Position numbers and translations under genes: made by a program
The notes under the pieces: model-generated
Database searches by the model: none
Seen by the model: the letters and a program-made list of their open reading frames with translations, nothing else
What the model was told of the DNA's origin: nothing
Source: Sulfitobacter guttiformis
Lineage (GTDB): Bacteria > Pseudomonadota > Alphaproteobacteria > Rhodobacterales > Rhodobacteraceae
Direction: 5' to 3'
DNA length: 64,000 nt
Assembly: GCF_003610455.1 (NCBI RefSeq)
Contig: NZ_RAQK01000002.1
Coordinates: forward strand, 62,001 to 126,000
Shown here: piece after piece, positions 1 through 64,000 of the stretch
Position numbering within the stretch: the first letter of the stretch is position 1
Layout of the letters: every line of letters begins with the position of its first letter

Positions 1-1
1 C

Positions 2-715
2 GCCAATGTGATCATGGTGGGTACGGGGCGCGCGGCCGAACTGGGCGTGCTGTTCCGGCGCGCCGATGCGTTGCAGTCTTTGAGCAGCGTTCAAACGGTG
101 GCTTTTGACAAGACCGGCACGCTGACAAAGGGCCGTCTGGAACTGACTGATCTAACAGTGACGGACGGATTCGAGGAAGCCGATGTTTTGCGGCTGGTAG
201 CCTCAGTTGAGGCTACATCAGAGCATCCGATTGCGACGGCCGTTCTGCGGCGCGCTGAACAGTACGGGCTGTCCCTTGCACCCGTCGAGGCGTTCAACTC
301 CGTCAAGGGCTACGGGGTCAGAGCCGTCATTGAGGGTCGCAAAGTCCTCGTTGGGGCCGACCGCTTCATGGCCCGCGAAGGCATCTCACTGGACGGTGTC
401 AGAGACGCGATAAACGCTGCGCCCGCATTGACCCATGCGGATGTTGGCGTGGCGATCGACACCGGTACTAATTTTGCGATCGAGGCGGCAGATGTGGTGC
501 TGATGTCCGGCGATCTCGAGGGCGTGGTGAACACGCTGCACATCATTAGGCGATCCATGCGCAATATTTGTCAAAACCTGTTCTGGGCGTTCGGGTATAA
601 TGCCCTTCTCATCCCCGTCGTTGCGGGTGTGTTTTGTTCACTGTTCGGGTCAATGTTGTCGCCTGCACTGGCGGACGGGGCGATGGCGATGTCGAGTGTA
701 TTTGTTCTCTCTTAG
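2..715 (+). pseudogene. copA: Copper-translocating P1B-type ATPase, 3' part, internally deleted
   Basis: The window opens inside this gene. The phosphorylation motif DKTGTLTKG and the final membrane segments are recognisable. Where the family has about 90 residues carrying the TGD and GDGxND motifs of the ATP-hydrolysis domain, the sequence jumps from GISLDGV straight to RDAINAAPAL, near position 400. The hinge GDGINDAP therefore survives only as RDAINAAP. The C-terminus stops at SSVFVLS instead of running on through the usual NALRLRR tail. An enzyme without these motifs cannot be expected to pump Cu(I) out of the cytoplasm. The deletion seems to have kept the frame, so a protein may still be made. 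The adjacent regulator is broken as well, so I read this as a decaying copper-efflux pair. Confidence 0.8.
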
Positions 716-779
716 GGTCGGGCATCAGTTGCCGAGCACCGGAAATTCGTGCCAGCAGCAGCGGAATCGGAGACTACTT

Positions 780-1160
780 ACGAACATCGGTGAAGTGTCC
801 AAAAAGGCGGGATTGCCGCCCAAAACGATCCGCTAATAAGAGGAGATCGGCCTGATCAGGCCGCTGCGCGATCCCAATGGCTATCGGAGTTTCTGCGACA
901 GTGACATGCAAAAGCTTGCGTTTCTGGGCCGCTCGCGCGTTTTGGGTTTCAACATTGGGGATTGCCGCAATCTGCTGGCGCTGTGGGATGATCGGGACCG
1001 TGCCAGTACCGATGTGCGCGCGATTGCCAAAGAGCATCTGCCCCGGATCGAGAGCAAGATTGCAGACTTCGCCGCCATTCGCGGCTGGCCCATCTGGTGC
1101 GGGAATGCACCGGTGACGGGCGGCCTGAGTGCCCGATCCTGAACAAACTCGAGAAATTCC
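780..1160 (+). pseudogene. cueR: CueR-type MerR-family copper regulator, inactivated
   Basis: Conceptual translation gives a MerR-type helix-turn-helix (NIGEVSKKAGLPPKTIR), then EEIGLIRP, then the dimerisation helix. The expected start codon is ACG (780). The two tyrosines usual after KTIR are replaced by two consecutive TAA codons (834-839). Near 1080 the frame slips, and the copper-binding loop with its two cysteines (RECTGDGRPECPIL) continues in another frame. Intact relatives sense Cu(I) and activate copA, which is the broken gene just upstream. Four independent lesions make function very unlikely. Confidence 0.85.
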
Positions 1161-1236
1161 TACTTAATTATGGAACCCTCCTGCGCTGGAACGGGGTTTT
1201 AACCACAGACACGCAATTTATCTGGAGGTTATTTTC

Positions 1237-1713
1237 ATGTCCTATTGGCGCTTTTTCGCGATGATCATCACGTCGACAGTAGTGATGTTCGGCCTGATGT
1301 ATCTAAACACCTACGCGCTGGATCACGTCTTTTTCAGTGAAACCCGCAGCTACATGGCACTTTATATGGGGGCTGTTATGGCGGGGATCATGCTGGCCTT
1401 CATGCTGGGCATGTATACCAACCGCAACGCCAATATCGCGATCTTCGCAGGCAGTGCGGTGGTATTCGCGCTTTCCCTATTTGGGGTGCGCAGTCAAACC
1501 ACTGTCGATGACACCTCATGGATGCGCGCCATGATCCCGCATCATTCTATTGCGATCCTTACATCCGAGCGGGCAAATATCTCTGACCCGCGCGTGCGTG
1601 CGCTGGCCGATGACATCGTCGAGGCACAGCTACTGGAAATTGCAGAGATGAAGGCGCTGATCATCGATCTGGAAGGCGGGCCGACCGCAACACCCGAAAT
1701 CGACGGCAAATGA
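1237..1713 (+). CDS. DUF305 membrane protein
   Basis: This 158-residue protein has hydrophobic segments at about residues 7-27, 42-60 and 68-84. A C-terminal DUF305 segment follows with the signature MIPHHSIAI and a conserved helix (EAQLLEIAEMKALI). The family is ferritin-like in fold and often sits in copper and heavy-metal clusters; its biochemical role is not settled. The start is preceded by a TGGAGG ribosome site. Its stop codon lies a few bases before the next gene, which suggests one operon with the copper genes downstream. Confidence 0.8.
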   Translation: MSYWRFFAMIITSTVVMFGLMYLNTYALDHVFFSETRSYMALYMGAVMAGIMLAFMLGMYTNRNANIAIFAGSAVVFALSLFGVRSQTTVDDTSWMRAMIPHHSIAILTSERANISDPRVRALADDIVEAQLLEIAEMKALIIDLEGGPTATPEIDGK

Positions 1714-1724
1714 AGGAGCTCGAT

Positions 1725-2483
1725 ATGGCCCAAGATCAAAACACGAAAACCGCAGAGCTTTACCGTATGGTCATGCCAGACCACACTTGCCCATACGGCC
1801 TAAAGTCAAAGGACTTGTTGGAGCGGCAGGGATATGAAGTCGAAGACCACCATCTGAGCACCCGCGAGCAAACCGAGGCGTTCATGGATAAGCATGGCGT
1901 TGAGACGACGCCGCAAACGTTCATCGACGGCGATAGGGTCGGGGGATACGACGATCTGCGCATCCACTTCGGCCTCGACAAGCCTAAGGGCGAGCAGTCC
2001 GATACCTCCTACCAACCGGTGATCGCGATCTTTGCGGTCGCGTTCCTGATGGCGCTCGGGCTGTCTTGGTATAGCTTTGCGAGCGTCTTCACGGTGCAGG
2101 CCTTCATCTGGTTCATCTCCATTTCGATGTGTATTCTGGCAGTGCAAAAGCTTCAGGACATCGAGGGCTTTTCCACGATGTTCCTGAACTACGACCTGCT
2201 CGCAAAACGCTGGGTGCCCTACGGCAAGGTCTATCCGTTCGGCGAGGCCTTTGCCGGGATCGCTATGACCGCAGGCGCGCTGCTGTGGATCGCTGCACCG
2301 GTGGCAATCACCATCGGCGGCATCGGGGCTGTATCGGTGATCAAGGCCGTCTACATCGACAAACGGGAACTGAAATGCGCCTGCGTAGGCGGTGATAGCA
2401 ACGTGCCGCTGGGGTTCATTTCCTTGACAGAGAACCTGATGATGCTTGGCATGGGCTTCTGGATGCTGGTCAGAATGCTGTAG
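1725..2483 (+). CDS. Glutaredoxin-MauE fusion membrane protein
   Basis: The first 80 residues form a glutaredoxin domain with the CPYG redox motif (HTCPYG) and the cis-proline segment TTPQTFIDG. A membrane domain of four predicted helices follows and resembles MauE/DoxX proteins, with a CACVGG motif near its end. Such fusions are expected to handle thiol redox or metal delivery at the inner membrane. An in-frame ATG at 1710 overlaps the preceding stop. I chose the ATG at 1725 because a perfect AAGGAG lies six bases before it. Grouping with copper genes suggests a role in copper or thiol homeostasis (inference). Confidence 0.75.
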   Translation: MAQDQNTKTAELYRMVMPDHTCPYGLKSKDLLERQGYEVEDHHLSTREQTEAFMDKHGVETTPQTFIDGDRVGGYDDLRIHFGLDKPKGEQSDTSYQPVIAIFAVAFLMALGLSWYSFASVFTVQAFIWFISISMCILAVQKLQDIEGFSTMFLNYDLLAKRWVPYGKVYPFGEAFAGIAMTAGALLWIAAPVAITIGGIGAVSVIKAVYIDKRELKCACVGGDSNVPLGFISLTENLMMLGMGFWMLVRML

Positions 2484-2597
2484 GTACAAATGGATAGCGT
2501 TGGCGTCGGCAAATGGGCGCCACCCTTCTATGAAAGTTGAAAACCTTCCAGCGCTGGACGGATTGACAGCTTCGAACAACTTGCCCACACGGGGGAC

Positions 2598-2990
2598 ATG
2601 ACATTGAGAGGTTCCACAATTGCACTGCTGAAAACGTTCGCTTGTGCGGCGTTCGCTTTTGCATTGGTCCTTCTCCCACCAAGCGCTTCGCACGCGTCTT
2701 CGAACATGCACGACAGCCATCATACGGTATCTGACAGAGCCGATCACAGCGGTATGGATCATGGTGCGGCGGCTGTGACCCAACCAGAATGCGGCGCTTT
2801 AGCGAGTTCGGATGGCAAGGATCATGTAGGCGGTAAATGTTGCAGTGGTATTTGCAGCTCTGTTGTCCTTGGGGAGGCAGCCACTGTTTTTGCGAGGCAG
2901 TCCACAAGCGGCCGCTACCTGCCACTCAACCCACAAATGAACTCTGTCGAGCAGTCCGGCTTCTTGCGCCCTCCCCAATTCCTGATTTGA
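2598..2990 (+). CDS. Small His/Cys-rich exported protein
   Basis: The protein has 130 residues with a signal peptide (hydrophobic core CAAFAFALVLLPP, likely cut after SHA). The mature part is rich in His and Met, for example SNMHDSHH and DHSGMDHG. A cysteine cluster follows (GGKCCSGICSSVV). The composition is typical of small periplasmic proteins in copper-resistance clusters and suggests metal binding. I cannot assign a named family with certainty. It sits between the glutaredoxin fusion and a lipoprotein in the same orientation. Confidence 0.65.
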   Translation: MTLRGSTIALLKTFACAAFAFALVLLPPSASHASSNMHDSHHTVSDRADHSGMDHGAAAVTQPECGALASSDGKDHVGGKCCSGICSSVVLGEAATVFARQSTSGRYLPLNPQMNSVEQSGFLRPPQFLI

Positions 2991-3067
2991 TCCGGGGCTC
3001 CTAGCGGAGCTTTTCGTTTCGCGTGCCTGTGTACGCGGTTCTGAAGTCCATCATTCAGGCTTATCTT

Positions 3068-3310
3068 ATGAGAATTCAAATAGTTATGGGGGCTTCGGTC
3101 CTCGCACTTGGCGCGTGTGCCCAAGATCTCGGGCCCGTGCCGTATACTCGGACGCCGTTGCCAGTTGTGACCGCCCAACAGGCAGTTACGAACACAGCAG
3201 TCGTATCACCCGTCAGATATCAGGACCCGCTTGCGGGGTATACCTATCGCGGCCCGACGGGCCCACGCGACTGGCGGACCGTCAATGAAGAACAATCGGA
3301 GGGTAACTGA
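3068..3310 (+). CDS. Small putative lipoprotein
   Basis: An 80-residue product begins MRIQIVMGAS and carries a lipobox (LALGACAQ), so it should be lipid-anchored after cleavage before the Cys. The rest is short, Pro/Thr-rich and without a recognised domain. Its last base is the first base of the next start codon, so translation with the outer-membrane channel gene is probably coupled. A longer reading from a GTG-type start at 3023 would bury the signal sequence and is less likely. Confidence 0.65.
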   Translation: MRIQIVMGASVLALGACAQDLGPVPYTRTPLPVVTAQQAVTNTAVVSPVRYQDPLAGYTYRGPTGPRDWRTVNEEQSEGN

Positions 3311-4776
3311 TGCGTATCTCGAAACTCCCGCTGATTGCGGGTTTCCCGCTGCTGCTTGGTGCTTGCGCTGTCGCAGTCCCGGGCGCCTATACAGAGCCAA
3401 AAGCAGGCTTTGCCAATGTGGCGAGCCAGATTACCCCTGCCATCGGAAAGCGAACCGTCTTTGCCGAGACCCAGGCTGAAAACGAAGCGCTCAAGAGCCA
3501 GGTGCATGGCATGGTGCATCGCAAGACGATTTCGGCGGATACTGCGGTGCAGGTGGCTTTACTGAACAACAAGGGCTTGCAGGCGTCTTATGCGAATGTC
3601 GGACTGTCCGCCGCTGATGCGTGGCAGCAATCCACACCGGTCAATCCGGTCGTTTCCATCGGCGTTTTGGGGATCGGTGCGCCAGAGCTGGGTGCGTACC
3701 GCGCCATAGAAGGGCTGATCCGCGCTAACATTCTGGATGCGACGACACGCAAGCAGCGCCGCGCGATTGCGGACGCGAGCTTTCGTCAGGCGCAATTGGC
3801 AGCCGTGAATGATACACTTTCGCTTGCAAATCAGACCCGTCAGGCTTGGATCGCAGCGGTGGCCGCATTTGAAGCTGTGGGCTACCTCAAGCGTGCAAAG
3901 GTCACATCAGACGCGGGGTCCGAACTGGCACGCAAGCTGGGGGAAACGGGTGCCCTGAACAAAGCCGGTCAGGCCCGCGAACAGGCGTTCAACGCAGAAT
4001 TGGCGGGGCAATTGGCAAAGGCGCGGCTGAATGCAGAAAAATCCAAGGAAGATCTGACACGCCTCATGGGGCTTTGGGGCACGGATGTGGACTATTACGT
4101 CCCCGATGCGCTACCTGCTTTGCCGAAGTCCGTCGGCAGGATTGACAATATCGAGGCCAAAGCATTGCGCAACCGTGTAGATCTGCGCGTTGCAAAACTG
4201 GGGCTTGAGGCACAGGCAGCCGCCTTCGGTCTAACGGACCAGACCCGCATCGTTAGCGATCTTGAGATCGTCGCGGGGGCCGAGTTCGAGCGCGAAGCAG
4301 GCGAGGACGGGGACACCGAGAAAGTCCTCACTCCGCAAGTCGAACTGGAGTTCGCAATTCCGATTTACGACACGGGCAAAGCACGGATGCGCAAGGCAGA
4401 GCTGTCATATCTGCAAGCAGCAAACGTGCTGGCCGAAACGGCTGTGAATGTGCGCTCCGAGGCACGCGGTGCAGAGGCATCCTATCACGCGACCTATAAG
4501 ATCGCGCGCCATTACAGGGATGTTCTCGTGCCCCTGCGCGAGACTGTCGAAGAAGAAGGGCTGCTGTCTTACAACGGCATGATCACCAACACATTCGAAC
4601 TGCTGACAGATGTGCGCGAGAAGCTGAGCGCTTCTCTTGAGGCAGCAAATGCGAAAAGCGATTTCTACATGGCTCAGGCCGATCTGACAGCTGCCATTTA
4701 TGGCGGTGGTGCTGGCGGCGGCGGTGCTGGTGGGACAGGCGCAACAGTTGCCGCTGGTGGCGGCGAACCTCACTGA
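3310..4776 (+). CDS. TolC-family outer-membrane efflux lipoprotein
   Basis: This 488-residue protein has a lipobox (LLLGACAVAV) followed by two outer-membrane efflux repeats rich in long amphipathic helices. Recognisable stretches are TRQAWIAAVAA and, near residue 350, the FAIPIYDTG segment typical of the second repeat. It should form the trimeric outer-membrane channel of an efflux system. No RND pump or adaptor gene is next to it, so its partners must lie elsewhere, or the protein serves the copper oxidase cluster in another way. The C-terminus carries a Gly-rich tail (GGGAGGGGAGG). Confidence 0.85.
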   Translation: MRISKLPLIAGFPLLLGACAVAVPGAYTEPKAGFANVASQITPAIGKRTVFAETQAENEALKSQVHGMVHRKTISADTAVQVALLNNKGLQASYANVGLSAADAWQQSTPVNPVVSIGVLGIGAPELGAYRAIEGLIRANILDATTRKQRRAIADASFRQAQLAAVNDTLSLANQTRQAWIAAVAAFEAVGYLKRAKVTSDAGSELARKLGETGALNKAGQAREQAFNAELAGQLAKARLNAEKSKEDLTRLMGLWGTDVDYYVPDALPALPKSVGRIDNIEAKALRNRVDLRVAKLGLEAQAAAFGLTDQTRIVSDLEIVAGAEFEREAGEDGDTEKVLTPQVELEFAIPIYDTGKARMRKAELSYLQAANVLAETAVNVRSEARGAEASYHATYKIARHYRDVLVPLRETVEEEGLLSYNGMITNTFELLTDVREKLSASLEAANAKSDFYMAQADLTAAIYGGGAGGGGAGGTGATVAAGGGEPH

Positions 4777-4789
4777 AAAGGAAACTGAT

Positions 4790-6148
4790 ATGTTGAACAG
4801 ACGTCAATTACTCGGAGCAGGTGCTGCTGGTGCAACGCTTGTTTCCTCGCAGGCCTGGGGCCAGACCTTGAACATGGGCCTGCCGGAGGCGGCCATGATG
4901 GACAGTGCCGCAACCGCGATCACGCCGCGCCCCTCATCGGGCGTGGACTATAATCCCGTAGTGACTCTGAATGGCTGGACCTTGCCGCACCGGATGAACA
5001 ACGGGGTCAAGGAATTCCACCTTGTCGCCGAGCCGGTGGAGCGCGAGCTGGCCGATGGTATGATCGCCCATCTCTGGGGCTACAACGGCCAGTCAACTGG
5101 CCCCACGATCGAGGCCGTTGAAGGTGATCGCGTCCGCATCTATGTCACCAACAAGCTGCCGGAAAACACCTCCGTCCATTGGCATGGTCTGATCCTGCCC
5201 TCAGGCATGGACGGTGTGGTGGGCCTCAGCCATCCGGGGATCAAACCGGGCAAAACTTTTGTCTATGAGTTTGACCTGATCAAATCCGGCACGTTCATGT
5301 ATCACCCTCATGCGGACGAGATGGTGCAGATGGCCATGGGGATGATGGGCATGTTTGTGGTCCACCCCAAGGACCCGACCTTCATGCCAGTCGATCGCGA
5401 TTTCCTGATCATGCTTAATGCTTTCGACATTGATCCGGGCACTTATGTCCCGCGCATCATGACAATGTCTGACTTCAACCTGTGGACATGGAATAGCCGG
5501 ATTTTCCCCGACATCGACCCGCTGGTCGTGAACCGCGGCGACAAGGTCCGCGTTCGTGTGGGCAACCTCACGATGACAAACCATCCGATCCACATGCACG
5601 GATATGATTTCAAAGTCACCTGCACCGACGGCGGTTGGGTGCCGGAATCCGCGCAATGGCCCGAGGTCAGCATCGACATCCCCGTGGGCGCGATGCGGGC
5701 CTATGAGTTCACCGCAGATCACTTGGGTGACTGGGCCATCCACTGCCATAAATCCCACCACACCATGAATGCGATGGGTCACGACGTGCCGACCTTTATC
5801 GGCGTCGATAAAAAACAGCTCACCCAGAAGATCCGGACCTTCCAGCCCGACTATATGCCCATGGGCACGGCCGGTATGGGCGACATGGGCAAGATGACCA
5901 TGGAACTGCCTGATAACACGATCCCGATGATGAACGGCTGGGGACCGCACGGACCGATCGAGATGGGCGGTATGTTCTCTGTTGTGAAAGTCCGCGAAGG
6001 GATCGGCGCGGACGATTACGAGGATCCCGGCTGGCATGAAAACCCGCCCGGCGAGCAGGCTTATGAGTGGACCGGTGAGCTGCCCGAGTTCACCTCCAAC
6101 ACCAGCCCCAAGACCATTCTGACCCCTAAGCAGACGCAAAAGGGCTGA
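4790..6148 (+). CDS. Tat-exported multicopper oxidase
   Basis: The protein has 452 residues with a twin-arginine signal (NRRQLLGAGAAGATLV). It carries the copper-ligand motifs of the family: HWHG (about residue 131), YHPHADE (about 170), HPIHMHG (about 265) and a terminal HCHKSHHTMNAMGH that supplies type 1 and trinuclear ligands. Stretches of Met near the C-terminus (MPMGTAGMGDMGKMTM) resemble the Cu(I)-binding loops of cuprous oxidases. It probably oxidises Cu(I) to Cu(II) in the periplasm. The start at 4790 has an AAGGAAA ribosome site and leaves the Tat signal at the N-terminus. Confidence 0.9.
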   Translation: MLNRRQLLGAGAAGATLVSSQAWGQTLNMGLPEAAMMDSAATAITPRPSSGVDYNPVVTLNGWTLPHRMNNGVKEFHLVAEPVERELADGMIAHLWGYNGQSTGPTIEAVEGDRVRIYVTNKLPENTSVHWHGLILPSGMDGVVGLSHPGIKPGKTFVYEFDLIKSGTFMYHPHADEMVQMAMGMMGMFVVHPKDPTFMPVDRDFLIMLNAFDIDPGTYVPRIMTMSDFNLWTWNSRIFPDIDPLVVNRGDKVRVRVGNLTMTNHPIHMHGYDFKVTCTDGGWVPESAQWPEVSIDIPVGAMRAYEFTADHLGDWAIHCHKSHHTMNAMGHDVPTFIGVDKKQLTQKIRTFQPDYMPMGTAGMGDMGKMTMELPDNTIPMMNGWGPHGPIEMGGMFSVVKVREGIGADDYEDPGWHENPPGEQAYEWTGELPEFTSNTSPKTILTPKQTQKG

Positions 6149-6193
6149 ACCGGCCCTTTGTCCTAAACCTCAACAAAAATACAGGAAAAACAG

Positions 6194-6991
6194 ATGAAAA
6201 ACCTTCTTTTGACGACTGCGATCGCTCTTACCATTGCCATGCCTGCCTATGCTTCCGGCACTCATGACGGCGGCCATGGTGCGGCAAAGGCCGAAGCCCA
6301 CGGTGCTGACGGCCACAGTGACAACCATGCAGACATGATGATGATCGGAATGCCCGGTGACGCTTCCAAGGTGGACCGGACAATCAATATAACTATGGTC
6401 GAGACCGACGATGGCAAGATGCTCCTTGAGGGTGACGAAATGACCTTCGAAAAGGGCGAAACCATTCGCTTTGTGATCGAGAACAAGGGTGAACAAGAGC
6501 ATGAGTTCGTCCTTGATACGGTTGAGCGCAACGCTGACCACAAGATCGAGATGGCCAAGATGATGATGGAACATGACGATCCAAACCGCATCACTCTTGA
6601 TGCCGGTGCTTCGGGCGAAGTGATCTGGACCTTCTCAAATGATGGCGCATTCGAGGCTGCGTGCCTCATGCCGGGGCACTACGAATCCGGTATGTATCGC
6701 GCGGTTGCTGTTGGCGAACACGCAATGAAGGCGGATATGAAAATGGCAGTAGCAGAAGTGCAGGTGGCGCAGGCTGATGTTGAATACACCAAAGGCAAGG
6801 TTACAAAAGTTGATGCAAAAGGCGGGAAGGTCACGATTGATCATGGCCCTCTCCTGAACCTTGATATGCCTGCTATGAAGATGGTGTTTCGCGCGGACGA
6901 GGCGATGATTTCCAAACTGTCCGAAGGGCAGGAGATCGAGTTTGTTGCCGAACCGGTCAAAGGCAAGCTGACTGTAACCCAGTTGAAATAG
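6194..6991 (+). CDS. Periplasmic cupredoxin-CusF fusion
   Basis: The protein has 265 residues. A signal peptide ends at AYASG, followed by a His/Asp/Met linker (GTHDGGHG, HSDNHADMMM). A plastocyanin-like cupredoxin domain (about 60-170) carries the ligand cluster near its end, CLMPGHYESGM. A C-terminal CusF/CopZ-like domain (about 195-265) contains the Met-Met pattern LDMPAMKMVF used by CusF to bind Cu(I). The two domains together suggest a periplasmic copper shuttle, plausibly passing copper to or from the oxidase encoded 45 bp upstream. Confidence 0.85.
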   Translation: MKNLLLTTAIALTIAMPAYASGTHDGGHGAAKAEAHGADGHSDNHADMMMIGMPGDASKVDRTINITMVETDDGKMLLEGDEMTFEKGETIRFVIENKGEQEHEFVLDTVERNADHKIEMAKMMMEHDDPNRITLDAGASGEVIWTFSNDGAFEAACLMPGHYESGMYRAVAVGEHAMKADMKMAVAEVQVAQADVEYTKGKVTKVDAKGGKVTIDHGPLLNLDMPAMKMVFRADEAMISKLSEGQEIEFVAEPVKGKLTVTQLK

Positions 6992-7011
6992 CGCGCTGGG
7001 GAGGCGGCCCA

Positions 7012-7275
7012 TTCATCTTGTCGAACTTCTTTGGCGGCGGCGAGGATGACCTTGTGCAGGACGCCGAACTGGCAACTTGGCTGACCGAGGCAGACACGGC
7101 ATGAGATCGCGACTTGCGTGCAGAAAACTACTCCATGGTTGTCAAGAAGATTGCCGAGGATGCCTATTGGATGCCGATGTACAACTTCAACATCAACTAT
7201 GGCTTGTCCGACGACCTGAACTTCACCCCGCACCCGGATGAGTTCGCCCGTTGGTGGGCAACCAGCTGGAAATAA
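7012..7275 (+). pseudogene. C-terminal fragment of an oligopeptide-binding protein
   Basis: Conceptual translation ends in ENYSMVVKKIAEDAYWMPMY, then YNFNINYGLSDDLNFTPHPD and a WWATSW tail. This is typical of the C-terminus of ABC-transporter family 5 peptide-binding proteins. There is no start, and an in-frame TGA (TEADTA-stop-DRDLRAEN) interrupts it. A permease fragment of the same transporter type follows, so both are remnants of one dipeptide-transport operon. Confidence 0.7.
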
Positions 7276-7339
7276 GCTGACCCTGCAAACGTAACGGGCC
7301 GGACGGTCCTATCCCTGCTGTCCGGCCCCAATATCGGAA

Positions 7340-7753
7340 AGACCAAAGCTCTCTTTCAGCTCTAAACGTCTGTTTGTTGCCCTCTTGGTCTGTTTGACTG
7401 TCTCTGCGCTGAGCTTTGGACTGACGTTCGTGTCGGGCGACCCTGCGATTGCCATCGCTTTGACTGGAAATCTGGGGCAGAGCATCTATTTTACCGTAGC
7501 GGTGACCGAGATCATCGGCAACCGTGCCGGCGTCACGCTGACGCTCGACTTCATCTCATTACTCGTCGCTTTGGTGATTGCCATATCTGGGCAGGCAACC
7601 CCGCGCTTCTGGTTGGGCCTGATGGCCATCGTCGTCTTTGGCGTCTGGTATGGCTGTGTCGCTATTTTGGGCGCGGACACATGGCAGGGTTACATCCTGC
7701 CCGTGATCGTGCCGAACTATTACGCCGTCCCCGAGCTTAAGCCCATTGTCTGA
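7340..7753 (+). pseudogene. DppB-type peptide ABC permease, internally deleted
   Basis: The N-terminus (KRLFVALLVCLTVSALSFGL then TFVSGDPAIAIA) matches the start of DppB-like permeases. The remainder joins the segments TEIIGNRAGVTLTLDFISLL, GQATPRFWLGLMAIVVFGVW and LPVIVPNYYAVPEL directly. Large parts of the usual 300-plus residues between them are missing. The final stop lies inside the left end of the neighbouring IS element. It has no credible start and should be non-functional. Confidence 0.7.
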
Positions 7754-7831
7754 CGTCAGCACCCGTGGGACGGATCTGAGGATTTGAATAGGGGAGGATT
7801 TCTGGTTCATCTTAACGATTAGGAGATCGAG

Positions 7832-8061
7832 ATGACGAAGAAACCGCAGACATCGAAAGACGCCGCTGACAAGGGATCGCTGAAAGCTTGTATTACAGCT
7901 GGTCGAAAGAGTTTCTGGAGGCAGGCAAGCGCCGCCTGTCTTGAGACACTGTACCTCAGGCCACGTCGCCTGAGGTGAAGGATTTGCGTTCTGAGGCTTT
8001 GCCCCAGAAAGAATGCGTAGCCGACCTGACTCTAGAAAACCGTCTGCTCAAAAAAACATGA
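7832..8061 (+). pseudogene. IS3-family transposase orfA remnant
   Basis: It starts MTKKPQTSKDAADKGS after an AGGAGA ribosome site. It then skips most of the helix-turn-helix region and resumes in another frame at LYYSWSKEFLEAGKRRLS, interrupted by a TGA. It ends in the leucine-rich segment CVADLTLENRLLKK that normally precedes the orfA/orfB junction. Confidence 0.75.
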
Positions 8062-8083
8062 CAGGGGCTGGGGGATACGAGGA

Positions 8084-9059
8084 ATGAAATATTCTGCACC
8101 TGAGAAACTTGAGATCATCGGCATCGTTGAGGGATTGCCTTTGCGAGTCAAGCAGACCTTCGACATGCTGGGCATTCCACGCAGCACTTTTTACCGATGG
8201 TATGACCTCTATGTCGAAGGTGGGCTTGATGCGCTGGTTGAAAACTCGCCGCGCCCAAAGTCTATTTGGAACCGTATCCCAGACGTCTGACGTGATGATT
8301 TGATCAAGTTTGCGCTGGAACACGAGGCGCTGTCGACACGGGCGCTTGCCGTCAAATATACGGATGAGAAGCGCTGTTTTGTCTCTGCACCATCGGCTTA
8401 TCGTATTCTAAAAGCGGCCGCCGAGTTCACGGACAAGACCACCGCTATCAACAAGATTTGGCAGACTGACTTCACTTACTTCAAGATCATTGGCTGGGGC
8501 TGGTATTATCTGAGCACGATCATGGACGACTACAGCCGCTACATCATCGTATGGAAGCTTTGCACCAACATGCGGGTTGAAGACGTAACAGACACAATCG
8601 AACCGGCGTGACGGCATCGGGGTGCGACCAAGCCACCGTGCGTCACAAGCCACGCCTGCTCAGCCCCTCTCGGGATCATGCTTTGCATGACCCTGCCGGG
8701 CAGTGGACAACGGCTCCTGCTACATCTCCGGCGTTTTGGCTGATTAGCTGGAAGGCCAGAAAATGAAGCATATCCGGCACCGTTCCACCCGCAGACCCAA
8801 GGCAAGATCGAACGGTGGCATCAGACCATGAAGAACAGGGTTCTTCTGGACAACTACTATCTACCCGGTGATCTCGAAGGCCAAATCGAGGCCTCGTAGA
8901 TTACTACAGCAACCAGCGTTACCACGAGAGCCTGAACAACGTCACACCCGCAGACGTCTACTTCGGACACGACAAAGCCATTCCCCAGGGAAGGGGCAAA
9001 AGATCCAGAAACAGACAATCCAACAACGTCGCTTGAAACATCAAAAACAAGCAGCATAA
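8084..9059 (+). pseudogene. IS3-family transposase orfB (rve integrase core) remnant
   Basis: The catalytic landmarks WQTDFT, MDDYSRY, DNGSCY and HPQTQGKIERWHQT can all be found, so the DDE core was once complete. An in-frame TGA follows SIWNRIPDV (8288), another follows DTIEPA (8609), and several frame changes occur between 8611 and 8900. The C-terminal NYYLPGDLEGQIEA motif is typical of this IS3 subgroup. The gene is dead. Confidence 0.8.
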
Positions 9060-9132
9060 TTAATCACACATACGATCCAGAGCCTCTAATGCTCAAGCCG
9101 CTCTGATGTCCCATTTTATATGACGACGGACA

Positions 9133-10112
9133 TTCCCCAATATATCATTTATAAGTCGGGGGGTTGAGCGGATCTTGCCCGCTTCTTTCAAGAATGCGCA
9201 GCTTTACCTTGGTCTTCAAAGACGTAGGCGCCGGATCTATGGATGCCATGAGACTTTTCATCGAACCAGTCATCCCAATTTTCAAGAATAGTGGGATCTG
9301 ATCCATCCTGAGGTCGTGCTGAGGCATCATGCGCGGCGTTCACAGTAACAGTTAGACTTTCATCCGCATGAAAGACATTATCCGGCTGGACTTCGCTTGC
9401 TTCAGCGATGGAAACCGTTTCTTCGTTGGAGGCTTTATCTATAGGTCCTTCGGGAGTGTTTTCTTTTAGCTGGGGGGGCTATGGGCGGTTGGGGAGCTGG
9501 TGCCGTAGATAGTGATACTTCCGGGGTCGGGTAGGAAGCCTGGTTTTCCAGTAGTGCCGCCGACAGGTAAGGTTGGTTCTCTGTAAAAATTGCTTTGGCT
9601 CGGCGTACTTTTTCTTCGCTTAGCTCAATTATCAACCGGATCATTTTCCCTGTCAGGAGCGCAAAATCGTCTTCAGCTTCGTTGAGCGCAATGCCAAGTC
9701 GGTCAGCGGTATCGCGGATCGGGGTGAGCGTAGGGGTCATGTCACACAGGAAAATGGAATCGCGCAATGACGCGCGGGCAGCAGCCTCAATAGTCAAAGC
9801 GACTTCTGCCGCTTCGCGGGTCCTGGGTCCGGTTCTTGCGCGCAGCTGATCTGCGGCCTCAATATCGAGGCGCGCGTAGTTGATCAGGATCTGGGTCATC
9901 ACTTCCGGCGGCATGTCTGTCTCTGCGTTGAAGCAGATATCGCTGATCGCGGTAATACGACGGGCGACATCTGCGGCTTCGCGAAAGAGGTATGTCTGCA
10001 GCGAGAAACAAAAAAATGTTGGTTTGAAGCGTTTGACTTCGCGCGTGGGAACGCGCCTGCGCCAGTAGTACGAAGTTGGTCTGAGTTCGAGATAGGTTTA
10101 GCTGACAGCCAT
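9133..10112 (-). pseudogene. Tyrosine-recombinase (DUF6538-like) integrase, truncated by IS
   Basis: Read leftwards, ATG at 10112 is followed by a TAA at codon five, then TYLELRPTSYYWRRRVPTRE and FREAADVARRITAIS. This is the N-terminal domain of a class of Rhodobacteraceae integrases. After about 190 codons the frame slips at a C7 tract (9472-9478) into an acidic linker ending WDDWFDEKSHGIHRSGAYVF. It slips again into RSTPRLINDILGNV, exactly where the IS begins. The catalytic domain is missing. Its position against the 3' end of tRNA-Asn is that of an island integrase, so it records an older insertion on the left side. I recognised the family from memory. Confidence 0.65.
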
Positions 10113-10177
10113 CTTCGGGCCTCCTTGGGATGGAGGTGCCGCGCGACAGGGCCGGGGTTTGTGCAAGGCTTTGTGCA

Positions 10178-10212
10178 AAATCCCGGGCGCCTTCACCGAA
10201 GGGCCCGGATTT
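10178..10212 (-). terminator. Terminator downstream of tRNA-Asn (left copy)
   Basis: On the minus strand AATCCGGGCCCTTC pairs imperfectly with GAAGGCGCCCGGGATT and is followed by a short T run. It lies about 30 bp beyond the tRNA 3' end, in the direction of transcription. Confidence 0.6.
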
Positions 10213-10243
10213 ATTTTGCCAATTCAATACGATGTGAGAGAAG

Positions 10244-10290
10244 TGGCTCCGACGGTAGGGATCGAACCTACGACCAATTGATTAACAGTC
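10244..10290. other. Prophage att core, left (attL)
   Basis: These 47 bp, from the CCA end of tRNA-Asn to the anticodon loop, recur exactly at 47203-47249 in the same orientation and then diverge. That is the pattern expected of core sites made by a tyrosine integrase crossing over in the anticodon arm. Confidence 0.85.
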
Positions 10291-10318
10291 AACTGCTCTA
10301 CCGCTGAGCTACGTCGGA
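10244..10318 (-). tRNA. tRNA-Asn (GTT), left copy
   Basis: A complete cloverleaf can be folded. The acceptor stem TCCGACG pairs with CGTCGGA, the D arm contains AGCTCAGCGGTAGAGC, the anticodon loop is CTGTTAA with anticodon GTT, and the T arm contains GGTTCGATCC. CCA is encoded. It is identical over 75 nt to the copy at 54.5 kb. The prophage starts within it: its 3' 47 bp are repeated at 47.2 kb. Confidence 0.95.
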
Positions 10319-10419
10319 ACGGTGTGGCTCTTCTTCCATGTATATCTTTTATGGACTTGTTCTCAAGGACTTGTATGGGCGACTGGGTGAAGGTGGCTTT
10401 TCGGGCTGGTATCGGGACT

Positions 10420-10461
10420 GTTACCCGGACTAGATAAAGGCGTTACCCGTGGCGTTACCCC
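10420..10461. other. Putative integrase arm-binding sites, left end
   Basis: GTTACCC occurs three times (10420, 10442, 10454). The 19-mer GTTACCCGTGGCGTTACCC at 10442 is repeated exactly near the right end at 47118. Both clusters are internal to the att cores, where arm-type sites of an integrase are expected. They lie directly ahead of the integrase ribosome site. Confidence 0.6.
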
Positions 10462-10470
10462 GGAGGAATT

Positions 10471-11646
10471 GTGGCAAAGGTTTCGGAAAAATTCATAGAA
10501 AGGTTGCGGCCGACAGTGGCACGTCAGGAGATCCCCGTGGAGGGATCTGCGGGCTTGTATCTGATAGTTCAGCCGTCTGGTGCGATGGGTTGGGCGGTTC
10601 GGTATCGGTTCGATGGCCGCCCCCGGAAAATGGTGATCGGTAAATATCCCCGTGTTTCGATACCTGATGCGCGGGCACGGGCGGCCGAGGTCATGGCGGA
10701 AGTGGCGCGCGGGATGGATGTTGCGGCGGTCAGGCTCGAGGAAACCTCACCGTCCCCCGCCTTCGTGACGGTCCGGATGGTCTTCGGAGAATATGGAAAG
10801 CGGAAACTGGATCATATGAAATCCGGCGCCGTAACGCGTCGGGAGATGGATCGGCATGTGGTGGCCCCGTGGGGCGATCGGGACATCAAGACAATCACGC
10901 GGCGCGATGTGATCCACCTCATTGACGAAATAGCGGAGGGCGGAAAAATACCGACCGCCAACCGGACGAGGGCCTATCTGTCGGCCATGATGGGCTGGGC
11001 GGCGGATCGTGAATACATCGACGCCAACCCGGCGGCGCGCATGAAGGCATACGGGAAAGAGCATGCACGTGACCGCGTCATGACGGATGATGAGCTGCGG
11101 TCCTTCATGACGGCCTGCGGCAAGATCAAAGGGGTGTGGGGCGACCTCGGTATGGTTTTACTCCTGACCGGCCAACGATTGAATGAGATCGCACGAATGA
11201 CGACGGACGAGGTGATGGGCCAAACCCTCCACCTGCCGACAGACAGGACGAAAAACGGGCGGGCCCATGATGTTCCACTATCTGCGCCCGTGATCTCCAT
11301 TCTGGAAAAACGGAAAGACCTGATCCCGGAAAATGAGACGCCCGGATACTATTTTCGAAGTGCCGCGGGGACCCCGGTTTCTGGCTTCTCGACGGCACGG
11401 ATGGCGATCGACGGCCTGATGGGTCGCGATATCCCGAGATGGACATTCCACGATTTGCGCCGGACCGTGGCCACGAGGATGGAGGGCATGGGGATCCCCA
11501 TCAGCGTGACGGAGGCGGTCCTGAATCACGTTTCCGGATCTAAGTCCGGCATCGTCGGTATCTATCAGCGGCACAAATATGTGACCGAAAAACGGGATGC
11601 ACTGGACAGATGGGCGGATGAACTCGAAAGGATACGGGATGCGTAG
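10471..11646 (+). CDS. int: Prophage tyrosine integrase (P4-type)
   Basis: This 391-residue recombinase has an N-terminal arm-binding DUF4102-like domain (GLYLIVQPSGAMGWAVRYRF, then IGKYPRVSIPDAR), a core-binding domain and a catalytic domain. The catalytic domain holds GQRLNE (Arg about 236), HDLRR (about 327-330), NHVSG (about 351) and GIYQRH with the nucleophilic Tyr (about 365). The GTG start is preceded by a strong GGAGGA. It sits 150 bp from the tRNA-Asn core and should catalyse integration and excision of the 37-kb prophage. Confidence 0.93.
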   Translation: MAKVSEKFIERLRPTVARQEIPVEGSAGLYLIVQPSGAMGWAVRYRFDGRPRKMVIGKYPRVSIPDARARAAEVMAEVARGMDVAAVRLEETSPSPAFVTVRMVFGEYGKRKLDHMKSGAVTRREMDRHVVAPWGDRDIKTITRRDVIHLIDEIAEGGKIPTANRTRAYLSAMMGWAADREYIDANPAARMKAYGKEHARDRVMTDDELRSFMTACGKIKGVWGDLGMVLLLTGQRLNEIARMTTDEVMGQTLHLPTDRTKNGRAHDVPLSAPVISILEKRKDLIPENETPGYYFRSAAGTPVSGFSTARMAIDGLMGRDIPRWTFHDLRRTVATRMEGMGIPISVTEAVLNHVSGSKSGIVGIYQRHKYVTEKRDALDRWADELERIRDA

Positions 11647-12799
11647 ACGGTATAAAATGTTCGGCGTCAGGGTTCCGAAGATGGACGGCGTGGAGCTGGG
11701 CGAACGGTTGTGCGCCCGCCGCCTCGAGCGGATCCGGTCAGAGTTGGCGGACGGTCACCCCGTTGCCGAATGGCTGCACGCCGCGACCGCAAAATGGCTT
11801 TTTGGTCGCACCGGGGAGGGAGACACCATATCCGCGATGCTGGATCAGCCGACCGAGGAAGACTATCCGCACTACCCATCCCGCCTCTCGAGCGCGGAGA
11901 GAGACCGGATCAAGGCCTGGGCCAAGCGATGGTCTCGCAGGTCCGGCGCCGGGGTCTACCTGTCGGCAAAAATCCCCAAGGATGAGCGCGACGAGGTCGC
12001 AACGGCGGCATCCGGCATGTGCGCCGTGCATCATAGCGAGGGGCGGATCGATGAGATCTTTTCAGATGTGCATCACCGGTTCCCTTGGCTTTCGCATTTG
12101 ACTGAAACGGCGTGGCGTCAGGCGGTGCGTCGTTCGAGGTCGGGCCTTCCGGCCGGTATCGGGGCTATGGTGGTCGTTGGGCCTCCCGGGACCGGCAAAA
12201 GCTCCTGGGCCCGGGCTGTCGGGGATGGTCTGGGCGTTCCCTCCGTATGCGTAGACGCGGGGGCGACGGGCGGCGTTCATGAGATCCAGGGCGTGGCCCG
12301 GGGTTGGGGGTCTGCGGACCGGGGCCGCATCGTCGCAACCGCCCTATCATCGCGCACCGCGAACCCCGTCGTGATCATCGACGAGCTGGACGTCGGAAGC
12401 CGGACTGTCGGGAGCACCCGGGGGAGCCTGCCGGGGCTGCATGCGGCAATGCTGGGCATGATAGAGCCCTCGACCGCGCGCGCCTGGGTGTGCCCATACT
12501 ACCAGGTGCCCGTGGATCTCCGGAACGTGTCATGGATATGCACGAGCAACAGCCTGAACGGCATCGCCAGGCCTCTTCTTGACCGGATGACGATCGTCCG
12601 GATCGGGCACCTGTCACGCGATCAGATACTCGCCTTTGCGAGTCGTGAAGCGGATGACCGGTTCGGGCCTGACTTTGCATACGAGGTCGTGGACCGCATG
12701 AGGCGCGACATGAAGACCGGGGCGAATTGGTCGTTGCGCGATGTGGGGAAGATGATGGACGGCCTATCTGAAGCGATGAGCCGGCCCATACTTCACTGA
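11639..12799 (+). CDS. Lon-like AAA ATPase without protease domain
   Basis: The 386-residue protein has Walker A GPPGTGKSSWA (about 180), the Lon-like segment DAGATGGVHEIQG, Walker B VVIIDELD (about 243) and a sensor region WICTSNSLNGIARPLLDRM. The ATPase core resembles that of Lon, but no serine-lysine peptidase domain follows, and the N-terminal 170 residues are unlike Lon. The start at 11639 overlaps the integrase stop and has AAGGA before it; an ATG at 11597 is the alternative. Coupling with the integrase suggests a role early in the phage cycle, perhaps remodelling a DNA-bound complex, but no function is shown. Confidence 0.75.
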   Translation: MRRRYKMFGVRVPKMDGVELGERLCARRLERIRSELADGHPVAEWLHAATAKWLFGRTGEGDTISAMLDQPTEEDYPHYPSRLSSAERDRIKAWAKRWSRRSGAGVYLSAKIPKDERDEVATAASGMCAVHHSEGRIDEIFSDVHHRFPWLSHLTETAWRQAVRRSRSGLPAGIGAMVVVGPPGTGKSSWARAVGDGLGVPSVCVDAGATGGVHEIQGVARGWGSADRGRIVATALSSRTANPVVIIDELDVGSRTVGSTRGSLPGLHAAMLGMIEPSTARAWVCPYYQVPVDLRNVSWICTSNSLNGIARPLLDRMTIVRIGHLSRDQILAFASREADDRFGPDFAYEVVDRMRRDMKTGANWSLRDVGKMMDGLSEAMSRPILH

Positions 12800-12807
12800 T
12801 TTGGAGG

Positions 12808-13176
12808 CTATCTGCAGGACCTTGGAAAGAGGACCCCCATTAATGAAGTCTTTCGCCCTATCGTATCTTGATAAGCAAGGTCCGCATTGAGGATCGAAGA
12901 AAGCTCGGATTTCGCCATCACGTTCAGGATATCATCCATATCCTCACAGTAACTTCCAAAAGGATTCATATCTTGACTGAGGACGGGGCCTTCATCGCAA
13001 TTTATAAGGTAATCGTATACCTTTTTCGCATGTGAAACGGCAGCGGCAATCGCTTCCTTCGTGGTAAAGGTCCCCTTAATACCAGAATCCATCAATGGTC
13101 CGGCGGGCGAGTCGAACATGTATGAGATGATGCCATCCCGGACGCTCTGCCGCAGTAACTGAATGTCATGTGTCAT
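12808..13176 (-). CDS. Hypothetical protein at end of lysis operon
   Basis: This 122-residue protein has no recognised domain, signal or membrane segment. Composition is normal for a soluble protein (SVRDGIISYMFDSPAGPLMD). Its start overlaps the stop of the lipoprotein gene upstream, so it appears to be the last cistron of the leftward lysis operon. Confidence 0.6.
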   Translation of the reverse strand: MTHDIQLLRQSVRDGIISYMFDSPAGPLMDSGIKGTFTTKEAIAAAVSHAKKVYDYLINCDEGPVLSQDMNPFGSYCEDMDDILNVMAKSELSSILNADLAYQDTIGRKTSLMGVLFPRSCR

Positions 13177-13430
13177 TTTTCTTCTCCGTTTGGTTTGTTG
13201 TAAATCTTCAGGGCGTCGGAACAGACCGTCCAGCCGTTGATCGCCTCGGCGCGGCTTCGCGCAAGATCCCGGTATGTTGATGTATCGGTCAGGCGCGCAC
13301 GATCATCAGGATCAGGGCATGTGATCGCCATGCGCGGCACTTCGACCACTTCAGGCGCGCTCGCGGGCGCGCACGCGGAAATAACGAGGGACGAGATAAC
13401 GCACATCATAGCCTTGATACTGGTCCTCAT
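13173..13430 (-). CDS. Rz1-like outer-membrane spanin lipoprotein
   Basis: An 85-residue product has a signal and lipobox (VISSLVISACAPAS), giving a small Pro-containing lipoprotein after cleavage. It directly follows a gene for a single-span coiled-coil protein, the usual Rz/Rz1 order. Spanins fuse inner and outer membranes in the last step of lysis. The assignment rests on position and topology, not on sequence similarity. Confidence 0.65.
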   Translation of the reverse strand: MRTSIKAMMCVISSLVISACAPASAPEVVEVPRMAITCPDPDDRARLTDTSTYRDLARSRAEAINGWTVCSDALKIYNKPNGEEK

Positions 13431-13444
13431 GTCGTCCTCCTGTG

Positions 13445-13756
13445 TCAGTCGATCAGATCAAGCGGGATCCGGGTGTCGAGGCAGGCGCCCTGGGCGGACG
13501 CGATGCGCTCCAGCGTGGTGCGGTAGGCGGCGGCTGCGGCGTCCCGGGACCGGATCAGCTCCTCGGCGTCCTGGACGGCGCGCTCGGCGGCGGCCTTGTA
13601 GGTCTCGGCGGCTTTGGTCGCGGTGCGCAGGTCATCACGGACGTCGACGAGGTCAGACCGCAGATGCTGGATCGTGAAAAACGCGCCGACGGCGGCGGCC
13701 AGAAGGGCGGCCGAGATCATCGCCTTCGGCTTCAGAAAAAGGTCAAGCATTTTCAT
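13445..13756 (-). CDS. Rz-like inner-membrane spanin
   Basis: One N-terminal membrane segment (MISAALLAAAVGAFFTI) is followed by a long Ala/Arg/Asp/Glu-rich helix of coiled-coil type (LRTATKAAETYKAAAERAVQ). This is the typical i-spanin layout. The start overlaps the holin gene. A GTG one codon upstream (13759) is possible, but the ATG has the better-spaced ribosome site. Confidence 0.7.
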   Translation of the reverse strand: MKMLDLFLKPKAMISAALLAAAVGAFFTIQHLRSDLVDVRDDLRTATKAAETYKAAAERAVQDAEELIRSRDAAAAAYRTTLERIASAQGACLDTRIPLDLID

Positions 13757-13958
13757 CACCAGCCTTCAGCTTCGCGCGATAATCGAGGAAGCCGACGCCC
13801 ATGTAGCAGGACAAAATGAAGCCGATGAGGGCCAGACATCCACGCACGATCTCGTCGCTCCCGGTCCGCCAGACGACAAACGCGATGACGGCCCATGCCG
13901 CCAGGCAGTTGGCGACGGCCATCTTTTTGGAAAATCCGCGTGATGCCTTTTCACTCAT
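13743..13958 (-). CDS. Putative holin, two membrane segments
   Basis: This 71-residue protein has hydrophobic segments at about 14-30 and 38-55 and a charged C-terminus (DYRAKLKAGDENA). Size, topology and location between endolysin and spanin genes fit a holin. A second holin-like gene lies at 40.9 kb on the other strand. Confidence 0.65.
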   Translation of the reverse strand: MSEKASRGFSKKMAVANCLAAWAVIAFVVWRTGSDEIVRGCLALIGFILSCYMGVGFLDYRAKLKAGDENA

Positions 13959-13961
13959 GCT

Positions 13962-14702
13962 TTATGCCTCGTTCGTCAGGACGCTGCCCGTCGATGTGAT
14001 AATCGGCAGCGTTGCGAGACCGACTGCGTCAGGCTGCGGGGCGCCTTCGGGCCAGTGATACTGTGCATCCCTCTGATAGGCGTCGTAGGGGTTGATCGAG
14101 ACGCTGTTGCCCTGGTTGCCGCCCAAACCCATGATGCGCCCGCGCCTGTCGCGGCCCGCCACGATGGTCATGTGACCGCTCCCGGGACTGCCTGGGCGCG
14201 TCATCGACATGACCGCGCCAAGAGCCGGGCCATCCAGCCGTTTTCCGTATCCGTTCCACCGCCACCCAAGGGCGGCAGCACGGTTTTTTGAGACGATGGG
14301 CAGGCCGGATTGGTGGATCATCGCGTTGACGAAACCGGCGCACCACGGCGTCTCATCGTCCCGAAAATGAAGGCCCAAGGCCTCCCACCATGATACGATT
14401 TTCGCATTGTGACGGGGGCCGGGGATCTCGCGGAGGCCCAGGTAAGAGGTCGCCAGACGCAGCCATGTCGGCATCTCGATGTTCGCTCCAACAGCGCCCG
14501 TGAAAATGTTTGCGGGGACGGGTTTGATGCCCTCACGCAGGGCCGCCATGGTGACGGGGCCGACATAATCGCGGGCAAGCAGGCCTCGTGACCGCTTGAA
14601 AGCAATTGTCGCTTCTGCCGTCAGGGGACCGTGGATGCCGTCGATCCGGCCAGCATAAAATCCGTATTTTTTGAGGAGTGTCTGGCGTTCGGTGATGGTC
14701 AT
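13962..14702 (-). CDS. Phage endolysin (peptidoglycan-binding plus TIGR02594/CHAP-like)
   Basis: The 246-residue protein opens with a peptidoglycan-binding repeat (LLKKYGFYAGRIDGIHGPLT). A papain-like amidase domain follows with TPWCAGFVNAM carrying the likely catalytic Cys, GHMTIVAG carrying the His, and GNQGNSVSI. This matches the TIGR02594 family often annotated as phage lysins. It has no signal peptide, so release depends on the holin. It is the first gene of the leftward lysis operon, 30 bp downstream of a copy of the repeated late-promoter element. Confidence 0.85.
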   Translation of the reverse strand: MTITERQTLLKKYGFYAGRIDGIHGPLTAEATIAFKRSRGLLARDYVGPVTMAALREGIKPVPANIFTGAVGANIEMPTWLRLATSYLGLREIPGPRHNAKIVSWWEALGLHFRDDETPWCAGFVNAMIHQSGLPIVSKNRAAALGWRWNGYGKRLDGPALGAVMSMTRPGSPGSGHMTIVAGRDRRGRIMGLGGNQGNSVSINPYDAYQRDAQYHWPEGAPQPDAVGLATLPIITSTGSVLTNEA

Positions 14703-14730
14703 TTGATGGCCCTTTTGAATTCAGGGCATC

Positions 14731-14760
14731 TTATCAGGCTATTTTTTTTGCCACCGCGTA
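14731..14760 (-). promoter_or_regulatory. Late-promoter-like element, copy 1 (lysis operon)
   Basis: Minus strand reads TACGCGGTGGC, 12 bp, then CTGATAAG. The same block with identical 12-bp spacing precedes other prophage operons (copies at 28.7, 33.35, 35.7, 40.5 and 40.8 kb). CTGATA resembles a -10 box. The GCGGTGGC block is not a sigma-70 -35 and suggests a phage activator site. Confidence 0.65.
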
Positions 14761-14948
14761 GGTAGTCCGAACTAAAATAGGAAATATCCGATTTTTGCAC
14801 AAATGGCTTATTTACAGATGTTTATACACATAACCTAATGTGATTTCGCGTTGTTTTCGCCCCTATTTCCGGTTTGTTCGCCAGCCGTTTGAGAGGCTTT
14901 CTTTCGGGTCTGAAATGATCATCCAAAGCAGATTTTGGATGGTGTCAG
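14761..14948. promoter_or_regulatory. Divergent early control region with TTTCCGG-type operators
   Basis: This AT-rich region lies between the leftward lysis operon and the rightward replication operon. It holds ATAGGAAATATCCGAT (14777-14792) and TATTTCCGGTTT (14864-14875). Both resemble the operator-like repeats clustered at 42.93-43.08 kb, so the same regulator may control the replication genes. Confidence 0.45.
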
Positions 14949-15572
14949 ATGCGCGATTTTGTAGATTTCCTCAGGGCTCCGGATTTCGTCCGTGATCCGT
15001 CGGTTGACGGCATTTACTACGATCTGGACGCCATAACCCACCGCGTTGATGAGGCCTGCACCCTTCGGGATGCTTTCCGCTACCGTCAGACAAGCAGGCT
15101 CACGATAGATCACCTGCAAGATATCTGCATCGGTATCGGCTTCACTTCCTCGATGGCCGGATACATGCGCCAGGGAGAACCTTGGCGTTACGCGGGGGCC
15201 AGACCCGGCAGCAACGAGGCCCGGTCAATGACATTCAAGATGGACCGACTCCGCTTCGCGATCATCGAAAAACTGCCCAGCATTTCAAGCCTAAATACCG
15301 CGCATGTATCCGATGAGACCAGACAAGCGTTTGCTCTCATGGCCCTCTCGCTCAACGCCATCGCAGACCACGAAACCCTCAACATGATGATCCGGATGGC
15401 GGGCCTATGGCCTGAAACACAGGATCCGCAGGGAGACGCCCAGCTCGAGTGCGAGGAAGCATTCGCTGACGATCGACCCGCCCAGCCAAACCGCGCCGCA
15501 GATGCCCCCGGGGAGCACCATGCACAAAAATGCGGTCTCAAGAAGACATCCCCGTTTCCTCTTGCACAATGA
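14949..15572 (+). CDS. Hypothetical early phage protein
   Basis: This 207-residue protein has no recognised domain. It is largely helical and soluble in composition, and its last 40 residues are hydrophilic and Ala/Pro-rich. It is the first gene of the rightward operon that continues, after 10 bp, with the primase-helicase. Position suggests a replication accessory role, but nothing in the sequence proves it. Confidence 0.6.
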   Translation: MRDFVDFLRAPDFVRDPSVDGIYYDLDAITHRVDEACTLRDAFRYRQTSRLTIDHLQDICIGIGFTSSMAGYMRQGEPWRYAGARPGSNEARSMTFKMDRLRFAIIEKLPSISSLNTAHVSDETRQAFALMALSLNAIADHETLNMMIRMAGLWPETQDPQGDAQLECEEAFADDRPAQPNRAADAPGEHHAQKCGLKKTSPFPLAQ

Positions 15573-15582
15573 AAGCCAAAAA

Positions 15583-17181
15583 ATGACAAAGATTATCCGA
15601 GATAGCAGTATCCTCGACGAACTTGAAGCGTTCGATGCTACGCTGCAGCACTACGATGACGAAAAGCCGGTTGTCCGGCCGGTTCCGACACTCGTGACGC
15701 CTTACGATATCATCGACCAGGAAGACGCAGACGAAGAAAGTGGCGCATTGAGCCCGTTTTCGCAGGATGCCCTCGCATGTGCCCTGGGTCGCTCCGGATG
15801 GGACACGAATGCCAAATATGTGGATGAATGGGGCCGCTGGTGCCAGTGGAACGGATCTCACTGGGAGGTCGACAAGAAGATGGTGTCATTCACCCTGATC
15901 CGGAAGTTCCTGCGCGCCGAGGTCGTCCGGCTGGTCACCGAGGCGCAGGTTTCCAGGGATATGGCCGTTGTATCCGGTCTGGGTGAGGATGAAATCAAGT
16001 CCCGCGAAAAGCTGGTCACTGCGGCAATTAGGAACGGCAAGGATACCCTTCAGAAAAACGGTATCGCTGCGGTGGAGTCGCTTTCGCGTTCGAACGTCGC
16101 CAGCGCGGCCCTGGTCGAGGATTTCGACGGTGATCTCATGCTGTTGGGGACGCCGGGCGGGACCGTCGACCTGAAGACCGGAATTTTGCGCCCCGGTGAA
16201 CGCGAAGATATGATCACGAAGATGACCAGGGTGACCCCGGCAGGACCCGGTGCAAAACCGGAAAAATTCCTGAAATTCTTGCACACCATCCTTGATGGCG
16301 ATGAGGAGGTAATTGGCTTCATCAAGCGGTATTTCGGATACGCCCTGACGGGGTCTGTCGAGGAGCACAAGGTCGCTTTTTTCTATGGCGAGGGCCGCAA
16401 CGGCAAGGGGGTGCTCATGAACACCGTGTATGAGCTTCTCGGGGACTATGCGCGCAGGTCGCCTGTCGAGACCTTCCTGAAGAAGGTCAGCAGCCACCCC
16501 ACGGACATCGCAGGCCTTGCGGGGGCGCGGTTCGTCGTCGGGAGCGAGGTCCCGGCAGGAACCACGTGGAACGAAGCCCAGATCAAGGACATGACCGGTG
16601 GGGACATCCTGACCGCGCGCCTCATGAGGCAGGACTATTTCGACTTCATGCCGCAGTTCACCCTGTTCTTGCATGGCAACGACCAGCCCGCCTTCCGGAG
16701 CGTGGGCACCTCGATCCGGGAACGGATGGTGCTCGTGCCGTTTTCCCGGACGTTCACGGAGGACGAAAGGAACACCAAGCTTCAGCGCGAGATGATCGAC
16801 GAGGAGGGACCGGAAATCCTGCGCTGGATGATCGAGGGTGCGGTCGAATGGGCGAGGCGCGCGGAGGACGGGAAGAGCGGTCTGGGCGTGCCTGATATCC
16901 TGAAAAAGGCCTCGAAAGAATACTTCGATCGCGAGGATGAGATCGGCGAATTCATCAACGACGAGATGATCTTGGATGCCAGCGAGTTCATCTCTGGATC
17001 CGACATTTTCGCGAAATTCCAGTCATGGAATGACCAGCGGGGAGGAGAGCGCAGGTCCCAGCGTGAGATCATGAAGGAGCTGCGTAAACGCGGCCTCAAG
17101 GATGCCCGTAGCGGCACGGAGAGGGGCCTCAAGGGCCTTCGTGCCATTACCGGTCAGGATCGGGCTGATATGGTCGGATGA
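15583..17181 (+). CDS. D5-type phage primase-helicase
   Basis: The 532-residue protein has the family's N-terminal D5 region followed by a superfamily 3 helicase. Walker A is FYGEGRNGKGVLMNTV (about 268) and the arginine-bearing LFLHGNDQPAF segment lies downstream. The stretch IKRYFGYALTGSVEEHKVAF is typical of TIGR01613 P4-type helicases. It should unwind DNA at the phage origin. A separate Toprim protein encoded at 35.7 kb may supply priming. The start at 15583 begins the conserved reading; an upstream ATG at 15502 overlaps the preceding gene. Confidence 0.9.
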   Translation: MTKIIRDSSILDELEAFDATLQHYDDEKPVVRPVPTLVTPYDIIDQEDADEESGALSPFSQDALACALGRSGWDTNAKYVDEWGRWCQWNGSHWEVDKKMVSFTLIRKFLRAEVVRLVTEAQVSRDMAVVSGLGEDEIKSREKLVTAAIRNGKDTLQKNGIAAVESLSRSNVASAALVEDFDGDLMLLGTPGGTVDLKTGILRPGEREDMITKMTRVTPAGPGAKPEKFLKFLHTILDGDEEVIGFIKRYFGYALTGSVEEHKVAFFYGEGRNGKGVLMNTVYELLGDYARRSPVETFLKKVSSHPTDIAGLAGARFVVGSEVPAGTTWNEAQIKDMTGGDILTARLMRQDYFDFMPQFTLFLHGNDQPAFRSVGTSIRERMVLVPFSRTFTEDERNTKLQREMIDEEGPEILRWMIEGAVEWARRAEDGKSGLGVPDILKKASKEYFDREDEIGEFINDEMILDASEFISGSDIFAKFQSWNDQRGGERRSQREIMKELRKRGLKDARSGTERGLKGLRAITGQDRADMVG

Positions 17182-17220
17182 TCAACTTTAGGTAGGGTGT
17201 ATGCACCCTCAATTGAGACA

Positions 17221-17250
17221 AGGCCCCCGCGAAGCAGGGGCCTTTTTTAT
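17221..17250 (+). terminator. Rho-independent terminator after replication operon
   Basis: AGGCCCC, a 9-base loop and GGGGCCT are followed by TTTTTATT, 40 bp after the primase-helicase stop. Confidence 0.85.
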
Positions 17251-17290
17251 TGACTGGAGAAGACTTGGTGGGGCGGACTGGGGAAGGTTT

Positions 17291-17406
17291 TGTGACAGTT
17301 ATGACAGTTTTTTCTATATCAGCCGTATACAGTATTTTTCTGTTTTTTCTCCTCCCGCGCGTATACGGTCTATATAGGATTTTTTGTCATTTCTGTCATT
17401 TTGTCA
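17291..17406. repeat. Large dyad repeat, copy 1 (origin- or operator-like)
   Basis: Outer arms consist of iterated TGACA on the left and TGTCA on the right. Inner arms are CTATATCAGCCGTATAC and GTATACGGTCTATATAGG, and a pyrimidine-rich TTTTCTCCTCCC centre separates them. About 100 bp of it recur almost unchanged at 40568-40690 in the same orientation. Here it follows the primase-helicase terminator. No gene is visible in it. Confidence 0.75.
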
Positions 17407-17430
17407 CGATCCCTTCTTTTCTGCCCTTTT

Positions 17431-17453
17431 CCAAGTCCCTTCCACCGAGTCTT
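17431..17453. repeat. 20-bp repeat, copy beside dyad 1
   Basis: Contains AGTCCCTTCCACCGAGTCTT, also present at 40745-40764 beside dyad 2 and inverted inside the Toprim gene (36440-36459). A diverged inverted version (AAGACTTGGTGGGGCGGACT) flanks this dyad on its left side near 17257. Confidence 0.7.
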
Positions 17454-17476
17454 TCTTCCAAGTCCAGAAGCGATCA

Positions 17477-18682
17477 TCAAAAATATGCTTTCGATATTTG
17501 CGCCGCCAGCGTTGCCGCCAATACCACAGGCACGGCATTCCCGACCTGCGTAAATTGCCTCGCAGTTGGGCCAACGAACCGGTAGTCATCCGGGAAGGTT
17601 TGCAATCTCGCGCACTCCCTGACGCTCAGGGTTCTGGGTATTTCCGGATGTAGGTGCGACCTACCACCACCGTTTGTGCCCCCCGCGATGACCGTCTTGG
17701 ACGGTCGTGTTGGTGTAAGTCGATCAACCCGCCCCAGCTTGTCGCGCTTTCCATAATCCAGAACACGATACCGCTCCACAGAACCGACCCCGTGGCGGCG
17801 TGTCTCGTGGTTCAGGGCGTCGTCCCCCGGCAAGATATCGAGAACGGCACCACAGCCCACGTGATCGCGTTTAAGGGGCATTTCAAAGCATCCCTGCACC
17901 CGGGCGCCAACGACAAACATCCGCTGCCTGAATTGAGGCACCCCGTAATCGGCGGCGTTCCACACCTCTGGCTCTTCCACATTATATCCGGCATGGGTCA
18001 AAATCTTGATGGCCTCACCAAGCTGCTCGCCACCATCAAGATCACGGAGACCGGGGACGTTCTCAATCACGAATGAGGCCGGACGAAAATGGACAATCAA
18101 CTTCACGAAGTCGAAAAGCAGGTTTCCATTTTTCTCATGCGAAAACCCGACCCGTTTGAAATTCTCACCGGAACGGGAAAACCTCTGGTTCGCAGCGATC
18201 GAAAAGGGCTGGCAGGGCGGGCCGCCCACGAAGACCCCCTCGAAGGGGGTGTCAATGATCGGCGTTAACTGCTCGATGATCTCGTCAGTTTTGGAAACAT
18301 CGCCGTTGTAATGGGGCGGGCCAAACACCTTCCATTTTGGACGATTGACACGCAGGGTCTTACAGAAAATCTCGTTGAACTCGAAGGCGGCCTTGTGATC
18401 AAATCCGAGGGCCTCAAATCCAAGATCCATCCCTCCGCAGCCGGTGAAGAATGATACGATCGGCACCCCTTTGGCGGTCTTTTTGAAGCTGTTTAGTGCA
18501 GGCGGCTTTCCACCTGTCCAAGCAAGCGCACGGCTTTTTGCATACACCAGATCGTCAATCTTCCCGCCGACACCCTCCATGACGTTGCAGATATCAACCC
18601 CGGCATCCGCGCCCCTGATTAGGTCTGATTGTGCATCATACAGCTTTTCGGGACTAACAAATGTGGGGTTGTTCATAAGCAT
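17477..18682 (-). CDS. C5-cytosine DNA methyltransferase
   Basis: This 401-residue enzyme carries the class motifs in order: FFTGCGGMDLG (motif I, about 79), GGPPCQPF with the catalytic Cys (about 157), ENVPGL (motif VI), QFRQRMFVVG (motif VIII) and the C-terminal VGNAVPVVLAATLA (motif X). It has an unusual 70-residue N-terminal extension. Its start overlaps the stop of the HNH gene, so the two form a restriction-modification operon carried in the prophage between tail and replication genes. The target sequence cannot be read from the sequence. Confidence 0.92.
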   Translation of the reverse strand: MLMNNPTFVSPEKLYDAQSDLIRGADAGVDICNVMEGVGGKIDDLVYAKSRALAWTGGKPPALNSFKKTAKGVPIVSFFTGCGGMDLGFEALGFDHKAAFEFNEIFCKTLRVNRPKWKVFGPPHYNGDVSKTDEIIEQLTPIIDTPFEGVFVGGPPCQPFSIAANQRFSRSGENFKRVGFSHEKNGNLLFDFVKLIVHFRPASFVIENVPGLRDLDGGEQLGEAIKILTHAGYNVEEPEVWNAADYGVPQFRQRMFVVGARVQGCFEMPLKRDHVGCGAVLDILPGDDALNHETRRHGVGSVERYRVLDYGKRDKLGRVDRLTPTRPSKTVIAGGTNGGGRSHLHPEIPRTLSVRECARLQTFPDDYRFVGPTARQFTQVGNAVPVVLAATLAAQISKAYF

Positions 18683-19857
18683 CAGGGTATCGCCTTAAAT
18701 TCTACTTTGGCCTTATCGTAGACCATCTTTGCTTGGTCGGCATCCAGAAAGTCCTTCTGAGAAGAGGCCTTCAGCCATTGGTCATAATATCTGTGAACGC
18801 CGCGGTGACACGTTGGGCAGACCGCAACGAGATCATCAAGCATGGTTCCTGTCTTCGAGGTCCGTGCCCCTGAGCATAATGGTAACAAATGGTGAACATC
18901 AAGTATCCTCTCAACCCACGGATAAGAGGTGCTGGTGTCCGTGTCGCAAAAATCGCAGATGGCAGAGGGGTAGGCCTTGAAGAATTCCGACCGGATCTTT
19001 CCGTTCCGCTCGATCACCAGATGGGTCTTTCTGGTCTTTCTTCCTTCGGCGAAAGTCGTATCTCCGGAGAAGCCGGACTCCTCTATATCGCTCACTGCGG
19101 TGTCAGCGTAGTCGAGCTGCAGGCGGTCAATCTCCGCCTCGAAAAGGTCTGTTATTCTAAAGATTTCCGCATCACCGGATGCCAGAGGATCGCCGCCAAC
19201 CGGTTCCAGCTGCTGAAATATTTCGAGGGCATCATCCTGTGACAGGGATACCGTGATGTTGCGGCTCTTCAGGGACAAATATGATATCTGGGCTATGACC
19301 TGAATGCTCTCGGCAGCCTGCCTATCGACAGTTGCGAGCGTGTGGCCCGCAGTGGCCAATGGCGCGAAGTCCATCTGACCCTCATCTCCGACGAAGCCCG
19401 AGGCCGCATAGGCGGCGATCACATCGTTAATGCCGGTCGTGAATATCCCGATGCTTGCTCTCGCCAACAGAAATTTCAGAGTGAACAGCAACGGTCTGCG
19501 TATTTCTGCGGTATGATCCCAGGCCTGAAGAGCGGGAGATGGGTCCGTTGTAACCTCGGCCAGAAAGTGAAAATACTCATCCGTGGTGATGCTGCCGTCC
19601 GCTGCCAGGAGCGTGGCCAGCTTCGTCGGTTGCGAACCGGGCCCATCCGATGCGGCGAGAAGCGCAAGCTTAAAAGTGCGGCCGTAATTCCGCCACGGCT
19701 TATAATTCGGGTTGTCCGGCAGGAACGGCAATCCGGTGTCGGCGACAAGAGCGGCGCGGTCCGTTAAACGGAGATCATTCTTCATCGAGAACCGGGCGAT
19801 TTTCTTTAGATTGTCAAATTGGAAATAATCCAATCTTCCCTGATCCCAGTTCCACAT
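18682..19857 (-). CDS. HNH restriction endonuclease (predicted)
   Basis: The 391-residue protein ends in a zinc-linked HNH nuclease module: CDFC (301-304), ILDVHHLLPLCSGA (about 318-331) and CPTCHRGVH (347-355). The first 290 residues, probably the recognition part, match no family I know. Tight coupling to a C5 methylase makes it the probable restriction partner. It has its own AT-rich upstream region rather than a late-promoter element, so it may be expressed in the lysogen. Confidence 0.8.
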   Translation of the reverse strand: MWNWDQGRLDYFQFDNLKKIARFSMKNDLRLTDRAALVADTGLPFLPDNPNYKPWRNYGRTFKLALLAASDGPGSQPTKLATLLAADGSITTDEYFHFLAEVTTDPSPALQAWDHTAEIRRPLLFTLKFLLARASIGIFTTGINDVIAAYAASGFVGDEGQMDFAPLATAGHTLATVDRQAAESIQVIAQISYLSLKSRNITVSLSQDDALEIFQQLEPVGGDPLASGDAEIFRITDLFEAEIDRLQLDYADTAVSDIEESGFSGDTTFAEGRKTRKTHLVIERNGKIRSEFFKAYPSAICDFCDTDTSTSYPWVERILDVHHLLPLCSGARTSKTGTMLDDLVAVCPTCHRGVHRYYDQWLKASSQKDFLDADQAKMVYDKAKVEFKAIP

Positions 19858-19941
19858 ATTGATGCCGCCCCAAAATTTACTACCGTATATGAGGCTTAGC
19901 GTGCATTACACCTGATCGATTCTCTACCTAAGAATGACTTT

Positions 19942-21057
19942 CTACCTTATTCGTGTGCCCCATGCGTCGAGGGTGATCAGACGGTTGCTGACGGTCCGCA
20001 CGGACAGCGGGTATTTTACGCTGACGTCGATGATCGCCGGACCGGCGTTCGGAGCGATCTTTGTGACGTCACGCGCGATATTTCGGCCCGCGAGGCCGTC
20101 GGAGTCTGATCGTGGTCCGGATCCTCCACGCCCCAAGGCGACGTTGTGACCATATGCGCTCCCGCCAACGGTGTGATCATCCAGACCCAGCTCCGTTTCG
20201 CCATATACCGCGCTGGCGGGGCCAAAAATGGAACGCGATGCAATGAACCTTGTGAACGTCCCGATGACGCGACCCTGACCGTCGCGCACGGAGATCAGAA
20301 AATCCGTATAATCTGCGTCAGGATGCGGAATAATTATGAGACGACCGTGCGCAGAAAACGCGTCCATCGGGAGCCTCTTCGGGCTGCTGCACTGGGTGAG
20401 CTCACTATCCTCCCACTCCTCGTTATATATCCCGGGGGCTCTGACGGTCCCGGTGCCCAGCTCGGGGTCCGGATCCTGGAGCTCCACCACATCGTCGTCG
20501 GAGTCGTCCGGTGGGGTCCCGTCCCCGTAAAAGCACAAACATGCGGGCGACATGCTGCCGCTGGGATCGACGTGATTGAACGCCTGATTTGAGAACAGGT
20601 CCAGGGCATCTGATGTGACCGCATACTCGTCGGCGTATGGATATGCGATGATCACCTGTGCGCGGGCCGTCGTGATGCCGGTCACAGGCTGCGTCTCCAG
20701 AGTCATGTCTTCCGGCCGGATGACCATGGCTGGGTGCGACCTCATATACCACTCAAAGCCCCCTGAAGGGGCTCCAGGGACGTCATAGCCGACCTGCAGC
20801 GGTGCCAGCGCATTGAGCTCGACAGAGGGGGCCAGATAGCCGCCCTGGTGAACCCGCAGCGTCTCCCCGAGTGGTGCGGTGCGTTTTTTGAAATCTGATA
20901 GTCTGGCTGTCCGCGCCTCGACATGCCCGGCCTTTTTCAGAAGATCCGCGTCACGCTTTCGACGCGCCCGGTTCCGCTTCTTTCGTGCATCCCTCTCCTT
21001 GAGGGTCATCAGCCGTCCACCCGCCAGCTTTCGGGCCAGGAATGTCTCGTTTTCCAT
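19942..21057 (-). CDS. Phage tail-region protein of unknown function
   Basis: The 371-residue product starts at the ATG that overlaps the preceding stop (TGATG) and has GAGG before it. The N-terminus is very basic (RDARKKRNRARRKRDADLLK); the rest is beta-rich without a recognised fold. It is the last gene of the tail operon, where fibre or baseplate-associated proteins are usually found. Confidence 0.65.
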   Translation of the reverse strand: MENETFLARKLAGGRLMTLKERDARKKRNRARRKRDADLLKKAGHVEARTARLSDFKKRTAPLGETLRVHQGGYLAPSVELNALAPLQVGYDVPGAPSGGFEWYMRSHPAMVIRPEDMTLETQPVTGITTARAQVIIAYPYADEYAVTSDALDLFSNQAFNHVDPSGSMSPACLCFYGDGTPPDDSDDDVVELQDPDPELGTGTVRAPGIYNEEWEDSELTQCSSPKRLPMDAFSAHGRLIIIPHPDADYTDFLISVRDGQGRVIGTFTRFIASRSIFGPASAVYGETELGLDDHTVGGSAYGHNVALGRGGSGPRSDSDGLAGRNIARDVTKIAPNAGPAIIDVSVKYPLSVRTVSNRLITLDAWGTRIR

Positions 21058-21878
21058 CACCTGATCCTCGTCATGAAGGCCTGCCATTTTTGGCCCTCAA
21101 TCGTCAAAAACTGGATGTCGATGAGTGCGTGATCGTTGTCCTCAACCACATCTACCGGGGGCACGGTGACGGTAAGATTGCCCTCTTCGGGCAGGTGCCT
21201 GTATCTGATCCCTCCGATCACATGATCTTCGAGCTCAACGGACATAAAATGGATCTCCTCAGATGCCCATGGACCAGCCCAATCCAGAGCCATGACGTCC
21301 ACCTTGGTATCCGACGCCTCGATGAGTGCCGTAAGGCCCGCTTGATCGCACCTCGCAAGGCCGCGCAGCGCATAGCTGTCATTTTCCCTGGTGTTCATAA
21401 TGTTCTGTTTTGGCGGGTCGAGGTCAAAGTCCTCATCCTCAAAATCGACGTCCATCAGGCCTGTCGCATACTGACCCAGTTTTATGCCGACAGCTGGCAA
21501 GCTGAAGCCCGTGAATGATCCGTCGATTATGGCATGATAGCACGCCAGGACGTCCCACCTGGACGGACTTGCGGCAAGCGGCATGACGCGATTTGTGGAG
21601 ACCGTCGCAGCGATTACGCCCGAAAGAATTCCAGCATCGACGGACGGGGTGACGTCTCCCTCGTCCAATTTTTTCGATTGAGCGTTGACGGGAAGTGACT
21701 CGAGACGCCCGAACAGCTGCCTGCGGTCCGGGGCCCGCGCCTTTTCTGCCTGCTGCTCCCGGGTCTCCATCAGTCGACCGGCCCTCTTTTCTTTGAGATA
21801 TCTCCCAGGGTTGCTGTTATCCATGTATCGCTCACGGAGTGTCTTTTCAGTCGGGCTTCTGACAAATTTTACGGTCAC
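21057..21878 (-). CDS. Phage tail-region protein of unknown function
   Basis: The 273-residue protein shares its general plan with the next gene: a basic N-terminus (YLKEKRAGRLMETREQQAEK) followed by a Val/Asp-rich beta-type region with repeated acidic stretches (VDFEDEDFDLDPP). The start overlaps the preceding gene by one codon. A tail-tip or adhesion role is a guess from gene order. Confidence 0.6.
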   Translation of the reverse strand: MTVKFVRSPTEKTLRERYMDNSNPGRYLKEKRAGRLMETREQQAEKARAPDRRQLFGRLESLPVNAQSKKLDEGDVTPSVDAGILSGVIAATVSTNRVMPLAASPSRWDVLACYHAIIDGSFTGFSLPAVGIKLGQYATGLMDVDFEDEDFDLDPPKQNIMNTRENDSYALRGLARCDQAGLTALIEASDTKVDVMALDWAGPWASEEIHFMSVELEDHVIGGIRYRHLPEEGNLTVTVPPVDVVEDNDHALIDIQFLTIEGQKWQAFMTRIR

Positions 21879-23611
21879 AGCGTGATCCCTTCTGGCAAGT
21901 TTATAATGGTGTCCCCCATCCTGATGGTGACCGGCGGTATGTTCTCAACCGGGACGGGAGACAGGTCCCCAAGATCCATCGAGAAACCCGTTTTCGGCAT
22001 CTCCGCGTCTGGAAATTCTATCTGGACGAACCGCTCGTCCGTCAGGCCCATCTTGAGCTCCTGCTCGACCTGTCCGTCGATGAGCTCCATCTGCTCTACC
22101 ATATAGGATGCATCGCGACCGATGACGGCGCTGATGGCGGGCGGGTGGACGATATTGGACATACTGGTGATGTCCTCGTTGATCTGGACGGATGCGAGAC
22201 CGTCAGGACCGCCTCCGGGCGCCGTAGAGAGACTTTCCGGGTCAGACACGGGGCAGGACAGAGAGAGCGTCACAAGAGACGCCTGATCGACCATAGAGAC
22301 CTCTATACCGGTGACCTTGCCGACCGCGACGCCGGACGGAAGGCGGGCGTCGTAGATCCTCACCCGGTCTTTCAAAGTGAGGGTCATGGCCGCCGTATCG
22401 AAAGTCTGGGCGGTCAGGGTGACGCAGTGCGCGCGCTCAATGGCGATCCGTGCCGCGCGACGGACCATGGCCCGCAGGGACGCGCTGCACTCCGGATTGA
22501 ATTCTCCAGACCTACTCCAGACGCTCGAATTGACCCCATATCTGGTGATCCAATGCGTGCGTGTGAGTGTGCCGCCACCGATCCCCGGATTTTCGCGGTA
22601 GGTCTTGTATGAGTAGGATGATGTGGTTTCGGCAAGTTTTTCAGCGTTCTGGATGGAGGTCTCCTCGGTCACCTGTGAGACCCCTCCGATCTGCTGGATG
22701 GCGGCCCTGACATCCACGCGCAGGGTCTCTTGTCGATCCTGAACCGCCTCGACGATCGCCTCAATGGTCATCTCCTCGATCTCGTTCAGCGGATACTCCA
22801 CAAATTCGGGCTTCGTGATGATACACGTGAAGGGGTCGACCCGCTTTTTATCGGTGTAGACCCGCATTGGAGCGGTGGCCCGGAATTCGGCATTTGTGGA
22901 TAGAAGCCGGTATCCGCCGTCGAGGGTGATCGTCGCAAGGGCGTCCTTCAGCGCAAGGGGGGTGTATGTCCCTCTCTCGGCCTCCGGAACGCTGATAGAG
23001 AAGGCATCCCCCAGATCGACCTTCGCCCACTCCTGATGGCGAAATTCCGTCGTCTCGGTCAGCTCGATTTCATCGATAGGAACTTCGGTCAGGTCGATAT
23101 CGAGGCCCAGGACGGTTGACACGTCAGGGTCAGCACCCTCACCGTATAGTGTGACAGCGGGCGCGGCGCTGCCCGCTATGGGGTCAAGCGATGGGGTATG
23201 GGTTATCGGATCCACGTATACGTCAGACAGCAGGTATGGGGCGGTGCGCCGTGCATCAAGAGACGGCTCCACCCCCTCTGGGACCTCATCGTTTTTCGCC
23301 TTAAAGAGGTTGTCGATCCGCTGCGTGTTGTTTGCACCCCGACACACCAGCTCAAGTTCGACCTGCTGGCCTGCCAGCCTCAGTGGGACGCGCATCAGCT
23401 GCCCTCGGGCTATTGGCGTGAGGGTCCCGTTGATCTCGAGTGACAGGGTCCCGAACTGCGCCGACGGGATACCGGCCTCCGGCATGATTGCGGTGATGTT
23501 GATCGTCCCGGAGTCGCCTTTGATTTGCGAAAACGCGGCACCAAGAATGATCACGTCATCAGTCGCGCCGCCATCCATCCTGAAAATCACGCTGCCCACA
23601 TCATGCGGCAT
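21875..23611 (-). CDS. Large tail/baseplate-like protein
   Basis: The 578-residue protein begins MPHDVGSVIFRMDGGATDD, chosen because GGAGG precedes that ATG; an upstream reading from 23662 would overlap the previous gene. It is beta-rich with long regions resembling tail-hub proteins (VTLSLSCPVSDPES, LRVDVRAAIQQIGGV), but no named domain is recognisable. It follows the tape measure and a distal-tail-like gene, the usual place of the hub or baseplate protein. Confidence 0.65.
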   Translation of the reverse strand: MPHDVGSVIFRMDGGATDDVIILGAAFSQIKGDSGTINITAIMPEAGIPSAQFGTLSLEINGTLTPIARGQLMRVPLRLAGQQVELELVCRGANNTQRIDNLFKAKNDEVPEGVEPSLDARRTAPYLLSDVYVDPITHTPSLDPIAGSAAPAVTLYGEGADPDVSTVLGLDIDLTEVPIDEIELTETTEFRHQEWAKVDLGDAFSISVPEAERGTYTPLALKDALATITLDGGYRLLSTNAEFRATAPMRVYTDKKRVDPFTCIITKPEFVEYPLNEIEEMTIEAIVEAVQDRQETLRVDVRAAIQQIGGVSQVTEETSIQNAEKLAETTSSYSYKTYRENPGIGGGTLTRTHWITRYGVNSSVWSRSGEFNPECSASLRAMVRRAARIAIERAHCVTLTAQTFDTAAMTLTLKDRVRIYDARLPSGVAVGKVTGIEVSMVDQASLVTLSLSCPVSDPESLSTAPGGGPDGLASVQINEDITSMSNIVHPPAISAVIGRDASYMVEQMELIDGQVEQELKMGLTDERFVQIEFPDAEMPKTGFSMDLGDLSPVPVENIPPVTIRMGDTIINLPEGITL

Positions 23612-23612
23612 A

Positions 23613-24182
23613 TCAAACCTCCTCCAGTGATATGGTCCAGGAGGCGGTCGCCGCCGCCTCATCGGAGTCTGTTGTCCAGTCGGTCACAAGGCACGCAAGG
23701 ACGGGCCGGTAGCGGACCAGGACGACTGGCGTGGAAAACGAAACGGTTCGCTGGACACGCAAAAAGCCTATCCGGTTACCGGCCCTGGCCGTCTGCAGGG
23801 GTAGCGGATTTGTCGGCTGTGAGGTCGCGGGGATTTCGACGCCATCATCTGTGATGCCGACCACCTCGATGCCCGCCCTCGGGATTTTTGCGGATACGGC
23901 GCCGCCCGGGACGGACAGGGAAAAATGCTCCGAAGGGATGACCTCGCAGTAGCTGCCCAGATCGATCCCGGAGAGGCCCGCCGCCCAGTGATCCTGAACA
24001 CGGATGTCCACGGAGTATTTCCGGAAGGTGCTTCTGGCCACGTTGACCAGCTCGCCATTGACGGTGCGGCGCAGGTCAGCGGCCTGGCTGATAAGCCTGA
24101 CGCTTTCGGTGACCTGCCAATCCGCCCACGCGGGGATCGTCAGGGTGCTGATTTTCAGCCTTGTGTATTTCTCATTAATCAT
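23613..24182 (-). CDS. Distal-tail-like protein
   Basis: The 189-residue, beta-rich protein (LKISTLTIPAWADWQVTESV) lies directly after the tape-measure gene. Its stop and the next start are within a few bases of each other. Size and position fit a distal tail or tail-assembly protein; no motif confirms it. Confidence 0.6.
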   Translation of the reverse strand: MINEKYTRLKISTLTIPAWADWQVTESVRLISQAADLRRTVNGELVNVARSTFRKYSVDIRVQDHWAAGLSGIDLGSYCEVIPSEHFSLSVPGGAVSAKIPRAGIEVVGITDDGVEIPATSQPTNPLPLQTARAGNRIGFLRVQRTVSFSTPVVLVRYRPVLACLVTDWTTDSDEAAATASWTISLEEV

Positions 24183-26686
24183 CAGTTCCTGCCTCGGTTC
24201 GCGCGGGCAACCATCTGGGAGAAGGCGTCAGCGGGGGATACGTCAACCCGCAGCTCTTCGACGCCAAGCTGAAATATCGCCGCCACACTGCCGCCAGCAG
24301 CCTGCTGCGCGGGTGCCTGCTGGATTACGGGGGCGATGTAAGGGGCAGCCTGCGGGGCATTGAAGGCCAGATCCTGCTGGATGGTGGCGTTGCGTGATGC
24401 CTCCGCAAGCCCCTCGCGCAGGCTCTCCTCGATCCCGGTAAATCCGGTAATGTTTATCTCGGTATCGATGTTGGAGATCTCATTCTCAAGCTCAGACAGG
24501 ACGCCTCCACGGGCCTCTTCGGCACCACGGCGCGCCGCCTCTACGGCGGCCTCACCACCCTGACGAATAACCTCTTCCGTGTCCGCAATTGCCTGATCAA
24601 AGTCGGCGCCACCTCCGAAAATTCCGAAAAGATCATTGATGAAGCCGCCCGCACCGGCGCCTTCCTGCAGCTGCTGGAGGGATGATTTCAGGTATCCCGC
24701 AGCGTAAGCCTGGCCATGCTTTTCGGCGGCCTCAACAGTCTTCTGCTCGATTTCTTTCATGCGATCGTCGAGTTCTTTTGTGCTTGTCACTGCTACATAG
24801 GTTCCCGCAACGGCGGCGGCGCCTGCCGCCCCTGCCGCAAGGGCCCCGGCACCAACGCCCGCAGCCGCTCCAGCTGCTCCAGCGGCGGCAGTTCTTGCCG
24901 CGCCGCCTACTAGACCGATCTTCGTGATTATCGTGCCCAGTCCCGCCAGGGTCAGAGTGAACAGGTCTTTCAGGACGACGCCTACGAACTTGAAGATATC
25001 GACAATTCCGGATCCGGTCCGGAAGTTAGGGAAAATGAAACCCAGAACGGCACCGGTGACCTTTCCGAGGATCTTGTCAGCACCGGCCAGTAGTCCAATA
25101 ACGCCGGTAAGGATCGGCTTCAGCTTCGTCAGGGCGACGCCCATCACGACGAAACCCGCGATCAGACCGGCAGAGCTTAGGTCCACATCGAAAAGCGGCA
25201 GGACTGTCCCGGTTACGAAATCCGCAACCGAATAAAATGCATCTTTTACCGTGTTGATGATGGACAGGACCTCAGAGAGGTCTTGGACAAACGCGCTGAT
25301 ACCATCCGAAAGTGCCGTCAGCCACGGGGCGTCCGTCTCACCGGTCGCCAAGAGGTCCAGAACGGATGAAAACGCGCCCGCCAGGGTGTCTCCGAACAAC
25401 GGGATAGTTTGGGTAGACACGAAATCGGATACGCGCGCGAAGGCGGCCGTGATGCCGTCTATAGCGGGGATCATGGAGGTCTCGATATAGGCCATCCCGC
25501 GCTCGAATATCGGCATCAGCCGCTCGATAGCGGGGAGCATGCGAGACTCAACGCTGTCTGAGATACGCTCGAAGGCGGCCAGACCATCCTGAACGTCGGA
25601 TTTGAGGTCTGAAAACGTCTTTTTGGCCGTCGAAATTCCCTCGTCCATGGCGGTGATCCATGTGGAGTTCGTATCGCCGGTCGCGAGGTAGTCGAATACA
25701 TCGATCAGGAAGCCCGCGAGGCCGCCAATCGCTGCCGTCAGCTTCGGAGTGATGACGTAGAGCAATTCACCGAAGCTTTCGCCAAGCTCTTCAGCGAGGC
25801 CCCGGTATGCCGTGATCCCATCTGTCCGAGCAAATGCGCTATCAATAGAATAATCGCTAAAACCACGGAAAAACGAAAGGCGAAGGCCCTCCCATGCGGC
25901 GGCCTCCCGCGTCAAGGCGTTCTTGTGATCGTATGCGGCCCGAACGTCATCTTCCCGGTATCCGACGAGATCCCGGTAAAGCTCGACGCTCTTTTCGAGA
26001 TCATCAGACCCACCCTCAAGAACCTCAAAAAACAGGGTTCCGGCCTCTTGTCCGAAGAGCTTCTGACTGCCGCGCAGGCCGTCAATGGTTTTTGCGACAC
26101 CCTCATATCCGGCGGCGATTTCCTTCACGATATCAACCGCGTTATTCATCTCCCTGGTGTCGGGATTGATTATTTCCTGCCAGGTTACGCCGATCTGGGC
26201 CAGCTGGCTCTCGGCCTCTTTGCTACCCTCGGAAGCCTCGAACGCGAGATCACGCAGCTTGACCATGACCGCAAGGGCCTGCTCTGCGGATCCTCCGGCA
26301 CGCTCAAAAGCGAACGAGATACCGTTAAATCCGTCAAGATCATCCAGCGCGCCAACGCTTTTTGCCGCGATGCTCATATCCGAGATCACGTCTGTCGTGC
26401 CCTCGACCGTCTGTTTTGCCCTGGCCATCGCGGCCGCAAAGAGGCCCGCGCCAGCGATTGCGGCTCCCAGGGTGATTTTTCCGATCGTCGAGATCAGCTC
26501 CTGCACCCGGGAAAGGGCGTCATCGACGCGCTCCCCGAGGCCACCGAAGCCCTCGGCCGCACGCTCTGCAGATACCTGGATCTCACGGCCAGTGGAGGAG
26601 CTCTCGCCGCGCACCGATGCGAAGGCGGCCCGGATATCGTCCAGGCCGGTGGCCGAGAGGGTAATTTCGATATCCGGTTTTGCCAT
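24182..26686 (-). CDS. Tail tape-measure protein
   Basis: The 834-residue protein opens with DIEITLSATGLDDIRAAFAS and a long coiled-coil region. Hydrophobic helices follow in the middle (TLGAAIAGAGLFAAAMA; GAAAGVGAGALAAGAAGAA). This is the usual make-up of tape-measure proteins, whose length sets tail length. ATG at 26686 has GAAGGA before it. Gene order (chaperone, chaperone extension, tape measure) is that of siphoviruses. Confidence 0.88.
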   Translation of the reverse strand: MAKPDIEITLSATGLDDIRAAFASVRGESSSTGREIQVSAERAAEGFGGLGERVDDALSRVQELISTIGKITLGAAIAGAGLFAAAMARAKQTVEGTTDVISDMSIAAKSVGALDDLDGFNGISFAFERAGGSAEQALAVMVKLRDLAFEASEGSKEAESQLAQIGVTWQEIINPDTREMNNAVDIVKEIAAGYEGVAKTIDGLRGSQKLFGQEAGTLFFEVLEGGSDDLEKSVELYRDLVGYREDDVRAAYDHKNALTREAAAWEGLRLSFFRGFSDYSIDSAFARTDGITAYRGLAEELGESFGELLYVITPKLTAAIGGLAGFLIDVFDYLATGDTNSTWITAMDEGISTAKKTFSDLKSDVQDGLAAFERISDSVESRMLPAIERLMPIFERGMAYIETSMIPAIDGITAAFARVSDFVSTQTIPLFGDTLAGAFSSVLDLLATGETDAPWLTALSDGISAFVQDLSEVLSIINTVKDAFYSVADFVTGTVLPLFDVDLSSAGLIAGFVVMGVALTKLKPILTGVIGLLAGADKILGKVTGAVLGFIFPNFRTGSGIVDIFKFVGVVLKDLFTLTLAGLGTIITKIGLVGGAARTAAAGAAGAAAGVGAGALAAGAAGAAAVAGTYVAVTSTKELDDRMKEIEQKTVEAAEKHGQAYAAGYLKSSLQQLQEGAGAGGFINDLFGIFGGGADFDQAIADTEEVIRQGGEAAVEAARRGAEEARGGVLSELENEISNIDTEINITGFTGIEESLREGLAEASRNATIQQDLAFNAPQAAPYIAPVIQQAPAQQAAGGSVAAIFQLGVEELRVDVSPADAFSQMVARANRGRN

Positions 26687-26687
26687 T

Positions 26688-26825
26688 TTAGATTTCCTTC
26701 TGGATCTTTTGCCAGACCTCTTCACCCGCGTGGGCCAGCTGGTATGCACCGGCCATGTCGAGTTTTCCCATCATCCTGTCCCGGGGCAGCTGAGCATGTA
26801 TTGCCCATACCTGCCGGGGGGACAT
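26688..26825 (-). CDS. Tail-chaperone extension (gpT-like), missed small frame
   Basis: This 45-codon frame begins MSPRQVWAIHAQLPRDRMMG and ends four bases before the tape-measure start. The frame is open further upstream, where it reads ITLDEWIGGVVYQVAQAGHG then LEAVIKM, with the look of conserved protein. It is most likely translated as a -1 frameshift extension of the chaperone gene, like G-T of phage lambda, rather than from its own ATG, for which no ribosome site is evident. Confidence 0.7.
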   Translation of the reverse strand: MSPRQVWAIHAQLPRDRMMGKLDMAGAYQLAHAGEEVWQKIQKEI

Positions 26826-26830
26826 TTTGA

Positions 26831-27364
26831 TCACCGCTTCGAGGCCGTGGCCCGCTTGCGCGACTTGGTAGACGACGCCACCGATCCACTCGTCGAGGGT
26901 GATTTTTTCACCGCTGCCGCTGCGGGATGCAGGATCTTGTCGCCGGTCACTGCCTTCACCTGTGGTGCTTTCGTGGGTGCCATTTCGGCCCTTGGCAAAC
27001 GCGCGCCAAAACGGTCCAAAAAACCCTGCACACCTTTTGGCATGCTGACCTCGACTGCGGTAAGAATTACATCGAAGAGATCACCGGGGGCCAGGCTTCT
27101 TACAACAGCCTTTTCTTCGTCTGTGTCAGCATGAGTGGCCGAGAGGGCAAACTGAACCGCGACTTCGGGGAAGCGGACAGCGATACTACGCACATCGAGA
27201 GTCATGCCGCCGGCGAATGCATCGGCGACCTCCGGATGACGCCGCATCAGGTCGGTGATCTGATCAACCGAAAGGGGAAATACGGCGATCTTGCCGCGTT
27301 CGATCTCCACGATCGTGAAGGGCGCGGGCGCAAGGTCAAGAATGCTTGGTGCTTTTGTGGTCAT
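26831..27364 (-). CDS. Tail assembly chaperone
   Basis: The 177-residue soluble protein lies between the major tail protein and the tape measure. The start at 27364 has AGGAGA upstream. After AAAAVKK the frame-0 ending is low-complexity (SPSTSGSVASSTKSRKRATA), whereas the -1 frame continues with a well-structured sequence. The shift point is probably the A6 run (26903-26908 on the coding strand), giving a second product of about 224 residues. Confidence 0.75.
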   Translation of the reverse strand: MTTKAPSILDLAPAPFTIVEIERGKIAVFPLSVDQITDLMRRHPEVADAFAGGMTLDVRSIAVRFPEVAVQFALSATHADTDEEKAVVRSLAPGDLFDVILTAVEVSMPKGVQGFLDRFGARLPRAEMAPTKAPQVKAVTGDKILHPAAAAVKKSPSTSGSVASSTKSRKRATASKR

Positions 27365-27393
27365 TTTTATTTCTCCTGGGATGGGGTTTGGGT

Positions 27394-27416
27394 AGGCCCC
27401 GCGCATGGCGGGGCCT
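27394..27416 (-). other. Strong hairpin between major tail protein and chaperone genes
   Basis: GGCCCCGC and GCGGGGCC flank a short loop with no T tract after it. It may stabilise or partly terminate the major-tail-protein message and so set product ratios. Similar hairpins follow the capsid and DUF2190 genes. Confidence 0.5.
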
Positions 27417-27425
27417 GCATTTCGA

Positions 27426-28193
27426 TCAATTGTCGAGGATGCGATCAGTTTCGATACCGAAGGATCCATCATCGCGGGGGACGATAATCCCGTTCAGCTG
27501 CACGCCTTCCGGGTCCGATCCTGCCGCAATAAGGGACCGCGCGCTCTCTGCAGTCAGGATGACCTCATCGAGCTCAAGCATGCCCTGTGCGCCGTCGCTG
27601 TTCATCGGGATGAAGTCGATACCGCACCGCAATCCGCTGCCTTTACCGATAAAGGAAATGAAGCCGTTGGAGATCTGGACCGTGTCGTAGGTATATGTGA
27701 AGTCGGGGAACATCTCGGTCGTCTCAAACCAGCCGATACCACGATCAACCGTGTAGTCCTCGCCAGGGATAAGAGGCACACCATCCGAACTGAACGTGAC
27801 GTTCTCGATCCCGCGATGTGGGAGTTTGTGCAGGCCAGGCTCAACATCTCCCAGAGATCCCGTGATCCCCACTTCGGCCATCTGATTTTTGACGCCTTCT
27901 TCACCGAGCATGGACGCAGTGCGAACGATTGGGATATGCTTCATAACCATCACGGAGAATGCAAATTCCTTGCCGGAAATACGGTCAAAGACCGTTGTGG
28001 GCACAGGGAATGCCTTCGATTTCCGTTTAGATTTTTCGAGAGTCGGCGTGACGGAACAGTTTTCACAGTCATCCAAAGAGATGCCAGGGCCATAAATATA
28101 TGGCTTAACATCGTTCAGAATGGGGCGAAGGATGAGAGTTCCAAGACTTGCGGTGTATAGCGCATTCGAGGGGCGAGAGAATTTCCAAGACAT
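27426..28193 (-). CDS. Major tail (tube) protein
   Basis: The 255-residue protein has mixed beta content and an N-terminus (SNALYTASLGTLILRPILND) seen in tube proteins. It sits between the tail-terminator-like gene and the chaperone gene, and GGAGG precedes the start. The identification rests on gene order and size more than on motifs. Confidence 0.7.
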   Translation of the reverse strand: MSWKFSRPSNALYTASLGTLILRPILNDVKPYIYGPGISLDDCENCSVTPTLEKSKRKSKAFPVPTTVFDRISGKEFAFSVMVMKHIPIVRTASMLGEEGVKNQMAEVGITGSLGDVEPGLHKLPHRGIENVTFSSDGVPLIPGEDYTVDRGIGWFETTEMFPDFTYTYDTVQISNGFISFIGKGSGLRCGIDFIPMNSDGAQGMLELDEVILTAESARSLIAAGSDPEGVQLNGIIVPRDDGSFGIETDRILDN

Positions 28194-28239
28194 TGTTATG
28201 CCTCCATTTCGTTGTGGATTTGGGTTGATTTCGACATGC

Positions 28240-28674
28240 TCATGAGTCCATCAGATCGTTGATTTCATGCTGATATGTCATGACGTTTGCGATCCGGATG
28301 ACGTCGCCAATGTCGTGCTCCTGACGCTCGCCCTTAGGTTCCAGCGCGACGTGATTGTTGTTGATGCAGAGGCCGATTTTGCGGGCCAGGGCGTTTGACC
28401 TGTCGGACGCAATCTCCTCCTCTTCGGGAGTGACCGCATGCAGCAAGATGGACGCCACGATCTCGACGGTGATTAGCCTTTTCAGGGGCGCACCGGTCAT
28501 TCCGGTGCTTTTCCCATTGACCCGTGAGGTGGTCTCATCCGGAACGTAAACGATGATCACCTCATCGAAACTCGGGTCAACCTCACCAAGAAGATTGACG
28601 TAGACATTCACGTCCGGAAAAGCTTCCGACAGGATGTCTTTGATCTGATCTTTAATCTTGGTGCGCGGGTGCAT
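28240..28674 (-). CDS. Tail-terminator-like protein (gpU-like)
   Basis: The 144-residue protein has a beginning and middle (KIKDQIKDILSEAFPDVNVY, then DEVIIVYVPDE) resembling minor tail protein U or tail terminators. It is the first gene behind late-promoter copy 2 and precedes the major tail protein, as in lambdoid siphoviruses. Confidence 0.65.
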   Translation of the reverse strand: MHPRTKIKDQIKDILSEAFPDVNVYVNLLGEVDPSFDEVIIVYVPDETTSRVNGKSTGMTGAPLKRLITVEIVASILLHAVTPEEEEIASDRSNALARKIGLCINNNHVALEPKGERQEHDIGDVIRIANVMTYQHEINDLMDS

Positions 28675-28704
28675 GTGACTGCCCTTGGATCTATTCAGGG
28701 CACT

Positions 28705-28734
28705 GTATCAGTTTGTAAAATTAGCCACCGCGTA
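28705..28734 (-). promoter_or_regulatory. Late-promoter-like element, copy 2 (tail operon)
   Basis: Minus strand reads TACGCGGTGGC, 12 bp, then CTGATACA. The block overlaps the 3' end of the upstream gene: its last codons and TAA stop are part of the element. Confidence 0.7.
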
Positions 28735-29086
28735 GTGAGCCGGAAGACCGGAATTGGCAATCAACGAAGACCTTACGGTCATCTCTTGGATCCTGAATGG
28801 TCATCGTCTCGCCGTCGATATCGATGGTGGCCCCGAAAAGGTCTTTCCGGATGTCGGTGATGCCACCGGCGATCAGCTGTGACCGGACCAGGTCGATCTT
28901 GGATTTTCGCATCGCCTGACGCGCCCCCTGGGGGGTGACGGCGGCTTCGAATATGACAGGCGTATAGATGCCATCGACGAGGATCGTTCCGTGGTTTTTG
29001 GTGACGACCTCATATGTCACCCCGTCGCCAAACGTGCTCGCCATAATGCCACCCGCCATTTCGCAGATGCTGTCATACAGGTTCAT
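28721..29086 (-). CDS. Head-tail joining protein (gpFII-like)
   Basis: The 121-residue protein has a mixed beta profile with FGATIDIDGETMTIQDPRDD near the end. This is reminiscent of lambda FII-type head-tail attachment proteins, where an idG-Y-V strand is conserved. Its C-terminal SLRGG and stop are encoded within the late-promoter element. Confidence 0.6.
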   Translation of the reverse strand: MNLYDSICEMAGGIMASTFGDGVTYEVVTKNHGTILVDGIYTPVIFEAAVTPQGARQAMRKSKIDLVRSQLIAGGITDIRKDLFGATIDIDGETMTIQDPRDDRKVFVDCQFRSSGSLRGG

Positions 29087-30114
29087 CAGGTGCCCCCTTG
29101 CGCGATAGAACGGGCCTTGAGGGTCAGGCCGTTGATCGTTGCCGGTGTCAGGCTCGCCGATGGCAGCGTGAAACTGTGGATCTTTGGTGCGTATCCGGGT
29201 GTAATCGTATGCTGTGCCGTGCCACCGACCTGAAGGCCGAGAGACTCGAGGGCAAGCTCCGCAGACGCGGCGCCCTGGCCGTTTATGGCAGCCAAGCGGT
29301 AGACCATTTCCGCATCCACGATCTCCGCATCAACCGCCGTATTTGACAGGTCAAAATCGCGCCATGCGTTATCGATGATGGGAACGCCGGTTGAGTCCCG
29401 TGCCGGACCAACGCCCAGGTTCGAGATTGGCGTCAGGAGATACTCGATATCCAAGGGTCCGACAGGATCCGCCCCGCTGTCCTGCGGATCATAGCAGAAG
29501 ACGTTGGACACCATCGGAAAATCGCTCGATCGAACGGCGAAAGTGTGGATGGCGGCCTCTCCGAAAGTCAGGGCCTGAAATCCGGACAGTATGCGATCCC
29601 GGGGGTAGTTGTGTGTGATCGACAGGGCCCCGTTGATGTAGACACGCGTATTGGCGATTCCCTCACTGTGATCCGTGATGATCTCGATATGATGTGTCTG
29701 ACCAGGAGCGACAGGCGCACCAGACGCCAAAAGGACCGAGTTCACTGCGGATCCGGTGGGACCGGTCAGGATATCATAGTATAGGCGCGGTGTGAGGCCG
29801 TTGATGTTGAGATAGACCCCCTTCGGGGACTCTCCTGACGTGCCGCGGTTGCGGCTCGCATATCCGGCAGGGTTGAAACCGATGATCGTTCCTGCGCCAT
29901 CGGCCGGGATCCTGACGTCAGCAGACAGGGCGACCCGGGATGTGGGCGTGAATGACCTGGTTGCAAGCGACTCCGCGTTTCCGTTTGAGCCCCGGAGCTC
30001 GGACAGTGCCGGGGTGCTGTGGATCAAAATTGGAGCGCGCCCGAAGGTCCAGTTTTGGGCCAGGTCTGCGGCGTCTGCGTATTGCTTCCAGCCCTCTGCG
30101 AAGATCTTTTTCAT
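29086..30114 (-). CDS. Virion-associated protein, possibly LamG-like
   Basis: The 342-residue protein contains a central beta-sandwich-like stretch (HHIEIITDHSEGIANTRVYI, then NGALSIT) that recalls concanavalin/LamG domains. It sits among capsid-decoration and head-completion genes, so a surface or decoration role is plausible but unproven. Confidence 0.55.
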   Translation of the reverse strand: MKKIFAEGWKQYADAADLAQNWTFGRAPILIHSTPALSELRGSNGNAESLATRSFTPTSRVALSADVRIPADGAGTIIGFNPAGYASRNRGTSGESPKGVYLNINGLTPRLYYDILTGPTGSAVNSVLLASGAPVAPGQTHHIEIITDHSEGIANTRVYINGALSITHNYPRDRILSGFQALTFGEAAIHTFAVRSSDFPMVSNVFCYDPQDSGADPVGPLDIEYLLTPISNLGVGPARDSTGVPIIDNAWRDFDLSNTAVDAEIVDAEMVYRLAAINGQGAASAELALESLGLQVGGTAQHTITPGYAPKIHSFTLPSASLTPATINGLTLKARSIAQGGT

Positions 30115-30314
30115 GATGCTGGCCTCCTTTTCGTGATTTGCACGGCTGCCATCGTCATGTTTGGCGTGCCGGTCCTGTTGGCCTTGCGGGTAACCTGCAT
30201 AGTGGTCGCGTTAATGCGATATTGCGGGGCCGCACCGGCGTCGTAAATGGTGACGGGCCTGCCGCCGGATGCGGCCTTGGGTGCGGTGATGAGTGCGCCG
30301 ACAGAGATCAGCAT
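30111..30314 (-). CDS. Small hypothetical structural-operon protein
   Basis: The 67-residue product is basic and Ala/Thr-rich and overlaps the next gene by four bases. No domain is recognisable. Dense packing with its neighbours supports it being translated. Confidence 0.5.
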   Translation of the reverse strand: MLISVGALITAPKAASGGRPVTIYDAGAAPQYRINATTMQVTRKANRTGTPNMTMAAVQITKRRPAS

Positions 30315-30315
30315 G

Positions 30316-30630
30316 TTACACCAGAGGCGTGATATGGACGGCGGCGGCAGAGGTCACCCCATACGCGCTCACGGTTGCGCCGGGGCCGACGATCCGGTGA
30401 AATGGGACCCCGGCCGCCAGATACATGGATCCTGCGGCCGGGCCAGCGTCGCCAATAAGGCTCACGTAGGCGTCTGCGGTCGCCGTGAACAGGTAGACGC
30501 CCTCGGGCAGATCTATGGGACCTGTAGCGGCCCCAGATGAGGCCTGCACGCGGATACCTGCGGCATCGTCATATGCGGCGATTGGGATTGAGCGACCATT
30601 ACTGTCGCGGGCCGATTTTATGTAGGTCAT
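30316..30630 (-). CDS. Small hypothetical structural-operon protein
   Basis: A 104-residue beta-type protein (GVYLFTATADAYVSLIGDAG) lies between DUF2190 and the small gene downstream. A GTG at 30642 could start it four codons earlier; neither start has a strong ribosome site. A decoration or head-fibre role is conceivable from position only. Confidence 0.5.
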   Translation of the reverse strand: MTYIKSARDSNGRSIPIAAYDDAAGIRVQASSGAATGPIDLPEGVYLFTATADAYVSLIGDAGPAAGSMYLAAGVPFHRIVGPGATVSAYGVTSAAAVHITPLV

Positions 30631-30701
30631 TTGGATAGGCACTCGTGTTTGATTTGATGTTGCGCGACGGCAGGGAGAAACGGTCTACCGCCGCGCGTAT
30701 C

Positions 30702-30725
30702 CCCGGAGGAGGCCGCCCCTCCGGG
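30702..30725 (-). other. Hairpin after DUF2190 gene
   Basis: An eight-base perfect stem (CCCGGAGG with CCTCCGGG) lies eight bases beyond the DUF2190 stop with no T tract, similar to the hairpins after the capsid and tail-tube genes. Confidence 0.5.
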
Positions 30726-30732
30726 AAATTGG

Positions 30733-31080
30733 TTATGCGTTGATCTTGACGTGGACCTGAGCCTCGCCACTTTCAGCGGCTCCGCCGATGTAGGCGATAC
30801 CTGCACGCATGTAGGGCACGGGTGCGTCCGGATCTCCGTCATCCGATGCGGAGGTCAGGAAAGCGCCCTCCCAGAAGATCTCGTCGCCGGTCTCGACATC
30901 TGCAACGGTCAGGACCGTGGTGCGGTAGACGCCCTCGGTTACCAGGACGAACTGCTGGCCTGCGGCTGCGGAGGTCTGGGCAAAGCCAATCAGACCGCCC
31001 TTTGCGTATGCCTCGCCCGACTCAACATCGCGGTCCGCAACGAGCGTGACGGTTGTCCCGTTTGTGCTGTGGTTTTTCAT
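30733..31080 (-). CDS. DUF2190 capsid-associated protein
   Basis: The 115-residue protein matches the DUF2190 pattern: an early ADRDVESGEAYAKGGLIGFA segment, then VYRTTVLTVADVETGDEIFW and a terminal beta strand. The family sits next to major capsid genes and is thought to decorate or cement the head. Here it directly follows the capsid fusion gene. Confidence 0.8.
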   Translation of the reverse strand: MKNHSTNGTTVTLVADRDVESGEAYAKGGLIGFAQTSAAAGQQFVLVTEGVYRTTVLTVADVETGDEIFWEGAFLTSASDDGDPDAPVPYMRAGIAYIGGAAESGEAQVHVKINA

Positions 31081-31117
31081 ATTCTCGGTCTTTCATGTGG
31101 TGAAAATGGGGGGGAGT

Positions 31118-31142
31118 CCCCAGTGCCATGACGGCGCCGGGG
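31118..31142 (-). other. Imperfect hairpin after capsid gene
   Basis: CCCCAGTGCC and GGCGCCGGGG form an imperfect stem just past the capsid stop. No T tract follows in the direction of transcription, so partial termination or 3'-end protection is more likely than full termination. Confidence 0.4.
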
Positions 31143-31151
31143 AGTATTTTA

Positions 31152-33305
31152 TCAGCCGTTGCCGGTCGACTTGACCATACCGCGGTGATCGATAGGCGCG
31201 GCGCCGATGTCGATCGATGCGATGTAGTCGATCGACTTGGTGTAATGGTTCGGGATGGTCTCAAGCGAGACTCCCTCTGCACCTTCCAGCGTTGCCAGTT
31301 CGAGCGTGTTGATCCGCGTAGGAGCGGCACTCATGAACCACTGGTTGCCCTCGATACGACTATCAGAAACAAGCGTCAGGCCTGCCTTGTTGAACGGGTT
31401 GACACCATCAACGGTGACGGGGCTGGTATCCGACAAGAGCTGTTCGGCCTCGGTCAGGATATCGCCGCCAACGATCAGAACTGCAGGGCGGACCGTAATC
31501 CGACGACCGTCCAGGGACGTCTGTGCCATCATCATCTTCCGAGCGTCAGAAAGACCCTGAATAGACAACGGGGTGTTGATCAGGTTTTTGTGCTTGTTGT
31601 GGAAAACCGTCAGGCCATCGGCCATAATGTATTCCTTGACCAACAGATCATAGATCATGTCAGACTCCGCTTCAGCAGCACTCACGCCGAAACCCGTAAG
31701 CATGTCGCCGAAAGCGTCGAGATCATCATTCACGATCATTTCGCGGGACAGGGACATACCGATGGTTTCGTTGAAGAGTGCGAGCTCCTCTTTGCTTGCG
31801 CCCATGGTGCCAAATTCGACCTCGGCACGCTCAGCGCGGCGACGGAAGCCAGGAGCATCCCCGAGGCGGTGACGTTCTTGCGGCTTGTAATCGCGCAAAG
31901 TGACACGCTTGACGAACGGGTCAAAAGAAGGAGGTTCGCTTTCATAACCGGTCAGCAGGGTCTTGTTTGCGGACGCGCTCAAGATGCCGACGAAGTCAGA
32001 CGAAGTGTGACCGCCAAATGCGTTACGCTGCATTGCCGCACTGATTACGGCCTGTTTGCTCGTCAGGCCACGCGCGGCTGCACCAAGGCTGCGCTTTGCA
32101 AGGTCGTAGAGCGTCAGATCCATCAGGCCACGTGCCAGTTCGGAGGGCTTCCCCCCGGTCATTTTTGCGTGAAGGACGTCAACTGCGCGCGCGCCAAACT
32201 TTTCGCTTGCCTCAACACCGACACGACCACGCACGCCACTCAGGGGCTTGGTAGAACGATCAGCCATCCGGCGCATCGCTGCGCGACGGAACGTGGACAC
32301 CTTCGTGCCGCGCTTAACATGAGCGGCAACGGCGGACGTCGGGACCTTGCACCGGGTTGCGATATCCAGCATTTTGGAAAAGCGATTACGCGCCGCCTCA
32401 GCGGCAGCCGCGCCGTCAGCAGGAACCTCGGCCTCTTCTTCCTCGTCCTCTTCGATTTCGTCGACAAGTTCGGCCAGTTCTGCCTCGATCACGGCGGCAC
32501 CCTCGGTGACGATGGTCTCGACTTCAGCGTCGATTTCGCCGTCATCGATTTCAGTTTCGAGTGTCTCCTCCAGAGTTCCGATGATCTCCTCGATGGTCTC
32601 GCCACCGATCAGCTCCTCGTCGATTTCCTCTTCCATTTCCGTGATTGCGGTCTCGGAGGCGCGGCCTTTAGGCTTTGCACGCTTCGCCGGAACGGGGTTC
32701 GTCGGGTTCTTCTTCTTCAGTGCAGCTGGCATTGCCTGGCTCCTCGTTTTTTTTGTGGGGGTTGTGATTGCGTTCTTGATCTTGCGCCGGACGGTGCCCT
32801 TGGCGGGCGCCGGGAGGCTGCGGAATTGCGAGTCCGGATCGGCGGGGATGTTGACCAGGGAGATTTCCGTGGGCTCCCATTTCGTGATCTTGCGGACGTT
32901 TTCTTCGCCAGCGACCTCGGACACCTCATACTCGTATGGGATGTATCCGACCGACACCGTATTGATGACGCCCGCTTTGATGTCTCCGATGATCTCTTTG
33001 ATCTCTGTCCTGGTCGACATTTTGCACAGGACAACGGCCTTATCGCCCTCAATCCAATGATCGATTACGCGACCTGCGGGCAGGCCGTCGTGGTTATGAT
33101 CAATGAGAAGTGGAACCGCATTTTTTCCAAGGCGGTCCGTAACGATGGCATCCTCGCTGATCACAAGACCCTCAAGATACTCCTCGCCGGTCATCCAGTC
33201 GTAACGCTCGACGCGTGCGCCTATCGAATAGACGATCTCGACCGTGCCATCCTCTTCGTTATAAGAGGCTGAGCGGGTCTTCATATGGCTGGTCTTTCTG
33301 GTCAT
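31152..33305 (-). CDS. Prohead protease-scaffold-major capsid fusion
   Basis: This 717-residue polyprotein opens with an HK97-type (S78/U35) protease: LLIDHNHDG with the catalytic His (about 70-72), NTVSVGY with Ser (about 118) and EPTEISLV (about 144-151). Residues 190-320 are Lys/Pro-rich and then extremely acidic (EEDEEEEAEVP), like a scaffold. The remainder, from about 340, has HK97-like capsid features (GLSDARKMMMAQTSLDGRRI; PAVLIVGGDIL). Such fusions are known in Mu/HK97-related phages; the protease is expected to cut itself free during head maturation. The first ATG at 33305 is kept although ribosome sites are weak. Confidence 0.88.
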   Translation of the reverse strand: MTRKTSHMKTRSASYNEEDGTVEIVYSIGARVERYDWMTGEEYLEGLVISEDAIVTDRLGKNAVPLLIDHNHDGLPAGRVIDHWIEGDKAVVLCKMSTRTEIKEIIGDIKAGVINTVSVGYIPYEYEVSEVAGEENVRKITKWEPTEISLVNIPADPDSQFRSLPAPAKGTVRRKIKNAITTPTKKTRSQAMPAALKKKNPTNPVPAKRAKPKGRASETAITEMEEEIDEELIGGETIEEIIGTLEETLETEIDDGEIDAEVETIVTEGAAVIEAELAELVDEIEEDEEEEAEVPADGAAAAEAARNRFSKMLDIATRCKVPTSAVAAHVKRGTKVSTFRRAAMRRMADRSTKPLSGVRGRVGVEASEKFGARAVDVLHAKMTGGKPSELARGLMDLTLYDLAKRSLGAAARGLTSKQAVISAAMQRNAFGGHTSSDFVGILSASANKTLLTGYESEPPSFDPFVKRVTLRDYKPQERHRLGDAPGFRRRAERAEVEFGTMGASKEELALFNETIGMSLSREMIVNDDLDAFGDMLTGFGVSAAEAESDMIYDLLVKEYIMADGLTVFHNKHKNLINTPLSIQGLSDARKMMMAQTSLDGRRITVRPAVLIVGGDILTEAEQLLSDTSPVTVDGVNPFNKAGLTLVSDSRIEGNQWFMSAAPTRINTLELATLEGAEGVSLETIPNHYTKSIDYIASIDIGAAPIDHRGMVKSTGNG

Positions 33306-33336
33306 ATTGCCGATATCCGTTTTGTTGTCAGGAACA

Positions 33337-33365
33337 TATCAGGTTTGAAAATTTGCCACCGCGTA
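33337..33365 (-). promoter_or_regulatory. Late-promoter-like element, copy 3 (capsid operon)
   Basis: Minus strand reads TACGCGGTGGC, 12 bp, then CTGATATG, about 30 bp ahead of the capsid fusion gene and within a few bases of the portal gene's stop. Confidence 0.7.
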
Positions 33366-33369
33366 GTGA

Positions 33370-34896
33370 CTACGGGCCTCCACCCCATGGCTCTGGGGCT
33401 TCCTCTTCGAGAAGCTTTTCCAGTTCCTCAAACGAAAAATCCCCGAACATTAGATTGACCTCGGCGTCGCGCGCACGCTTGCGCTCCTCCTTTATCTCGG
33501 CCAGTTGTTCCTCGGGATCCTTGCCCTCGGCGAGGCATGCCTGTGACCAACTTAGAAGTCCGGACTGCAGCTTCTTGATAACAACCGAGATCTCTTTCTC
33601 GGGCTCGAGAACCTCACGGGCGGGGGCTACAAGGGTGATCGTGGAAGTAACGGATTTGCCAGTGTTGATTTCGTAGATTTTCTTGAGACGCTCGACGGTC
33701 CGCATAATCCATGGGTAAATCGTGTGTGCCCTCGTGCAATCTACGCCCCGATTAAATTCGGAAGCGTCGGATTTGGTTGTCCCGAACTTCTGTCCGTTTG
33801 TGTCACCACTGATCTGCGAATAGGTGACACCATATGCGACCGCACAGGATTGCATGGAGATCCGCATGTAGTCCGTAAATCCGGCTACTGAATTGATCGA
33901 GAACGGCACCAGCTGCTTGCCAGGTGGCAGCTCCGGGAAAGTTCCGGGTGCGACCTCTTCAATCATCTGGAGGGACCAGCTACCATCATCGTTCTCAACC
34001 GCGTTAGAGCCGAAGGGCTGATCGTCGCCGCCGCCATCGCCGAGATTGAAATCATCATCGTCGGAGCCGATTGCTGACGTGATCACGCCCTGGAAGTTTG
34101 CTTCTCCCTTGGCCTTCTGAACGGCGGCAAACATGAGTTCAGAGCGGTCCTGATTGACCAAGAACGACGTCGCACCACGCGGCATGCCGCGCAGTTCTCC
34201 GCCATGCTGGATCTCCATCATATGTGCGACATCTTCGACGGGGACGAAGCGGGATTGGTTCACGCCCCATGGTGACGAGACTGCGTCGAGTGTCTCTTTG
34301 ATGTGGTAGCCGACGATGCGTCCGGATTGGTCGACCTCGACCCCGGAGTGGACCTCGTTATTTTTGTATTTCGGTGTGGCCATATCCTCCAGCTGGGAGG
34401 CGTCGATCAGCTGCGTCGTCAGGTGCAGCTTGTCGTCTTTGTATTCCACCCGATAGATGATGAAACTATCCCCGGCCCGGAACATGCCACGCGATGCGAC
34501 GGCTTGCGTGCCGTAGAAATTCAGGCGGCCCTCGTAATCGGACGATGTGGAGCTGAACCAGTTATTAAGGAATGCCTCAAATTCGGAGTCGCCTTTTACG
34601 GACACCCGGATGCCGGTCCCGATGTGATGAGATACCAAAACCTGAACGGCGCGCCGCGCGTGTGGATTGTTGTCGACCAGATCGCACGAAACGCGACGGA
34701 TAAATGATAAGGCCGCAGGCACGGACTCAATCATGGGTCCGCTGATCGGCCACTCATCCGCTGATGCAAAGTTCTCCGGGCGGCGATATCCGCGCCCCAT
34801 GGTCCGTGGATCACGTTGCTGCGGGTGCCTACGACGTGCGGCCTGATGAGGCTTGCGCTTGCGTGCCCTGGCGATGTTGAAGCCGAAAATCTTCAT
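33370..34896 (-). CDS. Portal protein (lambda gpB family)
   Basis: The 508-residue protein has a basic start, then WPISGPMIESVPAALSFIRR and SCDLVDNNPHARRAVQVLVS, where the lambda-type portal family begins. The later segments ISGDTNGQKFGTTKSDASEF and VVIKKLQSGLLSWSQACLAEG are also diagnostic. It should form the dodecameric DNA gate of the head. It is followed at once by late-promoter copy 3 and the capsid gene. Confidence 0.88.
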   Translation of the reverse strand: MKIFGFNIARARKRKPHQAARRRHPQQRDPRTMGRGYRRPENFASADEWPISGPMIESVPAALSFIRRVSCDLVDNNPHARRAVQVLVSHHIGTGIRVSVKGDSEFEAFLNNWFSSTSSDYEGRLNFYGTQAVASRGMFRAGDSFIIYRVEYKDDKLHLTTQLIDASQLEDMATPKYKNNEVHSGVEVDQSGRIVGYHIKETLDAVSSPWGVNQSRFVPVEDVAHMMEIQHGGELRGMPRGATSFLVNQDRSELMFAAVQKAKGEANFQGVITSAIGSDDDDFNLGDGGGDDQPFGSNAVENDDGSWSLQMIEEVAPGTFPELPPGKQLVPFSINSVAGFTDYMRISMQSCAVAYGVTYSQISGDTNGQKFGTTKSDASEFNRGVDCTRAHTIYPWIMRTVERLKKIYEINTGKSVTSTITLVAPAREVLEPEKEISVVIKKLQSGLLSWSQACLAEGKDPEEQLAEIKEERKRARDAEVNLMFGDFSFEELEKLLEEEAPEPWGGGP

Positions 34897-34899
34897 GCC

Positions 34900-35421
34900 T
34901 TAGATGACCTCCATCTCGTCAGCTGCGGCCAAGGCCCGCTGGTAATATGCGGCGACAAGGAGGGCCTCGGCCCTCCCGTCATCCATCTGTCTTTTGAGTT
35001 GTTCACCGGCCACGTCAGGGAAGATCTGGCGGGCCATCTCGAGGCTTGCGCGCTTCTTGTCCGCGTCTGTGACACCCGCACCGAGGATCAGGCCGAAAGG
35101 CACCTTCCAGACGCCGGGCGCCACAAGATGGAGCGAGGGGCGATTGGCGTAAAGCTGGCAGGCCGCAATAACGGCACCATACCCCTGTGCGAATTTCCAC
35201 ATACTTGAGCGTTTGTCCGTATGTCGCGGGCCGACCTTCTCGAGGATGATGACGTCAGGCTGCCACCGCTTCAGAAGGCCGTATATGGACAGGGGGCAGA
35301 CCACCTTTACGTCACCGGAATATCCGGTCGGCATGTCCTCCAGACCGATGACCTCATCAGTCACCGGATCGATGCACGCAAGCGCACCGGAAAATCCCGG
35401 ATCGATGCCAACGACCCTCAC
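34900..35421 (-). CDS. RuvC-like Holliday-junction resolvase
   Basis: The 173-residue protein has the RNase H fold of the RuvC family: MRVVGIDPGFSGALACID with the first catalytic Asp, the second acidic strand DVIILEKVGPR, and the closing DDGRAEALLVAAYY with paired acids. Phage RuvC-like enzymes resolve branched DNA before or during packaging; its place between portal and gpW-like genes fits that. Confidence 0.85.
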   Translation of the reverse strand: MRVVGIDPGFSGALACIDPVTDEVIGLEDMPTGYSGDVKVVCPLSIYGLLKRWQPDVIILEKVGPRHTDKRSSMWKFAQGYGAVIAACQLYANRPSLHLVAPGVWKVPFGLILGAGVTDADKKRASLEMARQIFPDVAGEQLKRQMDDGRAEALLVAAYYQRALAAADEMEVI

Positions 35422-35422
35422 C

Positions 35423-35671
35423 TCACCGCCTCATACGCGTTTTGATACGGCGTGATGGGCGCGTCGTGGTCATGAATTTGTGAGGGGAAAGGCCGAGATA
35501 TGCGCGAAGCTCCCGGATCATGGTCTTGAGCTGATCACGTGGCAGCAGGGACAGCGTATTGCCATCATGCGAAACGCTGCCAGCGGGACTAAAGTAGGCC
35601 ACCTCGGCCTGCTTCAGCTTCGCCATCAGCTCGTCGGCCGAAAGGCCGTATGGTGTGATATCTGTGCTCAT
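35423..35671 (-). CDS. gpW-like head-tail connector protein
   Basis: The 82-residue protein has a short helical start (LSADELMAKLKQAEVAYF). A strand pair with SVSHDGNTLSLLPRDQLKTM then leads to a final helix, resembling the gpW fold. A basic tail follows. Late-promoter copy 4 ends only about 10 bp before its start codon, and no ribosome site is visible, so the message may be nearly leaderless. Confidence 0.6.
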   Translation of the reverse strand: MSTDITPYGLSADELMAKLKQAEVAYFSPAGSVSHDGNTLSLLPRDQLKTMIRELRAYLGLSPHKFMTTTRPSRRIKTRMRR

Positions 35672-35681
35672 AGCGGCATGA

Positions 35682-35710
35682 TATCAGATCATTATTTTTG
35701 CCACCGCGTA
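35682..35710 (-). promoter_or_regulatory. Late-promoter-like element, copy 4 (gpW/portal operon)
   Basis: Minus strand reads TACGCGGTGGC, 12 bp, then CTGATATCATGCC. A start about seven bases past the -10-like box would lie only two or three bases from the gpW-like ATG. Confidence 0.7.
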
Positions 35711-35711
35711 G

Positions 35712-36791
35712 CTACGGAGACGGGCTGTCGTCGCTCTCCACCGGTTTCACAACGTCATTCCAGTCCTCACGGAAGCCGTCAGGTGCATGATAGTAGGCGC
35801 GCACACCCTTGTAGTATTTACGGGCGGGACCTGTCAGCGTCTTGTCGCGGCCGACCTGCAGGCGCGTGAGGGCCTTGCCCGCGTAAACCATGCCTGCGGG
35901 GTCGTTGTCGGTCACGATAATCACCGTGTCGATGAGGTCCTGATCGATCATATCGCGGATCATATCGATACACATCACCTCGGTCCCGGAACGCAGGGCG
36001 AAAAGATGGCGTCCCTCATCGCAGGGGTGCAACCCATCATATGCCAGAACATCAAGGGGGGACTCGCCCACCACAGCCGTCTTGCCCATGATATGTGGCC
36101 CGGAGGACCTCCATACGCCGTTGTGGGTGCCCCTCTGGTATCTCTTGCCGCCCCCGTGCAGGACGATGGTTTCATGACCTCCGTGGACAATCTCACCGTC
36201 ATCAAGTCGGACGAAATATGGAAAGCGGATGTTCCCGCTGCCGGAGCCTGAAAGGCGCATGGAGCGCCTGTGAATCTCGGATACCGAATGCAGCCCCCGA
36301 CGTCTCATGAGATTTGGGGTGAAATCGGGATCACTCCATATCAGGGATCCGGCCTCGAAAACGGCCTTCGCCTCGGCGTATGTCATCTTCTTATTCTCTT
36401 CGTTGATCGTTTCAGACTGGAGGACCTGAGGGACTTGAGAAGACTCGGTGGAAGGGACTGGGGGAAGGGAAGAGGGGTTTTGTGTCAGGGGTTTGGTGGA
36501 GAAGTTTTCAGGGGCCTGATTGCCAAGAATGGAGCGAAGAAGGCGGCGTGCATCACCGAATTTTCCGGCTCCCACCTCGATCAACGCGAGATCCAGGATG
36601 GTTCCGAATTTCTTGTTTTCGTCCTTGTAGCGGTAGATGCCGCCGCGACCCTTGAATGTCTCGATGTTCTCTTTGCCCTTCTGGAATTCGTCCTTGTTCT
36701 TAGTTGGATGCCACCCGAGAGCCGGGAGGAATGTCGCAATGGGGGTTGTCTTGAAGAGGTCGAGTTCCGCGTCTGCGTTGATGACGTTCAT
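35712..36791 (-). CDS. Toprim-domain primase-like protein
   Basis: The 359-residue protein has an N-terminal CHC2-like region without zinc cysteines (FKGRGGIYRYKDENKKFGTI) and a Pro/Ser/Gln linker (PSSLPPVPSTESSQVPQVLQ). A Toprim domain follows with VVGESPLDVLAYDG carrying the catalytic Glu and IIVTDNDPAG with the metal-binding Asp pair. It may prime replication together with the helicase encoded at 15.6 kb. The linker is encoded by a 20-bp repeat that also lies beside both dyad elements. Confidence 0.8.
   Translation of the reverse strand: MNVINADAELDLFKTTPIATFLPALGWHPTKNKDEFQKGKENIETFKGRGGIYRYKDENKKFGTILDLALIEVGAGKFGDARRLLRSILGNQAPENFSTKPLTQNPSSLPPVPSTESSQVPQVLQSETINEENKKMTYAEAKAVFEAGSLIWSDPDFTPNLMRRRGLHSVSEIHRRSMRLSGSGSGNIRFPYFVRLDDGEIVHGGHETIVLHGGGKRYQRGTHNGVWRSSGPHIMGKTAVVGESPLDVLAYDGLHPCDEGRHLFALRSGTEVMCIDMIRDMIDQDLIDTVIIVTDNDPAGMVYAGKALTRLQVGRDKTLTGPARKYYKGVRAYYHAPDGFREDWNDVVKPVESDDSPSP
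36440..36459 (-). repeat. 20-bp repeat inside Toprim gene linker
   Basis: The minus strand reads AGTCCCTTCCACCGAGTCTT, identical to copies beside the two dyad elements. Here it is translated as part of the VPSTESSQVP linker. Confidence 0.7.
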
Positions 36792-36964
36792 TTTATTGAT
36801 CCTTGCTACGTGTGCAGGATCAAAATGCCTCTTTCGATTGTCTCACGCAGATGACCCGGACGAACAAACCGGAAATTGTGCGCGGCCAATGTGATATTCG
36901 GCGCGTAAAGCATGTCCAACCATATAAAAATAAAGGGTATCCAGATTGTTCCGTATTTCCTATT
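36792..36964. promoter_or_regulatory. Toprim gene leader with operator-like sites
   Basis: No late-promoter element is present. AAACCGGAAATTGTG (36867-36880) and CCGTATTTCCTATTTT (36951-36966) resemble the TTTCCGG-type operators of the early control regions. GATCCTTGC and GCAGGATC form an inverted pair near 36798. Confidence 0.35.
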
Positions 36965-39043
36965 TTACCTGCGTCCGTATGGCCTGCCGCGCTGGCCGCC
37001 TGAAGGTCTCCCGACGACATTCATCCGTTTGCGCTTTGGTGGCGCCGCCTGTGGCTGTGCGGCCTGTGTGGCGTAAACGTCGGTTTCGGCGGTCGCGATG
37101 GCGGCGGCGGGGGCCGTCATAATCAGGCGGTTCATCTTTTCCGGGCTGATGCGACGTGCGGCCTCCAGGGCGGCCTTGGCATAGATGAAGGCGTCGGCCG
37201 CATCCTTCCGGACATGCTTGGCCCTCACGAGCCACCTCATGACGTTCTTCCCCCCGGAACGGATCCTCTTCTTTTCGTAATTCGTCATCTGGTCGAACCA
37301 TTCCTCACCCCGATCTGCGGGGACGTGGATGAAGCCCGGACCGGGCTTGGTCTTGGATTGGCATGATGCCAGCCAGTCACGCGCCGCCTGAACGCCGACC
37401 ATGTAGACCCATGCGCCGTTGCGCTTTGCGGCCGTCCGCATGTTGCCAGATGATGGCCAGATGGGCGAAAGGGTGCCCTGATCTGATGCGCCTTTTATTG
37501 CGAAGACGTTAAGCCGCTTCCGGCGGCTGGCATATGACGTGACCGCATCGATCACCGCGCCGCCCTGTTCAGTGTCGCCACCCGTATCGATGCAGGTGGC
37601 CATGATGCGCAGGGTTCGACCATCTTCCGTCAGGTAGTCGGCCATGAGGATCTCGTCCAGCTTCGCCCATACGTCGCCCTCGGTAATGTCCCCGAAAATC
37701 ATCTCATGGGAAAGGGACCAGATCTCATCACCCGCGCCGAACGCAAGGGTGGATACCTCGAGGCGTCCGAGACCCTTCTTGCCCTGAGGCTGCACATCCA
37801 CCCCCACGAAGACCGCAAGCACCTGCGCCGGGATCATCGTCCAGGGCTGCTCGACCCGCAGGCGGAATTGTTCGGGGTCAACCTCGATCTGATCGCCATC
37901 ATCTTCCGGATCCCAGATCCGAGCGAGCTTCGAATTCGTGAAATTCTGCATCTTGCCCGGGTTGTTCTTCGAGTCCTGAAAGGAGCGGATCAGATCGGCA
38001 ACAGAACGGCGTGGATGATACAGTTCCCATGCCCAGAAACCGGCATGCCTGTTGCTTACCCTGCGTTCGCCACAGGTCTTGCACACGGCACGTCCGATCT
38101 TATCCCAGCGTTTCTCGACTTCCGGATCCTGAGCCTCATCGCAGCAGCTGAAGGGGCGCGTCTGGCGCCATTTGATCTTGCCCTTGGTCGTGAGGACCTT
38201 GACCCTCTGGGCCTCGGTCCACGCAACGCCACATATACCGCAGTTGTAGGCGGCATCCTCGGGGTCTCCGTCCTTTTCGACGTTTTCCCACCGGTAGTAA
38301 TCCCAGTCTTTGCAGTGGGGACATTTCACATACGGCTTGCGGCGGTCGCTCTTCATGTATTCGGCCATGATCGGGCTATCCGCGTCCGTTGGGGTGCTCA
38401 TCCGGATGGACAAGTCCTCACCTGTGAAGCCCTTCAGGCGTTCATCGATCAACGCAACCGCATCGCCATCCCGCGTCATCTCGAATTTGTCGACCTCATC
38501 CATGAATACGACGCCCGCCGAACGGCTCGCGGTGTTGGCCGGGCTGTTGGCCGTGAGGATCTCGACATATCCACCGGGGAATGTCTTCTTGGAGTGAACG
38601 AACTTGTCGTTCTTCCTCTCGATCGCAGCACGTCCACCCCAGAGGGCCGCCAGCTCGGGCGTCTCCTTGATCATGGGGTCAAGCTTGGAGTCAACAAAGG
38701 CGTCCACCGTCGTTTCGGTTGGCTCATAGACAAGGATGGGACGCGGGTTCAGGTGCATGAAATACCCTATCGCCGTTTCGCCCGTCGAGGTCTTGAAGAT
38801 CTGCGCAGATGCCACGCCAGAGATCACCCTGACGCCCAGTTCGGTGATCGCATCCATAGGTCCACGTGCGACCTCATAGGTGGACGTCTCCCATTGCCCC
38901 GTGACGGCGGACGTCTCGGAGGGGACCTTGCGGAACATGTCGGCCCATTCGCTCCCCGTAACATCGGGAGGCGGATCCATTGCCCGGTTACGGCGATGCG
39001 CGATGGCCTCGCGCAGTTCGTCCTGGGTGGCGAGCAGTTCAAT
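36965..39043 (-). CDS. Terminase large subunit (GpA family)
   Basis: The 691-residue protein has the packaging ATPase region with TGETAIGYFMHLNPRPILVY and the Walker B-like AGVVFMDEVDKF. A treble-clef zinc finger follows (CPHCKDW, NCGICGVAW; later CKTCGERRVSNRHAGFWAWE). The C-terminal nuclease part includes VFVGVDVQPQGKKGLGRLEV and KDAADAFIYAKAA. It cuts and packages concatemeric phage DNA. ATG at 39043 overlaps the small-subunit stop (ATGATTGA). Confidence 0.92.
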   Translation of the reverse strand: MELLATQDELREAIAHRRNRAMDPPPDVTGSEWADMFRKVPSETSAVTGQWETSTYEVARGPMDAITELGVRVISGVASAQIFKTSTGETAIGYFMHLNPRPILVYEPTETTVDAFVDSKLDPMIKETPELAALWGGRAAIERKNDKFVHSKKTFPGGYVEILTANSPANTASRSAGVVFMDEVDKFEMTRDGDAVALIDERLKGFTGEDLSIRMSTPTDADSPIMAEYMKSDRRKPYVKCPHCKDWDYYRWENVEKDGDPEDAAYNCGICGVAWTEAQRVKVLTTKGKIKWRQTRPFSCCDEAQDPEVEKRWDKIGRAVCKTCGERRVSNRHAGFWAWELYHPRRSVADLIRSFQDSKNNPGKMQNFTNSKLARIWDPEDDGDQIEVDPEQFRLRVEQPWTMIPAQVLAVFVGVDVQPQGKKGLGRLEVSTLAFGAGDEIWSLSHEMIFGDITEGDVWAKLDEILMADYLTEDGRTLRIMATCIDTGGDTEQGGAVIDAVTSYASRRKRLNVFAIKGASDQGTLSPIWPSSGNMRTAAKRNGAWVYMVGVQAARDWLASCQSKTKPGPGFIHVPADRGEEWFDQMTNYEKKRIRSGGKNVMRWLVRAKHVRKDAADAFIYAKAALEAARRISPEKMNRLIMTAPAAAIATAETDVYATQAAQPQAAPPKRKRMNVVGRPSGGQRGRPYGRR

Positions 39044-39686
39044 CATCGTCCACGTCGTCTTCCTCATCATCCTCAAGATCGACCTCTTCAAGAGGAAGCG
39101 GATCGTGAACTGATGTTGACGGATCACCACCGGCGCGCCTGATGACGCTCTCCGATGTGGACAAGTTGCCCATGGCTTTTCGGATCTCCTCCTGGATGAC
39201 GTGACGCACGATGACCGGATCATCCTCGGCCGCCAACTTGACATTCACCCGGGACGGGATGGAGTTCAGGCGCGAACGTGTGCGCTCGTAATCCTCCTCG
39301 ATAACGTCGGCGATCGCATCTACTGCGACCAGGGAGCCCAATTCTTTTCGTGCAGCCGCTTGCCGGAGGATCGCGCGGAAATGCCAGTCCGCCGCCTTCG
39401 CCGTGCCCTCATCATACGGCTGACCATCACCGATCAGACCAGTGACGGCCTCGTCCTCTTTCCACCGGATCACGTCGGCGATTTTTACGGTGTCCATACC
39501 CGCACCCTGTCCGCCGCCACCCGCGCGATACGGACATCCACGCGCCAGCCACTTGCGGATCGCCTGCGGAGTTATGCCGATAACGGCAGCAGCGTCCTTG
39601 ATCGACATGGATCCGTCAGCGCGCAACCTGATTGGGGTGCCAAGTTGTGTGATATTTTCCGGATTTTTGTCCGTTTTTTCTGACAT
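39039..39686 (-). CDS. Terminase small subunit (Nu1-like)
   Basis: The 215-residue protein has an N-terminal helix-turn-helix (MSIKDAAAVIGITPQAIRKW), a central helical region and a very acidic C-terminus (EEVDLEDDEEDDVDDD). This agrees with small subunits that bind the packaging site and recruit the large subunit. The two genes overlap by five bases. Confidence 0.85.
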   Translation of the reverse strand: MSEKTDKNPENITQLGTPIRLRADGSMSIKDAAAVIGITPQAIRKWLARGCPYRAGGGGQGAGMDTVKIADVIRWKEDEAVTGLIGDGQPYDEGTAKAADWHFRAILRQAAARKELGSLVAVDAIADVIEEDYERTRSRLNSIPSRVNVKLAAEDDPVIVRHVIQEEIRKAMGNLSTSESVIRRAGGDPSTSVHDPLPLEEVDLEDDEEDDVDDD

Positions 39687-39831
39687 TTTTCTTCTTTCTA
39701 ATCGCTGACAAACAACCCAGATTTTTTCAGCTTATACGTCGCGACAGGTCGAGCCCCTTCGGCCTTGTTGTATTTTTTTACCCCTAAAGAGGACCCGCTC
39801 ATAAATATATGATTTATAACAATTTTCATTG

Positions 39832-40425
39832 TCACATTTTATTTCCAGGCTTGGCGATCTCTACCTCCGAGATGCGCTCAACAAGGCCCGGGATCGTCTC
39901 CCTCCAGTGCTTTTTGAGGCCCAAACTTGGGCGCCTGGCGGGGCTGTCCTGGAAGCGGACCATCGTCTTGTAACCGAAACCGCGACGCTCAAAGATCCCC
40001 TCGTAGTCCATCTTGGCGCCACGAGGTTTACCGACAAAATATCTTCCGGACCGCGTCAAGGCCTCGAGGGATGCACCGGTTGTCTGGAACTTCGGGAGCA
40101 GGCGGCCTTGTGCGTCCATTGCTTCAGGTGCGACCGGTTTGCTGATACGACGTGCGGGGGTGCCATATTCGCGCCCCACAAGCCCTCCAAGGCGATCTGG
40201 GGCGATATAGAGGCGTGCATCAGGTCCTTTGCCCAGCATGTCGACACGGGCAACGTCAGACGCCACAACACGAGGATCTGGCCGCCTTATGCGTGTCCTG
40301 ATGTATGATGGGGTTTCGATCCTTGCGGCCTCTGCTGTGCCTGCAACGGTCGATGTGGCCACGCGCACGGTGATGACCTCAGCTTTACGGAGACGGGCCA
40401 GAAGTTCGCGGTCGGAGTATTTCAT
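39832..40425 (-). CDS. Hypothetical late phage protein
   Basis: The 197-residue protein starts at the ATG preceded by GGAGG with seven-base spacing. It is basic, with the late segments FERRGFGYKTMVRFQDSPAR and KKHWRETIPGLVERISEVEI that recall minor tail or tail-completion proteins, but I cannot name a family. It is the first gene behind late-promoter copy 5, with a terminator hairpin between promoter and gene. Confidence 0.6.
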   Translation of the reverse strand: MKYSDRELLARLRKAEVITVRVATSTVAGTAEAARIETPSYIRTRIRRPDPRVVASDVARVDMLGKGPDARLYIAPDRLGGLVGREYGTPARRISKPVAPEAMDAQGRLLPKFQTTGASLEALTRSGRYFVGKPRGAKMDYEGIFERRGFGYKTMVRFQDSPARRPSLGLKKHWRETIPGLVERISEVEIAKPGNKM

Positions 40426-40440
40426 GGGCGGCCTCCAGGA

Positions 40441-40474
40441 AAAGAAAAACCCGGAGCCATGCGGCCCCGGGTCA
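40441..40474 (-). terminator. Leader terminator between late promoter 5 and its gene
   Basis: On the minus strand ACCCGGGGCC pairs with GGCTCCGGGT and is followed by TTTTTC and TTTT. It lies in the 5' leader, so full expression would need read-through or antitermination. Confidence 0.6.
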
Positions 40475-40508
40475 AGTTGGGTGTCATCTTGCACGTAACA
40501 ATCGGACA

Positions 40509-40538
40509 ATAGCACATCCGGAATATCGCCACCGCGTA
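40509..40538 (-). promoter_or_regulatory. Late-promoter-like element, copy 5
   Basis: Minus strand reads TACGCGGTGGC, 12 bp, then GTGCTATTGTCC. The -10-like box TGCTAT differs from the TGATA form of copies 1-4 but sits at the same distance. Confidence 0.6.
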
Positions 40539-40567
40539 GTGAGGGAACCGGTCCAGTTTTGCCATTT

Positions 40568-40690
40568 GTGACAAAATGACAAAGATGACAGTTTTTTCTA
40601 TATCAGCCGTATACGGTATTTTTCTGTTTTTTCTCCTCCCGCGCGTATACGGTCTATATAGGATTTTTTGTCATTTTTGTCATTTTGTCA
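40568..40690. repeat. Large dyad repeat, copy 2 (origin- or operator-like)
   Basis: The left arm carries TGACAAAATGACAAAGATGAC and the right arm GTCATTTTTGTCATTTTGTCA, near-perfect inverted copies. Inner arms are CTATATCAGCCGTATACGG and CGTATACGGTCTATATAGG. It is almost identical to the copy at 17.3 kb and lies between divergent late operons here. Confidence 0.8.
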
Positions 40691-40744
40691 TAGATGCCGC
40701 TTTTTCGAGTTGTTTAATTACCTAAGTTTTATCTGTTCTTTCCA

Positions 40745-40764
40745 AGTCCCTTCCACCGAGTCTT
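40745..40764. repeat. 20-bp repeat, copy beside dyad 2
   Basis: AGTCCCTTCCACCGAGTCTT, exact match to the copy beside dyad 1 and to the inverted copy in the Toprim gene. A GGTCCTCGAG stretch follows it here, as in the Toprim copy (GGTCCTCC). Confidence 0.7.
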
Positions 40765-40790
40765 ATCCAGTCTTTTCAGGTCCTCGAGTC

Positions 40791-40820
40791 TACGCGGCGG
40801 TCATATTACAAAGTCGTTAT
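40791..40820 (+). promoter_or_regulatory. Late-promoter-like element, copy 6 (rightward)
   Basis: TACGCGGCGGT, 12 bp, then TCGTTATGATGG. It is the only copy on the plus strand and has two changes in the upstream block, yet the spacing is the same. It precedes the rightward holin-like gene by about 110 bp. Confidence 0.5.
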
Positions 40821-40931
40821 GATGGCCCCCAGGACATCAACCAGGGACCTACCGGGACATGACACCACAAGCCACCACAGCCACCAGCAGGGGGCACCTG
40901 ACGCCCCATGCGCACCGGGGGGCGTGATGAC

Positions 40932-41237
40932 ATGTGGACCCCTAACGAGATTGAATTGAGATTCTGGGGAGCGGTCGCCGTTGGCATCGCCATCAAGACA
41001 GTCCTTACCGAAGAGACGCAGACACGCAAGAAGGCCCTCGCAGGCATCATCTGTGGAGCGGCCGCTGCGTTTTACGGCACCGATCTGGTGATGTCGTATT
41101 TCAGCATCGCCACCGAAACCCGCGAGCTGGTAGTGATCGGCCTTGTGATCACCGGAGAGCACATCACAAGAGGCATCGTCGAGAAGACCCCCGAGATCGT
41201 TGCTGCCCTCATCGACGCACTGAAAGGGCGTTTCTAA
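40932..41237 (+). CDS. Holin-like membrane protein
   Basis: The 101-residue protein has three hydrophobic stretches (FWGAVAVGIAIKTVL; ALAGIICGAAAAFYG; LVVIGLVITGEHI) and a charged C-terminus. The pattern is seen in phage holins and phage-associated membrane proteins. GGGGGGCG precedes the ATG at 40932. If it is a holin, the phage has two lysis modules on opposite strands. Confidence 0.6.
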   Translation: MWTPNEIELRFWGAVAVGIAIKTVLTEETQTRKKALAGIICGAAAAFYGTDLVMSYFSIATETRELVVIGLVITGEHITRGIVEKTPEIVAALIDALKGRF

Positions 41238-41239
41238 TC

Positions 41240-41659
41240 ATGAAAATCACATGGACAATTGCGATCATCCTTGGCTGGATACTGCTCATCGGACCCGGAT
41301 CTATCGATGGCCGATTTAATCCCGTCGTCACCCCCGCCGAAATAACCGACATCCAGCTTGACCCCCAGGACAGCCGTTGGGTTATCATATCCGGATCGTC
41401 CACGAAACTCCGCGCGACCTGCTACCCAAGGCGTCTCGACTGGTATAAGGGCGAACGCGGCGGTGAGGACGTATCAATCGAGTGGGATTGGAGGGCCCCC
41501 GCGTGGCGCGAAGACGGCCTCTTCGAGTTCAGCGAATGGCGGGTCCGGGCCGTCCCAGCAGAAATCATGCGCGACAAGACGTTTGCCGATATCATTCATC
41601 AATGCCGCCTATTTGGCATCGATTATCCATGGCTCACCCGAAGCCGCTTCTGGAACTAA
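41240..41659 (+). CDS. Membrane-anchored hypothetical protein
   Basis: The 139-residue protein has one N-terminal membrane segment (ITWTIAIILGWILLIGPG) and an exported Trp-rich domain with two Cys (ATCYPRRLDWYKGERGGEDV; IIHQCRLFGIDYPW). It starts two bases after the holin-like gene, so the pair is probably co-translated. An accessory lysis or superinfection-exclusion function is possible; no family is recognised. Confidence 0.6.
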   Translation: MKITWTIAIILGWILLIGPGSIDGRFNPVVTPAEITDIQLDPQDSRWVIISGSSTKLRATCYPRRLDWYKGERGGEDVSIEWDWRAPAWREDGLFEFSEWRVRAVPAEIMRDKTFADIIHQCRLFGIDYPWLTRSRFWN

Positions 41660-41712
41660 ATGTTGCACACGTTTAACATTATCCGGCTTAATGTCATGCG
41701 TGTATTACGCGC

Positions 41713-41961
41713 TTAACATCTCGGCGCCATCATCGCCTTTACCATCACCTTCGCCGCATCAGGCGTCAGCCGCACGGTGAAATATCCGATTTCCGAGGGC
41801 AGGAATTCCACCCCGGGAATATCGTGCTCCCAGATCTCCTTTTCTCTGACAGCCTTTTTAGGAAGAGGGATGTGCCCATCTTTCTTTGCCTGGTGATCAG
41901 CGGCCTGAACCATGTCGAAAAGCTGGTCGCTGAGCGCGATATAGTCAGTCATTAGAGTCAT
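41713..41961 (-). CDS. Hypothetical protein downstream of regulator
   Basis: The 82-residue soluble protein overlaps the stop of the putative regulator gene upstream by four bases, indicating co-translation. No domain is recognised (EFLPSEIGYFTVRLTPDAAK). Confidence 0.55.
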   Translation of the reverse strand: MTLMTDYIALSDQLFDMVQAADHQAKKDGHIPLPKKAVREKEIWEHDIPGVEFLPSEIGYFTVRLTPDAAKVMVKAMMAPRC

Positions 41962-42917
41962 TCTCCGTCCTCCTCGTGGATCCCGCTGATCAGGTCCCGC
42001 ATCTCTATGCGTTCCATCCGCGCCTCCCGCTGACCGCGCGTCGTCCGTAGGTCGGCCTGAGGCTTCATGTCATAGGCGACGGACGCCATATGCGCCGCGT
42101 GATCAGACGCACCGACGTCCTGTAACGCCACACCCGTCATCCGGTGGGTCGCGCGCAGGTATCCCAAGCGCATGGCATCAAGTGATTTACCTGACGCCGA
42201 AACGTGCGGGCCCAGGTCGGCCATCTCGGCCTCGAGGGAGGCCATTATGTCATGCAGTGTGCTGCGGGTCCCGTCCGGTCTCTCTGTGAGCGCGATCCGT
42301 GCCTCCGCAGACAGACTCGTAGGAGACAGCAGCGCGATCTCCGTGTCGCTCAGATGGCCAGCCTTCCGAAGTGTATACTCCTTTTTCTCGCGGACCAGAC
42401 GATCAGCTATTGCCTGCATGCGCTTTACTATGACGTCACGGCCGGCCTCGCGTGCCTCATCCATGATGCGGGACCGCACCTCCTGCGTCGGCGGCTCACC
42501 CTCCGGCCAGATGACCGCATCAGGTGCCCACCGCTGCTGACTCTTGTCGTCCTTGCCGCGTATCATAACGATGTGCATGATGCAGATCGGTGACCGAAGC
42601 CGAGTTATGACCGCCTCGTCGATGATGTCTCCACCGGTCTGGCGCGTGTCCACATGGCCCACGGTGTATGTGCCTGCAGCCAAGAACAGGTTCGCCTGTT
42701 GTCGGCCCTTGATTTCCTCAAGCTTGGCTCGGACTTTTTCTGAAAACGGCAGAGTGATCGCGCCACGCAACGCGTTGTTGATGGTGCGCGGGGTGACGTC
42801 CAGGGCGGCCGCTGCCGCCTTGATATACCCGTGACCATCGCCTCCAGCGATCTCCACAATGGCGGCCTCCATCCCCTCTAGAGTCATAGGCTTTTTCTTT
42901 TCAAGGCTCAGCGTCAT
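41958..42917 (-). CDS. Putative HTH regulator (candidate prophage repressor)
   Basis: The 319-residue protein has an N-terminal segment GYIKAAAAALDVTPRTINNA with the spacing of a helix-turn-helix, followed by a region without known homology. It is divergently transcribed from the early operon across a 210-bp region filled with TTTCCGG-type repeats, the classic arrangement for a phage repressor. No CI- or LexA-type peptidase motif is visible. The alternative is a phage-encoded regulator or a DNA-packaging protein. Confidence 0.55.
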   Translation of the reverse strand: MTLSLEKKKPMTLEGMEAAIVEIAGGDGHGYIKAAAAALDVTPRTINNALRGAITLPFSEKVRAKLEEIKGRQQANLFLAAGTYTVGHVDTRQTGGDIIDEAVITRLRSPICIMHIVMIRGKDDKSQQRWAPDAVIWPEGEPPTQEVRSRIMDEAREAGRDVIVKRMQAIADRLVREKKEYTLRKAGHLSDTEIALLSPTSLSAEARIALTERPDGTRSTLHDIMASLEAEMADLGPHVSASGKSLDAMRLGYLRATHRMTGVALQDVGASDHAAHMASVAYDMKPQADLRTTRGQREARMERIEMRDLISGIHEEDGE

Positions 42918-42931
42918 ATTCTCGTCTCCGC

Positions 42932-43081
42932 ATTTCCGATATTCCTCATGGGTTTATAGTAAATATTTCCGGTATGCAAGCAGAAAGCTGTCCTTATTTC
43001 CGGTATATAGTTTATGAATTCCGAAATAGTTTGATTAAATCGGAAATTAATTTTGACAAATAGGAAATTCAATCCTTATTT
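42932..43081. promoter_or_regulatory. Early operator region with divergent promoters
   Basis: ATTTCCGRTAT-like sites occur at 42932, 42963 and 42994, and inverted or diverged forms at 43018 (ATTCCGAAATAG), 43037 (AAATCGGAAATTA) and 43059 (AATAGGAAATTC). A rightward promoter TTGACA (43053), 17 bp, TTATTT (43076) overlaps the last of these. A weaker leftward TTGCAT/TATAAA pair overlaps the first ones. Confidence 0.6.
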
Positions 43082-43130
43082 CAGTTCATCAAGACGCGGC
43101 AAGGTGCAGCGCAAATACGGAGAAACGGGA

Positions 43131-43595
43131 ATGGCATACGAAATTAACACCATGGAGCTCGAGGCCGCCCTCGGAGGTCCAGACAGTGGGAAGGTGGTCA
43201 GCGAAATCGTCGATGCTCTTATTGAGGATGGTCAGGCCGGATCCTCTGAAGAGGCACTCGGCTTGGTAAGTGAGCACATCAATCTGGCATCAAAAGCCAA
43301 GATTACGATCTACACCGGAGACGGATGCCAGCAGTGCATCGCGACGATCAGATCATTTGATGAGGCCGGCATCATCTACCGGAAGGTCAACATCATACAG
43401 GATATGGCAGCTTGGTATCGTCTGCGCAACGCGGGCATGCGTGCGCTCCCGGTGGTCCAGTTTGATGATGAGATCCTGTGGTCCGGTTTTCGCCCCGACA
43501 TGATCGAAAAGCTTATGCACAGCGAGTCACGTCGTTTGGTCGCTTATCAAGCCCCCGCGTCCATCCCTAAAACAAGTATCGCCCACAATTTCTAG
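43131..43595 (+). CDS. NrdH/glutaredoxin-like redoxin with N-terminal extension
   Basis: The 154-residue protein has a thioredoxin-fold domain from about residue 57: ITIYTGDGCQQCIATIRSFD with a CQQC active site, then MRALPVVQFDDE with the cis-proline and WSGFRPDMIEKL as in NrdH. The first 55 residues are an acidic helical extension not found in NrdH. Phage redoxins often feed ribonucleotide reductase. It is the first gene of the rightward early operon, and GGAG precedes the ATG. Confidence 0.8.
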   Translation: MAYEINTMELEAALGGPDSGKVVSEIVDALIEDGQAGSSEEALGLVSEHINLASKAKITIYTGDGCQQCIATIRSFDEAGIIYRKVNIIQDMAAWYRLRNAGMRALPVVQFDDEILWSGFRPDMIEKLMHSESRRLVAYQAPASIPKTSIAHNF

Positions 43596-43615
43596 AAGGT
43601 TTCCTGATGTTTTAA

Positions 43616-43716
43616 GTGTGCCCCTCCAGTGGTGGGTGGGGCACACCAATAGCAGCAGGGAAAACGGCCGGATACACCGGTAAGCCCCATCAACATCTGC
43701 AAAGCGGAGAAACAAG
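43616..43716 (+). promoter_or_regulatory. Structured leader, copy 1
   Basis: A perfect nine-base stem (GTGTGCCCC with GGGGCACAC) is followed by ATAGCAGCAGGGA, a GGAT..CC..TAAGCCCC stretch and TCTGCAAAGCGGAGAAA before the ATG. The part after the hairpin is closely repeated before the gene at 44350. Confidence 0.55.
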
Positions 43717-44235
43717 ATGAGCGACAGGAACTACAAATCAATCAGCACAACCTTGAGTATCGAGGCGGACGACTTCCTCATGCGGGAGGTTTCACGGACC
43801 GATGACTTTCGGGCAAATGCAATTCGGAATGCGATCCGTTTTTGGTTGCGCAAGAATTGCCCTTATGCGCCGCGCGCAGAAATAAAAGGCCGTATGCCGG
43901 CGGCGACCCCTATAAGCCTTCAGTTGTTTGTCGCGGTTACCGAGGCGGCCCGGGTAAGGCGCACCATGAAGACCAATATCGTTCGGATGGCGATCCACAC
44001 CTGGATGGACGCAACGCCGGACGAGCGCATGGCCCTGCGCAACGAATTTACGCCGATAAGGAACGGTAAAGCGTCCAGGCTCGGCGAGACATACGTCATG
44101 GGATGCGCATATCCGAAAGCGGATGCGGATTTTGTCATGGCCGAAGCGAAGCGTCTTAACGTCGGCAACTCGGATGTCCTGCGCGAGGCCGTCGGCTCCT
44201 GGATCAGGGCGACCGCCAATAACAAGGCCGCCTGA
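43717..44235 (+). CDS. Triple ribbon-helix-helix-like protein
   Basis: The 172-residue protein seems to contain three tandem copies of a strand-helix-helix unit of the Arc/CopG type. These run from ISTTLSIEADDFLMREVSR (about 9-45), from PISLQLFVAVTEAARVRR (about 66-98) and from VMGCAYPKADADFVMAEAKR (about 127-165). Each ends in a similar second helix (NAIRNAIRFWL; NIVRMAIHTWM; DVLREAVGSWI). Such units bind DNA as dimers; three in one chain would be unusual. It may regulate phage genes. Its leader is repeated before the next gene. Confidence 0.6.
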   Translation: MSDRNYKSISTTLSIEADDFLMREVSRTDDFRANAIRNAIRFWLRKNCPYAPRAEIKGRMPAATPISLQLFVAVTEAARVRRTMKTNIVRMAIHTWMDATPDERMALRNEFTPIRNGKASRLGETYVMGCAYPKADADFVMAEAKRLNVGNSDVLREAVGSWIRATANNKAA

Positions 44236-44259
44236 CGACCTGCCTCTACAGTGCCCTCC

Positions 44260-44349
44260 GGCGTCAAATCGGAGGCCATCGATAGCAGCAGGGATAAGCA
44301 CTGGATGATCCATTAGCCCCCAAAAACAACTGCAAAACGGAGAAAATAA
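44260..44349 (+). promoter_or_regulatory. Structured leader, copy 2
   Basis: Repeats the plan of copy 1: a short GC-rich stem, then ATAGCAGCAGGGATAAG, GGATGATCCATTAGCCCCC and CTGCAAAACGGAGAAA directly before the ATG. Confidence 0.5.
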
Positions 44350-44898
44350 ATGAAAATCGAGATTGAAGTGAAAAACAACAAAGAATTCAGGCGCATTATG
44401 TCGCTGCTGCCTGAATACGAAATCTGTGTTGAAGAATGCAAAGAGCTTGATGTATACCCTGTCCGCCTTGTGCCATGGGCCTTTGAGATCAAGTCCAACA
44501 CCGCGCAGATGACGGCCTACAATAGCCCTATCTCCAAAGAGCACCTCAAGACGCTTTTCAACCCCACAACCGAGGCGGAGATCCGTGCGCAAGGAACTAT
44601 CCTTCACGTCCTCCACATTGAGGGGTTCCTGCGTGATGGCGCTGATCGGTTCCGCGATTTCCTTGATGCTCAACGTAAAGTCAAACACCTTGTTTCTGGT
44701 GTAGATCTCTCAGATCACCTCCATACCGATGTCGAAGTCACGAATTCCGAAGAGCGGGACGACATGATCGATGTCCTTTCAGACCTCTACCAGCACATGG
44801 ATCTCGCCAACAGCACGATCGACGGCATTGAGGCACTTTGGGCTGCGGGACAGCGTGATGCTGCACGTCTTCTCTACGAACGCGATTGCGGAGCTTGA
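44350..44898 (+). CDS. Hypothetical early phage protein
   Basis: The 182-residue acidic protein is predicted to be mainly helical and has no recognised domain (RRIMSLLPEYEICVEECKEL). It lies in the rightward accessory operon and shares a leader with the triple ribbon-helix-helix gene. Confidence 0.6.
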   Translation: MKIEIEVKNNKEFRRIMSLLPEYEICVEECKELDVYPVRLVPWAFEIKSNTAQMTAYNSPISKEHLKTLFNPTTEAEIRAQGTILHVLHIEGFLRDGADRFRDFLDAQRKVKHLVSGVDLSDHLHTDVEVTNSEERDDMIDVLSDLYQHMDLANSTIDGIEALWAAGQRDAARLLYERDCGA

Positions 44899-45003
44899 TA
44901 TGTTCAAGGCCGCCGCAATCGGAGCGCGCCGCGACGCCTGATCACATCCTCTCAAGACCTCGCGCCGAAATGGCGCGGGGCACATCAAATCGGAGAAAAC
45001 AAA

Positions 45004-45813
45004 ATGAAAAACTCAACCTCACTCACTGACGTCCGCACCGGGGCCGAGATCATCGACATGCTGGAAATCCTGCGCCCCTCGTGCCCGGAGGAGGCCGGTG
45101 AGCACCATGACATCTACGACCTGGCCGCCCGTTTTGACGGTGCCTTCTACGAGCCCGCACGCTCCCGCCCCGAGGAGGATATGACCTTCGATTTTGTGAA
45201 GCTGGAGGGCGTTTTGATCCCTGCGATCGACGCTTTTGAAAAGGCCATCTTGAAGGCGGATCAGCTGGTCATGGCGGTATATGCCGCATCGATGCGCGGT
45301 CGCCCTGCAGATGAGGTCATGGACCGCCTGCACGAGTCACAGGACGGCATGCAGACCGTCGTGGCCCTGTCCACCATCCTCAAGGACGGAGGCACCGAAC
45401 CGGGCCGCTTGCGGGGCATATGCGCAAAAGCCGATCAGATCAGTCTGCCGATTGACCGGTATCTGTCGCGGACAATCAACAAAATCGGCCTGTCGTGCGT
45501 CGTCGCGGCCCGCGAGGCGGTCATTGCGGAATATCATCGCATCGCGCGTGATGGTCGCGTGATCGACAAAGAAAAAGCATTGGTGGACGGTGCCATGTAT
45601 GCGCTGAAACTGGACGAGTTCACCGTGTGCCGCGATTTCATTGAGCGGATGAACGAAGACGAGGAACTGATCAGCGAGATGACCGGATACGTCGAGCAGG
45701 TCCGGCACGATGTGCTGGTCATGATCCGCACTTCCAAATTTCGGATCCTGCTGGAGAATGCCTTTTATGGCCTCACGCGGCCCGTCCCGAAGCCAGAGGG
45801 GTGGTCATCATGA
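45004..45813 (+). CDS. Hypothetical early phage protein
   Basis: The 269-residue protein is helical and acidic, with no motif recognised (FDFVKLEGVLIPAIDAFEKA; GYVEQVRHDVLVMIRTSKF). CGGAGAAAAC precedes the ATG. A GCGCC-stem hairpin lies in the 100-bp leader. Its stop overlaps the start of the next gene. Confidence 0.6.
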   Translation: MKNSTSLTDVRTGAEIIDMLEILRPSCPEEAGEHHDIYDLAARFDGAFYEPARSRPEEDMTFDFVKLEGVLIPAIDAFEKAILKADQLVMAVYAASMRGRPADEVMDRLHESQDGMQTVVALSTILKDGGTEPGRLRGICAKADQISLPIDRYLSRTINKIGLSCVVAAREAVIAEYHRIARDGRVIDKEKALVDGAMYALKLDEFTVCRDFIERMNEDEELISEMTGYVEQVRHDVLVMIRTSKFRILLENAFYGLTRPVPKPEGWSS

Positions 45814-46220
45814 TCCATGATCACATGTTCGCACCGGACGACTGCCAGAAGATCTTCAGCTGTGCAGACACGAAGCGCCTGGTCTCTCGTGCGCATACTG
45901 ATGGCTCAAAGGTTGTCAACCTCTATCTTATCCGGCGGGCAAAACTGACCCTCGAAGGACCCACTCTGACACCGGATGATTATTTCGAGATCGTCGACCA
46001 GCTTCCGGATTGTGAATTTACCCAGTTCTTGCGGTGCGAACCTCACAGATCTTTTGTGAGGTGTGGAAACGACATTCGTCAGCCGATGTGCCAAGAAGAC
46101 GTCCCCGTCTTCGTCCGGAAGTCTCTGCGTGCTCTGGAAAGCTTGGCACTTGCTATGACGCTTGGCGGCGATCTCGCGTGGATCAACGGCAATGCATTCG
46201 ATCACTATTTCAAAAGATAA
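45810..46220 (+). CDS. Hypothetical early phage protein
   Basis: The 136-residue product starts at the ATG overlapping the preceding stop (ATGA). It has four Cys and no known motif pattern (DCQKIFSCADTKRLVSRAHT; LPDCEFTQFLRCEPH). Confidence 0.55.
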   Translation: MIHDHMFAPDDCQKIFSCADTKRLVSRAHTDGSKVVNLYLIRRAKLTLEGPTLTPDDYFEIVDQLPDCEFTQFLRCEPHRSFVRCGNDIRQPMCQEDVPVFVRKSLRALESLALAMTLGGDLAWINGNAFDHYFKR

Positions 46221-46343
46221 GGCGAACACGGATAAGCAGTGAGTGCCGCAATCTTCATGGATATGAAAAACCTCTGCAGTCGGAGCGGGACCCCGTTTTC
46301 CTCTCGTGATCCGGCAAACCAACCAAAAGATCAACAAAGGATC

Positions 46344-46811
46344 ATGAAAATGAACTTCACGACAGAAGACTTTAAAATCAGCAACAAGGCCATGACTTTC
46401 GACATGGCTGATTACTTTGTTGCGCGAGAGCAAAGAGAAGAATTCAAATCCGACAGGAGTATTGCCGAACGCAAGCGGGAAGAACAGATTGCTGGACGGA
46501 AAGAGCATATTGGTCGCGCAATTGAATGCTTCAAGATCGGCGACCTCGACGGGTGCAAAGAGATGTGCATCCTATCTGGCGGCGATCAGGATGAATTCAC
46601 CGGGTTGATGATCGATATTGCCGCATCTTTAAGTGCCAGTGGATCCGATGGGGCCCAAAAAGGACTTTCCGATACGCTGATGACGATGATGAAGTGTTAT
46701 ATGAAAGCAATAAGCAGTGCCGATAGTAGATGGGAAGATTTTAACATCGTTGATGAGGCATTCGGTTTCTTGGCATGCTCCTATCTCGAAAAAAATGAGC
46801 CAATAGGATAA
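46344..46811 (+). CDS. Hypothetical early phage protein
   Basis: The 155-residue protein is helical with a basic-acidic central stretch (RSIAERKREEQIAGRKEHIG). AAAGG lies just ahead of the ATG at 46344; a second ATG two codons on is possible. It is the last rightward gene of the prophage. Confidence 0.5.
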   Translation: MKMNFTTEDFKISNKAMTFDMADYFVAREQREEFKSDRSIAERKREEQIAGRKEHIGRAIECFKIGDLDGCKEMCILSGGDQDEFTGLMIDIAASLSASGSDGAQKGLSDTLMTMMKCYMKAISSADSRWEDFNIVDEAFGFLACSYLEKNEPIG

Positions 46812-46818
46812 AGGGTCG

Positions 46819-47001
46819 TCAGTCGAAAAAATTGCGATAAACGAAATGCGGGATCATCATCGCGATCGCCAAAGCAAAGTATGGCAGATATGACATGTCG
46901 CCGGCGGTTGCGAGCCCGAGGATCAGGGCCAGAAAACCGGCGGCGCAGGCGATGATAAAAAATATGTCGCCGATAAATTTTAGAGCCCACTCACCAAACA
47001 T
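46819..47001 (-). CDS. Small two-span membrane protein
   Basis: The 60-residue protein has two hydrophobic segments (DIFFIIACAAGFLALILGLA; LPYFALAIAMMIPHFVY) and is encoded convergently at the prophage right end. A lysogenic-conversion or exclusion role is possible from position; nothing more can be read. Confidence 0.45.
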   Translation of the reverse strand: MFGEWALKFIGDIFFIIACAAGFLALILGLATAGDMSYLPYFALAIAMMIPHFVYRNFFD

Positions 47002-47081
47002 TTCAAGTCTCACTTTTCCATATAATATTTCCAATAATACCAAGCCGCATGACTCTGCGTCAAGCTTTCACACACAAGGAG

Positions 47082-47110
47082 AAGCCCGGATCACAGGTCC
47101 GGGCTTTTTG
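47082..47110 (+). terminator. Terminator at prophage right end
   Basis: AAGCCCGGA, a seven-base loop and TCCGGGCTT are followed by TTT. It closes the rightward operon just before the arm-type repeats and att core. Confidence 0.75.
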
Positions 47111-47117
47111 CGTTCTT

Positions 47118-47137
47118 GTTACCCGTGGCGTTACCCG
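47118..47137. other. Putative integrase arm-binding sites, right end
   Basis: GTTACCCG occurs twice within an exact copy of the 19-mer GTTACCCGTGGCGTTACCC also found at 10442. It lies about 65 bp inside the right att core. Confidence 0.6.
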
Positions 47138-47202
47138 AACAAAGAAAAAAGGGCCCCGCAAAATACGGAACCCTTCTAACTTTTTGATAACTCTTGAATA
47201 TC

Positions 47203-47249
47203 TGGCTCCGACGGTAGGGATCGAACCTACGACCAATTGATTAACAGTC
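47203..47249. other. att core shared by prophage and second island (partial tRNA-Asn)
   Basis: Identical to the 3' 47 bp of tRNA-Asn, ending in the anticodon loop, then continuing GAAAATCC instead of the 5' half. It is the right boundary of the prophage and the left boundary of the island reaching to 54.5 kb. Confidence 0.85.
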
Positions 47250-47375
47250 GAAAATCCAGACTTACTAATTTATACTATGCCATACGATATGGCCTAAGTA
47301 TCTAATTTATTTCAGGATTTTCAGGAAGCGGCCTACAGATTACAACTAAGCCATACCGATATTAACCGGAGGCTA

Positions 47376-48629
47376 GTGTCCTATATGCGCCCTAAAAGAC
47401 TGAAACCGAAATTTGCTAAGCACTCTATGTCGCAAGCAACAAAGGAGCCAACTTTTACCGAAGCTGGTCTGAGATTGGCGGAACCACGCACGTCAGACTA
47501 TACTGTAAATGACCCTAAGGTCGCGGGCCTATACTTGAAGATAACACCAAAGGGCCGCAAAGTATTTGTCTACCGATATCGCTCCACATTTGGCAGACAA
47601 CGCAAGGTAAACATTGGTAAGTTTTCAGAGCTTAATGTCGCTGAGGTGAGGCGAAAAGCATTGGCGCTCGCTGCTGAAGTAAGCGCAGGGGGCGATCCGG
47701 CAAGTGATAGGCTTGATAAACGCCACGCCATCACAGTTGCAGCATTTGCAGAAAAATATCTTAAGGAGCAAGCTAAGCCCAGGTTGGCAGCATCGACCTA
47801 TAAAGAGTATAGACGCGTTCTACAGACACGCGTCTTACCTCGTATTGGCAAACTTGCCATGGTTGAGGTGAAGCGGTCGGACATTGAGGGTGTACATTTC
47901 TCGATGTCAGATACACCGATAAGGGCAAATAGGATGCTTAGCGTTGTGAAAGCCATGATGTTTAAGGCAGAAGATTGGGACGTCATACCAAGGGGCAGCA
48001 ACCCAGCTTCTCGCATTAAAATGAATAAAGAGCGCCCGAAACAGCACTATTTTACGGATGCTGAACAAACCCGCATATTCCGAGCAATCGACGTACTCAG
48101 GGCCGACATGTTGAAGAGTGGTCCTGCCTTTGATGCTATCACTTTGCTGTTCTTTACAGGATGTCGAACAAGTGAAGTGTTAAAGCTAAAATGGGAAGAC
48201 ATCGACTTGGATGCTGCGGTTGCAACACTTCATAACACGAAAACAGGTGAAGCTCGACTGCCGCTTGCGGGGCCTGCGCTTAAGTTGCTGCAATCGATTG
48301 TAAGCAAGAAACAAGATAGCTGGGTCTTTGAGGGAGCGACAGCGGGTGAACGGCTCAAATCTTTGGTACGCCCTTGGAGGAGAATTTGCGAACATGCCGA
48401 TTTGCCAGAGGCTTGCCTTAAGGACATACGACACACAGTAGGAACGTATGTGGCAAAAGAAGGGGGTCTCTTTTCCGCGCAAGTCGTTCTCAGACACACT
48501 AGTCCCAAGACTACTATGCGATATGCGCATCCCTTCGAGGCTTCAGTGCGCGGAGACCTTGAAAATGCCATGAAACATATCGAAAATAACAAAACAAAAA
48601 AGACGACACGCAAACGCAAGCGCAAATGA
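47376..48629 (+). CDS. int: Second tyrosine integrase (island)
   Basis: The 417-residue recombinase has a DUF4102-like N-terminal domain (GLYLKITPKGRKVFVYRYRS; VNIGKFSELNVAEVRRKAL). Catalytic boxes are GCRTSEVLKL, KDIRHTVGTYV, VLRHTSPKTTMRYAH. The usual HxxR box reads KDIR, a Lys variant tolerated in the family. A Lys/Arg-rich tail ends it. GTG at 47376 follows GGAGG closely; ATG at 47385 is the alternative. It differs clearly from the prophage integrase and should serve the smaller island. Confidence 0.9.
   Translation: MSYMRPKRLKPKFAKHSMSQATKEPTFTEAGLRLAEPRTSDYTVNDPKVAGLYLKITPKGRKVFVYRYRSTFGRQRKVNIGKFSELNVAEVRRKALALAAEVSAGGDPASDRLDKRHAITVAAFAEKYLKEQAKPRLAASTYKEYRRVLQTRVLPRIGKLAMVEVKRSDIEGVHFSMSDTPIRANRMLSVVKAMMFKAEDWDVIPRGSNPASRIKMNKERPKQHYFTDAEQTRIFRAIDVLRADMLKSGPAFDAITLLFFTGCRTSEVLKLKWEDIDLDAAVATLHNTKTGEARLPLAGPALKLLQSIVSKKQDSWVFEGATAGERLKSLVRPWRRICEHADLPEACLKDIRHTVGTYVAKEGGLFSAQVVLRHTSPKTTMRYAHPFEASVRGDLENAMKHIENNKTKKTTRKRKRK
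48291..48300. repeat. CAATCGATTG palindrome, copy 1
   Basis: CAATCGATTG inside the island integrase gene, followed by TAAG as in copy 3. Confidence 0.6.
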
Positions 48630-48657
48630 ACCTAACATAGGCGAGAGGCCTGATCTG

Positions 48658-48996
48658 ATGGATGAAAAACCAAAAAAACCAGTAAGGAGACTAAGAAAGA
48701 AATTCAAAGTCGATACCGCAATGGCTAGTCGGTTGAAGATCAGCCGGTTGGAAAGAGAGAACGCTGAGTTGAGGGAACAGCTCAGCGGCGGTTGGATTTC
48801 TCCAACAAAGGAGTTTTGTGACACCAAATATGCGGCAAGAATGATAAACAAACGAGAGCAAACCCTCCGCAATCTTCGGTCAACTGGCAATGGACCAAAA
48901 TCTTTTAACAAGAGTGGTTCAGTATATTATCTTGTTAGTGATCTTCGTGCCTTCATTGTGGAAGGCAAAACTGACTGGCGTACTGATGACAGCTAG
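48658..48996 (+). CDS. Excisionase/AlpA-like DNA-binding protein
   Basis: The 112-residue protein has a basic N-terminus, a short coiled coil (RLKISRLERENAELREQL) and a winged-helix HTH_17-type domain: DTKYAARMINKREQTLRNLR, then GNGPKSFNKSGSVYYLVSDL. Proteins of this type, encoded next to integrases, often act as recombination directionality factors or activators of them. It lies 28 bp after the integrase. Confidence 0.7.
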   Translation: MDEKPKKPVRRLRKKFKVDTAMASRLKISRLERENAELREQLSGGWISPTKEFCDTKYAARMINKREQTLRNLRSTGNGPKSFNKSGSVYYLVSDLRAFIVEGKTDWRTDDS

Positions 48997-49261
48997 TGCG
49001 ACTTGGTGCCATTCTTTCGGAGAATAATGAAACCGACCCCCCGGTATCTCCCCAAGTCTGGATATGCTGAACAGTAAATGGGTGCGGACATAACAAACCA
49101 ACATAACGGATTTGCATACCAAACATTAATTTGGTGGGTTTTCAAATGGCTTGGAACCAGTACTCAAAAATTGTATGGAACAGAAAAATGTCAGGCCGCA
49201 GACAATTTTTTTCCATAATTTTTTGGCAGTGTAAGACAACAAAATGATTGAGGAAAGTTTG
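48997..49261. other. Intergenic stretch without recognised gene
   Basis: AT-rich sequence between the excisionase-like and membrane-protein genes. I see no RNA gene, repeat or credible coding frame on either strand. Confidence 0.5.
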
Positions 49262-49528
49262 ATGGCATTTATCACGAATTCAGCAGAAAATAGCAAAAAG
49301 CCAATAGTATATGTTTTCACAGGAACAGCAGGACTACTATCGGCTGTGGGGTTTGTTTTTGGTATTGCAGCGATGGGTTTCGCGATCATCGGAGAATTGA
49401 TGAACACAACCAGCGGCGTTACTGAAACAACATTATATCTGTTCGTCTCAGGGGCCGGGTTATTCACTAGCTCAACAATTTTGGGGCTTTTGTACGAAAT
49501 ATCAATTTCGCTCAAAAAGCTGCGGTGA
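49262..49528 (+). CDS. Small two-span membrane protein
   Basis: The 88-residue protein has two strongly hydrophobic segments (GLLSAVGFVFGIAAMGFAII; LYLFVSGAGLFTSSTILGLL). GAGGAAAG precedes the ATG. No family is recognised. An overlapping frame on the other strand exists but lacks a ribosome site. Confidence 0.55.
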   Translation: MAFITNSAENSKKPIVYVFTGTAGLLSAVGFVFGIAAMGFAIIGELMNTTSGVTETTLYLFVSGAGLFTSSTILGLLYEISISLKKLR

Positions 49529-49949
49529 AGTCATTGTAAGAATGTCGAGAAAAGTTCGCCGACATCATTGAATATGCAATGATATTACAGATTGATCATA
49601 CATGAAACGGCGCATTTTATTGCACGTGCTTCAACAACCCATATGAACGCTGAACATAACAAACTATTTGCCAAACCACTGAAACGGCGGGAAAAACAGA
49701 CTATACCCCTTGCCACCCCTAGAGCAACACTACAGCCCTACAATCGATTGTATCAGAAAACCCAGCAATCGCGGGAAAAACAGGCCAATATCCTACATAT
49801 AAATGCTATGGTCTCCGGGCAACCCTATCAAAGTTGTTCGAAACCTATCAGTTCCATCATGGATAGTGTTTCTGTAGGTAAACTCTCTCTAAGTCTAAAT
49901 TCTGCCTAATTTGCATTGTACCGTCGTTTCAACGCGGAGGTAGTAATAA
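49529..49949. repeat. Non-coding stretch with CAATCGATTG palindrome, copy 2
   Basis: TACAATCGATTGTA (49739-49752) is a perfect 14-bp palindrome. A 105-codon frame covers the area, but its composition (many Gln, Lys, Ser, no domain) and lack of a ribosome site argue against a gene. Confidence 0.5.
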
Positions 49950-50249
49950 ATGTCGGACATCTTAAAGGGCATGACGCTTGGCGTCGCACTCATATTGGCT
50001 GGTTTTGCCATATATGGAAACTGGGATCATATAGGCTCTGATCCGAAATCAGTCACATACGCAAAACCATCTCAGGACATGTACGTATTATTTTTTGTAA
50101 ATACTGGTATCAATGGTCAACCCGCACTCTCTATGCGATTGGGTGAGCCGAAAACCAGCAAAGAATGTTACGATAGCGCAGGGTTTTCAAATGAAAGATT
50201 GGCTAACTATGGAGAGACATACGTCTGTAGATATGCTTATACTGAGTGA
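49950..50249 (+). CDS. Small membrane-anchored hypothetical protein
   Basis: The 99-residue protein has one N-terminal membrane segment (LGVALILAGFAIYG) and an exported part with two Cys (SKECYDSAGF; ETYVCRYAYTE). GGAGG lies before the ATG. No family is recognised. Confidence 0.5.
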   Translation: MSDILKGMTLGVALILAGFAIYGNWDHIGSDPKSVTYAKPSQDMYVLFFVNTGINGQPALSMRLGEPKTSKECYDSAGFSNERLANYGETYVCRYAYTE

Positions 50250-50267
50250 GCGCAGATAACAGATGTC

Positions 50268-50285
50268 TTACAATCGATTGTAAGG
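50268..50285. repeat. CAATCGATTG palindrome, copy 3 (18-bp perfect)
   Basis: CTTACAATCGATTGTAAG is a perfect 18-bp palindrome, about 105 bp upstream of the serine recombinase start. This is a fitting place for an operator or recombination site. Confidence 0.65.
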
Positions 50286-50390
50286 AAAATTGCCTGCGCT
50301 TCTCTGCTAAAATTTCCATCCTACATCTTCCAAAAGAAGTGGCTGATTACCACCTGTACACTAGCGAACCAACGTACGTAGGAGCACAGA

Positions 50391-51080
50391 ATGGATCAGC
50401 CAACAGCATTTATTTCATATATTCGGGTTTCAACTGAACGACAGGGCAAAAGCGGTCTAGGGCTTGAAGCGCAGAAAACTGTTGTTGATGCCTTTGTCAC
50501 TCAAAGCGGCGGAAAACTTATAGAAGAGTATGTGGAAGTAGAGAGTGGTAAACGAAATTCACGTTCGCAACTGAAGGCTGCAATCGATGCCTGCAAACGG
50601 CAAAAAGCTACCCTCATAATTGCCAAGCTCGACCGTCTTGCAAGAAACGTACATTTCATCTCTGGACTGATCGAAACAGGTGTACCTTTTCGCGCTGCGG
50701 ACATGCCGAACGCTGATAAATTCATGTTGCACGTTTATGCCGCTATGGCAGAGGAGGAGGGGCGGCGGATCAGTGAACGTACCAAACACGCTCTCCAAGC
50801 TGCAAAAAGGCGCGGTGTCAGATTAGGCGTATCCTGCAAACAGCTTGCCGCCAAAAAGGTGGATGAAGCAAACGATCACAGTAGAGCCATTGGCCCAATT
50901 ATTGAGGCGCTAAAGGCGGAAGGCATGTCGGTTCGAAAAATTGTCGATAGGCTAAATTCTGACAATATCACAAGCTATTCAGGTGGGAAGTGGCATCCAA
51001 CGACAGTTCAAAGGTCTTGGCAACGCTATGCAGAATTGAACCTTTCTACCACCGGGAAATTTACTAACCCCCCATGTTAA
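50391..51080 (+). CDS. Serine recombinase (resolvase/invertase family)
   Basis: The 229-residue protein has YIRVSTERQGKSGLGLEAQK with the nucleophilic Ser, LIIAKLDRLARNVHFISGLI and AEEEGRRISERTKHALQAAK, all standard for the resolvase catalytic domain. A C-terminal helix-turn-helix (GMSVRKIVDRLNSDNITSYS) follows. AGGAG precedes the ATG. It could resolve, invert or move the island independently of the integrase; no invertible segment is evident. Confidence 0.9.
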   Translation: MDQPTAFISYIRVSTERQGKSGLGLEAQKTVVDAFVTQSGGKLIEEYVEVESGKRNSRSQLKAAIDACKRQKATLIIAKLDRLARNVHFISGLIETGVPFRAADMPNADKFMLHVYAAMAEEEGRRISERTKHALQAAKRRGVRLGVSCKQLAAKKVDEANDHSRAIGPIIEALKAEGMSVRKIVDRLNSDNITSYSGGKWHPTTVQRSWQRYAELNLSTTGKFTNPPC

Positions 51081-52414
51081 ACCCAATAGTCAGAAGATCA
51101 GACTTTGTGCGGCAACTAACGCCAGACACAGTGATTGATGCAAACGATGCCTTCATTGATCGGATTGATTTAGATATTGGCGACTGGCTGCTATCTGGGG
51201 AACTGGCCGATATTTGCGGCGCTCTCTCTCACTTACGTTTGGCCGAGGTACCAACCGCTGATGGCGGTTCCGTTTCATTGTTCAACAGCCATATCATCGA
51301 GAGATTTTACGAAATTCGAGGGTTAAGGTTTTCTACCAACCCAAGAACCGATAGCCTCAATCAATCCAGCGCACTAATCTCTGGAACCGTAGAACGACCG
51401 AACTGGCGTTATCGACCGACTACCCGCCAACCGGGCGAGACAGAACGTATAACTTTCAAAACTCAGCTTAACCTCACAAGATTTTTGCAAGCCCAGCGCC
51501 TACATCATAGAAGTCGATTAGACCGGCCAAGGCTGGCATCTAATTATGTCATGGCGATTTCGCCGGAAACTAGTTGGTATGCTGATGAAGCGCCGCTGTT
51601 GCCTGCAACGAACGTTATTATCGGTCCCAATAAGAAGTATGCTTTTGCACTCAAGGACAGTCGGAGTGTCCAGATGCAGCGTTACCTAAATATTGCGCAG
51701 GACATGCTTAACAATGCCATGCAGGGAGCATTTGACGGGGAAGGGGCTTCAGCCCATCTAGCACCGTATTTCTCGCTAAGGGCAATTGAGTTTTATTGGG
51801 AATTCGACGCTGAGAGCCCGATTGATTTTGTCGCCTCCTTACGGGAAAGGGTTATGCAGCATGGACAGGTCGTTTCACAGGACTTCTACACTTTCTCCAA
51901 TGCATCGCTAAGAACGACACACCAAAGCCCGTGCCTGACGATCCAGCTAACTACGAAGATAAAAGTGAAGATATACGCGAAAACTACGAGGCGGGTTAGG
52001 TTCGAGGTCACCATAAAAGATGACGCTATCAATGCTGTGGCAGGCCAGCGATCTCAAGATAGCGTTGACGGGATCGTTTCATTGATACCAGCTCTTGCCC
52101 AAGAAGCGGCAGATCGCCTCACACCGCTCATACAATCGATTACAGCAGCGCCACCGCCTGCGGGCCGGGCTACGTCCCTCCAACTTATGCATCTGATCAT
52201 ACAGAACGCTCAAGATCGCTATGTGGCTGAAGCTATCATTGCAGGCCTTGTCAGCATTGGCCGTGTGGCTCCTTATGGGAACGATCCAATGAAAAACGCA
52301 ATTAAAGGTTTGAAGGAGCGTGGCGTCCTCAGAAGTGTTAGGCCGAGAAGCAGCATATGTGTTATCACGGACGAATATAATGACGCTTTAGTTAGTTTGC
52401 GCAGGCATCGCTAG
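51074..52414 (+). CDS. Unknown 446-residue island protein
   Basis: It overlaps the recombinase gene by seven bases. No domain is certain. KIKVKIYAKTTRRVRFEVTI resembles the strand found in some replication-initiator proteins (a basic K-Y-x-K..R-x-E-V pattern). The last 100 residues (KGLKERGVLRSVRPRSSICV) could be a winged helix. A replication, or single-strand DNA-handling, role is a guess. A fourth, slightly altered palindrome (52133-52142) lies within it. Confidence 0.6.
   Translation: MLNPIVRRSDFVRQLTPDTVIDANDAFIDRIDLDIGDWLLSGELADICGALSHLRLAEVPTADGGSVSLFNSHIIERFYEIRGLRFSTNPRTDSLNQSSALISGTVERPNWRYRPTTRQPGETERITFKTQLNLTRFLQAQRLHHRSRLDRPRLASNYVMAISPETSWYADEAPLLPATNVIIGPNKKYAFALKDSRSVQMQRYLNIAQDMLNNAMQGAFDGEGASAHLAPYFSLRAIEFYWEFDAESPIDFVASLRERVMQHGQVVSQDFYTFSNASLRTTHQSPCLTIQLTTKIKVKIYAKTTRRVRFEVTIKDDAINAVAGQRSQDSVDGIVSLIPALAQEAADRLTPLIQSITAAPPPAGRATSLQLMHLIIQNAQDRYVAEAIIAGLVSIGRVAPYGNDPMKNAIKGLKERGVLRSVRPRSSICVITDEYNDALVSLRRHR
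52133..52142. repeat. CAATCGATTG palindrome, copy 4 (one change)
   Basis: CAATCGATTA within the 446-residue gene, preceded by ATA as in TACAATCGAT copies elsewhere in the island. Confidence 0.45.
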
Positions 52415-52677
52415 CTAACTAGTTAGCTACATTGAAAAAATTCATATTTGGTCGCTGCAAGTCGACACCCACTTGCAACGAAAATCTACAGGCCTGTAAA
52501 CTATGCGCACATTCCGCGCATTTCAACTGCCCTGACAGACCGCACAGTCAAACCACCCACCAGATGCTACGATTTCACTGATCAGAATCGAAAATGTCTG
52601 ACTTGCTAGTTGCAAGCGCTTCAACTTGCCGTCAAACATTCAATACAGGAGTTAGAACTAAATGCGAAGGCTGGAAC

Positions 52678-53742
52678 GTGACAGATAAAGATGAAGATCT
52701 ACTTGAAACAGTCGAAGAGGATGATGATGAACCCTATGTGGAGTTTGACATTTCCGTTTCACCTTCGGACCCTTCGCTTGAGTTGCTATCCTCCCAGATA
52801 GAGCGTGGTGACATAGTAATTCCGTTCTACCAGCGCAAATTTGTTTGGAAGATTGAGCAGTCCTCGAGATTGGTTGAATCCTTCCTTATGGGCTTGCCTG
52901 TTCCGCAAGTGTTTCTCTATGAAAATGACGACGGTATCCTTGAGGTTATTGACGGCCAACAACGTCTAATGTCGGTAAAGTACTTTATAGAAGGCTATTT
53001 CGGTGAAGCAGACGACAAAGGAAAGCGTCAAGTTTTCAGACTTAAAGGCCTTTCTGAAAGATCTGATTTTAACGGTAAGACGTTTGACGAATTACCGCAG
53101 CGGTATCAAAGGAAGATTCGCAATTCTACTCTCAGAGCAATAAACATAAGGCAGTTAACCCCCAAGGGCAGTGGAGACAGCGTTTTTCATATTTTTGAGC
53201 GACTTAATACCGGTGGAACGCAATTGAAGCCGCAAGAAATTAGGAATGCTGTATATAGGGGTAATATAGTTGCCAAACTTTGGGAGCTAAATGAAACTCC
53301 CGAATGGCAGAAAATTCTTGGACTTAAGAAGCCTGACAAAAACCAAAAAGATGTTGAGCTGGTTCTGAGGCTTCTATCCCTCTTCCAATGCTGGCAGACC
53401 TACGAAAAACCGATGCTTTCTCATTTGAACAAATCCATGAGAGAAAGCCGCAGCTTCTCATCCGATCAGAATAACGCCTTCTATGACAAATTTCTTGCAG
53501 CCGTGAAGTTAGTAGACGGAAATCTTGAGAAACCTTTCCGCCCTCGTGGCCTGATAAACTCTGCTGTGCTGGAAGCGGTTATGATCACCATTATGGAAGA
53601 TGCTTCTATTGATGGTGCGCGATTAGTGGCAGGGTATGACACATTGTTAAAAGATGCTGAGTTTCTCGAAAGGATTACTGGAGGCACAACTGATACGCTT
53701 GTGTTACATCGCAGAATTGAAATTGCGAAGCAGATAATTTAG
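52678..53742 (+). CDS. DUF262 protein of a two-gene module
   Basis: The 354-residue protein carries the DUF262 (ParB/Srx-like) core: IVIPFYQRKFVWKIEQSSRL, then LPVPQVFLYEN and the signature EVIDGQQRLMSVKYF, and FHIFERLNTGGTQLKPQEIR further on. DUF262 is the nucleotide-dependent half of GmrSD-type restriction factors and related defence proteins. GTG at 52678 has AAGG seven bases ahead; an ATG at 52594 would add 28 residues of poor composition. No DUF1524 nuclease follows. Instead the next gene, starting at the very next base, encodes a HEPN-like protein. Confidence 0.85.
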   Translation: MTDKDEDLLETVEEDDDEPYVEFDISVSPSDPSLELLSSQIERGDIVIPFYQRKFVWKIEQSSRLVESFLMGLPVPQVFLYENDDGILEVIDGQQRLMSVKYFIEGYFGEADDKGKRQVFRLKGLSERSDFNGKTFDELPQRYQRKIRNSTLRAINIRQLTPKGSGDSVFHIFERLNTGGTQLKPQEIRNAVYRGNIVAKLWELNETPEWQKILGLKKPDKNQKDVELVLRLLSLFQCWQTYEKPMLSHLNKSMRESRSFSSDQNNAFYDKFLAAVKLVDGNLEKPFRPRGLINSAVLEAVMITIMEDASIDGARLVAGYDTLLKDAEFLERITGGTTDTLVLHRRIEIAKQII

Positions 53743-54261
53743 ATGCCGCCCGAAGACCTGCGGGAACATTTTTCGCGCGTTGATAAATTGGTTCAGGAGA
53801 TGAATCAGTTTGTTCCTGCTGACGCGCGTGGTGTGAATGAGTTTCGTGCTGATTTAGCGGGCATGCTTGTTGTTACAATTGCAGCAATGTACGAAACCTG
53901 TGTGAAAACGACGATGATTTTGTATGCGGGGAGGTTTGGAAGAGAGTTCGAGGGCTTTACTGAGCGAAATTACAATAAACTTAGTAGTAAAATTTCGCAT
54001 CGTGACTTGCGCCGATACGCATCTACTTTTGACCCGAATGTATGTGAAAGGTTTGACGCCATATTGGATCGTCGCAGAAAAACTGCCGTCAGGTTGAGTG
54101 GCAAAAACCCAATTAGGCAACTAGATCAAATGTTAGATTGGCGACATGATTTCGCACATGCAGGCTTAAGGCAAACTACGATCAGTGAAGCGATGAGCAC
54201 ACACAGACTTGCCAGTATCGTTATCCTTTCCTTCCATAAGTCATTTTCGGATATTGGCTAG
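53743..54261 (+). CDS. HEPN-like protein, partner of DUF262
   Basis: The 172-residue helical protein has an Rx4H motif near its end (LDWRHDFAHAG), the catalytic signature of HEPN ribonucleases. An early segment, MLVVTIAAMYETCVKTTMIL, is typical of the MAE_28990-like HEPN group. The ATG follows the DUF262 stop without a gap, so translation is coupled. As a pair, DUF262 could sense or modify and the HEPN protein cut RNA; this is inference from domain roles. Confidence 0.75.
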   Translation: MPPEDLREHFSRVDKLVQEMNQFVPADARGVNEFRADLAGMLVVTIAAMYETCVKTTMILYAGRFGREFEGFTERNYNKLSSKISHRDLRRYASTFDPNVCERFDAILDRRRKTAVRLSGKNPIRQLDQMLDWRHDFAHAGLRQTTISEAMSTHRLASIVILSFHKSFSDIG

Positions 54262-54479
54262 CATCTTAAATCTAACTTTATTTGTGAGTAAGCGCCGCTT
54301 TCACGGCCTGCGCCAAAATGGGCAATGCTTCGGGTGGGAATTTCCCCTAATTGCATTCAAGTGAAAGTACGGATTAGATCAAACAGAGTCTGAAGCTACT
54401 AATCCATACCTTTAGTGGCGGTCTAAATCAAATTATCCGTTGCGCCCTATGTGCGCCCCATAAACCGCTCGATAAATAA
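54262..54479. other. Island right-end intergenic stretch
   Basis: AT-rich, no credible gene or RNA seen between the HEPN gene and the tRNA terminator. Confidence 0.5.
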
Positions 54480-54509
54480 AAGGGCTCAGCAATCACTTGC
54501 TAAGCCCTT
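54480..54509 (-). terminator. Terminator downstream of tRNA-Asn (right copy)
   Basis: On the minus strand AAGGGCTTAGCAA and TTGCTGAGCCCTT form a nearly perfect stem followed by TTATTT. It lies within the island, just left of the tRNA 3' end. Confidence 0.8.
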
Positions 54510-54517
54510 GAATACTA

Positions 54518-54592
54518 TGGCTCCGACGGTAGGGATCGAACCTACGACCAATTGATTAACAGTCAACTGCTCTACCGCTGAGCTACGTCGGA
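54518..54592 (-). tRNA. tRNA-Asn (GTT), right copy
   Basis: Identical in all 75 positions, including encoded CCA, to the copy at 10.2 kb. Its 5' side faces ordinary chromosome, so this is probably the chromosomal gene whose 3' half was rebuilt by the island. Confidence 0.95.
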
Positions 54593-54671
54593 ACGGTCCG
54601 CATCGTATAGCGGCGGTATTTTGGCGCGTCCAGAGGCTTTTCGGCGGTTTTTGGTAAAAAGTTCATGATCC

Positions 54672-55583
54672 TCACTTAAGGACGAACTTTGATGTCTCGT
54701 TCAGATCGCCATCGTGCGTGACAATACCGCGAACATTAAGATCAATCAGTTGTGCGAGAACGTTTCGCGTGGCAGCGCCCAGCAGTGCGGCGGGGGTATC
54801 TGTATAGAGGAGAGCGGCGATGGTGGCGGCGTCTGTAGGGCCGTTTTCAAGTGCTTGAACGATTCCCGTCTCGCGGCTGCGGCGATGGGCAACGAGCCAG
54901 TCGAGGCGTGCAGCAGGATCGTCAATCTGCGCACCATGGCCAGGATAGAACACCCGCCATTGGCGTGCAGCAAGGCGGGCGCAGGATCGCATGAAATCGG
55001 TGAGGTCGCCATCGGGTGGGGAAACCAAAGACGAAGCCCAGCCCATAACGTGATCGGCGGTGAAGCAGGTATCTCCCCACGCCAGACTGATATGGTTGCC
55101 AATATGACCGGGAGTATGGATCACTTCCAACTGCCAGTTATCACCCGAGATCGTCTCGCCATCGGACACAATCTTATCGGGCGAAAAGCCCAAATCCACG
55201 CCCTCACCTCCGCCAACACTGCCCGCAGCAGCAAGGTGCTGCATCACAGCAGACCGGCCGGCCTGCGCGCCGCCAAAGGCAAGAACCGGGGCGTCCGTCC
55301 GCAGGGACAGATCGCGGGCCAGCGGGGAATGGTCAAGATGGGTATGCGTCACGATGATGTGGCTGATGTGTTGGTCAGGCGCGACAGCCGCCAAAATAGC
55401 ATCGAGGTGCGCCGCATCTTTCGGGCCGGGGTCAATGACTGCCAAGGCAGTGTGACCCAGCACATAAGTGTTTGTCCCACGATAGGTCATTGGCGAGGGG
55501 TTGGGCGCCACGATCCGGCGCAGGCCGTTCTCAAGCACCTGCGCTACCCCGATCGGCGGGTTGAAGTCATCGGGTGGAAGCAT
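54672..55583 (-). CDS. Metallo-beta-lactamase-fold hydrolase
   Basis: The 303-residue protein has the zinc-binding signature VTHTHLDHSPLARDL, then HTPGHIGNH, TADHVMGW and YPGHGAQIDDP as later ligands. It ends with a C-terminal winged-helix-like region as in LACTB2-type enzymes. Likely a cytosolic hydrolase of unknown substrate. An ATG at 55613 would add ten residues; the chosen one has AAAGG ahead. Confidence 0.85.
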   Translation of the reverse strand: MLPPDDFNPPIGVAQVLENGLRRIVAPNPSPMTYRGTNTYVLGHTALAVIDPGPKDAAHLDAILAAVAPDQHISHIIVTHTHLDHSPLARDLSLRTDAPVLAFGGAQAGRSAVMQHLAAAGSVGGGEGVDLGFSPDKIVSDGETISGDNWQLEVIHTPGHIGNHISLAWGDTCFTADHVMGWASSLVSPPDGDLTDFMRSCARLAARQWRVFYPGHGAQIDDPAARLDWLVAHRRSRETGIVQALENGPTDAATIAALLYTDTPAALLGAATRNVLAQLIDLNVRGIVTHDGDLNETSKFVLK

Positions 55584-55627
55584 TGTTTTGCCTTTCGCTA
55601 GGAGCAGGGACATAATAGGTTTATCCT

Positions 55628-56947
55628 ATGTCATTCGAATTGCTCAAACACTATATGCCGCGTGGCATTTACGGTCGCGCAGCGCTGATCCTGCTGCTTC
55701 CGGTCGTGTTCCTGCAACTTGTGGTTACCGTTATCTTTGCGCAGCGGCATTTTGAAGGGGTAACACTTCAGATGACGGACACGGTTTTACGTGAACTGGC
55801 ATTGGTGCAGGAGGTAGCGGATCTGGCACCGTCCCTGGGGCAAGCGGCAGGCGATGTCCAAAGCCAGCTCGGCGCGCTCCAGATATCACTGTCAGGTGCG
55901 CAGGGAAAAGCGCCGCAAAATGCGCGCGTCTGGTACGATTATTCCGGCAGTGTTCTGATACGGCGTCTATCTGAGAAGATGCCCGGATTTGTCGCCGTTG
56001 ACCTGAACAACAGCGGTATGGTCAACGTCTATTCCCAAAGCCGTCACGGGCTGGTGCAGATGGTGTTCGACCGGCGCCGGATTTCAGCAGCAAACCCGCA
56101 CCAGATGTTCGTCTATACTTTTGCGTTCGGTATTGTCATGAGCCTGATCGCCAGCATTTATTTGCGCAATCAACTGCGCCCGATCAAGCGTCTTGCCCGC
56201 GCAGCAGAGGCCTTCGGACGGGGGCGCCATATACCTTACACACCTTCGGGTGCGATCGAACTGCGGGCTGCGGGCAACGCCTTTATCGATATGCGCAGCC
56301 GGATCGAGCGTCATATCGAACAGCGCACGCTCATGTTGTCAGGGGTCAGCCACGACCTGCGCACACCACTAACGCGCCTTCGCCTCGGCCTTGCAATGCT
56401 GGATGAGGACGACGCCGCGCCCCTGTTGCGCGATGTCGCCGATATGCAAGGCATGCTCGATGAATTCCTCAGCTTTGCCAAGGGCGCAGCAGAAGGAGAG
56501 CCGGAGCCCGTAGACCCGATTGCGATGGTTGCGGAGATTGTAAAAAGTGCGCAACGTGCAGGCCGCGATGTCACCCAACTGCCGCGCGAGGGAGGCGGGG
56601 AGGGCACAATATTGCTACGGGAAGTAGCCATGCGCCGCGCAGTCGATAACCTGATTTCCAACGGCGTACGCTATGGCGCGCGCGCAGAGGTATCGCTGCT
56701 TTTGACGGACAAGACGCTTCGTATTCGCGTCGAGGACGACGGCCCTGGCATACCGGAGCATCAGCGTGAGCAGGCGACAAGGCCGTTCACGCGGCTGGAT
56801 CCGTCACGAAATCAGGACAAGGGCGGTGGTGTCGGCCTTGGCCTCGCTATTGCAGTAGACGTGGCACGAAGCCATGGTGGCGTGCTGCGCCTTGGTGTTT
56901 CGGAGCGTTTGGGCGGTTTGCGTGCTGACATTGTGATTGCCCGCTAA
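55628..56947 (+). CDS. EnvZ-type sensor histidine kinase
   Basis: The 439-residue protein has two membrane segments (AALILLLPVVFLQLVVTVIF; YTFAFGIVMSLIASIYL) around a periplasmic domain, a HAMP linker, the H-box GVSHDLRTPLTRLRLG with the phosphorylated His, and N/G boxes (VDNLISNGVRYG; DDGPGIP; GGGVGLGLAIA). No response-regulator gene is adjacent in the window. The gap to the MBL gene is 15-45 bp, divergently arranged. Confidence 0.92.
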   Translation: MSFELLKHYMPRGIYGRAALILLLPVVFLQLVVTVIFAQRHFEGVTLQMTDTVLRELALVQEVADLAPSLGQAAGDVQSQLGALQISLSGAQGKAPQNARVWYDYSGSVLIRRLSEKMPGFVAVDLNNSGMVNVYSQSRHGLVQMVFDRRRISAANPHQMFVYTFAFGIVMSLIASIYLRNQLRPIKRLARAAEAFGRGRHIPYTPSGAIELRAAGNAFIDMRSRIERHIEQRTLMLSGVSHDLRTPLTRLRLGLAMLDEDDAAPLLRDVADMQGMLDEFLSFAKGAAEGEPEPVDPIAMVAEIVKSAQRAGRDVTQLPREGGGEGTILLREVAMRRAVDNLISNGVRYGARAEVSLLLTDKTLRIRVEDDGPGIPEHQREQATRPFTRLDPSRNQDKGGGVGLGLAIAVDVARSHGGVLRLGVSERLGGLRADIVIAR

Positions 56948-57255
56948 GTATTATCCAATTTTCCGGTCTTCGGTATGTTCGAGATTGGTCGTAGGCAATC
57001 CTCCGGATTTTGGGACCTAAGGAGGGTTGAACCGGCCCTTTTGAGGAAGATTTGATCGGTCTTCATGGCTCTATCCTAAGCGCTAAAATCCGGACTTGCC
57101 TATGTTCTGTGAACAAACCCCAAGAAAGTTGGAGAAGAATCTACCGCTAATCTATTTACTTACTAAAATAGTCAGGTTAATGATCCGCATATAGAGCAAG
57201 CGAACCTCTCCTTGAGTAGCCAGCGTAACAGTTGAAAACTTAAAGCGAGGAAAAT
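56948..57255. other. Intergenic region upstream of siderophore receptor
   Basis: About 310 bp without a gene. The right half is AT-rich and must contain the receptor promoter. An iron-regulator site would be expected (Fur/RirA/Irr), but I could not identify a convincing match by eye. Confidence 0.4.
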
Positions 57256-59753
57256 GTGCGTAAAACTCCGGAAAATAGCCTTTGCTCGGGCAAATTTCAT
57301 AGAAACTCAGCACTGGTCGTTGGCGGCTTCGGGGCCTCATTGGCCATGGCCTGTATGACGACCGGTGCCTATGCACAGGACGCAGACCTTATTATTCTGC
57401 CAACTGTCGAGGTGGAAACCACCGAAGAAGTCCGCTCCGCTCCGAAAGCCGCCAAAGCACCTGCAAAAGCCAGACGTGCACCACAGCGCGTAGCGACCCC
57501 GCGCGCGGTGGAACCCGATATTTGCTCACCAGCGTTGGCAGGTACGCCAGTATGTGCAGACGAAGAGGCCGCAGAACGTGAAGCTCAAGAACTGGCTGAA
57601 GCGACCGCCCTCGCAGAGGCAAAAGCGGCGGCAGGCGGCAGCAGCTATACGGATCAGAACTCACCCTTCAAAGCCAACAGCCTTGCAAACAGCAAGATGC
57701 CCGGCGCGCTGAAAGATACACCTCGCACCGTTACGGCCATCACTCAGGAGGTTCTTGAGACAACCGGCACAACCAGCGTGCGCGAGATTGCCCGGTCGAC
57801 ACCGGGGATATCGCTTGGCTTTGGGGAGGGCGGTAATTCCTTCGGGGACAATATCTATATCCGCGGTTTCAAAGCCAATAACGACGTTTATACGGATGGC
57901 ATAAGAAGCCCAGGCACGGGTATCGCCGAGACATTCAACACCGAGCAGGTCGAAGTGACAAAAGGTCCGGCGGGTACTGTTGGCGGGCGCGGTACCACAG
58001 GCGGTGCGATTGATATTATCTCGAAAGGGACACGGGACGTCGATTTCACCCGCATCGTGACCACAGTCACTGACGCTTCGACCGTTCGCCAGACCATCGA
58101 CAGCAACAAGGTGATTAATGACCGTGTTCAACTGCGCTTTAACGGATTGGTGCAGGATGGGGCGGTTGCTGGGCGTGACGTTGTAACGGACGACCGGAAA
58201 GGCGCGGCTCTTGCACTCCGCTTCGAGGCGACCGATGCCCTGACGCTAGAGGGAAACCTGAGCTACACCAAGATCGAGCAAACACCCGATTGGGGTGTCC
58301 CGTTTGTCAATAATGAAGCGCTTGGCCTCGTTGGTCCGGTGACCGAATTCGGCATTGATCGCGATACGTTTTACGGTGTTCCGGGTCGGGATTTCCAAGT
58401 CGCCGAAGAGACCGTTGCGACAGCGAAAGCACGCTATGCTTTTGACAATGGTATGGTGCTGACAAACGCCCTGAGATTGTCGAATGCGACCAACGACTAT
58501 GTTCTGACAGCGCCGAGCAGTCTCATCGATAACGGCTCCGCAAATCCTGCTGACTGGCAGGTCGGACTAAGCTTCAAAAGCTGGAATCAGGAAACAGATG
58601 TGATCGCCAATGTGCTGGAGTTGACCGGCGACGCCCGTTTTGCAGGTGCACAGCACAAGTTTGTATTCGGTCTTGCCACGTCGCGTGAAGACATTGCGGT
58701 TATGAACTATGTCAATCTGGCCAGCGAAGACTATTTGCCGCCCGAAGGGCAGCGCGGATGCACTGTCGACGTCATCAATCCCGACCCGATTGCAGAAGGG
58801 TGCTGGAGCGGCGAGCAGCCGCAGTCGGGGACCGACCGTACGTCGACCACAGTCAAGTCCACATCGCTCTACGCGCTAGACACTGTCACTTTGTCAGACC
58901 GTCTCAATGTAAATGGCGGTCTTCGGGTGGACATATATGACATCGAGCGGTCAGGCGGCAGTGGCGATGATGCCTATACCCTGTCGCGTGACGATGTGAT
59001 GCTCAACTGGAATATCGGCACCACTTATGCGCTAAACGAGCGTCTAAGTATATATGCGGCGGCAGCAACCTCGACCAATCCGGCAGGGCAGGGCAGGAAT
59101 TGGAAGCGGGGGGCGGCTTTTACGGTGGCCTCGACGATAATGGATCGGGACTGGCCCCCGAAGAAAACACATCCTTCGAACTCGGTGCCAAATTCAGCTT
59201 TTCGCCCAATCTGTTGCTGACCGCAGCGCTCTACCAGACCACCAAGGACAACGCTCGCGAGGATATAGGGCCGCGGGGTGCAACGGTGACCTATGATACG
59301 CTGAAATACCGTGTTCAGGGGCTTGAATTGGGCGTTGCTGGTAAAGTGACCGACAGGCTCAGCCTGTTTGGCGGTGCTAATTTCATGAAGAGCAAGATTC
59401 TTGAGAGTCAGGACAGTGACATTCGCGGTCTATCGCTTGCGAACACCGCGCATGAACAAATCAATATTCTCGCTACCTACCAGGTGACAGACAAGTTGAT
59501 GCTGGGCGGGCGCGTCAACTACCAAGGCGCGATAGATCTGGGCAGCACCGCTGCGAATGGCCGTTCCCTGCCTTCCGCACTGACTTATGATGTGTTGGGA
59601 GAGTACGAGATTGCCAAGAATACGACGATCAAGGCGGGTGTGACGAACCTGTCAGACGAGACCGTTTATGATGCGGGTTACCGGTCTGGCACTCCCTTTA
59701 CCTATGTCGCGCCGGGCCGTGAAGTTTCTGTCTCACTCGAGATGAAGTTCTGA
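57256..59753 (+). pseudogene. TonB-dependent siderophore receptor, frameshifted
   Basis: The signal peptide ends GAYAQDA. A plug domain follows (DTPRTVTAITQEVLETTG; IYIRGFKANNDVYTDGIRSP; GRGTTGGAIDIISKG), then beta-barrel strands to a terminal aromatic residue ([10 protein letters not shown]). This is the catecholate-receptor type. At 59086-59095 GGGCA is present twice. Removing one copy restores NPAGQELEAGGGFYGG and an intact receptor of 830 residues. As it stands the protein ends after about 650 residues and loses the last barrel strands. It heads an operon with hydroxylase, ExbB, ExbD and TonB genes. The GTG start is preceded by GAGG. Confidence 0.88.
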
Positions 59754-59812
59754 TTTCCAAATTATTACCGCGGGCGGCTCTGAGGTCGCCCGCAGATTGC
59801 CGAAGGTTTTTT

Positions 59813-60496
59813 ATGCTTATCACTATCCCCTCGATCCTGAGTAAAGACGACGTAAAACAGGTGCGTGCACATCTGGATGCCGCTGATTGGGAAGACGGAT
59901 CAAAGACAGCTGGCCCACAGTCTGCCAAGGTCAAACACAATAAGCAGTTGCCACCAGTGTCGGACACGGCACAAACGCTGGGCCAGTTTATTTTGCAAAA
60001 ACTGACCGATGACCCGCTCTTTCTGTCGGCAGCGTTGCCTGCGCGTATTCTGCCGCCGATGTTCAACAAATACGAGCAGGCAGAAACCTTTGGCGCGCAT
60101 ATCGACAATGCAATTCGCGTTAATCCGCTGACACAGGAACGCCTGCGCACCGATCTTTCGATGACCCTGTTCCTGAGCGAGCCCGAAGAGTATGACGGCG
60201 GGGAGCTTGTGATCCAAGACCACTACGGCACTCACAGCATAAAGCTGGGCGCTGGGGATTTGGTCCTTTATCCTTCCACCAGCTTGCATGAAGTGACGCC
60301 CGTCACGCGTGGCGCACGGATATCTTCCTTCTTCTGGCTGCAAAGCATGATCAGGACCGATGCGCACCGCACGATCCTGTTCGATCTGGATCAATCCATT
60401 CAATCGCTGAGCACCACGATCGGCTCAAATGCTGTGGAAACCGTCCGCCTCACCGGTATTTACCACAATCTGATACGCACATGGGCAGAGACCTGA
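59813..60496 (+). CDS. piuC: PKHD-type Fe(II)/2-oxoglutarate hydroxylase
   Basis: The 227-residue protein matches the PiuC/YbiX family: [10 protein letters not shown] carries the HxD iron ligands, [18 protein letters not shown] the distal His and the 2-oxoglutarate-binding Arg, with [15 protein letters not shown] between. Members are habitually encoded next to catecholate siderophore receptors, as here; the substrate is unknown. Confidence 0.9.
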
Positions 60497-60499
60497 GAT

Positions 60500-61327
60500 A
60501 TGAAAATTTCCCCGATCTTAATTGTTGCAATTGCAGGTATCCTTGCCGCAGGTCCGGCTGCTGCGCTTGATCTTGACACGTTTTGGAGCACGCTGGATGA
60601 GGCGGGCCATAACGAGATGTCTCCGCTGGGCATGTTCATGGCTGCGGACTGGGTTGTGAAGGGCGTAATGCTCTCGCTTTTGTTTGCCTCTGCGTTGGTC
60701 TGGGTCATCTTTGCCGCCAGAATAACGATTTTGCGATGGGAGCGCAGCGTGCTGCGCCGCGGCTACCGCGATCTGGACAAGATTGGAACGCTCACTTCGA
60801 CGGAAGGGAAATTTTCCGAGAAAAAAGGCGTTGTAGGCCAAATGATCCGCGCCGCTCAGCGCGAGCGGAGCTGTTCGGGTGATGGGGTGGCGATGAAGGC
60901 TGGTATCAAGGAGCGGGCAGGCTCCGAGATTGCGCGCATCGAGGCCGGCGCCGCAAGACGCATGAGCCTCGGGGCAGGGGTCTTGGCCAATGTAGGTTCA
61001 ACCGCACCTTTCGTTGGCTTGTTCGGCACGGTTTGGGGCATCATGAACAGCTTCATTTCCATCTCCGAGAGCAACACCACTAATCTTGCCATCGTGGCAC
61101 CCGGCATTGCAGAGGCCCTGCTTGCAACGGCCATCGGGCTTGTCGCCGCTATTCCTGCAGTCATTTTTTATAACATTCTCGCGCGTGGTATGGGGGGGTA
61201 TAAGGTGATGCTGGCAGATGCTGGCGCTCTCGTGGAACGCACACTGTCGCGGGACCTGGATCTGGCGACCAAGGATGCGGGCAACATGCCCCGATTTGCC
61301 GCCGTTCCAGCGCAAGCAGCGGAGTAA
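60500..61327 (+). CDS. exbB: TonB-system energiser ExbB
   Basis: The 275-residue protein has an N-terminal signal-like segment and three membrane spans. The conserved MotA/TolQ/ExbB region includes LANVGSTAPFVGLFGTVWGI, SNTTNLAIVAPGIAEALLAT and GLVAAIPAVIFYN. With ExbD it forms the proton channel that powers TonB. Four bases separate it from the hydroxylase gene. Confidence 0.93.
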   Translation: MKISPILIVAIAGILAAGPAAALDLDTFWSTLDEAGHNEMSPLGMFMAADWVVKGVMLSLLFASALVWVIFAARITILRWERSVLRRGYRDLDKIGTLTSTEGKFSEKKGVVGQMIRAAQRERSCSGDGVAMKAGIKERAGSEIARIEAGAARRMSLGAGVLANVGSTAPFVGLFGTVWGIMNSFISISESNTTNLAIVAPGIAEALLATAIGLVAAIPAVIFYNILARGMGGYKVMLADAGALVERTLSRDLDLATKDAGNMPRFAAVPAQAAE

Positions 61328-61332
61328 GCAGC

Positions 61333-61794
61333 ATGGCATCGCGAATGCGTGCAGACGATGATGGCGATCTTGGCGAAAATAGCGAGATCAACGTCACGCC
61401 TTTCATCGACGTTATGTTAGTTCTTTTGATCATCTTTATGATTGCGGCACCCCTTTCGACGGTCGATATTCCGGTGGAGTTGCCGGTGGCTGTCGCTGAT
61501 GCGCCTGAACGCACGGCGGATCCGGTGTTTATCACAATAACCGAAGATCTGGCGCTCTCCGTGGGGGAGAACAAGACCACCCATGAGCGCCTTTACATCG
61601 ACGTTGGTATCGCAACGCTGCAAAGGCGTGATACGCGCATCTACATCCGCTCAGATAAATCAGTACCTTATGGCGAGTTTATTCGGGTAATGAATATCTT
61701 GCGGGCCGATGGATTTTTGAAAGTCGGCCTCGTGGGTCTGGACGAGAATGTCGCACAAGCCCCTGAAGGCGTGCAGCCTGAGATCCTACCATGA
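61333..61794 (+). CDS. exbD: TonB-system energiser ExbD
   Basis: The 153-residue protein has the single span with the essential Asp (INVTPFIDVMLVLLIIFMIA) and a periplasmic domain (YIRSDKSVPYGEFIRVMNIL). It follows ExbB after five bases and overlaps tonB. Confidence 0.93.
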   Translation: MASRMRADDDGDLGENSEINVTPFIDVMLVLLIIFMIAAPLSTVDIPVELPVAVADAPERTADPVFITITEDLALSVGENKTTHERLYIDVGIATLQRRDTRIYIRSDKSVPYGEFIRVMNILRADGFLKVGLVGLDENVAQAPEGVQPEILP

Positions 61795-62636
61795 GCCTGA
61801 CCTATGCCACAGGTAACTCGATGCCGCTGTTCTGGCTTTCGGCTGTTATCTTCAGCGCAGTACTGCACGTCGGCTTGCCCGCGCAGATCCTGAGCACGAC
61901 ACCTACGCCGAAAACAGAAGACGCACAGCCTGACGGTATTACAGGTGCCATGATGTTTGATCTCTCCGATCTCATCGCAGCCTCGGCCGCGCTGGAGGAA
62001 GACAGCATCGCCCAACAGGAAAGCCAGCAGGCGCCTACGGTTACGGAAAGCCCCGAGATGGTCGAGGCATCAAAAGCTGCGGAGCAACCTATCCTGAGCC
62101 AAATTCCCTACGATGTCGAAGATGAAAGCCTGAAATTCGCAGTCGCGGCACCCGATCCGGAGGCCGATACCGAAAAGCAAGCGCAAGAGATCGCAACCGA
62201 GCGCGACCCGGATCAGATCGACGTCGAAAGTCAGGTCGGGGCAGAGGACCGCAAAGCCTCCGAGCAATCAACCGCAGGCGTTCAGGCACTGGTGGAAGCC
62301 GAAACAACAAAAGCGGCGAGTGAGGGATTAACCGCAGAGCAGACAGAGGAAATTCGGGATTGGCAAAAGAGTATTGTCTTGCTGATCAGTGGTGCCAAAA
62401 CCTATCCCGCAAAGGCGCGCAGTAACCGTATCGAGGGGCTTGTGCAAATCCGTTTCACGCTTGACCGGTACGGCGCGTTAATCGCGACGGAGGTGGCGCG
62501 ATCCTCAGGTTCTACTCTTCTTGATGAGGCGGCAGTAACAACAGTAGAGCAATTGGCAAAGATGCCAGCGCCTCCTAATTATCTGACAGGTGATGAGTTC
62601 ACGTTAATGATCCCGCTGCGCTATAGCTTCAGGTGA
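61791..62636 (+). CDS. tonB: TonB-like energy-transducing protein
   Basis: The 281-residue protein has an N-terminal membrane anchor (FWLSAVIFSAVLHVGLPAQI), a long acidic Gln/Glu/Ala periplasmic region instead of the Pro-rich spacer of E. coli TonB, and a C-terminal TonB fold (YPAKARSNRIEGLVQIRFTL, then LLDEAAVTTVEQLAKMPAPP). It should energise the receptor encoded upstream. Its last bases overlap the convergent gene. Confidence 0.88.
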   Translation: MSLTYATGNSMPLFWLSAVIFSAVLHVGLPAQILSTTPTPKTEDAQPDGITGAMMFDLSDLIAASAALEEDSIAQQESQQAPTVTESPEMVEASKAAEQPILSQIPYDVEDESLKFAVAAPDPEADTEKQAQEIATERDPDQIDVESQVGAEDRKASEQSTAGVQALVEAETTKAASEGLTAEQTEEIRDWQKSIVLLISGAKTYPAKARSNRIEGLVQIRFTLDRYGALIATEVARSSGSTLLDEAAVTTVEQLAKMPAPPNYLTGDEFTLMIPLRYSFR

Positions 62637-63709
62637 ACCATATCCGCGTGAATATCATTGATGCTGGCACAACCGGACAGGAGCATAGCAATCTCGAGCT
62701 CGTCGCGCAGCAGCCGCAAAACATGGCTGACGCCAAGTTCACCCGCAACACAAAGACCGCAAACAACCGGGCGTCCGATCAAAACGGCTTTTGCTCCTAG
62801 AGCGAGCGCGATGAAAATATCAACGCCGCGACGGATGCCGCCATCCATCAAGACAGGATACTCCGATCCCACCCTTTTGATAACCTCCAGCAGCATTTCC
62901 AACGTGGCAGGAGCACGGTCTAGCACACGCCCGCCATGGTTTGACACAATAACACCGGCAGCCCCGACTGATGCGGCCCGCGCGGCGTCATCCGGATGAA
63001 GTATACCTTTAAGCAAAACAGGTGCCGCTACAGACTGCATCAGCCAATCAACGTCACGCCAATTGGGTAAAACGTGCGCGATATGGTCAAACACGAACGA
63101 TTGCCCCTCAATGAGCGGGGTGAAACGGGTGGCGGGAAAGGCGGAGAGATTTACTGCCCTCACATCGGGCGGCAATTGGAAGCCTGCCTCGATCTCACGG
63201 TCTCTGACACCCTGCACGGGCGCGTCGATTGTCAGAACAAGGACTGTATACCCCGCCGCCAATGCAATCTCCGCCAGTTCGAGTGTGCGCTCTCTGCTGC
63301 CCATCCAGTAAAGCTGAAACCAGTCACAGCTGGCTGCGGCTGACCGTATCTGAGCGAGGTCTACACTACTTTGCGCGCTTACCACCGTTTTGATGGACTG
63401 CGCTTGCGCGCCCCGTGCCGTCGCGGTTTCACCTAAAGGGTCCAGAAGCCGGTGATAGGCAAAGGGCGCGACCATAAACGGTGTCGCGTGGCTTTGCCCT
63501 AAAAGGGATATCTGTGTTGAGCCGCCACCCGTTTCGCGCAGCGGACGCGGAATTATTCGCGCACACGAAAAAGCGGTCTCGTTTGCCAGCAAAGTCGCTT
63601 CGTCCCCCGCACCTGCAAGGAAGTATGCACGGTTTTGCAGGCTCATCATATCCCGCGCGCGGGTGTAATATTCGGGTAAGATGTGTGGAAGTTGATCAGG
63701 TTCAAACAT
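62621..63709 (-). CDS. FMN-dependent alpha-hydroxy-acid dehydrogenase
   Basis: The 362-residue (beta/alpha)8 flavoprotein matches the lactate dehydrogenase/glycolate oxidase family: VAPFAYHRLLDPLGETATAR, WFQLYWMGSRERTLEL, VLLKGILHPDDAARAASVG, VIVSNHGGRVLDRAPATLEM with the catalytic His, and VLMDGGIRRGVDIFIALALG binding the FMN phosphate. It oxidises an (S)-2-hydroxy acid; which one is not visible. It is convergent with tonB and overlaps it by 16 bases. Confidence 0.9.
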   Translation of the reverse strand: MFEPDQLPHILPEYYTRARDMMSLQNRAYFLAGAGDEATLLANETAFSCARIIPRPLRETGGGSTQISLLGQSHATPFMVAPFAYHRLLDPLGETATARGAQAQSIKTVVSAQSSVDLAQIRSAAASCDWFQLYWMGSRERTLELAEIALAAGYTVLVLTIDAPVQGVRDREIEAGFQLPPDVRAVNLSAFPATRFTPLIEGQSFVFDHIAHVLPNWRDVDWLMQSVAAPVLLKGILHPDDAARAASVGAAGVIVSNHGGRVLDRAPATLEMLLEVIKRVGSEYPVLMDGGIRRGVDIFIALALGAKAVLIGRPVVCGLCVAGELGVSHVLRLLRDELEIAMLLSGCASINDIHADMVHLKL

Positions 63710-63833
63710 GTCTAGAATTCAATCTATTGGCTGGCGTCGCACCCAAAATTAATCGCGAGGCACGCAAGCGGTTTGCGCTTCAACCACCAAGCCTGAGGCC
63801 GCGGCAGTTACCTGAACTGACCTTTGGTATCCC

Positions 63834-64000
63834 TTAATGGAATGTTGTGGGCTGGCTGAAAGCAGCGGCATACTCGCGAGGCGCGGACAGGCGCATACGT
63901 TTAAGGGCAAGGCCGAAATCAAAGGCGCAAGACGCGAGGAGGGGGGCCACGTCTGGTCGCACCAACAAGGTCGCAATCAACATAGCATCTTCGCGCGCGC
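63834..64000 (-). CDS. C-terminal end of an unidentified gene
   Basis: About 54 codons open to the window edge (AREDAMLIATLLVRPDVAPL, then a tail ending AAAFSQPTTFH). The composition looks coding, but no family is recognised and an alternative overlapping frame exists. Confidence 0.4.
   Translation of the reverse strand, partial: AREDAMLIATLLVRPDVAPLLASCAFDFGLALKRMRLSAPREYAAAFSQPTTFH

Follow-up and report, generated by a model that had tools for sequence, protein, structure and literature searches.

How might a prophage fire its terminase, portal, capsid, tail, endolysin and holin genes together when these are spread over several operons on both strands? The window analysed here, 64,000 nucleotides of Sulfitobacter guttiformis, carries a temperate phage that is inserted at tRNA-Asn and occupies about 10.24-47.25 kb. 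A six-copy element in front of its structural and lysis genes was pointed out by the first-pass annotation, and this is confirmed: the block TACGCGGTGGC occurs in five exact copies on the minus strand, and a diverged copy with two mismatches, TACGCGGCGGT, lies on the plus strand. Also as claimed there, the direction of the element is that of the following gene at all six sites. The putative promoter elements are as follows.

40506..40538, minus strand: late promoter element of the terminase operon (block 40528-40538, box TATTGT 40506-40511)
35678..35710, minus strand: late promoter element of the head-tail adaptor (82 aa), RuvC and portal genes (block 35700-35710, box TATCAT 35678-35683)
33333..33365, minus strand: late promoter element of the capsid/protease gene (block 33355-33365, box TATGTT 33333-33338)
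28702..28734, minus strand: late promoter element of a 144-aa gene and the tail genes (block 28724-28734, box TACAGT 28702-28707)
14728..14760, minus strand: late promoter element of the endolysin gene (block 14750-14760, box TAAGAT 14728-14733)
40791..40823, plus strand: diverged late promoter element of the holin operon (block 40791-40801, box TATGAT 40818-40823)

By its position, the 144-aa gene after the 28724 block is presumably a tail terminator; that copy of the block is contained in the final codons of the gene before it (28721-29086) and not in an intergenic gap. Our reading, to which we give a probability of about 0.8 from the sequences compared below, is that these elements are late promoters needing a phage-made activator or specificity factor, and that their recognition block switches as a set between related phages.

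Register of the block and its rarity

What in these sites could be read by RNA polymerase? TAnnnT starts 16 nt past the block at all six sites and is preceded by TGn at five of them. When six prophage windows were drawn at random 20,000 times, a shared TAnnnT offset was not seen once. The spacing proposed earlier, a constant 12 bp to a -10-like box spelled CTGATA, TGCTAT or CGTTAT, has to be given up, as CTGATA stands 12 nt past the block and the other two spellings 13 nt. By its letters, the constant box TGnTAnnnT is a host-type extended -10. If TAnnnT is taken as the -10, the asymmetric block, at its constant spacing to the box, would span about -39 to -29 with its centre near -34. The absence of a sigma-70 -35, already remarked on in the first-pass annotation, agrees with this, since the block fills the -35 place. 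A consensus promoter scan of 26.0-43.2 kb, which covers five of the six sites, called none of them on its own strand; one match coincides in part with the capsid site but is on the other strand.

The short block with up to two mismatches is not rare (25 matches in the window, a number reached by 16 of 100 shuffles), whereas exact copies of it are rare, and so is the longer element. Across all 3,975,823 bases of the genome, TACGCGGYGGY-N13-TGATA with up to two mismatches occurs at 15 places, six of which are the prophage sites (four with no mismatch, one with one and one with two); the other nine have two mismatches each, and the reversed-pattern control gave 18. When CTACGCGGTGGC-N16-TAnnnT is sought in the 3.98-Mb genome at the same tolerance, 10 places are found: five are exact, every one of them in the prophage, and two mismatches are seen at the plus-strand prophage site and at four other places (reversed control, 21). 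A matrix built from five sites recovered the sixth in each of the six cases, with scores of 18.6-39.9 against 9.5-13.7 for the best other position in the window. Equally frequent matches in host DNA, which had been named as the outcome that would speak against the element, were not encountered, as there is no excess over the reversed control. The element is shared by several late operons, is oriented with them and shows no host excess over the control, and it joins a host-type -10 to the lack of a sigma-70 -35, all of which is generally looked for in activator-dependent late promoters.

Other blocks in the same slots of related phages

Is the element found elsewhere? It had been expected that a matrix would lead to other prophages, and this was not borne out: when up to one mismatch is allowed, the element forms a cluster only in this one of the 394 family genomes, and in none of the other 393. 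Matches to the element in the other family genomes are mostly single, with three each in G134 and G210, and two of those in G210 lie 3.5 kb apart on opposite strands. Five IMG/VR contigs contain block-N13-TGATA, with one exact match each, which we judge to be chance.

Three related phages (G394, G395 and G396), with terminases 58-62% identical, are more informative. In all three, the adaptor, capsid and tail slots carry other repeated blocks at a fixed distance to a TAnnnn box: TAATCCCATCGTTTTTCC-N11-TAnnnT in G394, CCGGCC(C/G)CAGTTTCG-type-N11-TATAAC in G395, where an alternative TATAGT lies 5 nt upstream of the box, and CCGGC....GTTTCG-N11-TAnnnn in G396, one of whose three boxes is TAnnnT. 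The four phages carry three kinds of recognition block. The exact G394 and G395 blocks are absent from every other viral contig. A matrix from the three G394 copies led to two further G394 sites, one before a divergent short operon (24.4), at the place matching the holin-operon element of the window, and one before a lysin gene not homologous to the endolysin gene of the window (15.8, little above the next background of 13.8). Such a block was not found at the terminase slot of the three relatives, nor at the holin slot of G395 and G396. The leaders at the capsid and tail slots are 23-28 nt in all four phages, and the ATG of the adaptor gene stands 6, 6, 7 and 6 nt past the box, 6 nt being the value of the window, so that a leaderless late mRNA is predicted. 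As the same gene has its ATG at the predicted start in four phages, the prediction is a sharp one, and the leaderless mRNA would be conserved among these phages.

Searches farther away added little. The capsid protein found no relative in a scan of genome contigs, the portal protein gave four weak matches (21-24%) among viral contigs, and terminase alignment against genome contigs gave 18 matches, the best at 30%. A capsid search of the 394 genomes matched 110 including that of the window itself, with the best other full-length match at 33% and none close; G100, G070 and G269, which came from this search, have a terminase identity of only 26-28%. Extending the terminase search to the class (385 genomes, E<=1e-100) contributed a single further genome, G669, which is nearer to G397/G398 and has no slot element among its 25 commonest repeated 11-mers. 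Upstream 9-mers in a crude screen of 25 more distant loci also gave no late-slot element; this is weak evidence because the screen overlooked the element of G395 and part of that of G394. In the same screen, a repeat of locus L117 outscored that of G394; the genes that follow this repeat and the L117 terminase are on opposite strands.

The phage-factor promoter class proposed in the first-pass annotation is well supported, most strongly by the relatives with different blocks in shared slots, although its -10 frame had to be changed. With slots, -10 distance and leader lengths alike and blocks differing, the four phages form a clean natural experiment, in which matching blocks to proteins across the relatives could find the late factor.

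What may read the block

How would such promoters work? RNA polymerase of the host, carrying the main sigma factor, would read the extended -10, TGnTAnnnT, the phage-specific block would replace the usual -35 contact, and a protein from the phage early genes would bind the block, so that the late genes would fire together after induction. In the relatives the block is another one, although slots, leader lengths and the distance to the -10 are kept, so the factor appears to change its specificity in step with its sites. The following genes are considered for the factor.

14949..15572, plus strand: 207-aa protein, candidate late factor; first gene before the primase, with a relative in G394
41958..42917, minus strand: HTH protein of 319 aa, conserved across the four phages
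43053..46811, plus strand: early operon with other candidate factors

The early operon, suspected before at 43.7-46.8 kb, is kept, but that list was too narrow because 14949-15572 and 41958-42917 are also candidates. The family of 14949-15572, whose start codon is uncertain (a collection entry starts later) and which had no match in family scans, and the early-operon proteins are the better candidates; in family scans of 43053-46811, the one informative match was to a glutaredoxin-like domain, in 43053-43595, and 43717-44235 resembles, by eye, repeated ribbon-helix-helix units. The HTH protein, whose gene adjoins repeats, is less likely to be the late factor and more likely to be an early regulator or repressor. 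A regulator with homology to known late activators was not found: the prophage proteins scanned, a subset of the open frames, matched neither a sigma domain nor the C/Mor family, MotA or AsiA, and family scans of prophage proteins gave no GafA-like match.

Might the block instead serve to load an antiterminator like Q or GafZ, where polymerase starts and a bound phage protein then reads through terminators? A terminator-like hairpin with a U-rich tail (40448-40473) separates the terminase element from the likely first ATG at 40425. However, only one of the six putative promoters has such a leader, the predicted fold of this leader, taken whole, is not better than that of its shuffles (z -0.85, with 42 of 200 doing as well), and the adaptor gene is predicted to be leaderless in four phages. 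Many separate antiterminator loading sites in one late cluster would also be unusual. On the side of antitermination stands GafZ from the gene transfer agent of Caulobacter, an antiterminator whose site is between the -10 and the -35 (PMC11150451). The block of the window lies over the -35. We consider this explanation unlikely.

The asymmetric block at the -35 place and its fixed spacing to the box could also be read together by an alternative sigma factor of the phage, but the box is a normal host-type -10 and the prophage proteins scanned matched no sigma domain, so that this is very improbable. It is hardly credible that the element is a host regulator site borrowed by the prophage. Prophages do borrow host control, a generic point with nothing specific to this locus; a host regulon was rejected, as host sites are not above the reversed-pattern control and the 393 other family genomes have no cluster, and the related phages have unrelated blocks at the same slots. 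Returning to late promoters with a phage-made factor, we can also imagine, as a doubtful extension, that a factor of an undescribed family (best candidate 14949-15572) replaces -35 recognition, also overrides a terminator at the terminase promoter, and switches its target wholesale, at every slot together, between phages with terminases still about 70% identical, which would yield late-promoter sets that are naturally orthogonal. Such element sets might offer orthogonal late promoters for alphaproteobacteria.

Comparison with known systems

The kind of promoter is already known from Mu C, T4 MotA and GafA. In P2 and P4, several late operons are turned on by one small phage activator, Ogr or Delta. 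Ogr sites are dyads near -55, whereas the block of this prophage lacks such symmetry and occupies the -35 place. In phage Mu, the late promoters Plys, PI, PP and Pmom serve operons of their own, have a poor -35 and depend on one activator, C (PMC4461284); the prophage resembles Mu in having several lysis and morphogenesis operons, each with its own putative promoter and a poor -35. The C site is, however, upstream of the -35 (PMC4461284), while the block here covers the -35, reaching from about -39 to about -29 when TAnnnT is taken as the -10. A phage box in the -35 place beside a host -10, as proposed for the prophage, is the arrangement of the T4 middle promoters, where the MotA box is centred at -30 and used with AsiA (PMC6024815). 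The block here would be centred near -34, counting from predicted starts, its sequence differs from the MotA box, and it precedes late rather than middle genes. Alphaproteobacterial examples, both from gene transfer agents, are GafA of RcGTA and GafY/GafZ of CcGTA, a likeness to GafA being judged by family scans. These activators work together with the main sigma, at a core promoter whose -35 is degenerate, and can antiterminate (PMC9638019, PMC11150451). The prophage shares with them an alphaproteobacterial phage-like late cluster; the GafY site lies at about -120 of one main cluster promoter, while here six short promoters would be used.

The prophage and its six elements

The tRNA-Asn end recurs in direct repeats at 10244, 47203 and 54518 of the window, identical over 47 bases, and this points to a phage spanning about 10.24-47.25 kb that carries an integrase of its own (10471-11646). 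A second island at 47.25-54.5 kb adjoins it, in tandem at tRNA-Asn (10244-54592), and carries genes for an integrase (47376-48629), a resolvase, GmrSD and HEPN; this integrase probably does not belong to the phage. By family match, the structural late genes include small and large terminase, a RuvC-like resolvase, portal, fused protease/capsid and decoration protein, with a weak match for the major tail, and the lysis genes are lysozyme/endolysin (Pfam PG_binding_1 and a sub-threshold CHAP) and holin. Head-tail adaptor Ad1 is the family match of the counterparts that the 82-aa adaptor gene, itself unmatched, has in two related phages (viral contigs G394 and G395). For the 144-aa gene, the counterpart in G394 matches a tail terminator. 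The block TACGCGGTGGC lies at the following sites.

Copies of TACGCGGTGGC in the window
Site 1: 40528-40538, minus strand, exact, upstream of the terminase operon
Site 2: 35700-35710, minus strand, exact, upstream of the adaptor gene with RuvC and portal
Site 3: 33355-33365, minus strand, exact, upstream of the capsid gene
Site 4: 28724-28734, minus strand, exact, upstream of the 144-aa gene and tail
Site 5: 14750-14760, minus strand, exact, upstream of the endolysin
Site 6: 40791-40801, plus strand, two mismatches, upstream of the holin

The five minus-strand copies and the diverged plus-strand copy are as the first-pass annotation had claimed, and so is their orientation, which agrees with the direction of the downstream gene in 6/6. 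It is to be noted that the short block at two mismatches has 25 matches in the window, which is not unusual since 16 of 100 shuffles reach as many; therefore, the case stands on exactness, register and place. When the whole genome (3,975,823 bases) was searched for CTACGCGGTGGC-N16-TAnnnT with up to two mismatches, 10 places were found against 21 for a reversed-pattern control: five exact ones, every one in the prophage, and, at two mismatches, the plus-strand prophage site and four others. Thus, the pattern is not equally frequent in host DNA. The pattern in its earlier frame gave the same answer (15 genome places, six in the prophage, control 18), and leave-one-out scoring recovered each of the six sites from the other five, no other window position equalling them. 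The six-copy element is real and non-random.

The -10 spellings originally proposed (CTGATA, TGCTAT or CGTTAT) had to be given up, being out of common register. The box common to all six sites is TAnnnT, opening 16 nt past the block (TAAGAT, TACAGT, TATGTT, TATCAT, TATTGT, TATGAT), with TGn directly 5' in five; when six prophage windows were drawn at random 20,000 times, no draw had such a common offset. By its sequence, TGnTAnnnT is a predicted host-type extended -10, and if the hexamer is placed at -12 to -7, the block would cover about -39 to -29, where a -35 would lie. The absence of a sigma-70 -35 was borne out by a consensus scan of 26.0-43.2 kb, covering five of the six sites, which called no element on its own strand; it gave six promoters (shuffle mean 8.8), one of which overlaps the capsid site and is read from the other strand. 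Between the two divergent putative late promoters lies a stretch (40577-40764) with inverted repeats and TGTCATTTTTGTCAT repeats, which is duplicated 23 kb off at 17293-17453 (114 nt at 96%, 26 nt at 100%).

Other blocks at the same slots in related phages

A terminase-only scan of viral contigs gave one contig at 59% identity and two at 30%, and an alignment including the 59% terminase gave two further contigs at 58% (80 of 278 confirmed loci kept). The close relatives G394 (31.2 kb), G395 (23.4 kb) and G396 (26.5 kb) have the late gene order in common with the window prophage, and the window's element is absent from all three. G394 has TAATCCCATCGTTTTTCC exact at slots 2, 3 and 4, numbered as the sites above, and at three mismatches or fewer only one further copy, on the opposite strand 5' of a 101-aa gene (its product without a family match), the place matching the window's divergent holin slot. 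A matrix of the three exact copies ranks this site next (24.4), then a lysin site (15.8), the following background being 13.8; the lysin is an endolysin by family, non-homologous to the window's. All five G394 sites have TTTTTCC-N11-TAnnnT. Slots 2-4 of G395 carry a different element, a CCGGCC-type block with TTTCG-N11-TATAAC (3/3), and G396 has a relative of it, CCGGC....GTTTCG-N11-box (3/3; TACCGT, TACACA, TATACC). The box begins with TA in 17/17 sites of the four phages, and full TAnnnT is found in 6/6 (window), 5/5 (G394), 0/3 (G395) and 1/3 (G396). No such block is seen at the terminase slot of the three relatives or at the holin slot of G395 and G396. In the latter two, neither the endolysin nor the 14949-15572 protein of the window was found to have a relative; the region concerned may lie beyond the ends of these contigs.

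TerL identity is 86% between G395 and G396, with a common block type, 71-72% between G394 and these two, with differing blocks, and 58-62% between the window and all three. An exact scan of the viral contigs found the G394 block and the G395 block nowhere else. Of the 394 genomes from the host's family, 76 match the window's pattern at one mismatch or fewer; a cluster of five is found in this genome only, and the others have one to three scattered matches. In a distant phage contig, an element GGAATAAAACC recurs (2792, 3627, 5630 and 8467, plus; 3819, minus) close to the starts of genes, on the strand that does not encode the terminase.

The elements are best read as putative phage-specific late promoters, and the recognition block as one probably exchanged as a set between relatives. 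The promoter class suggested by the first-pass annotation is well supported, above all by the relatives, 3/3 of which have blocks of their own at slots 2-4; its -10 frame is changed.

The ATG of slot 2 follows the hexamer by 6 nt (7 in G395), so that transcription is predicted to start right on it; leaders of 23-28 nt are found at slots 3 and 4 of all four phages. The adaptor proteins align from this ATG (against the window, pairwise E 7e-6 for G396 and 6e-5 for G395; insignificant for G394). A stop lies 4 codons upstream of it in the window and 3 in G394, and the frame is open for 56 codons in G395 and 33 in G396, with one TTG in the latter. Between the window's terminase promoter and the likely first ATG, 40425, is a terminator-like hairpin (11 pairs, U-rich tail); taken in full, the terminase leader does not fold better than its shuffles. 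In the stretch 40426-40515, the open frame 39832-40515 begins inside the terminase promoter, and its true start is likely ATG 40425, past the hairpin.

Candidate readers of the block and known systems

Which protein, then, reads the block? The early operon, proposed at the outset, is kept at 43053-46811 and no longer as sole candidate: jointly with any other protein not named here, its chance is somewhat short of even. One of its proteins, 43717-44235, seems by eye to have three ribbon-helix-helix repeats in one chain, and Pfam, PHROGs and NCBIfam give no ribbon-helix-helix match. The 14949-15572 protein is a possible reader, if a doubtful one. It is encoded by the first gene before primase, with TATTTCCGGTAT-type repeats upstream, and is modelled as all-helical at low confidence; its G394 relative diverges from the lysin, and two more relatives are in the protein collection. 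Genome G006 has an element resembling G394 that seems to be split between two contigs (C18:35000-49615 and C22:189000-202700; L188, L189, L191), with transposase-like genes by eye. It keeps relatives of 41958-42917, VapE-like and Toprim genes, repressor and integrase, and of the late structural genes the stretches fetched show just a terminase fragment; a 14949-15572 relative is absent from them too, which may count as one data point for 14949-15572 as the factor.

The 41958-42917 protein (319 aa) is unlikely to be the reader. Its N-terminal helices are confidently predicted (residues 11-70, block means 85-90) and appear to resemble Cro/Aca/HigA HTH domains at modest Z. Relatives occur in G394, G395 and G396 (window-G394 E 0.01, weak; G394-G395 2e-9) and in 2/394 genomes of the family, source genome included; two close relatives from the collection have nearly the same HTH, and that of the three phages has diverged. 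TATTTCCGGTAT-type repeats flank its gene and recur between endolysin and 14949 and upstream of the Toprim gene 35712-36791 (window 42931-43069, 14775-14875, 36866-36965). In G396, repeats of the form ACTTCCTGTTT adjoin the relative of this gene and precede the Toprim gene; further places of the repeat set are 3518-3798 and 12197-12207 of locus L059. These repeats, whose matrix separates poorly from background, are probably a separate early operator set, and the protein is therefore ranked as an early regulator.

No earlier report of this promoter set was found in literature listings and abstract openings. Membership in the kinds below is not claimed, because the Mu C site differs in position from the block and no factor homologous to that of Mu C, T4 MotA or GafZ/Q was found among the prophage proteins scanned. 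The kind of promoter is already known: Mu C late promoters (PMC4461284) are alike in having several late promoters and one activator, here putative, T4 MotA promoters (PMC6024815) in having a box in place of the -35, and GafZ/Q (PMC11150451 for GafZ; PMC9638019 for GafA) perhaps in combining a core-promoter site with antitermination.
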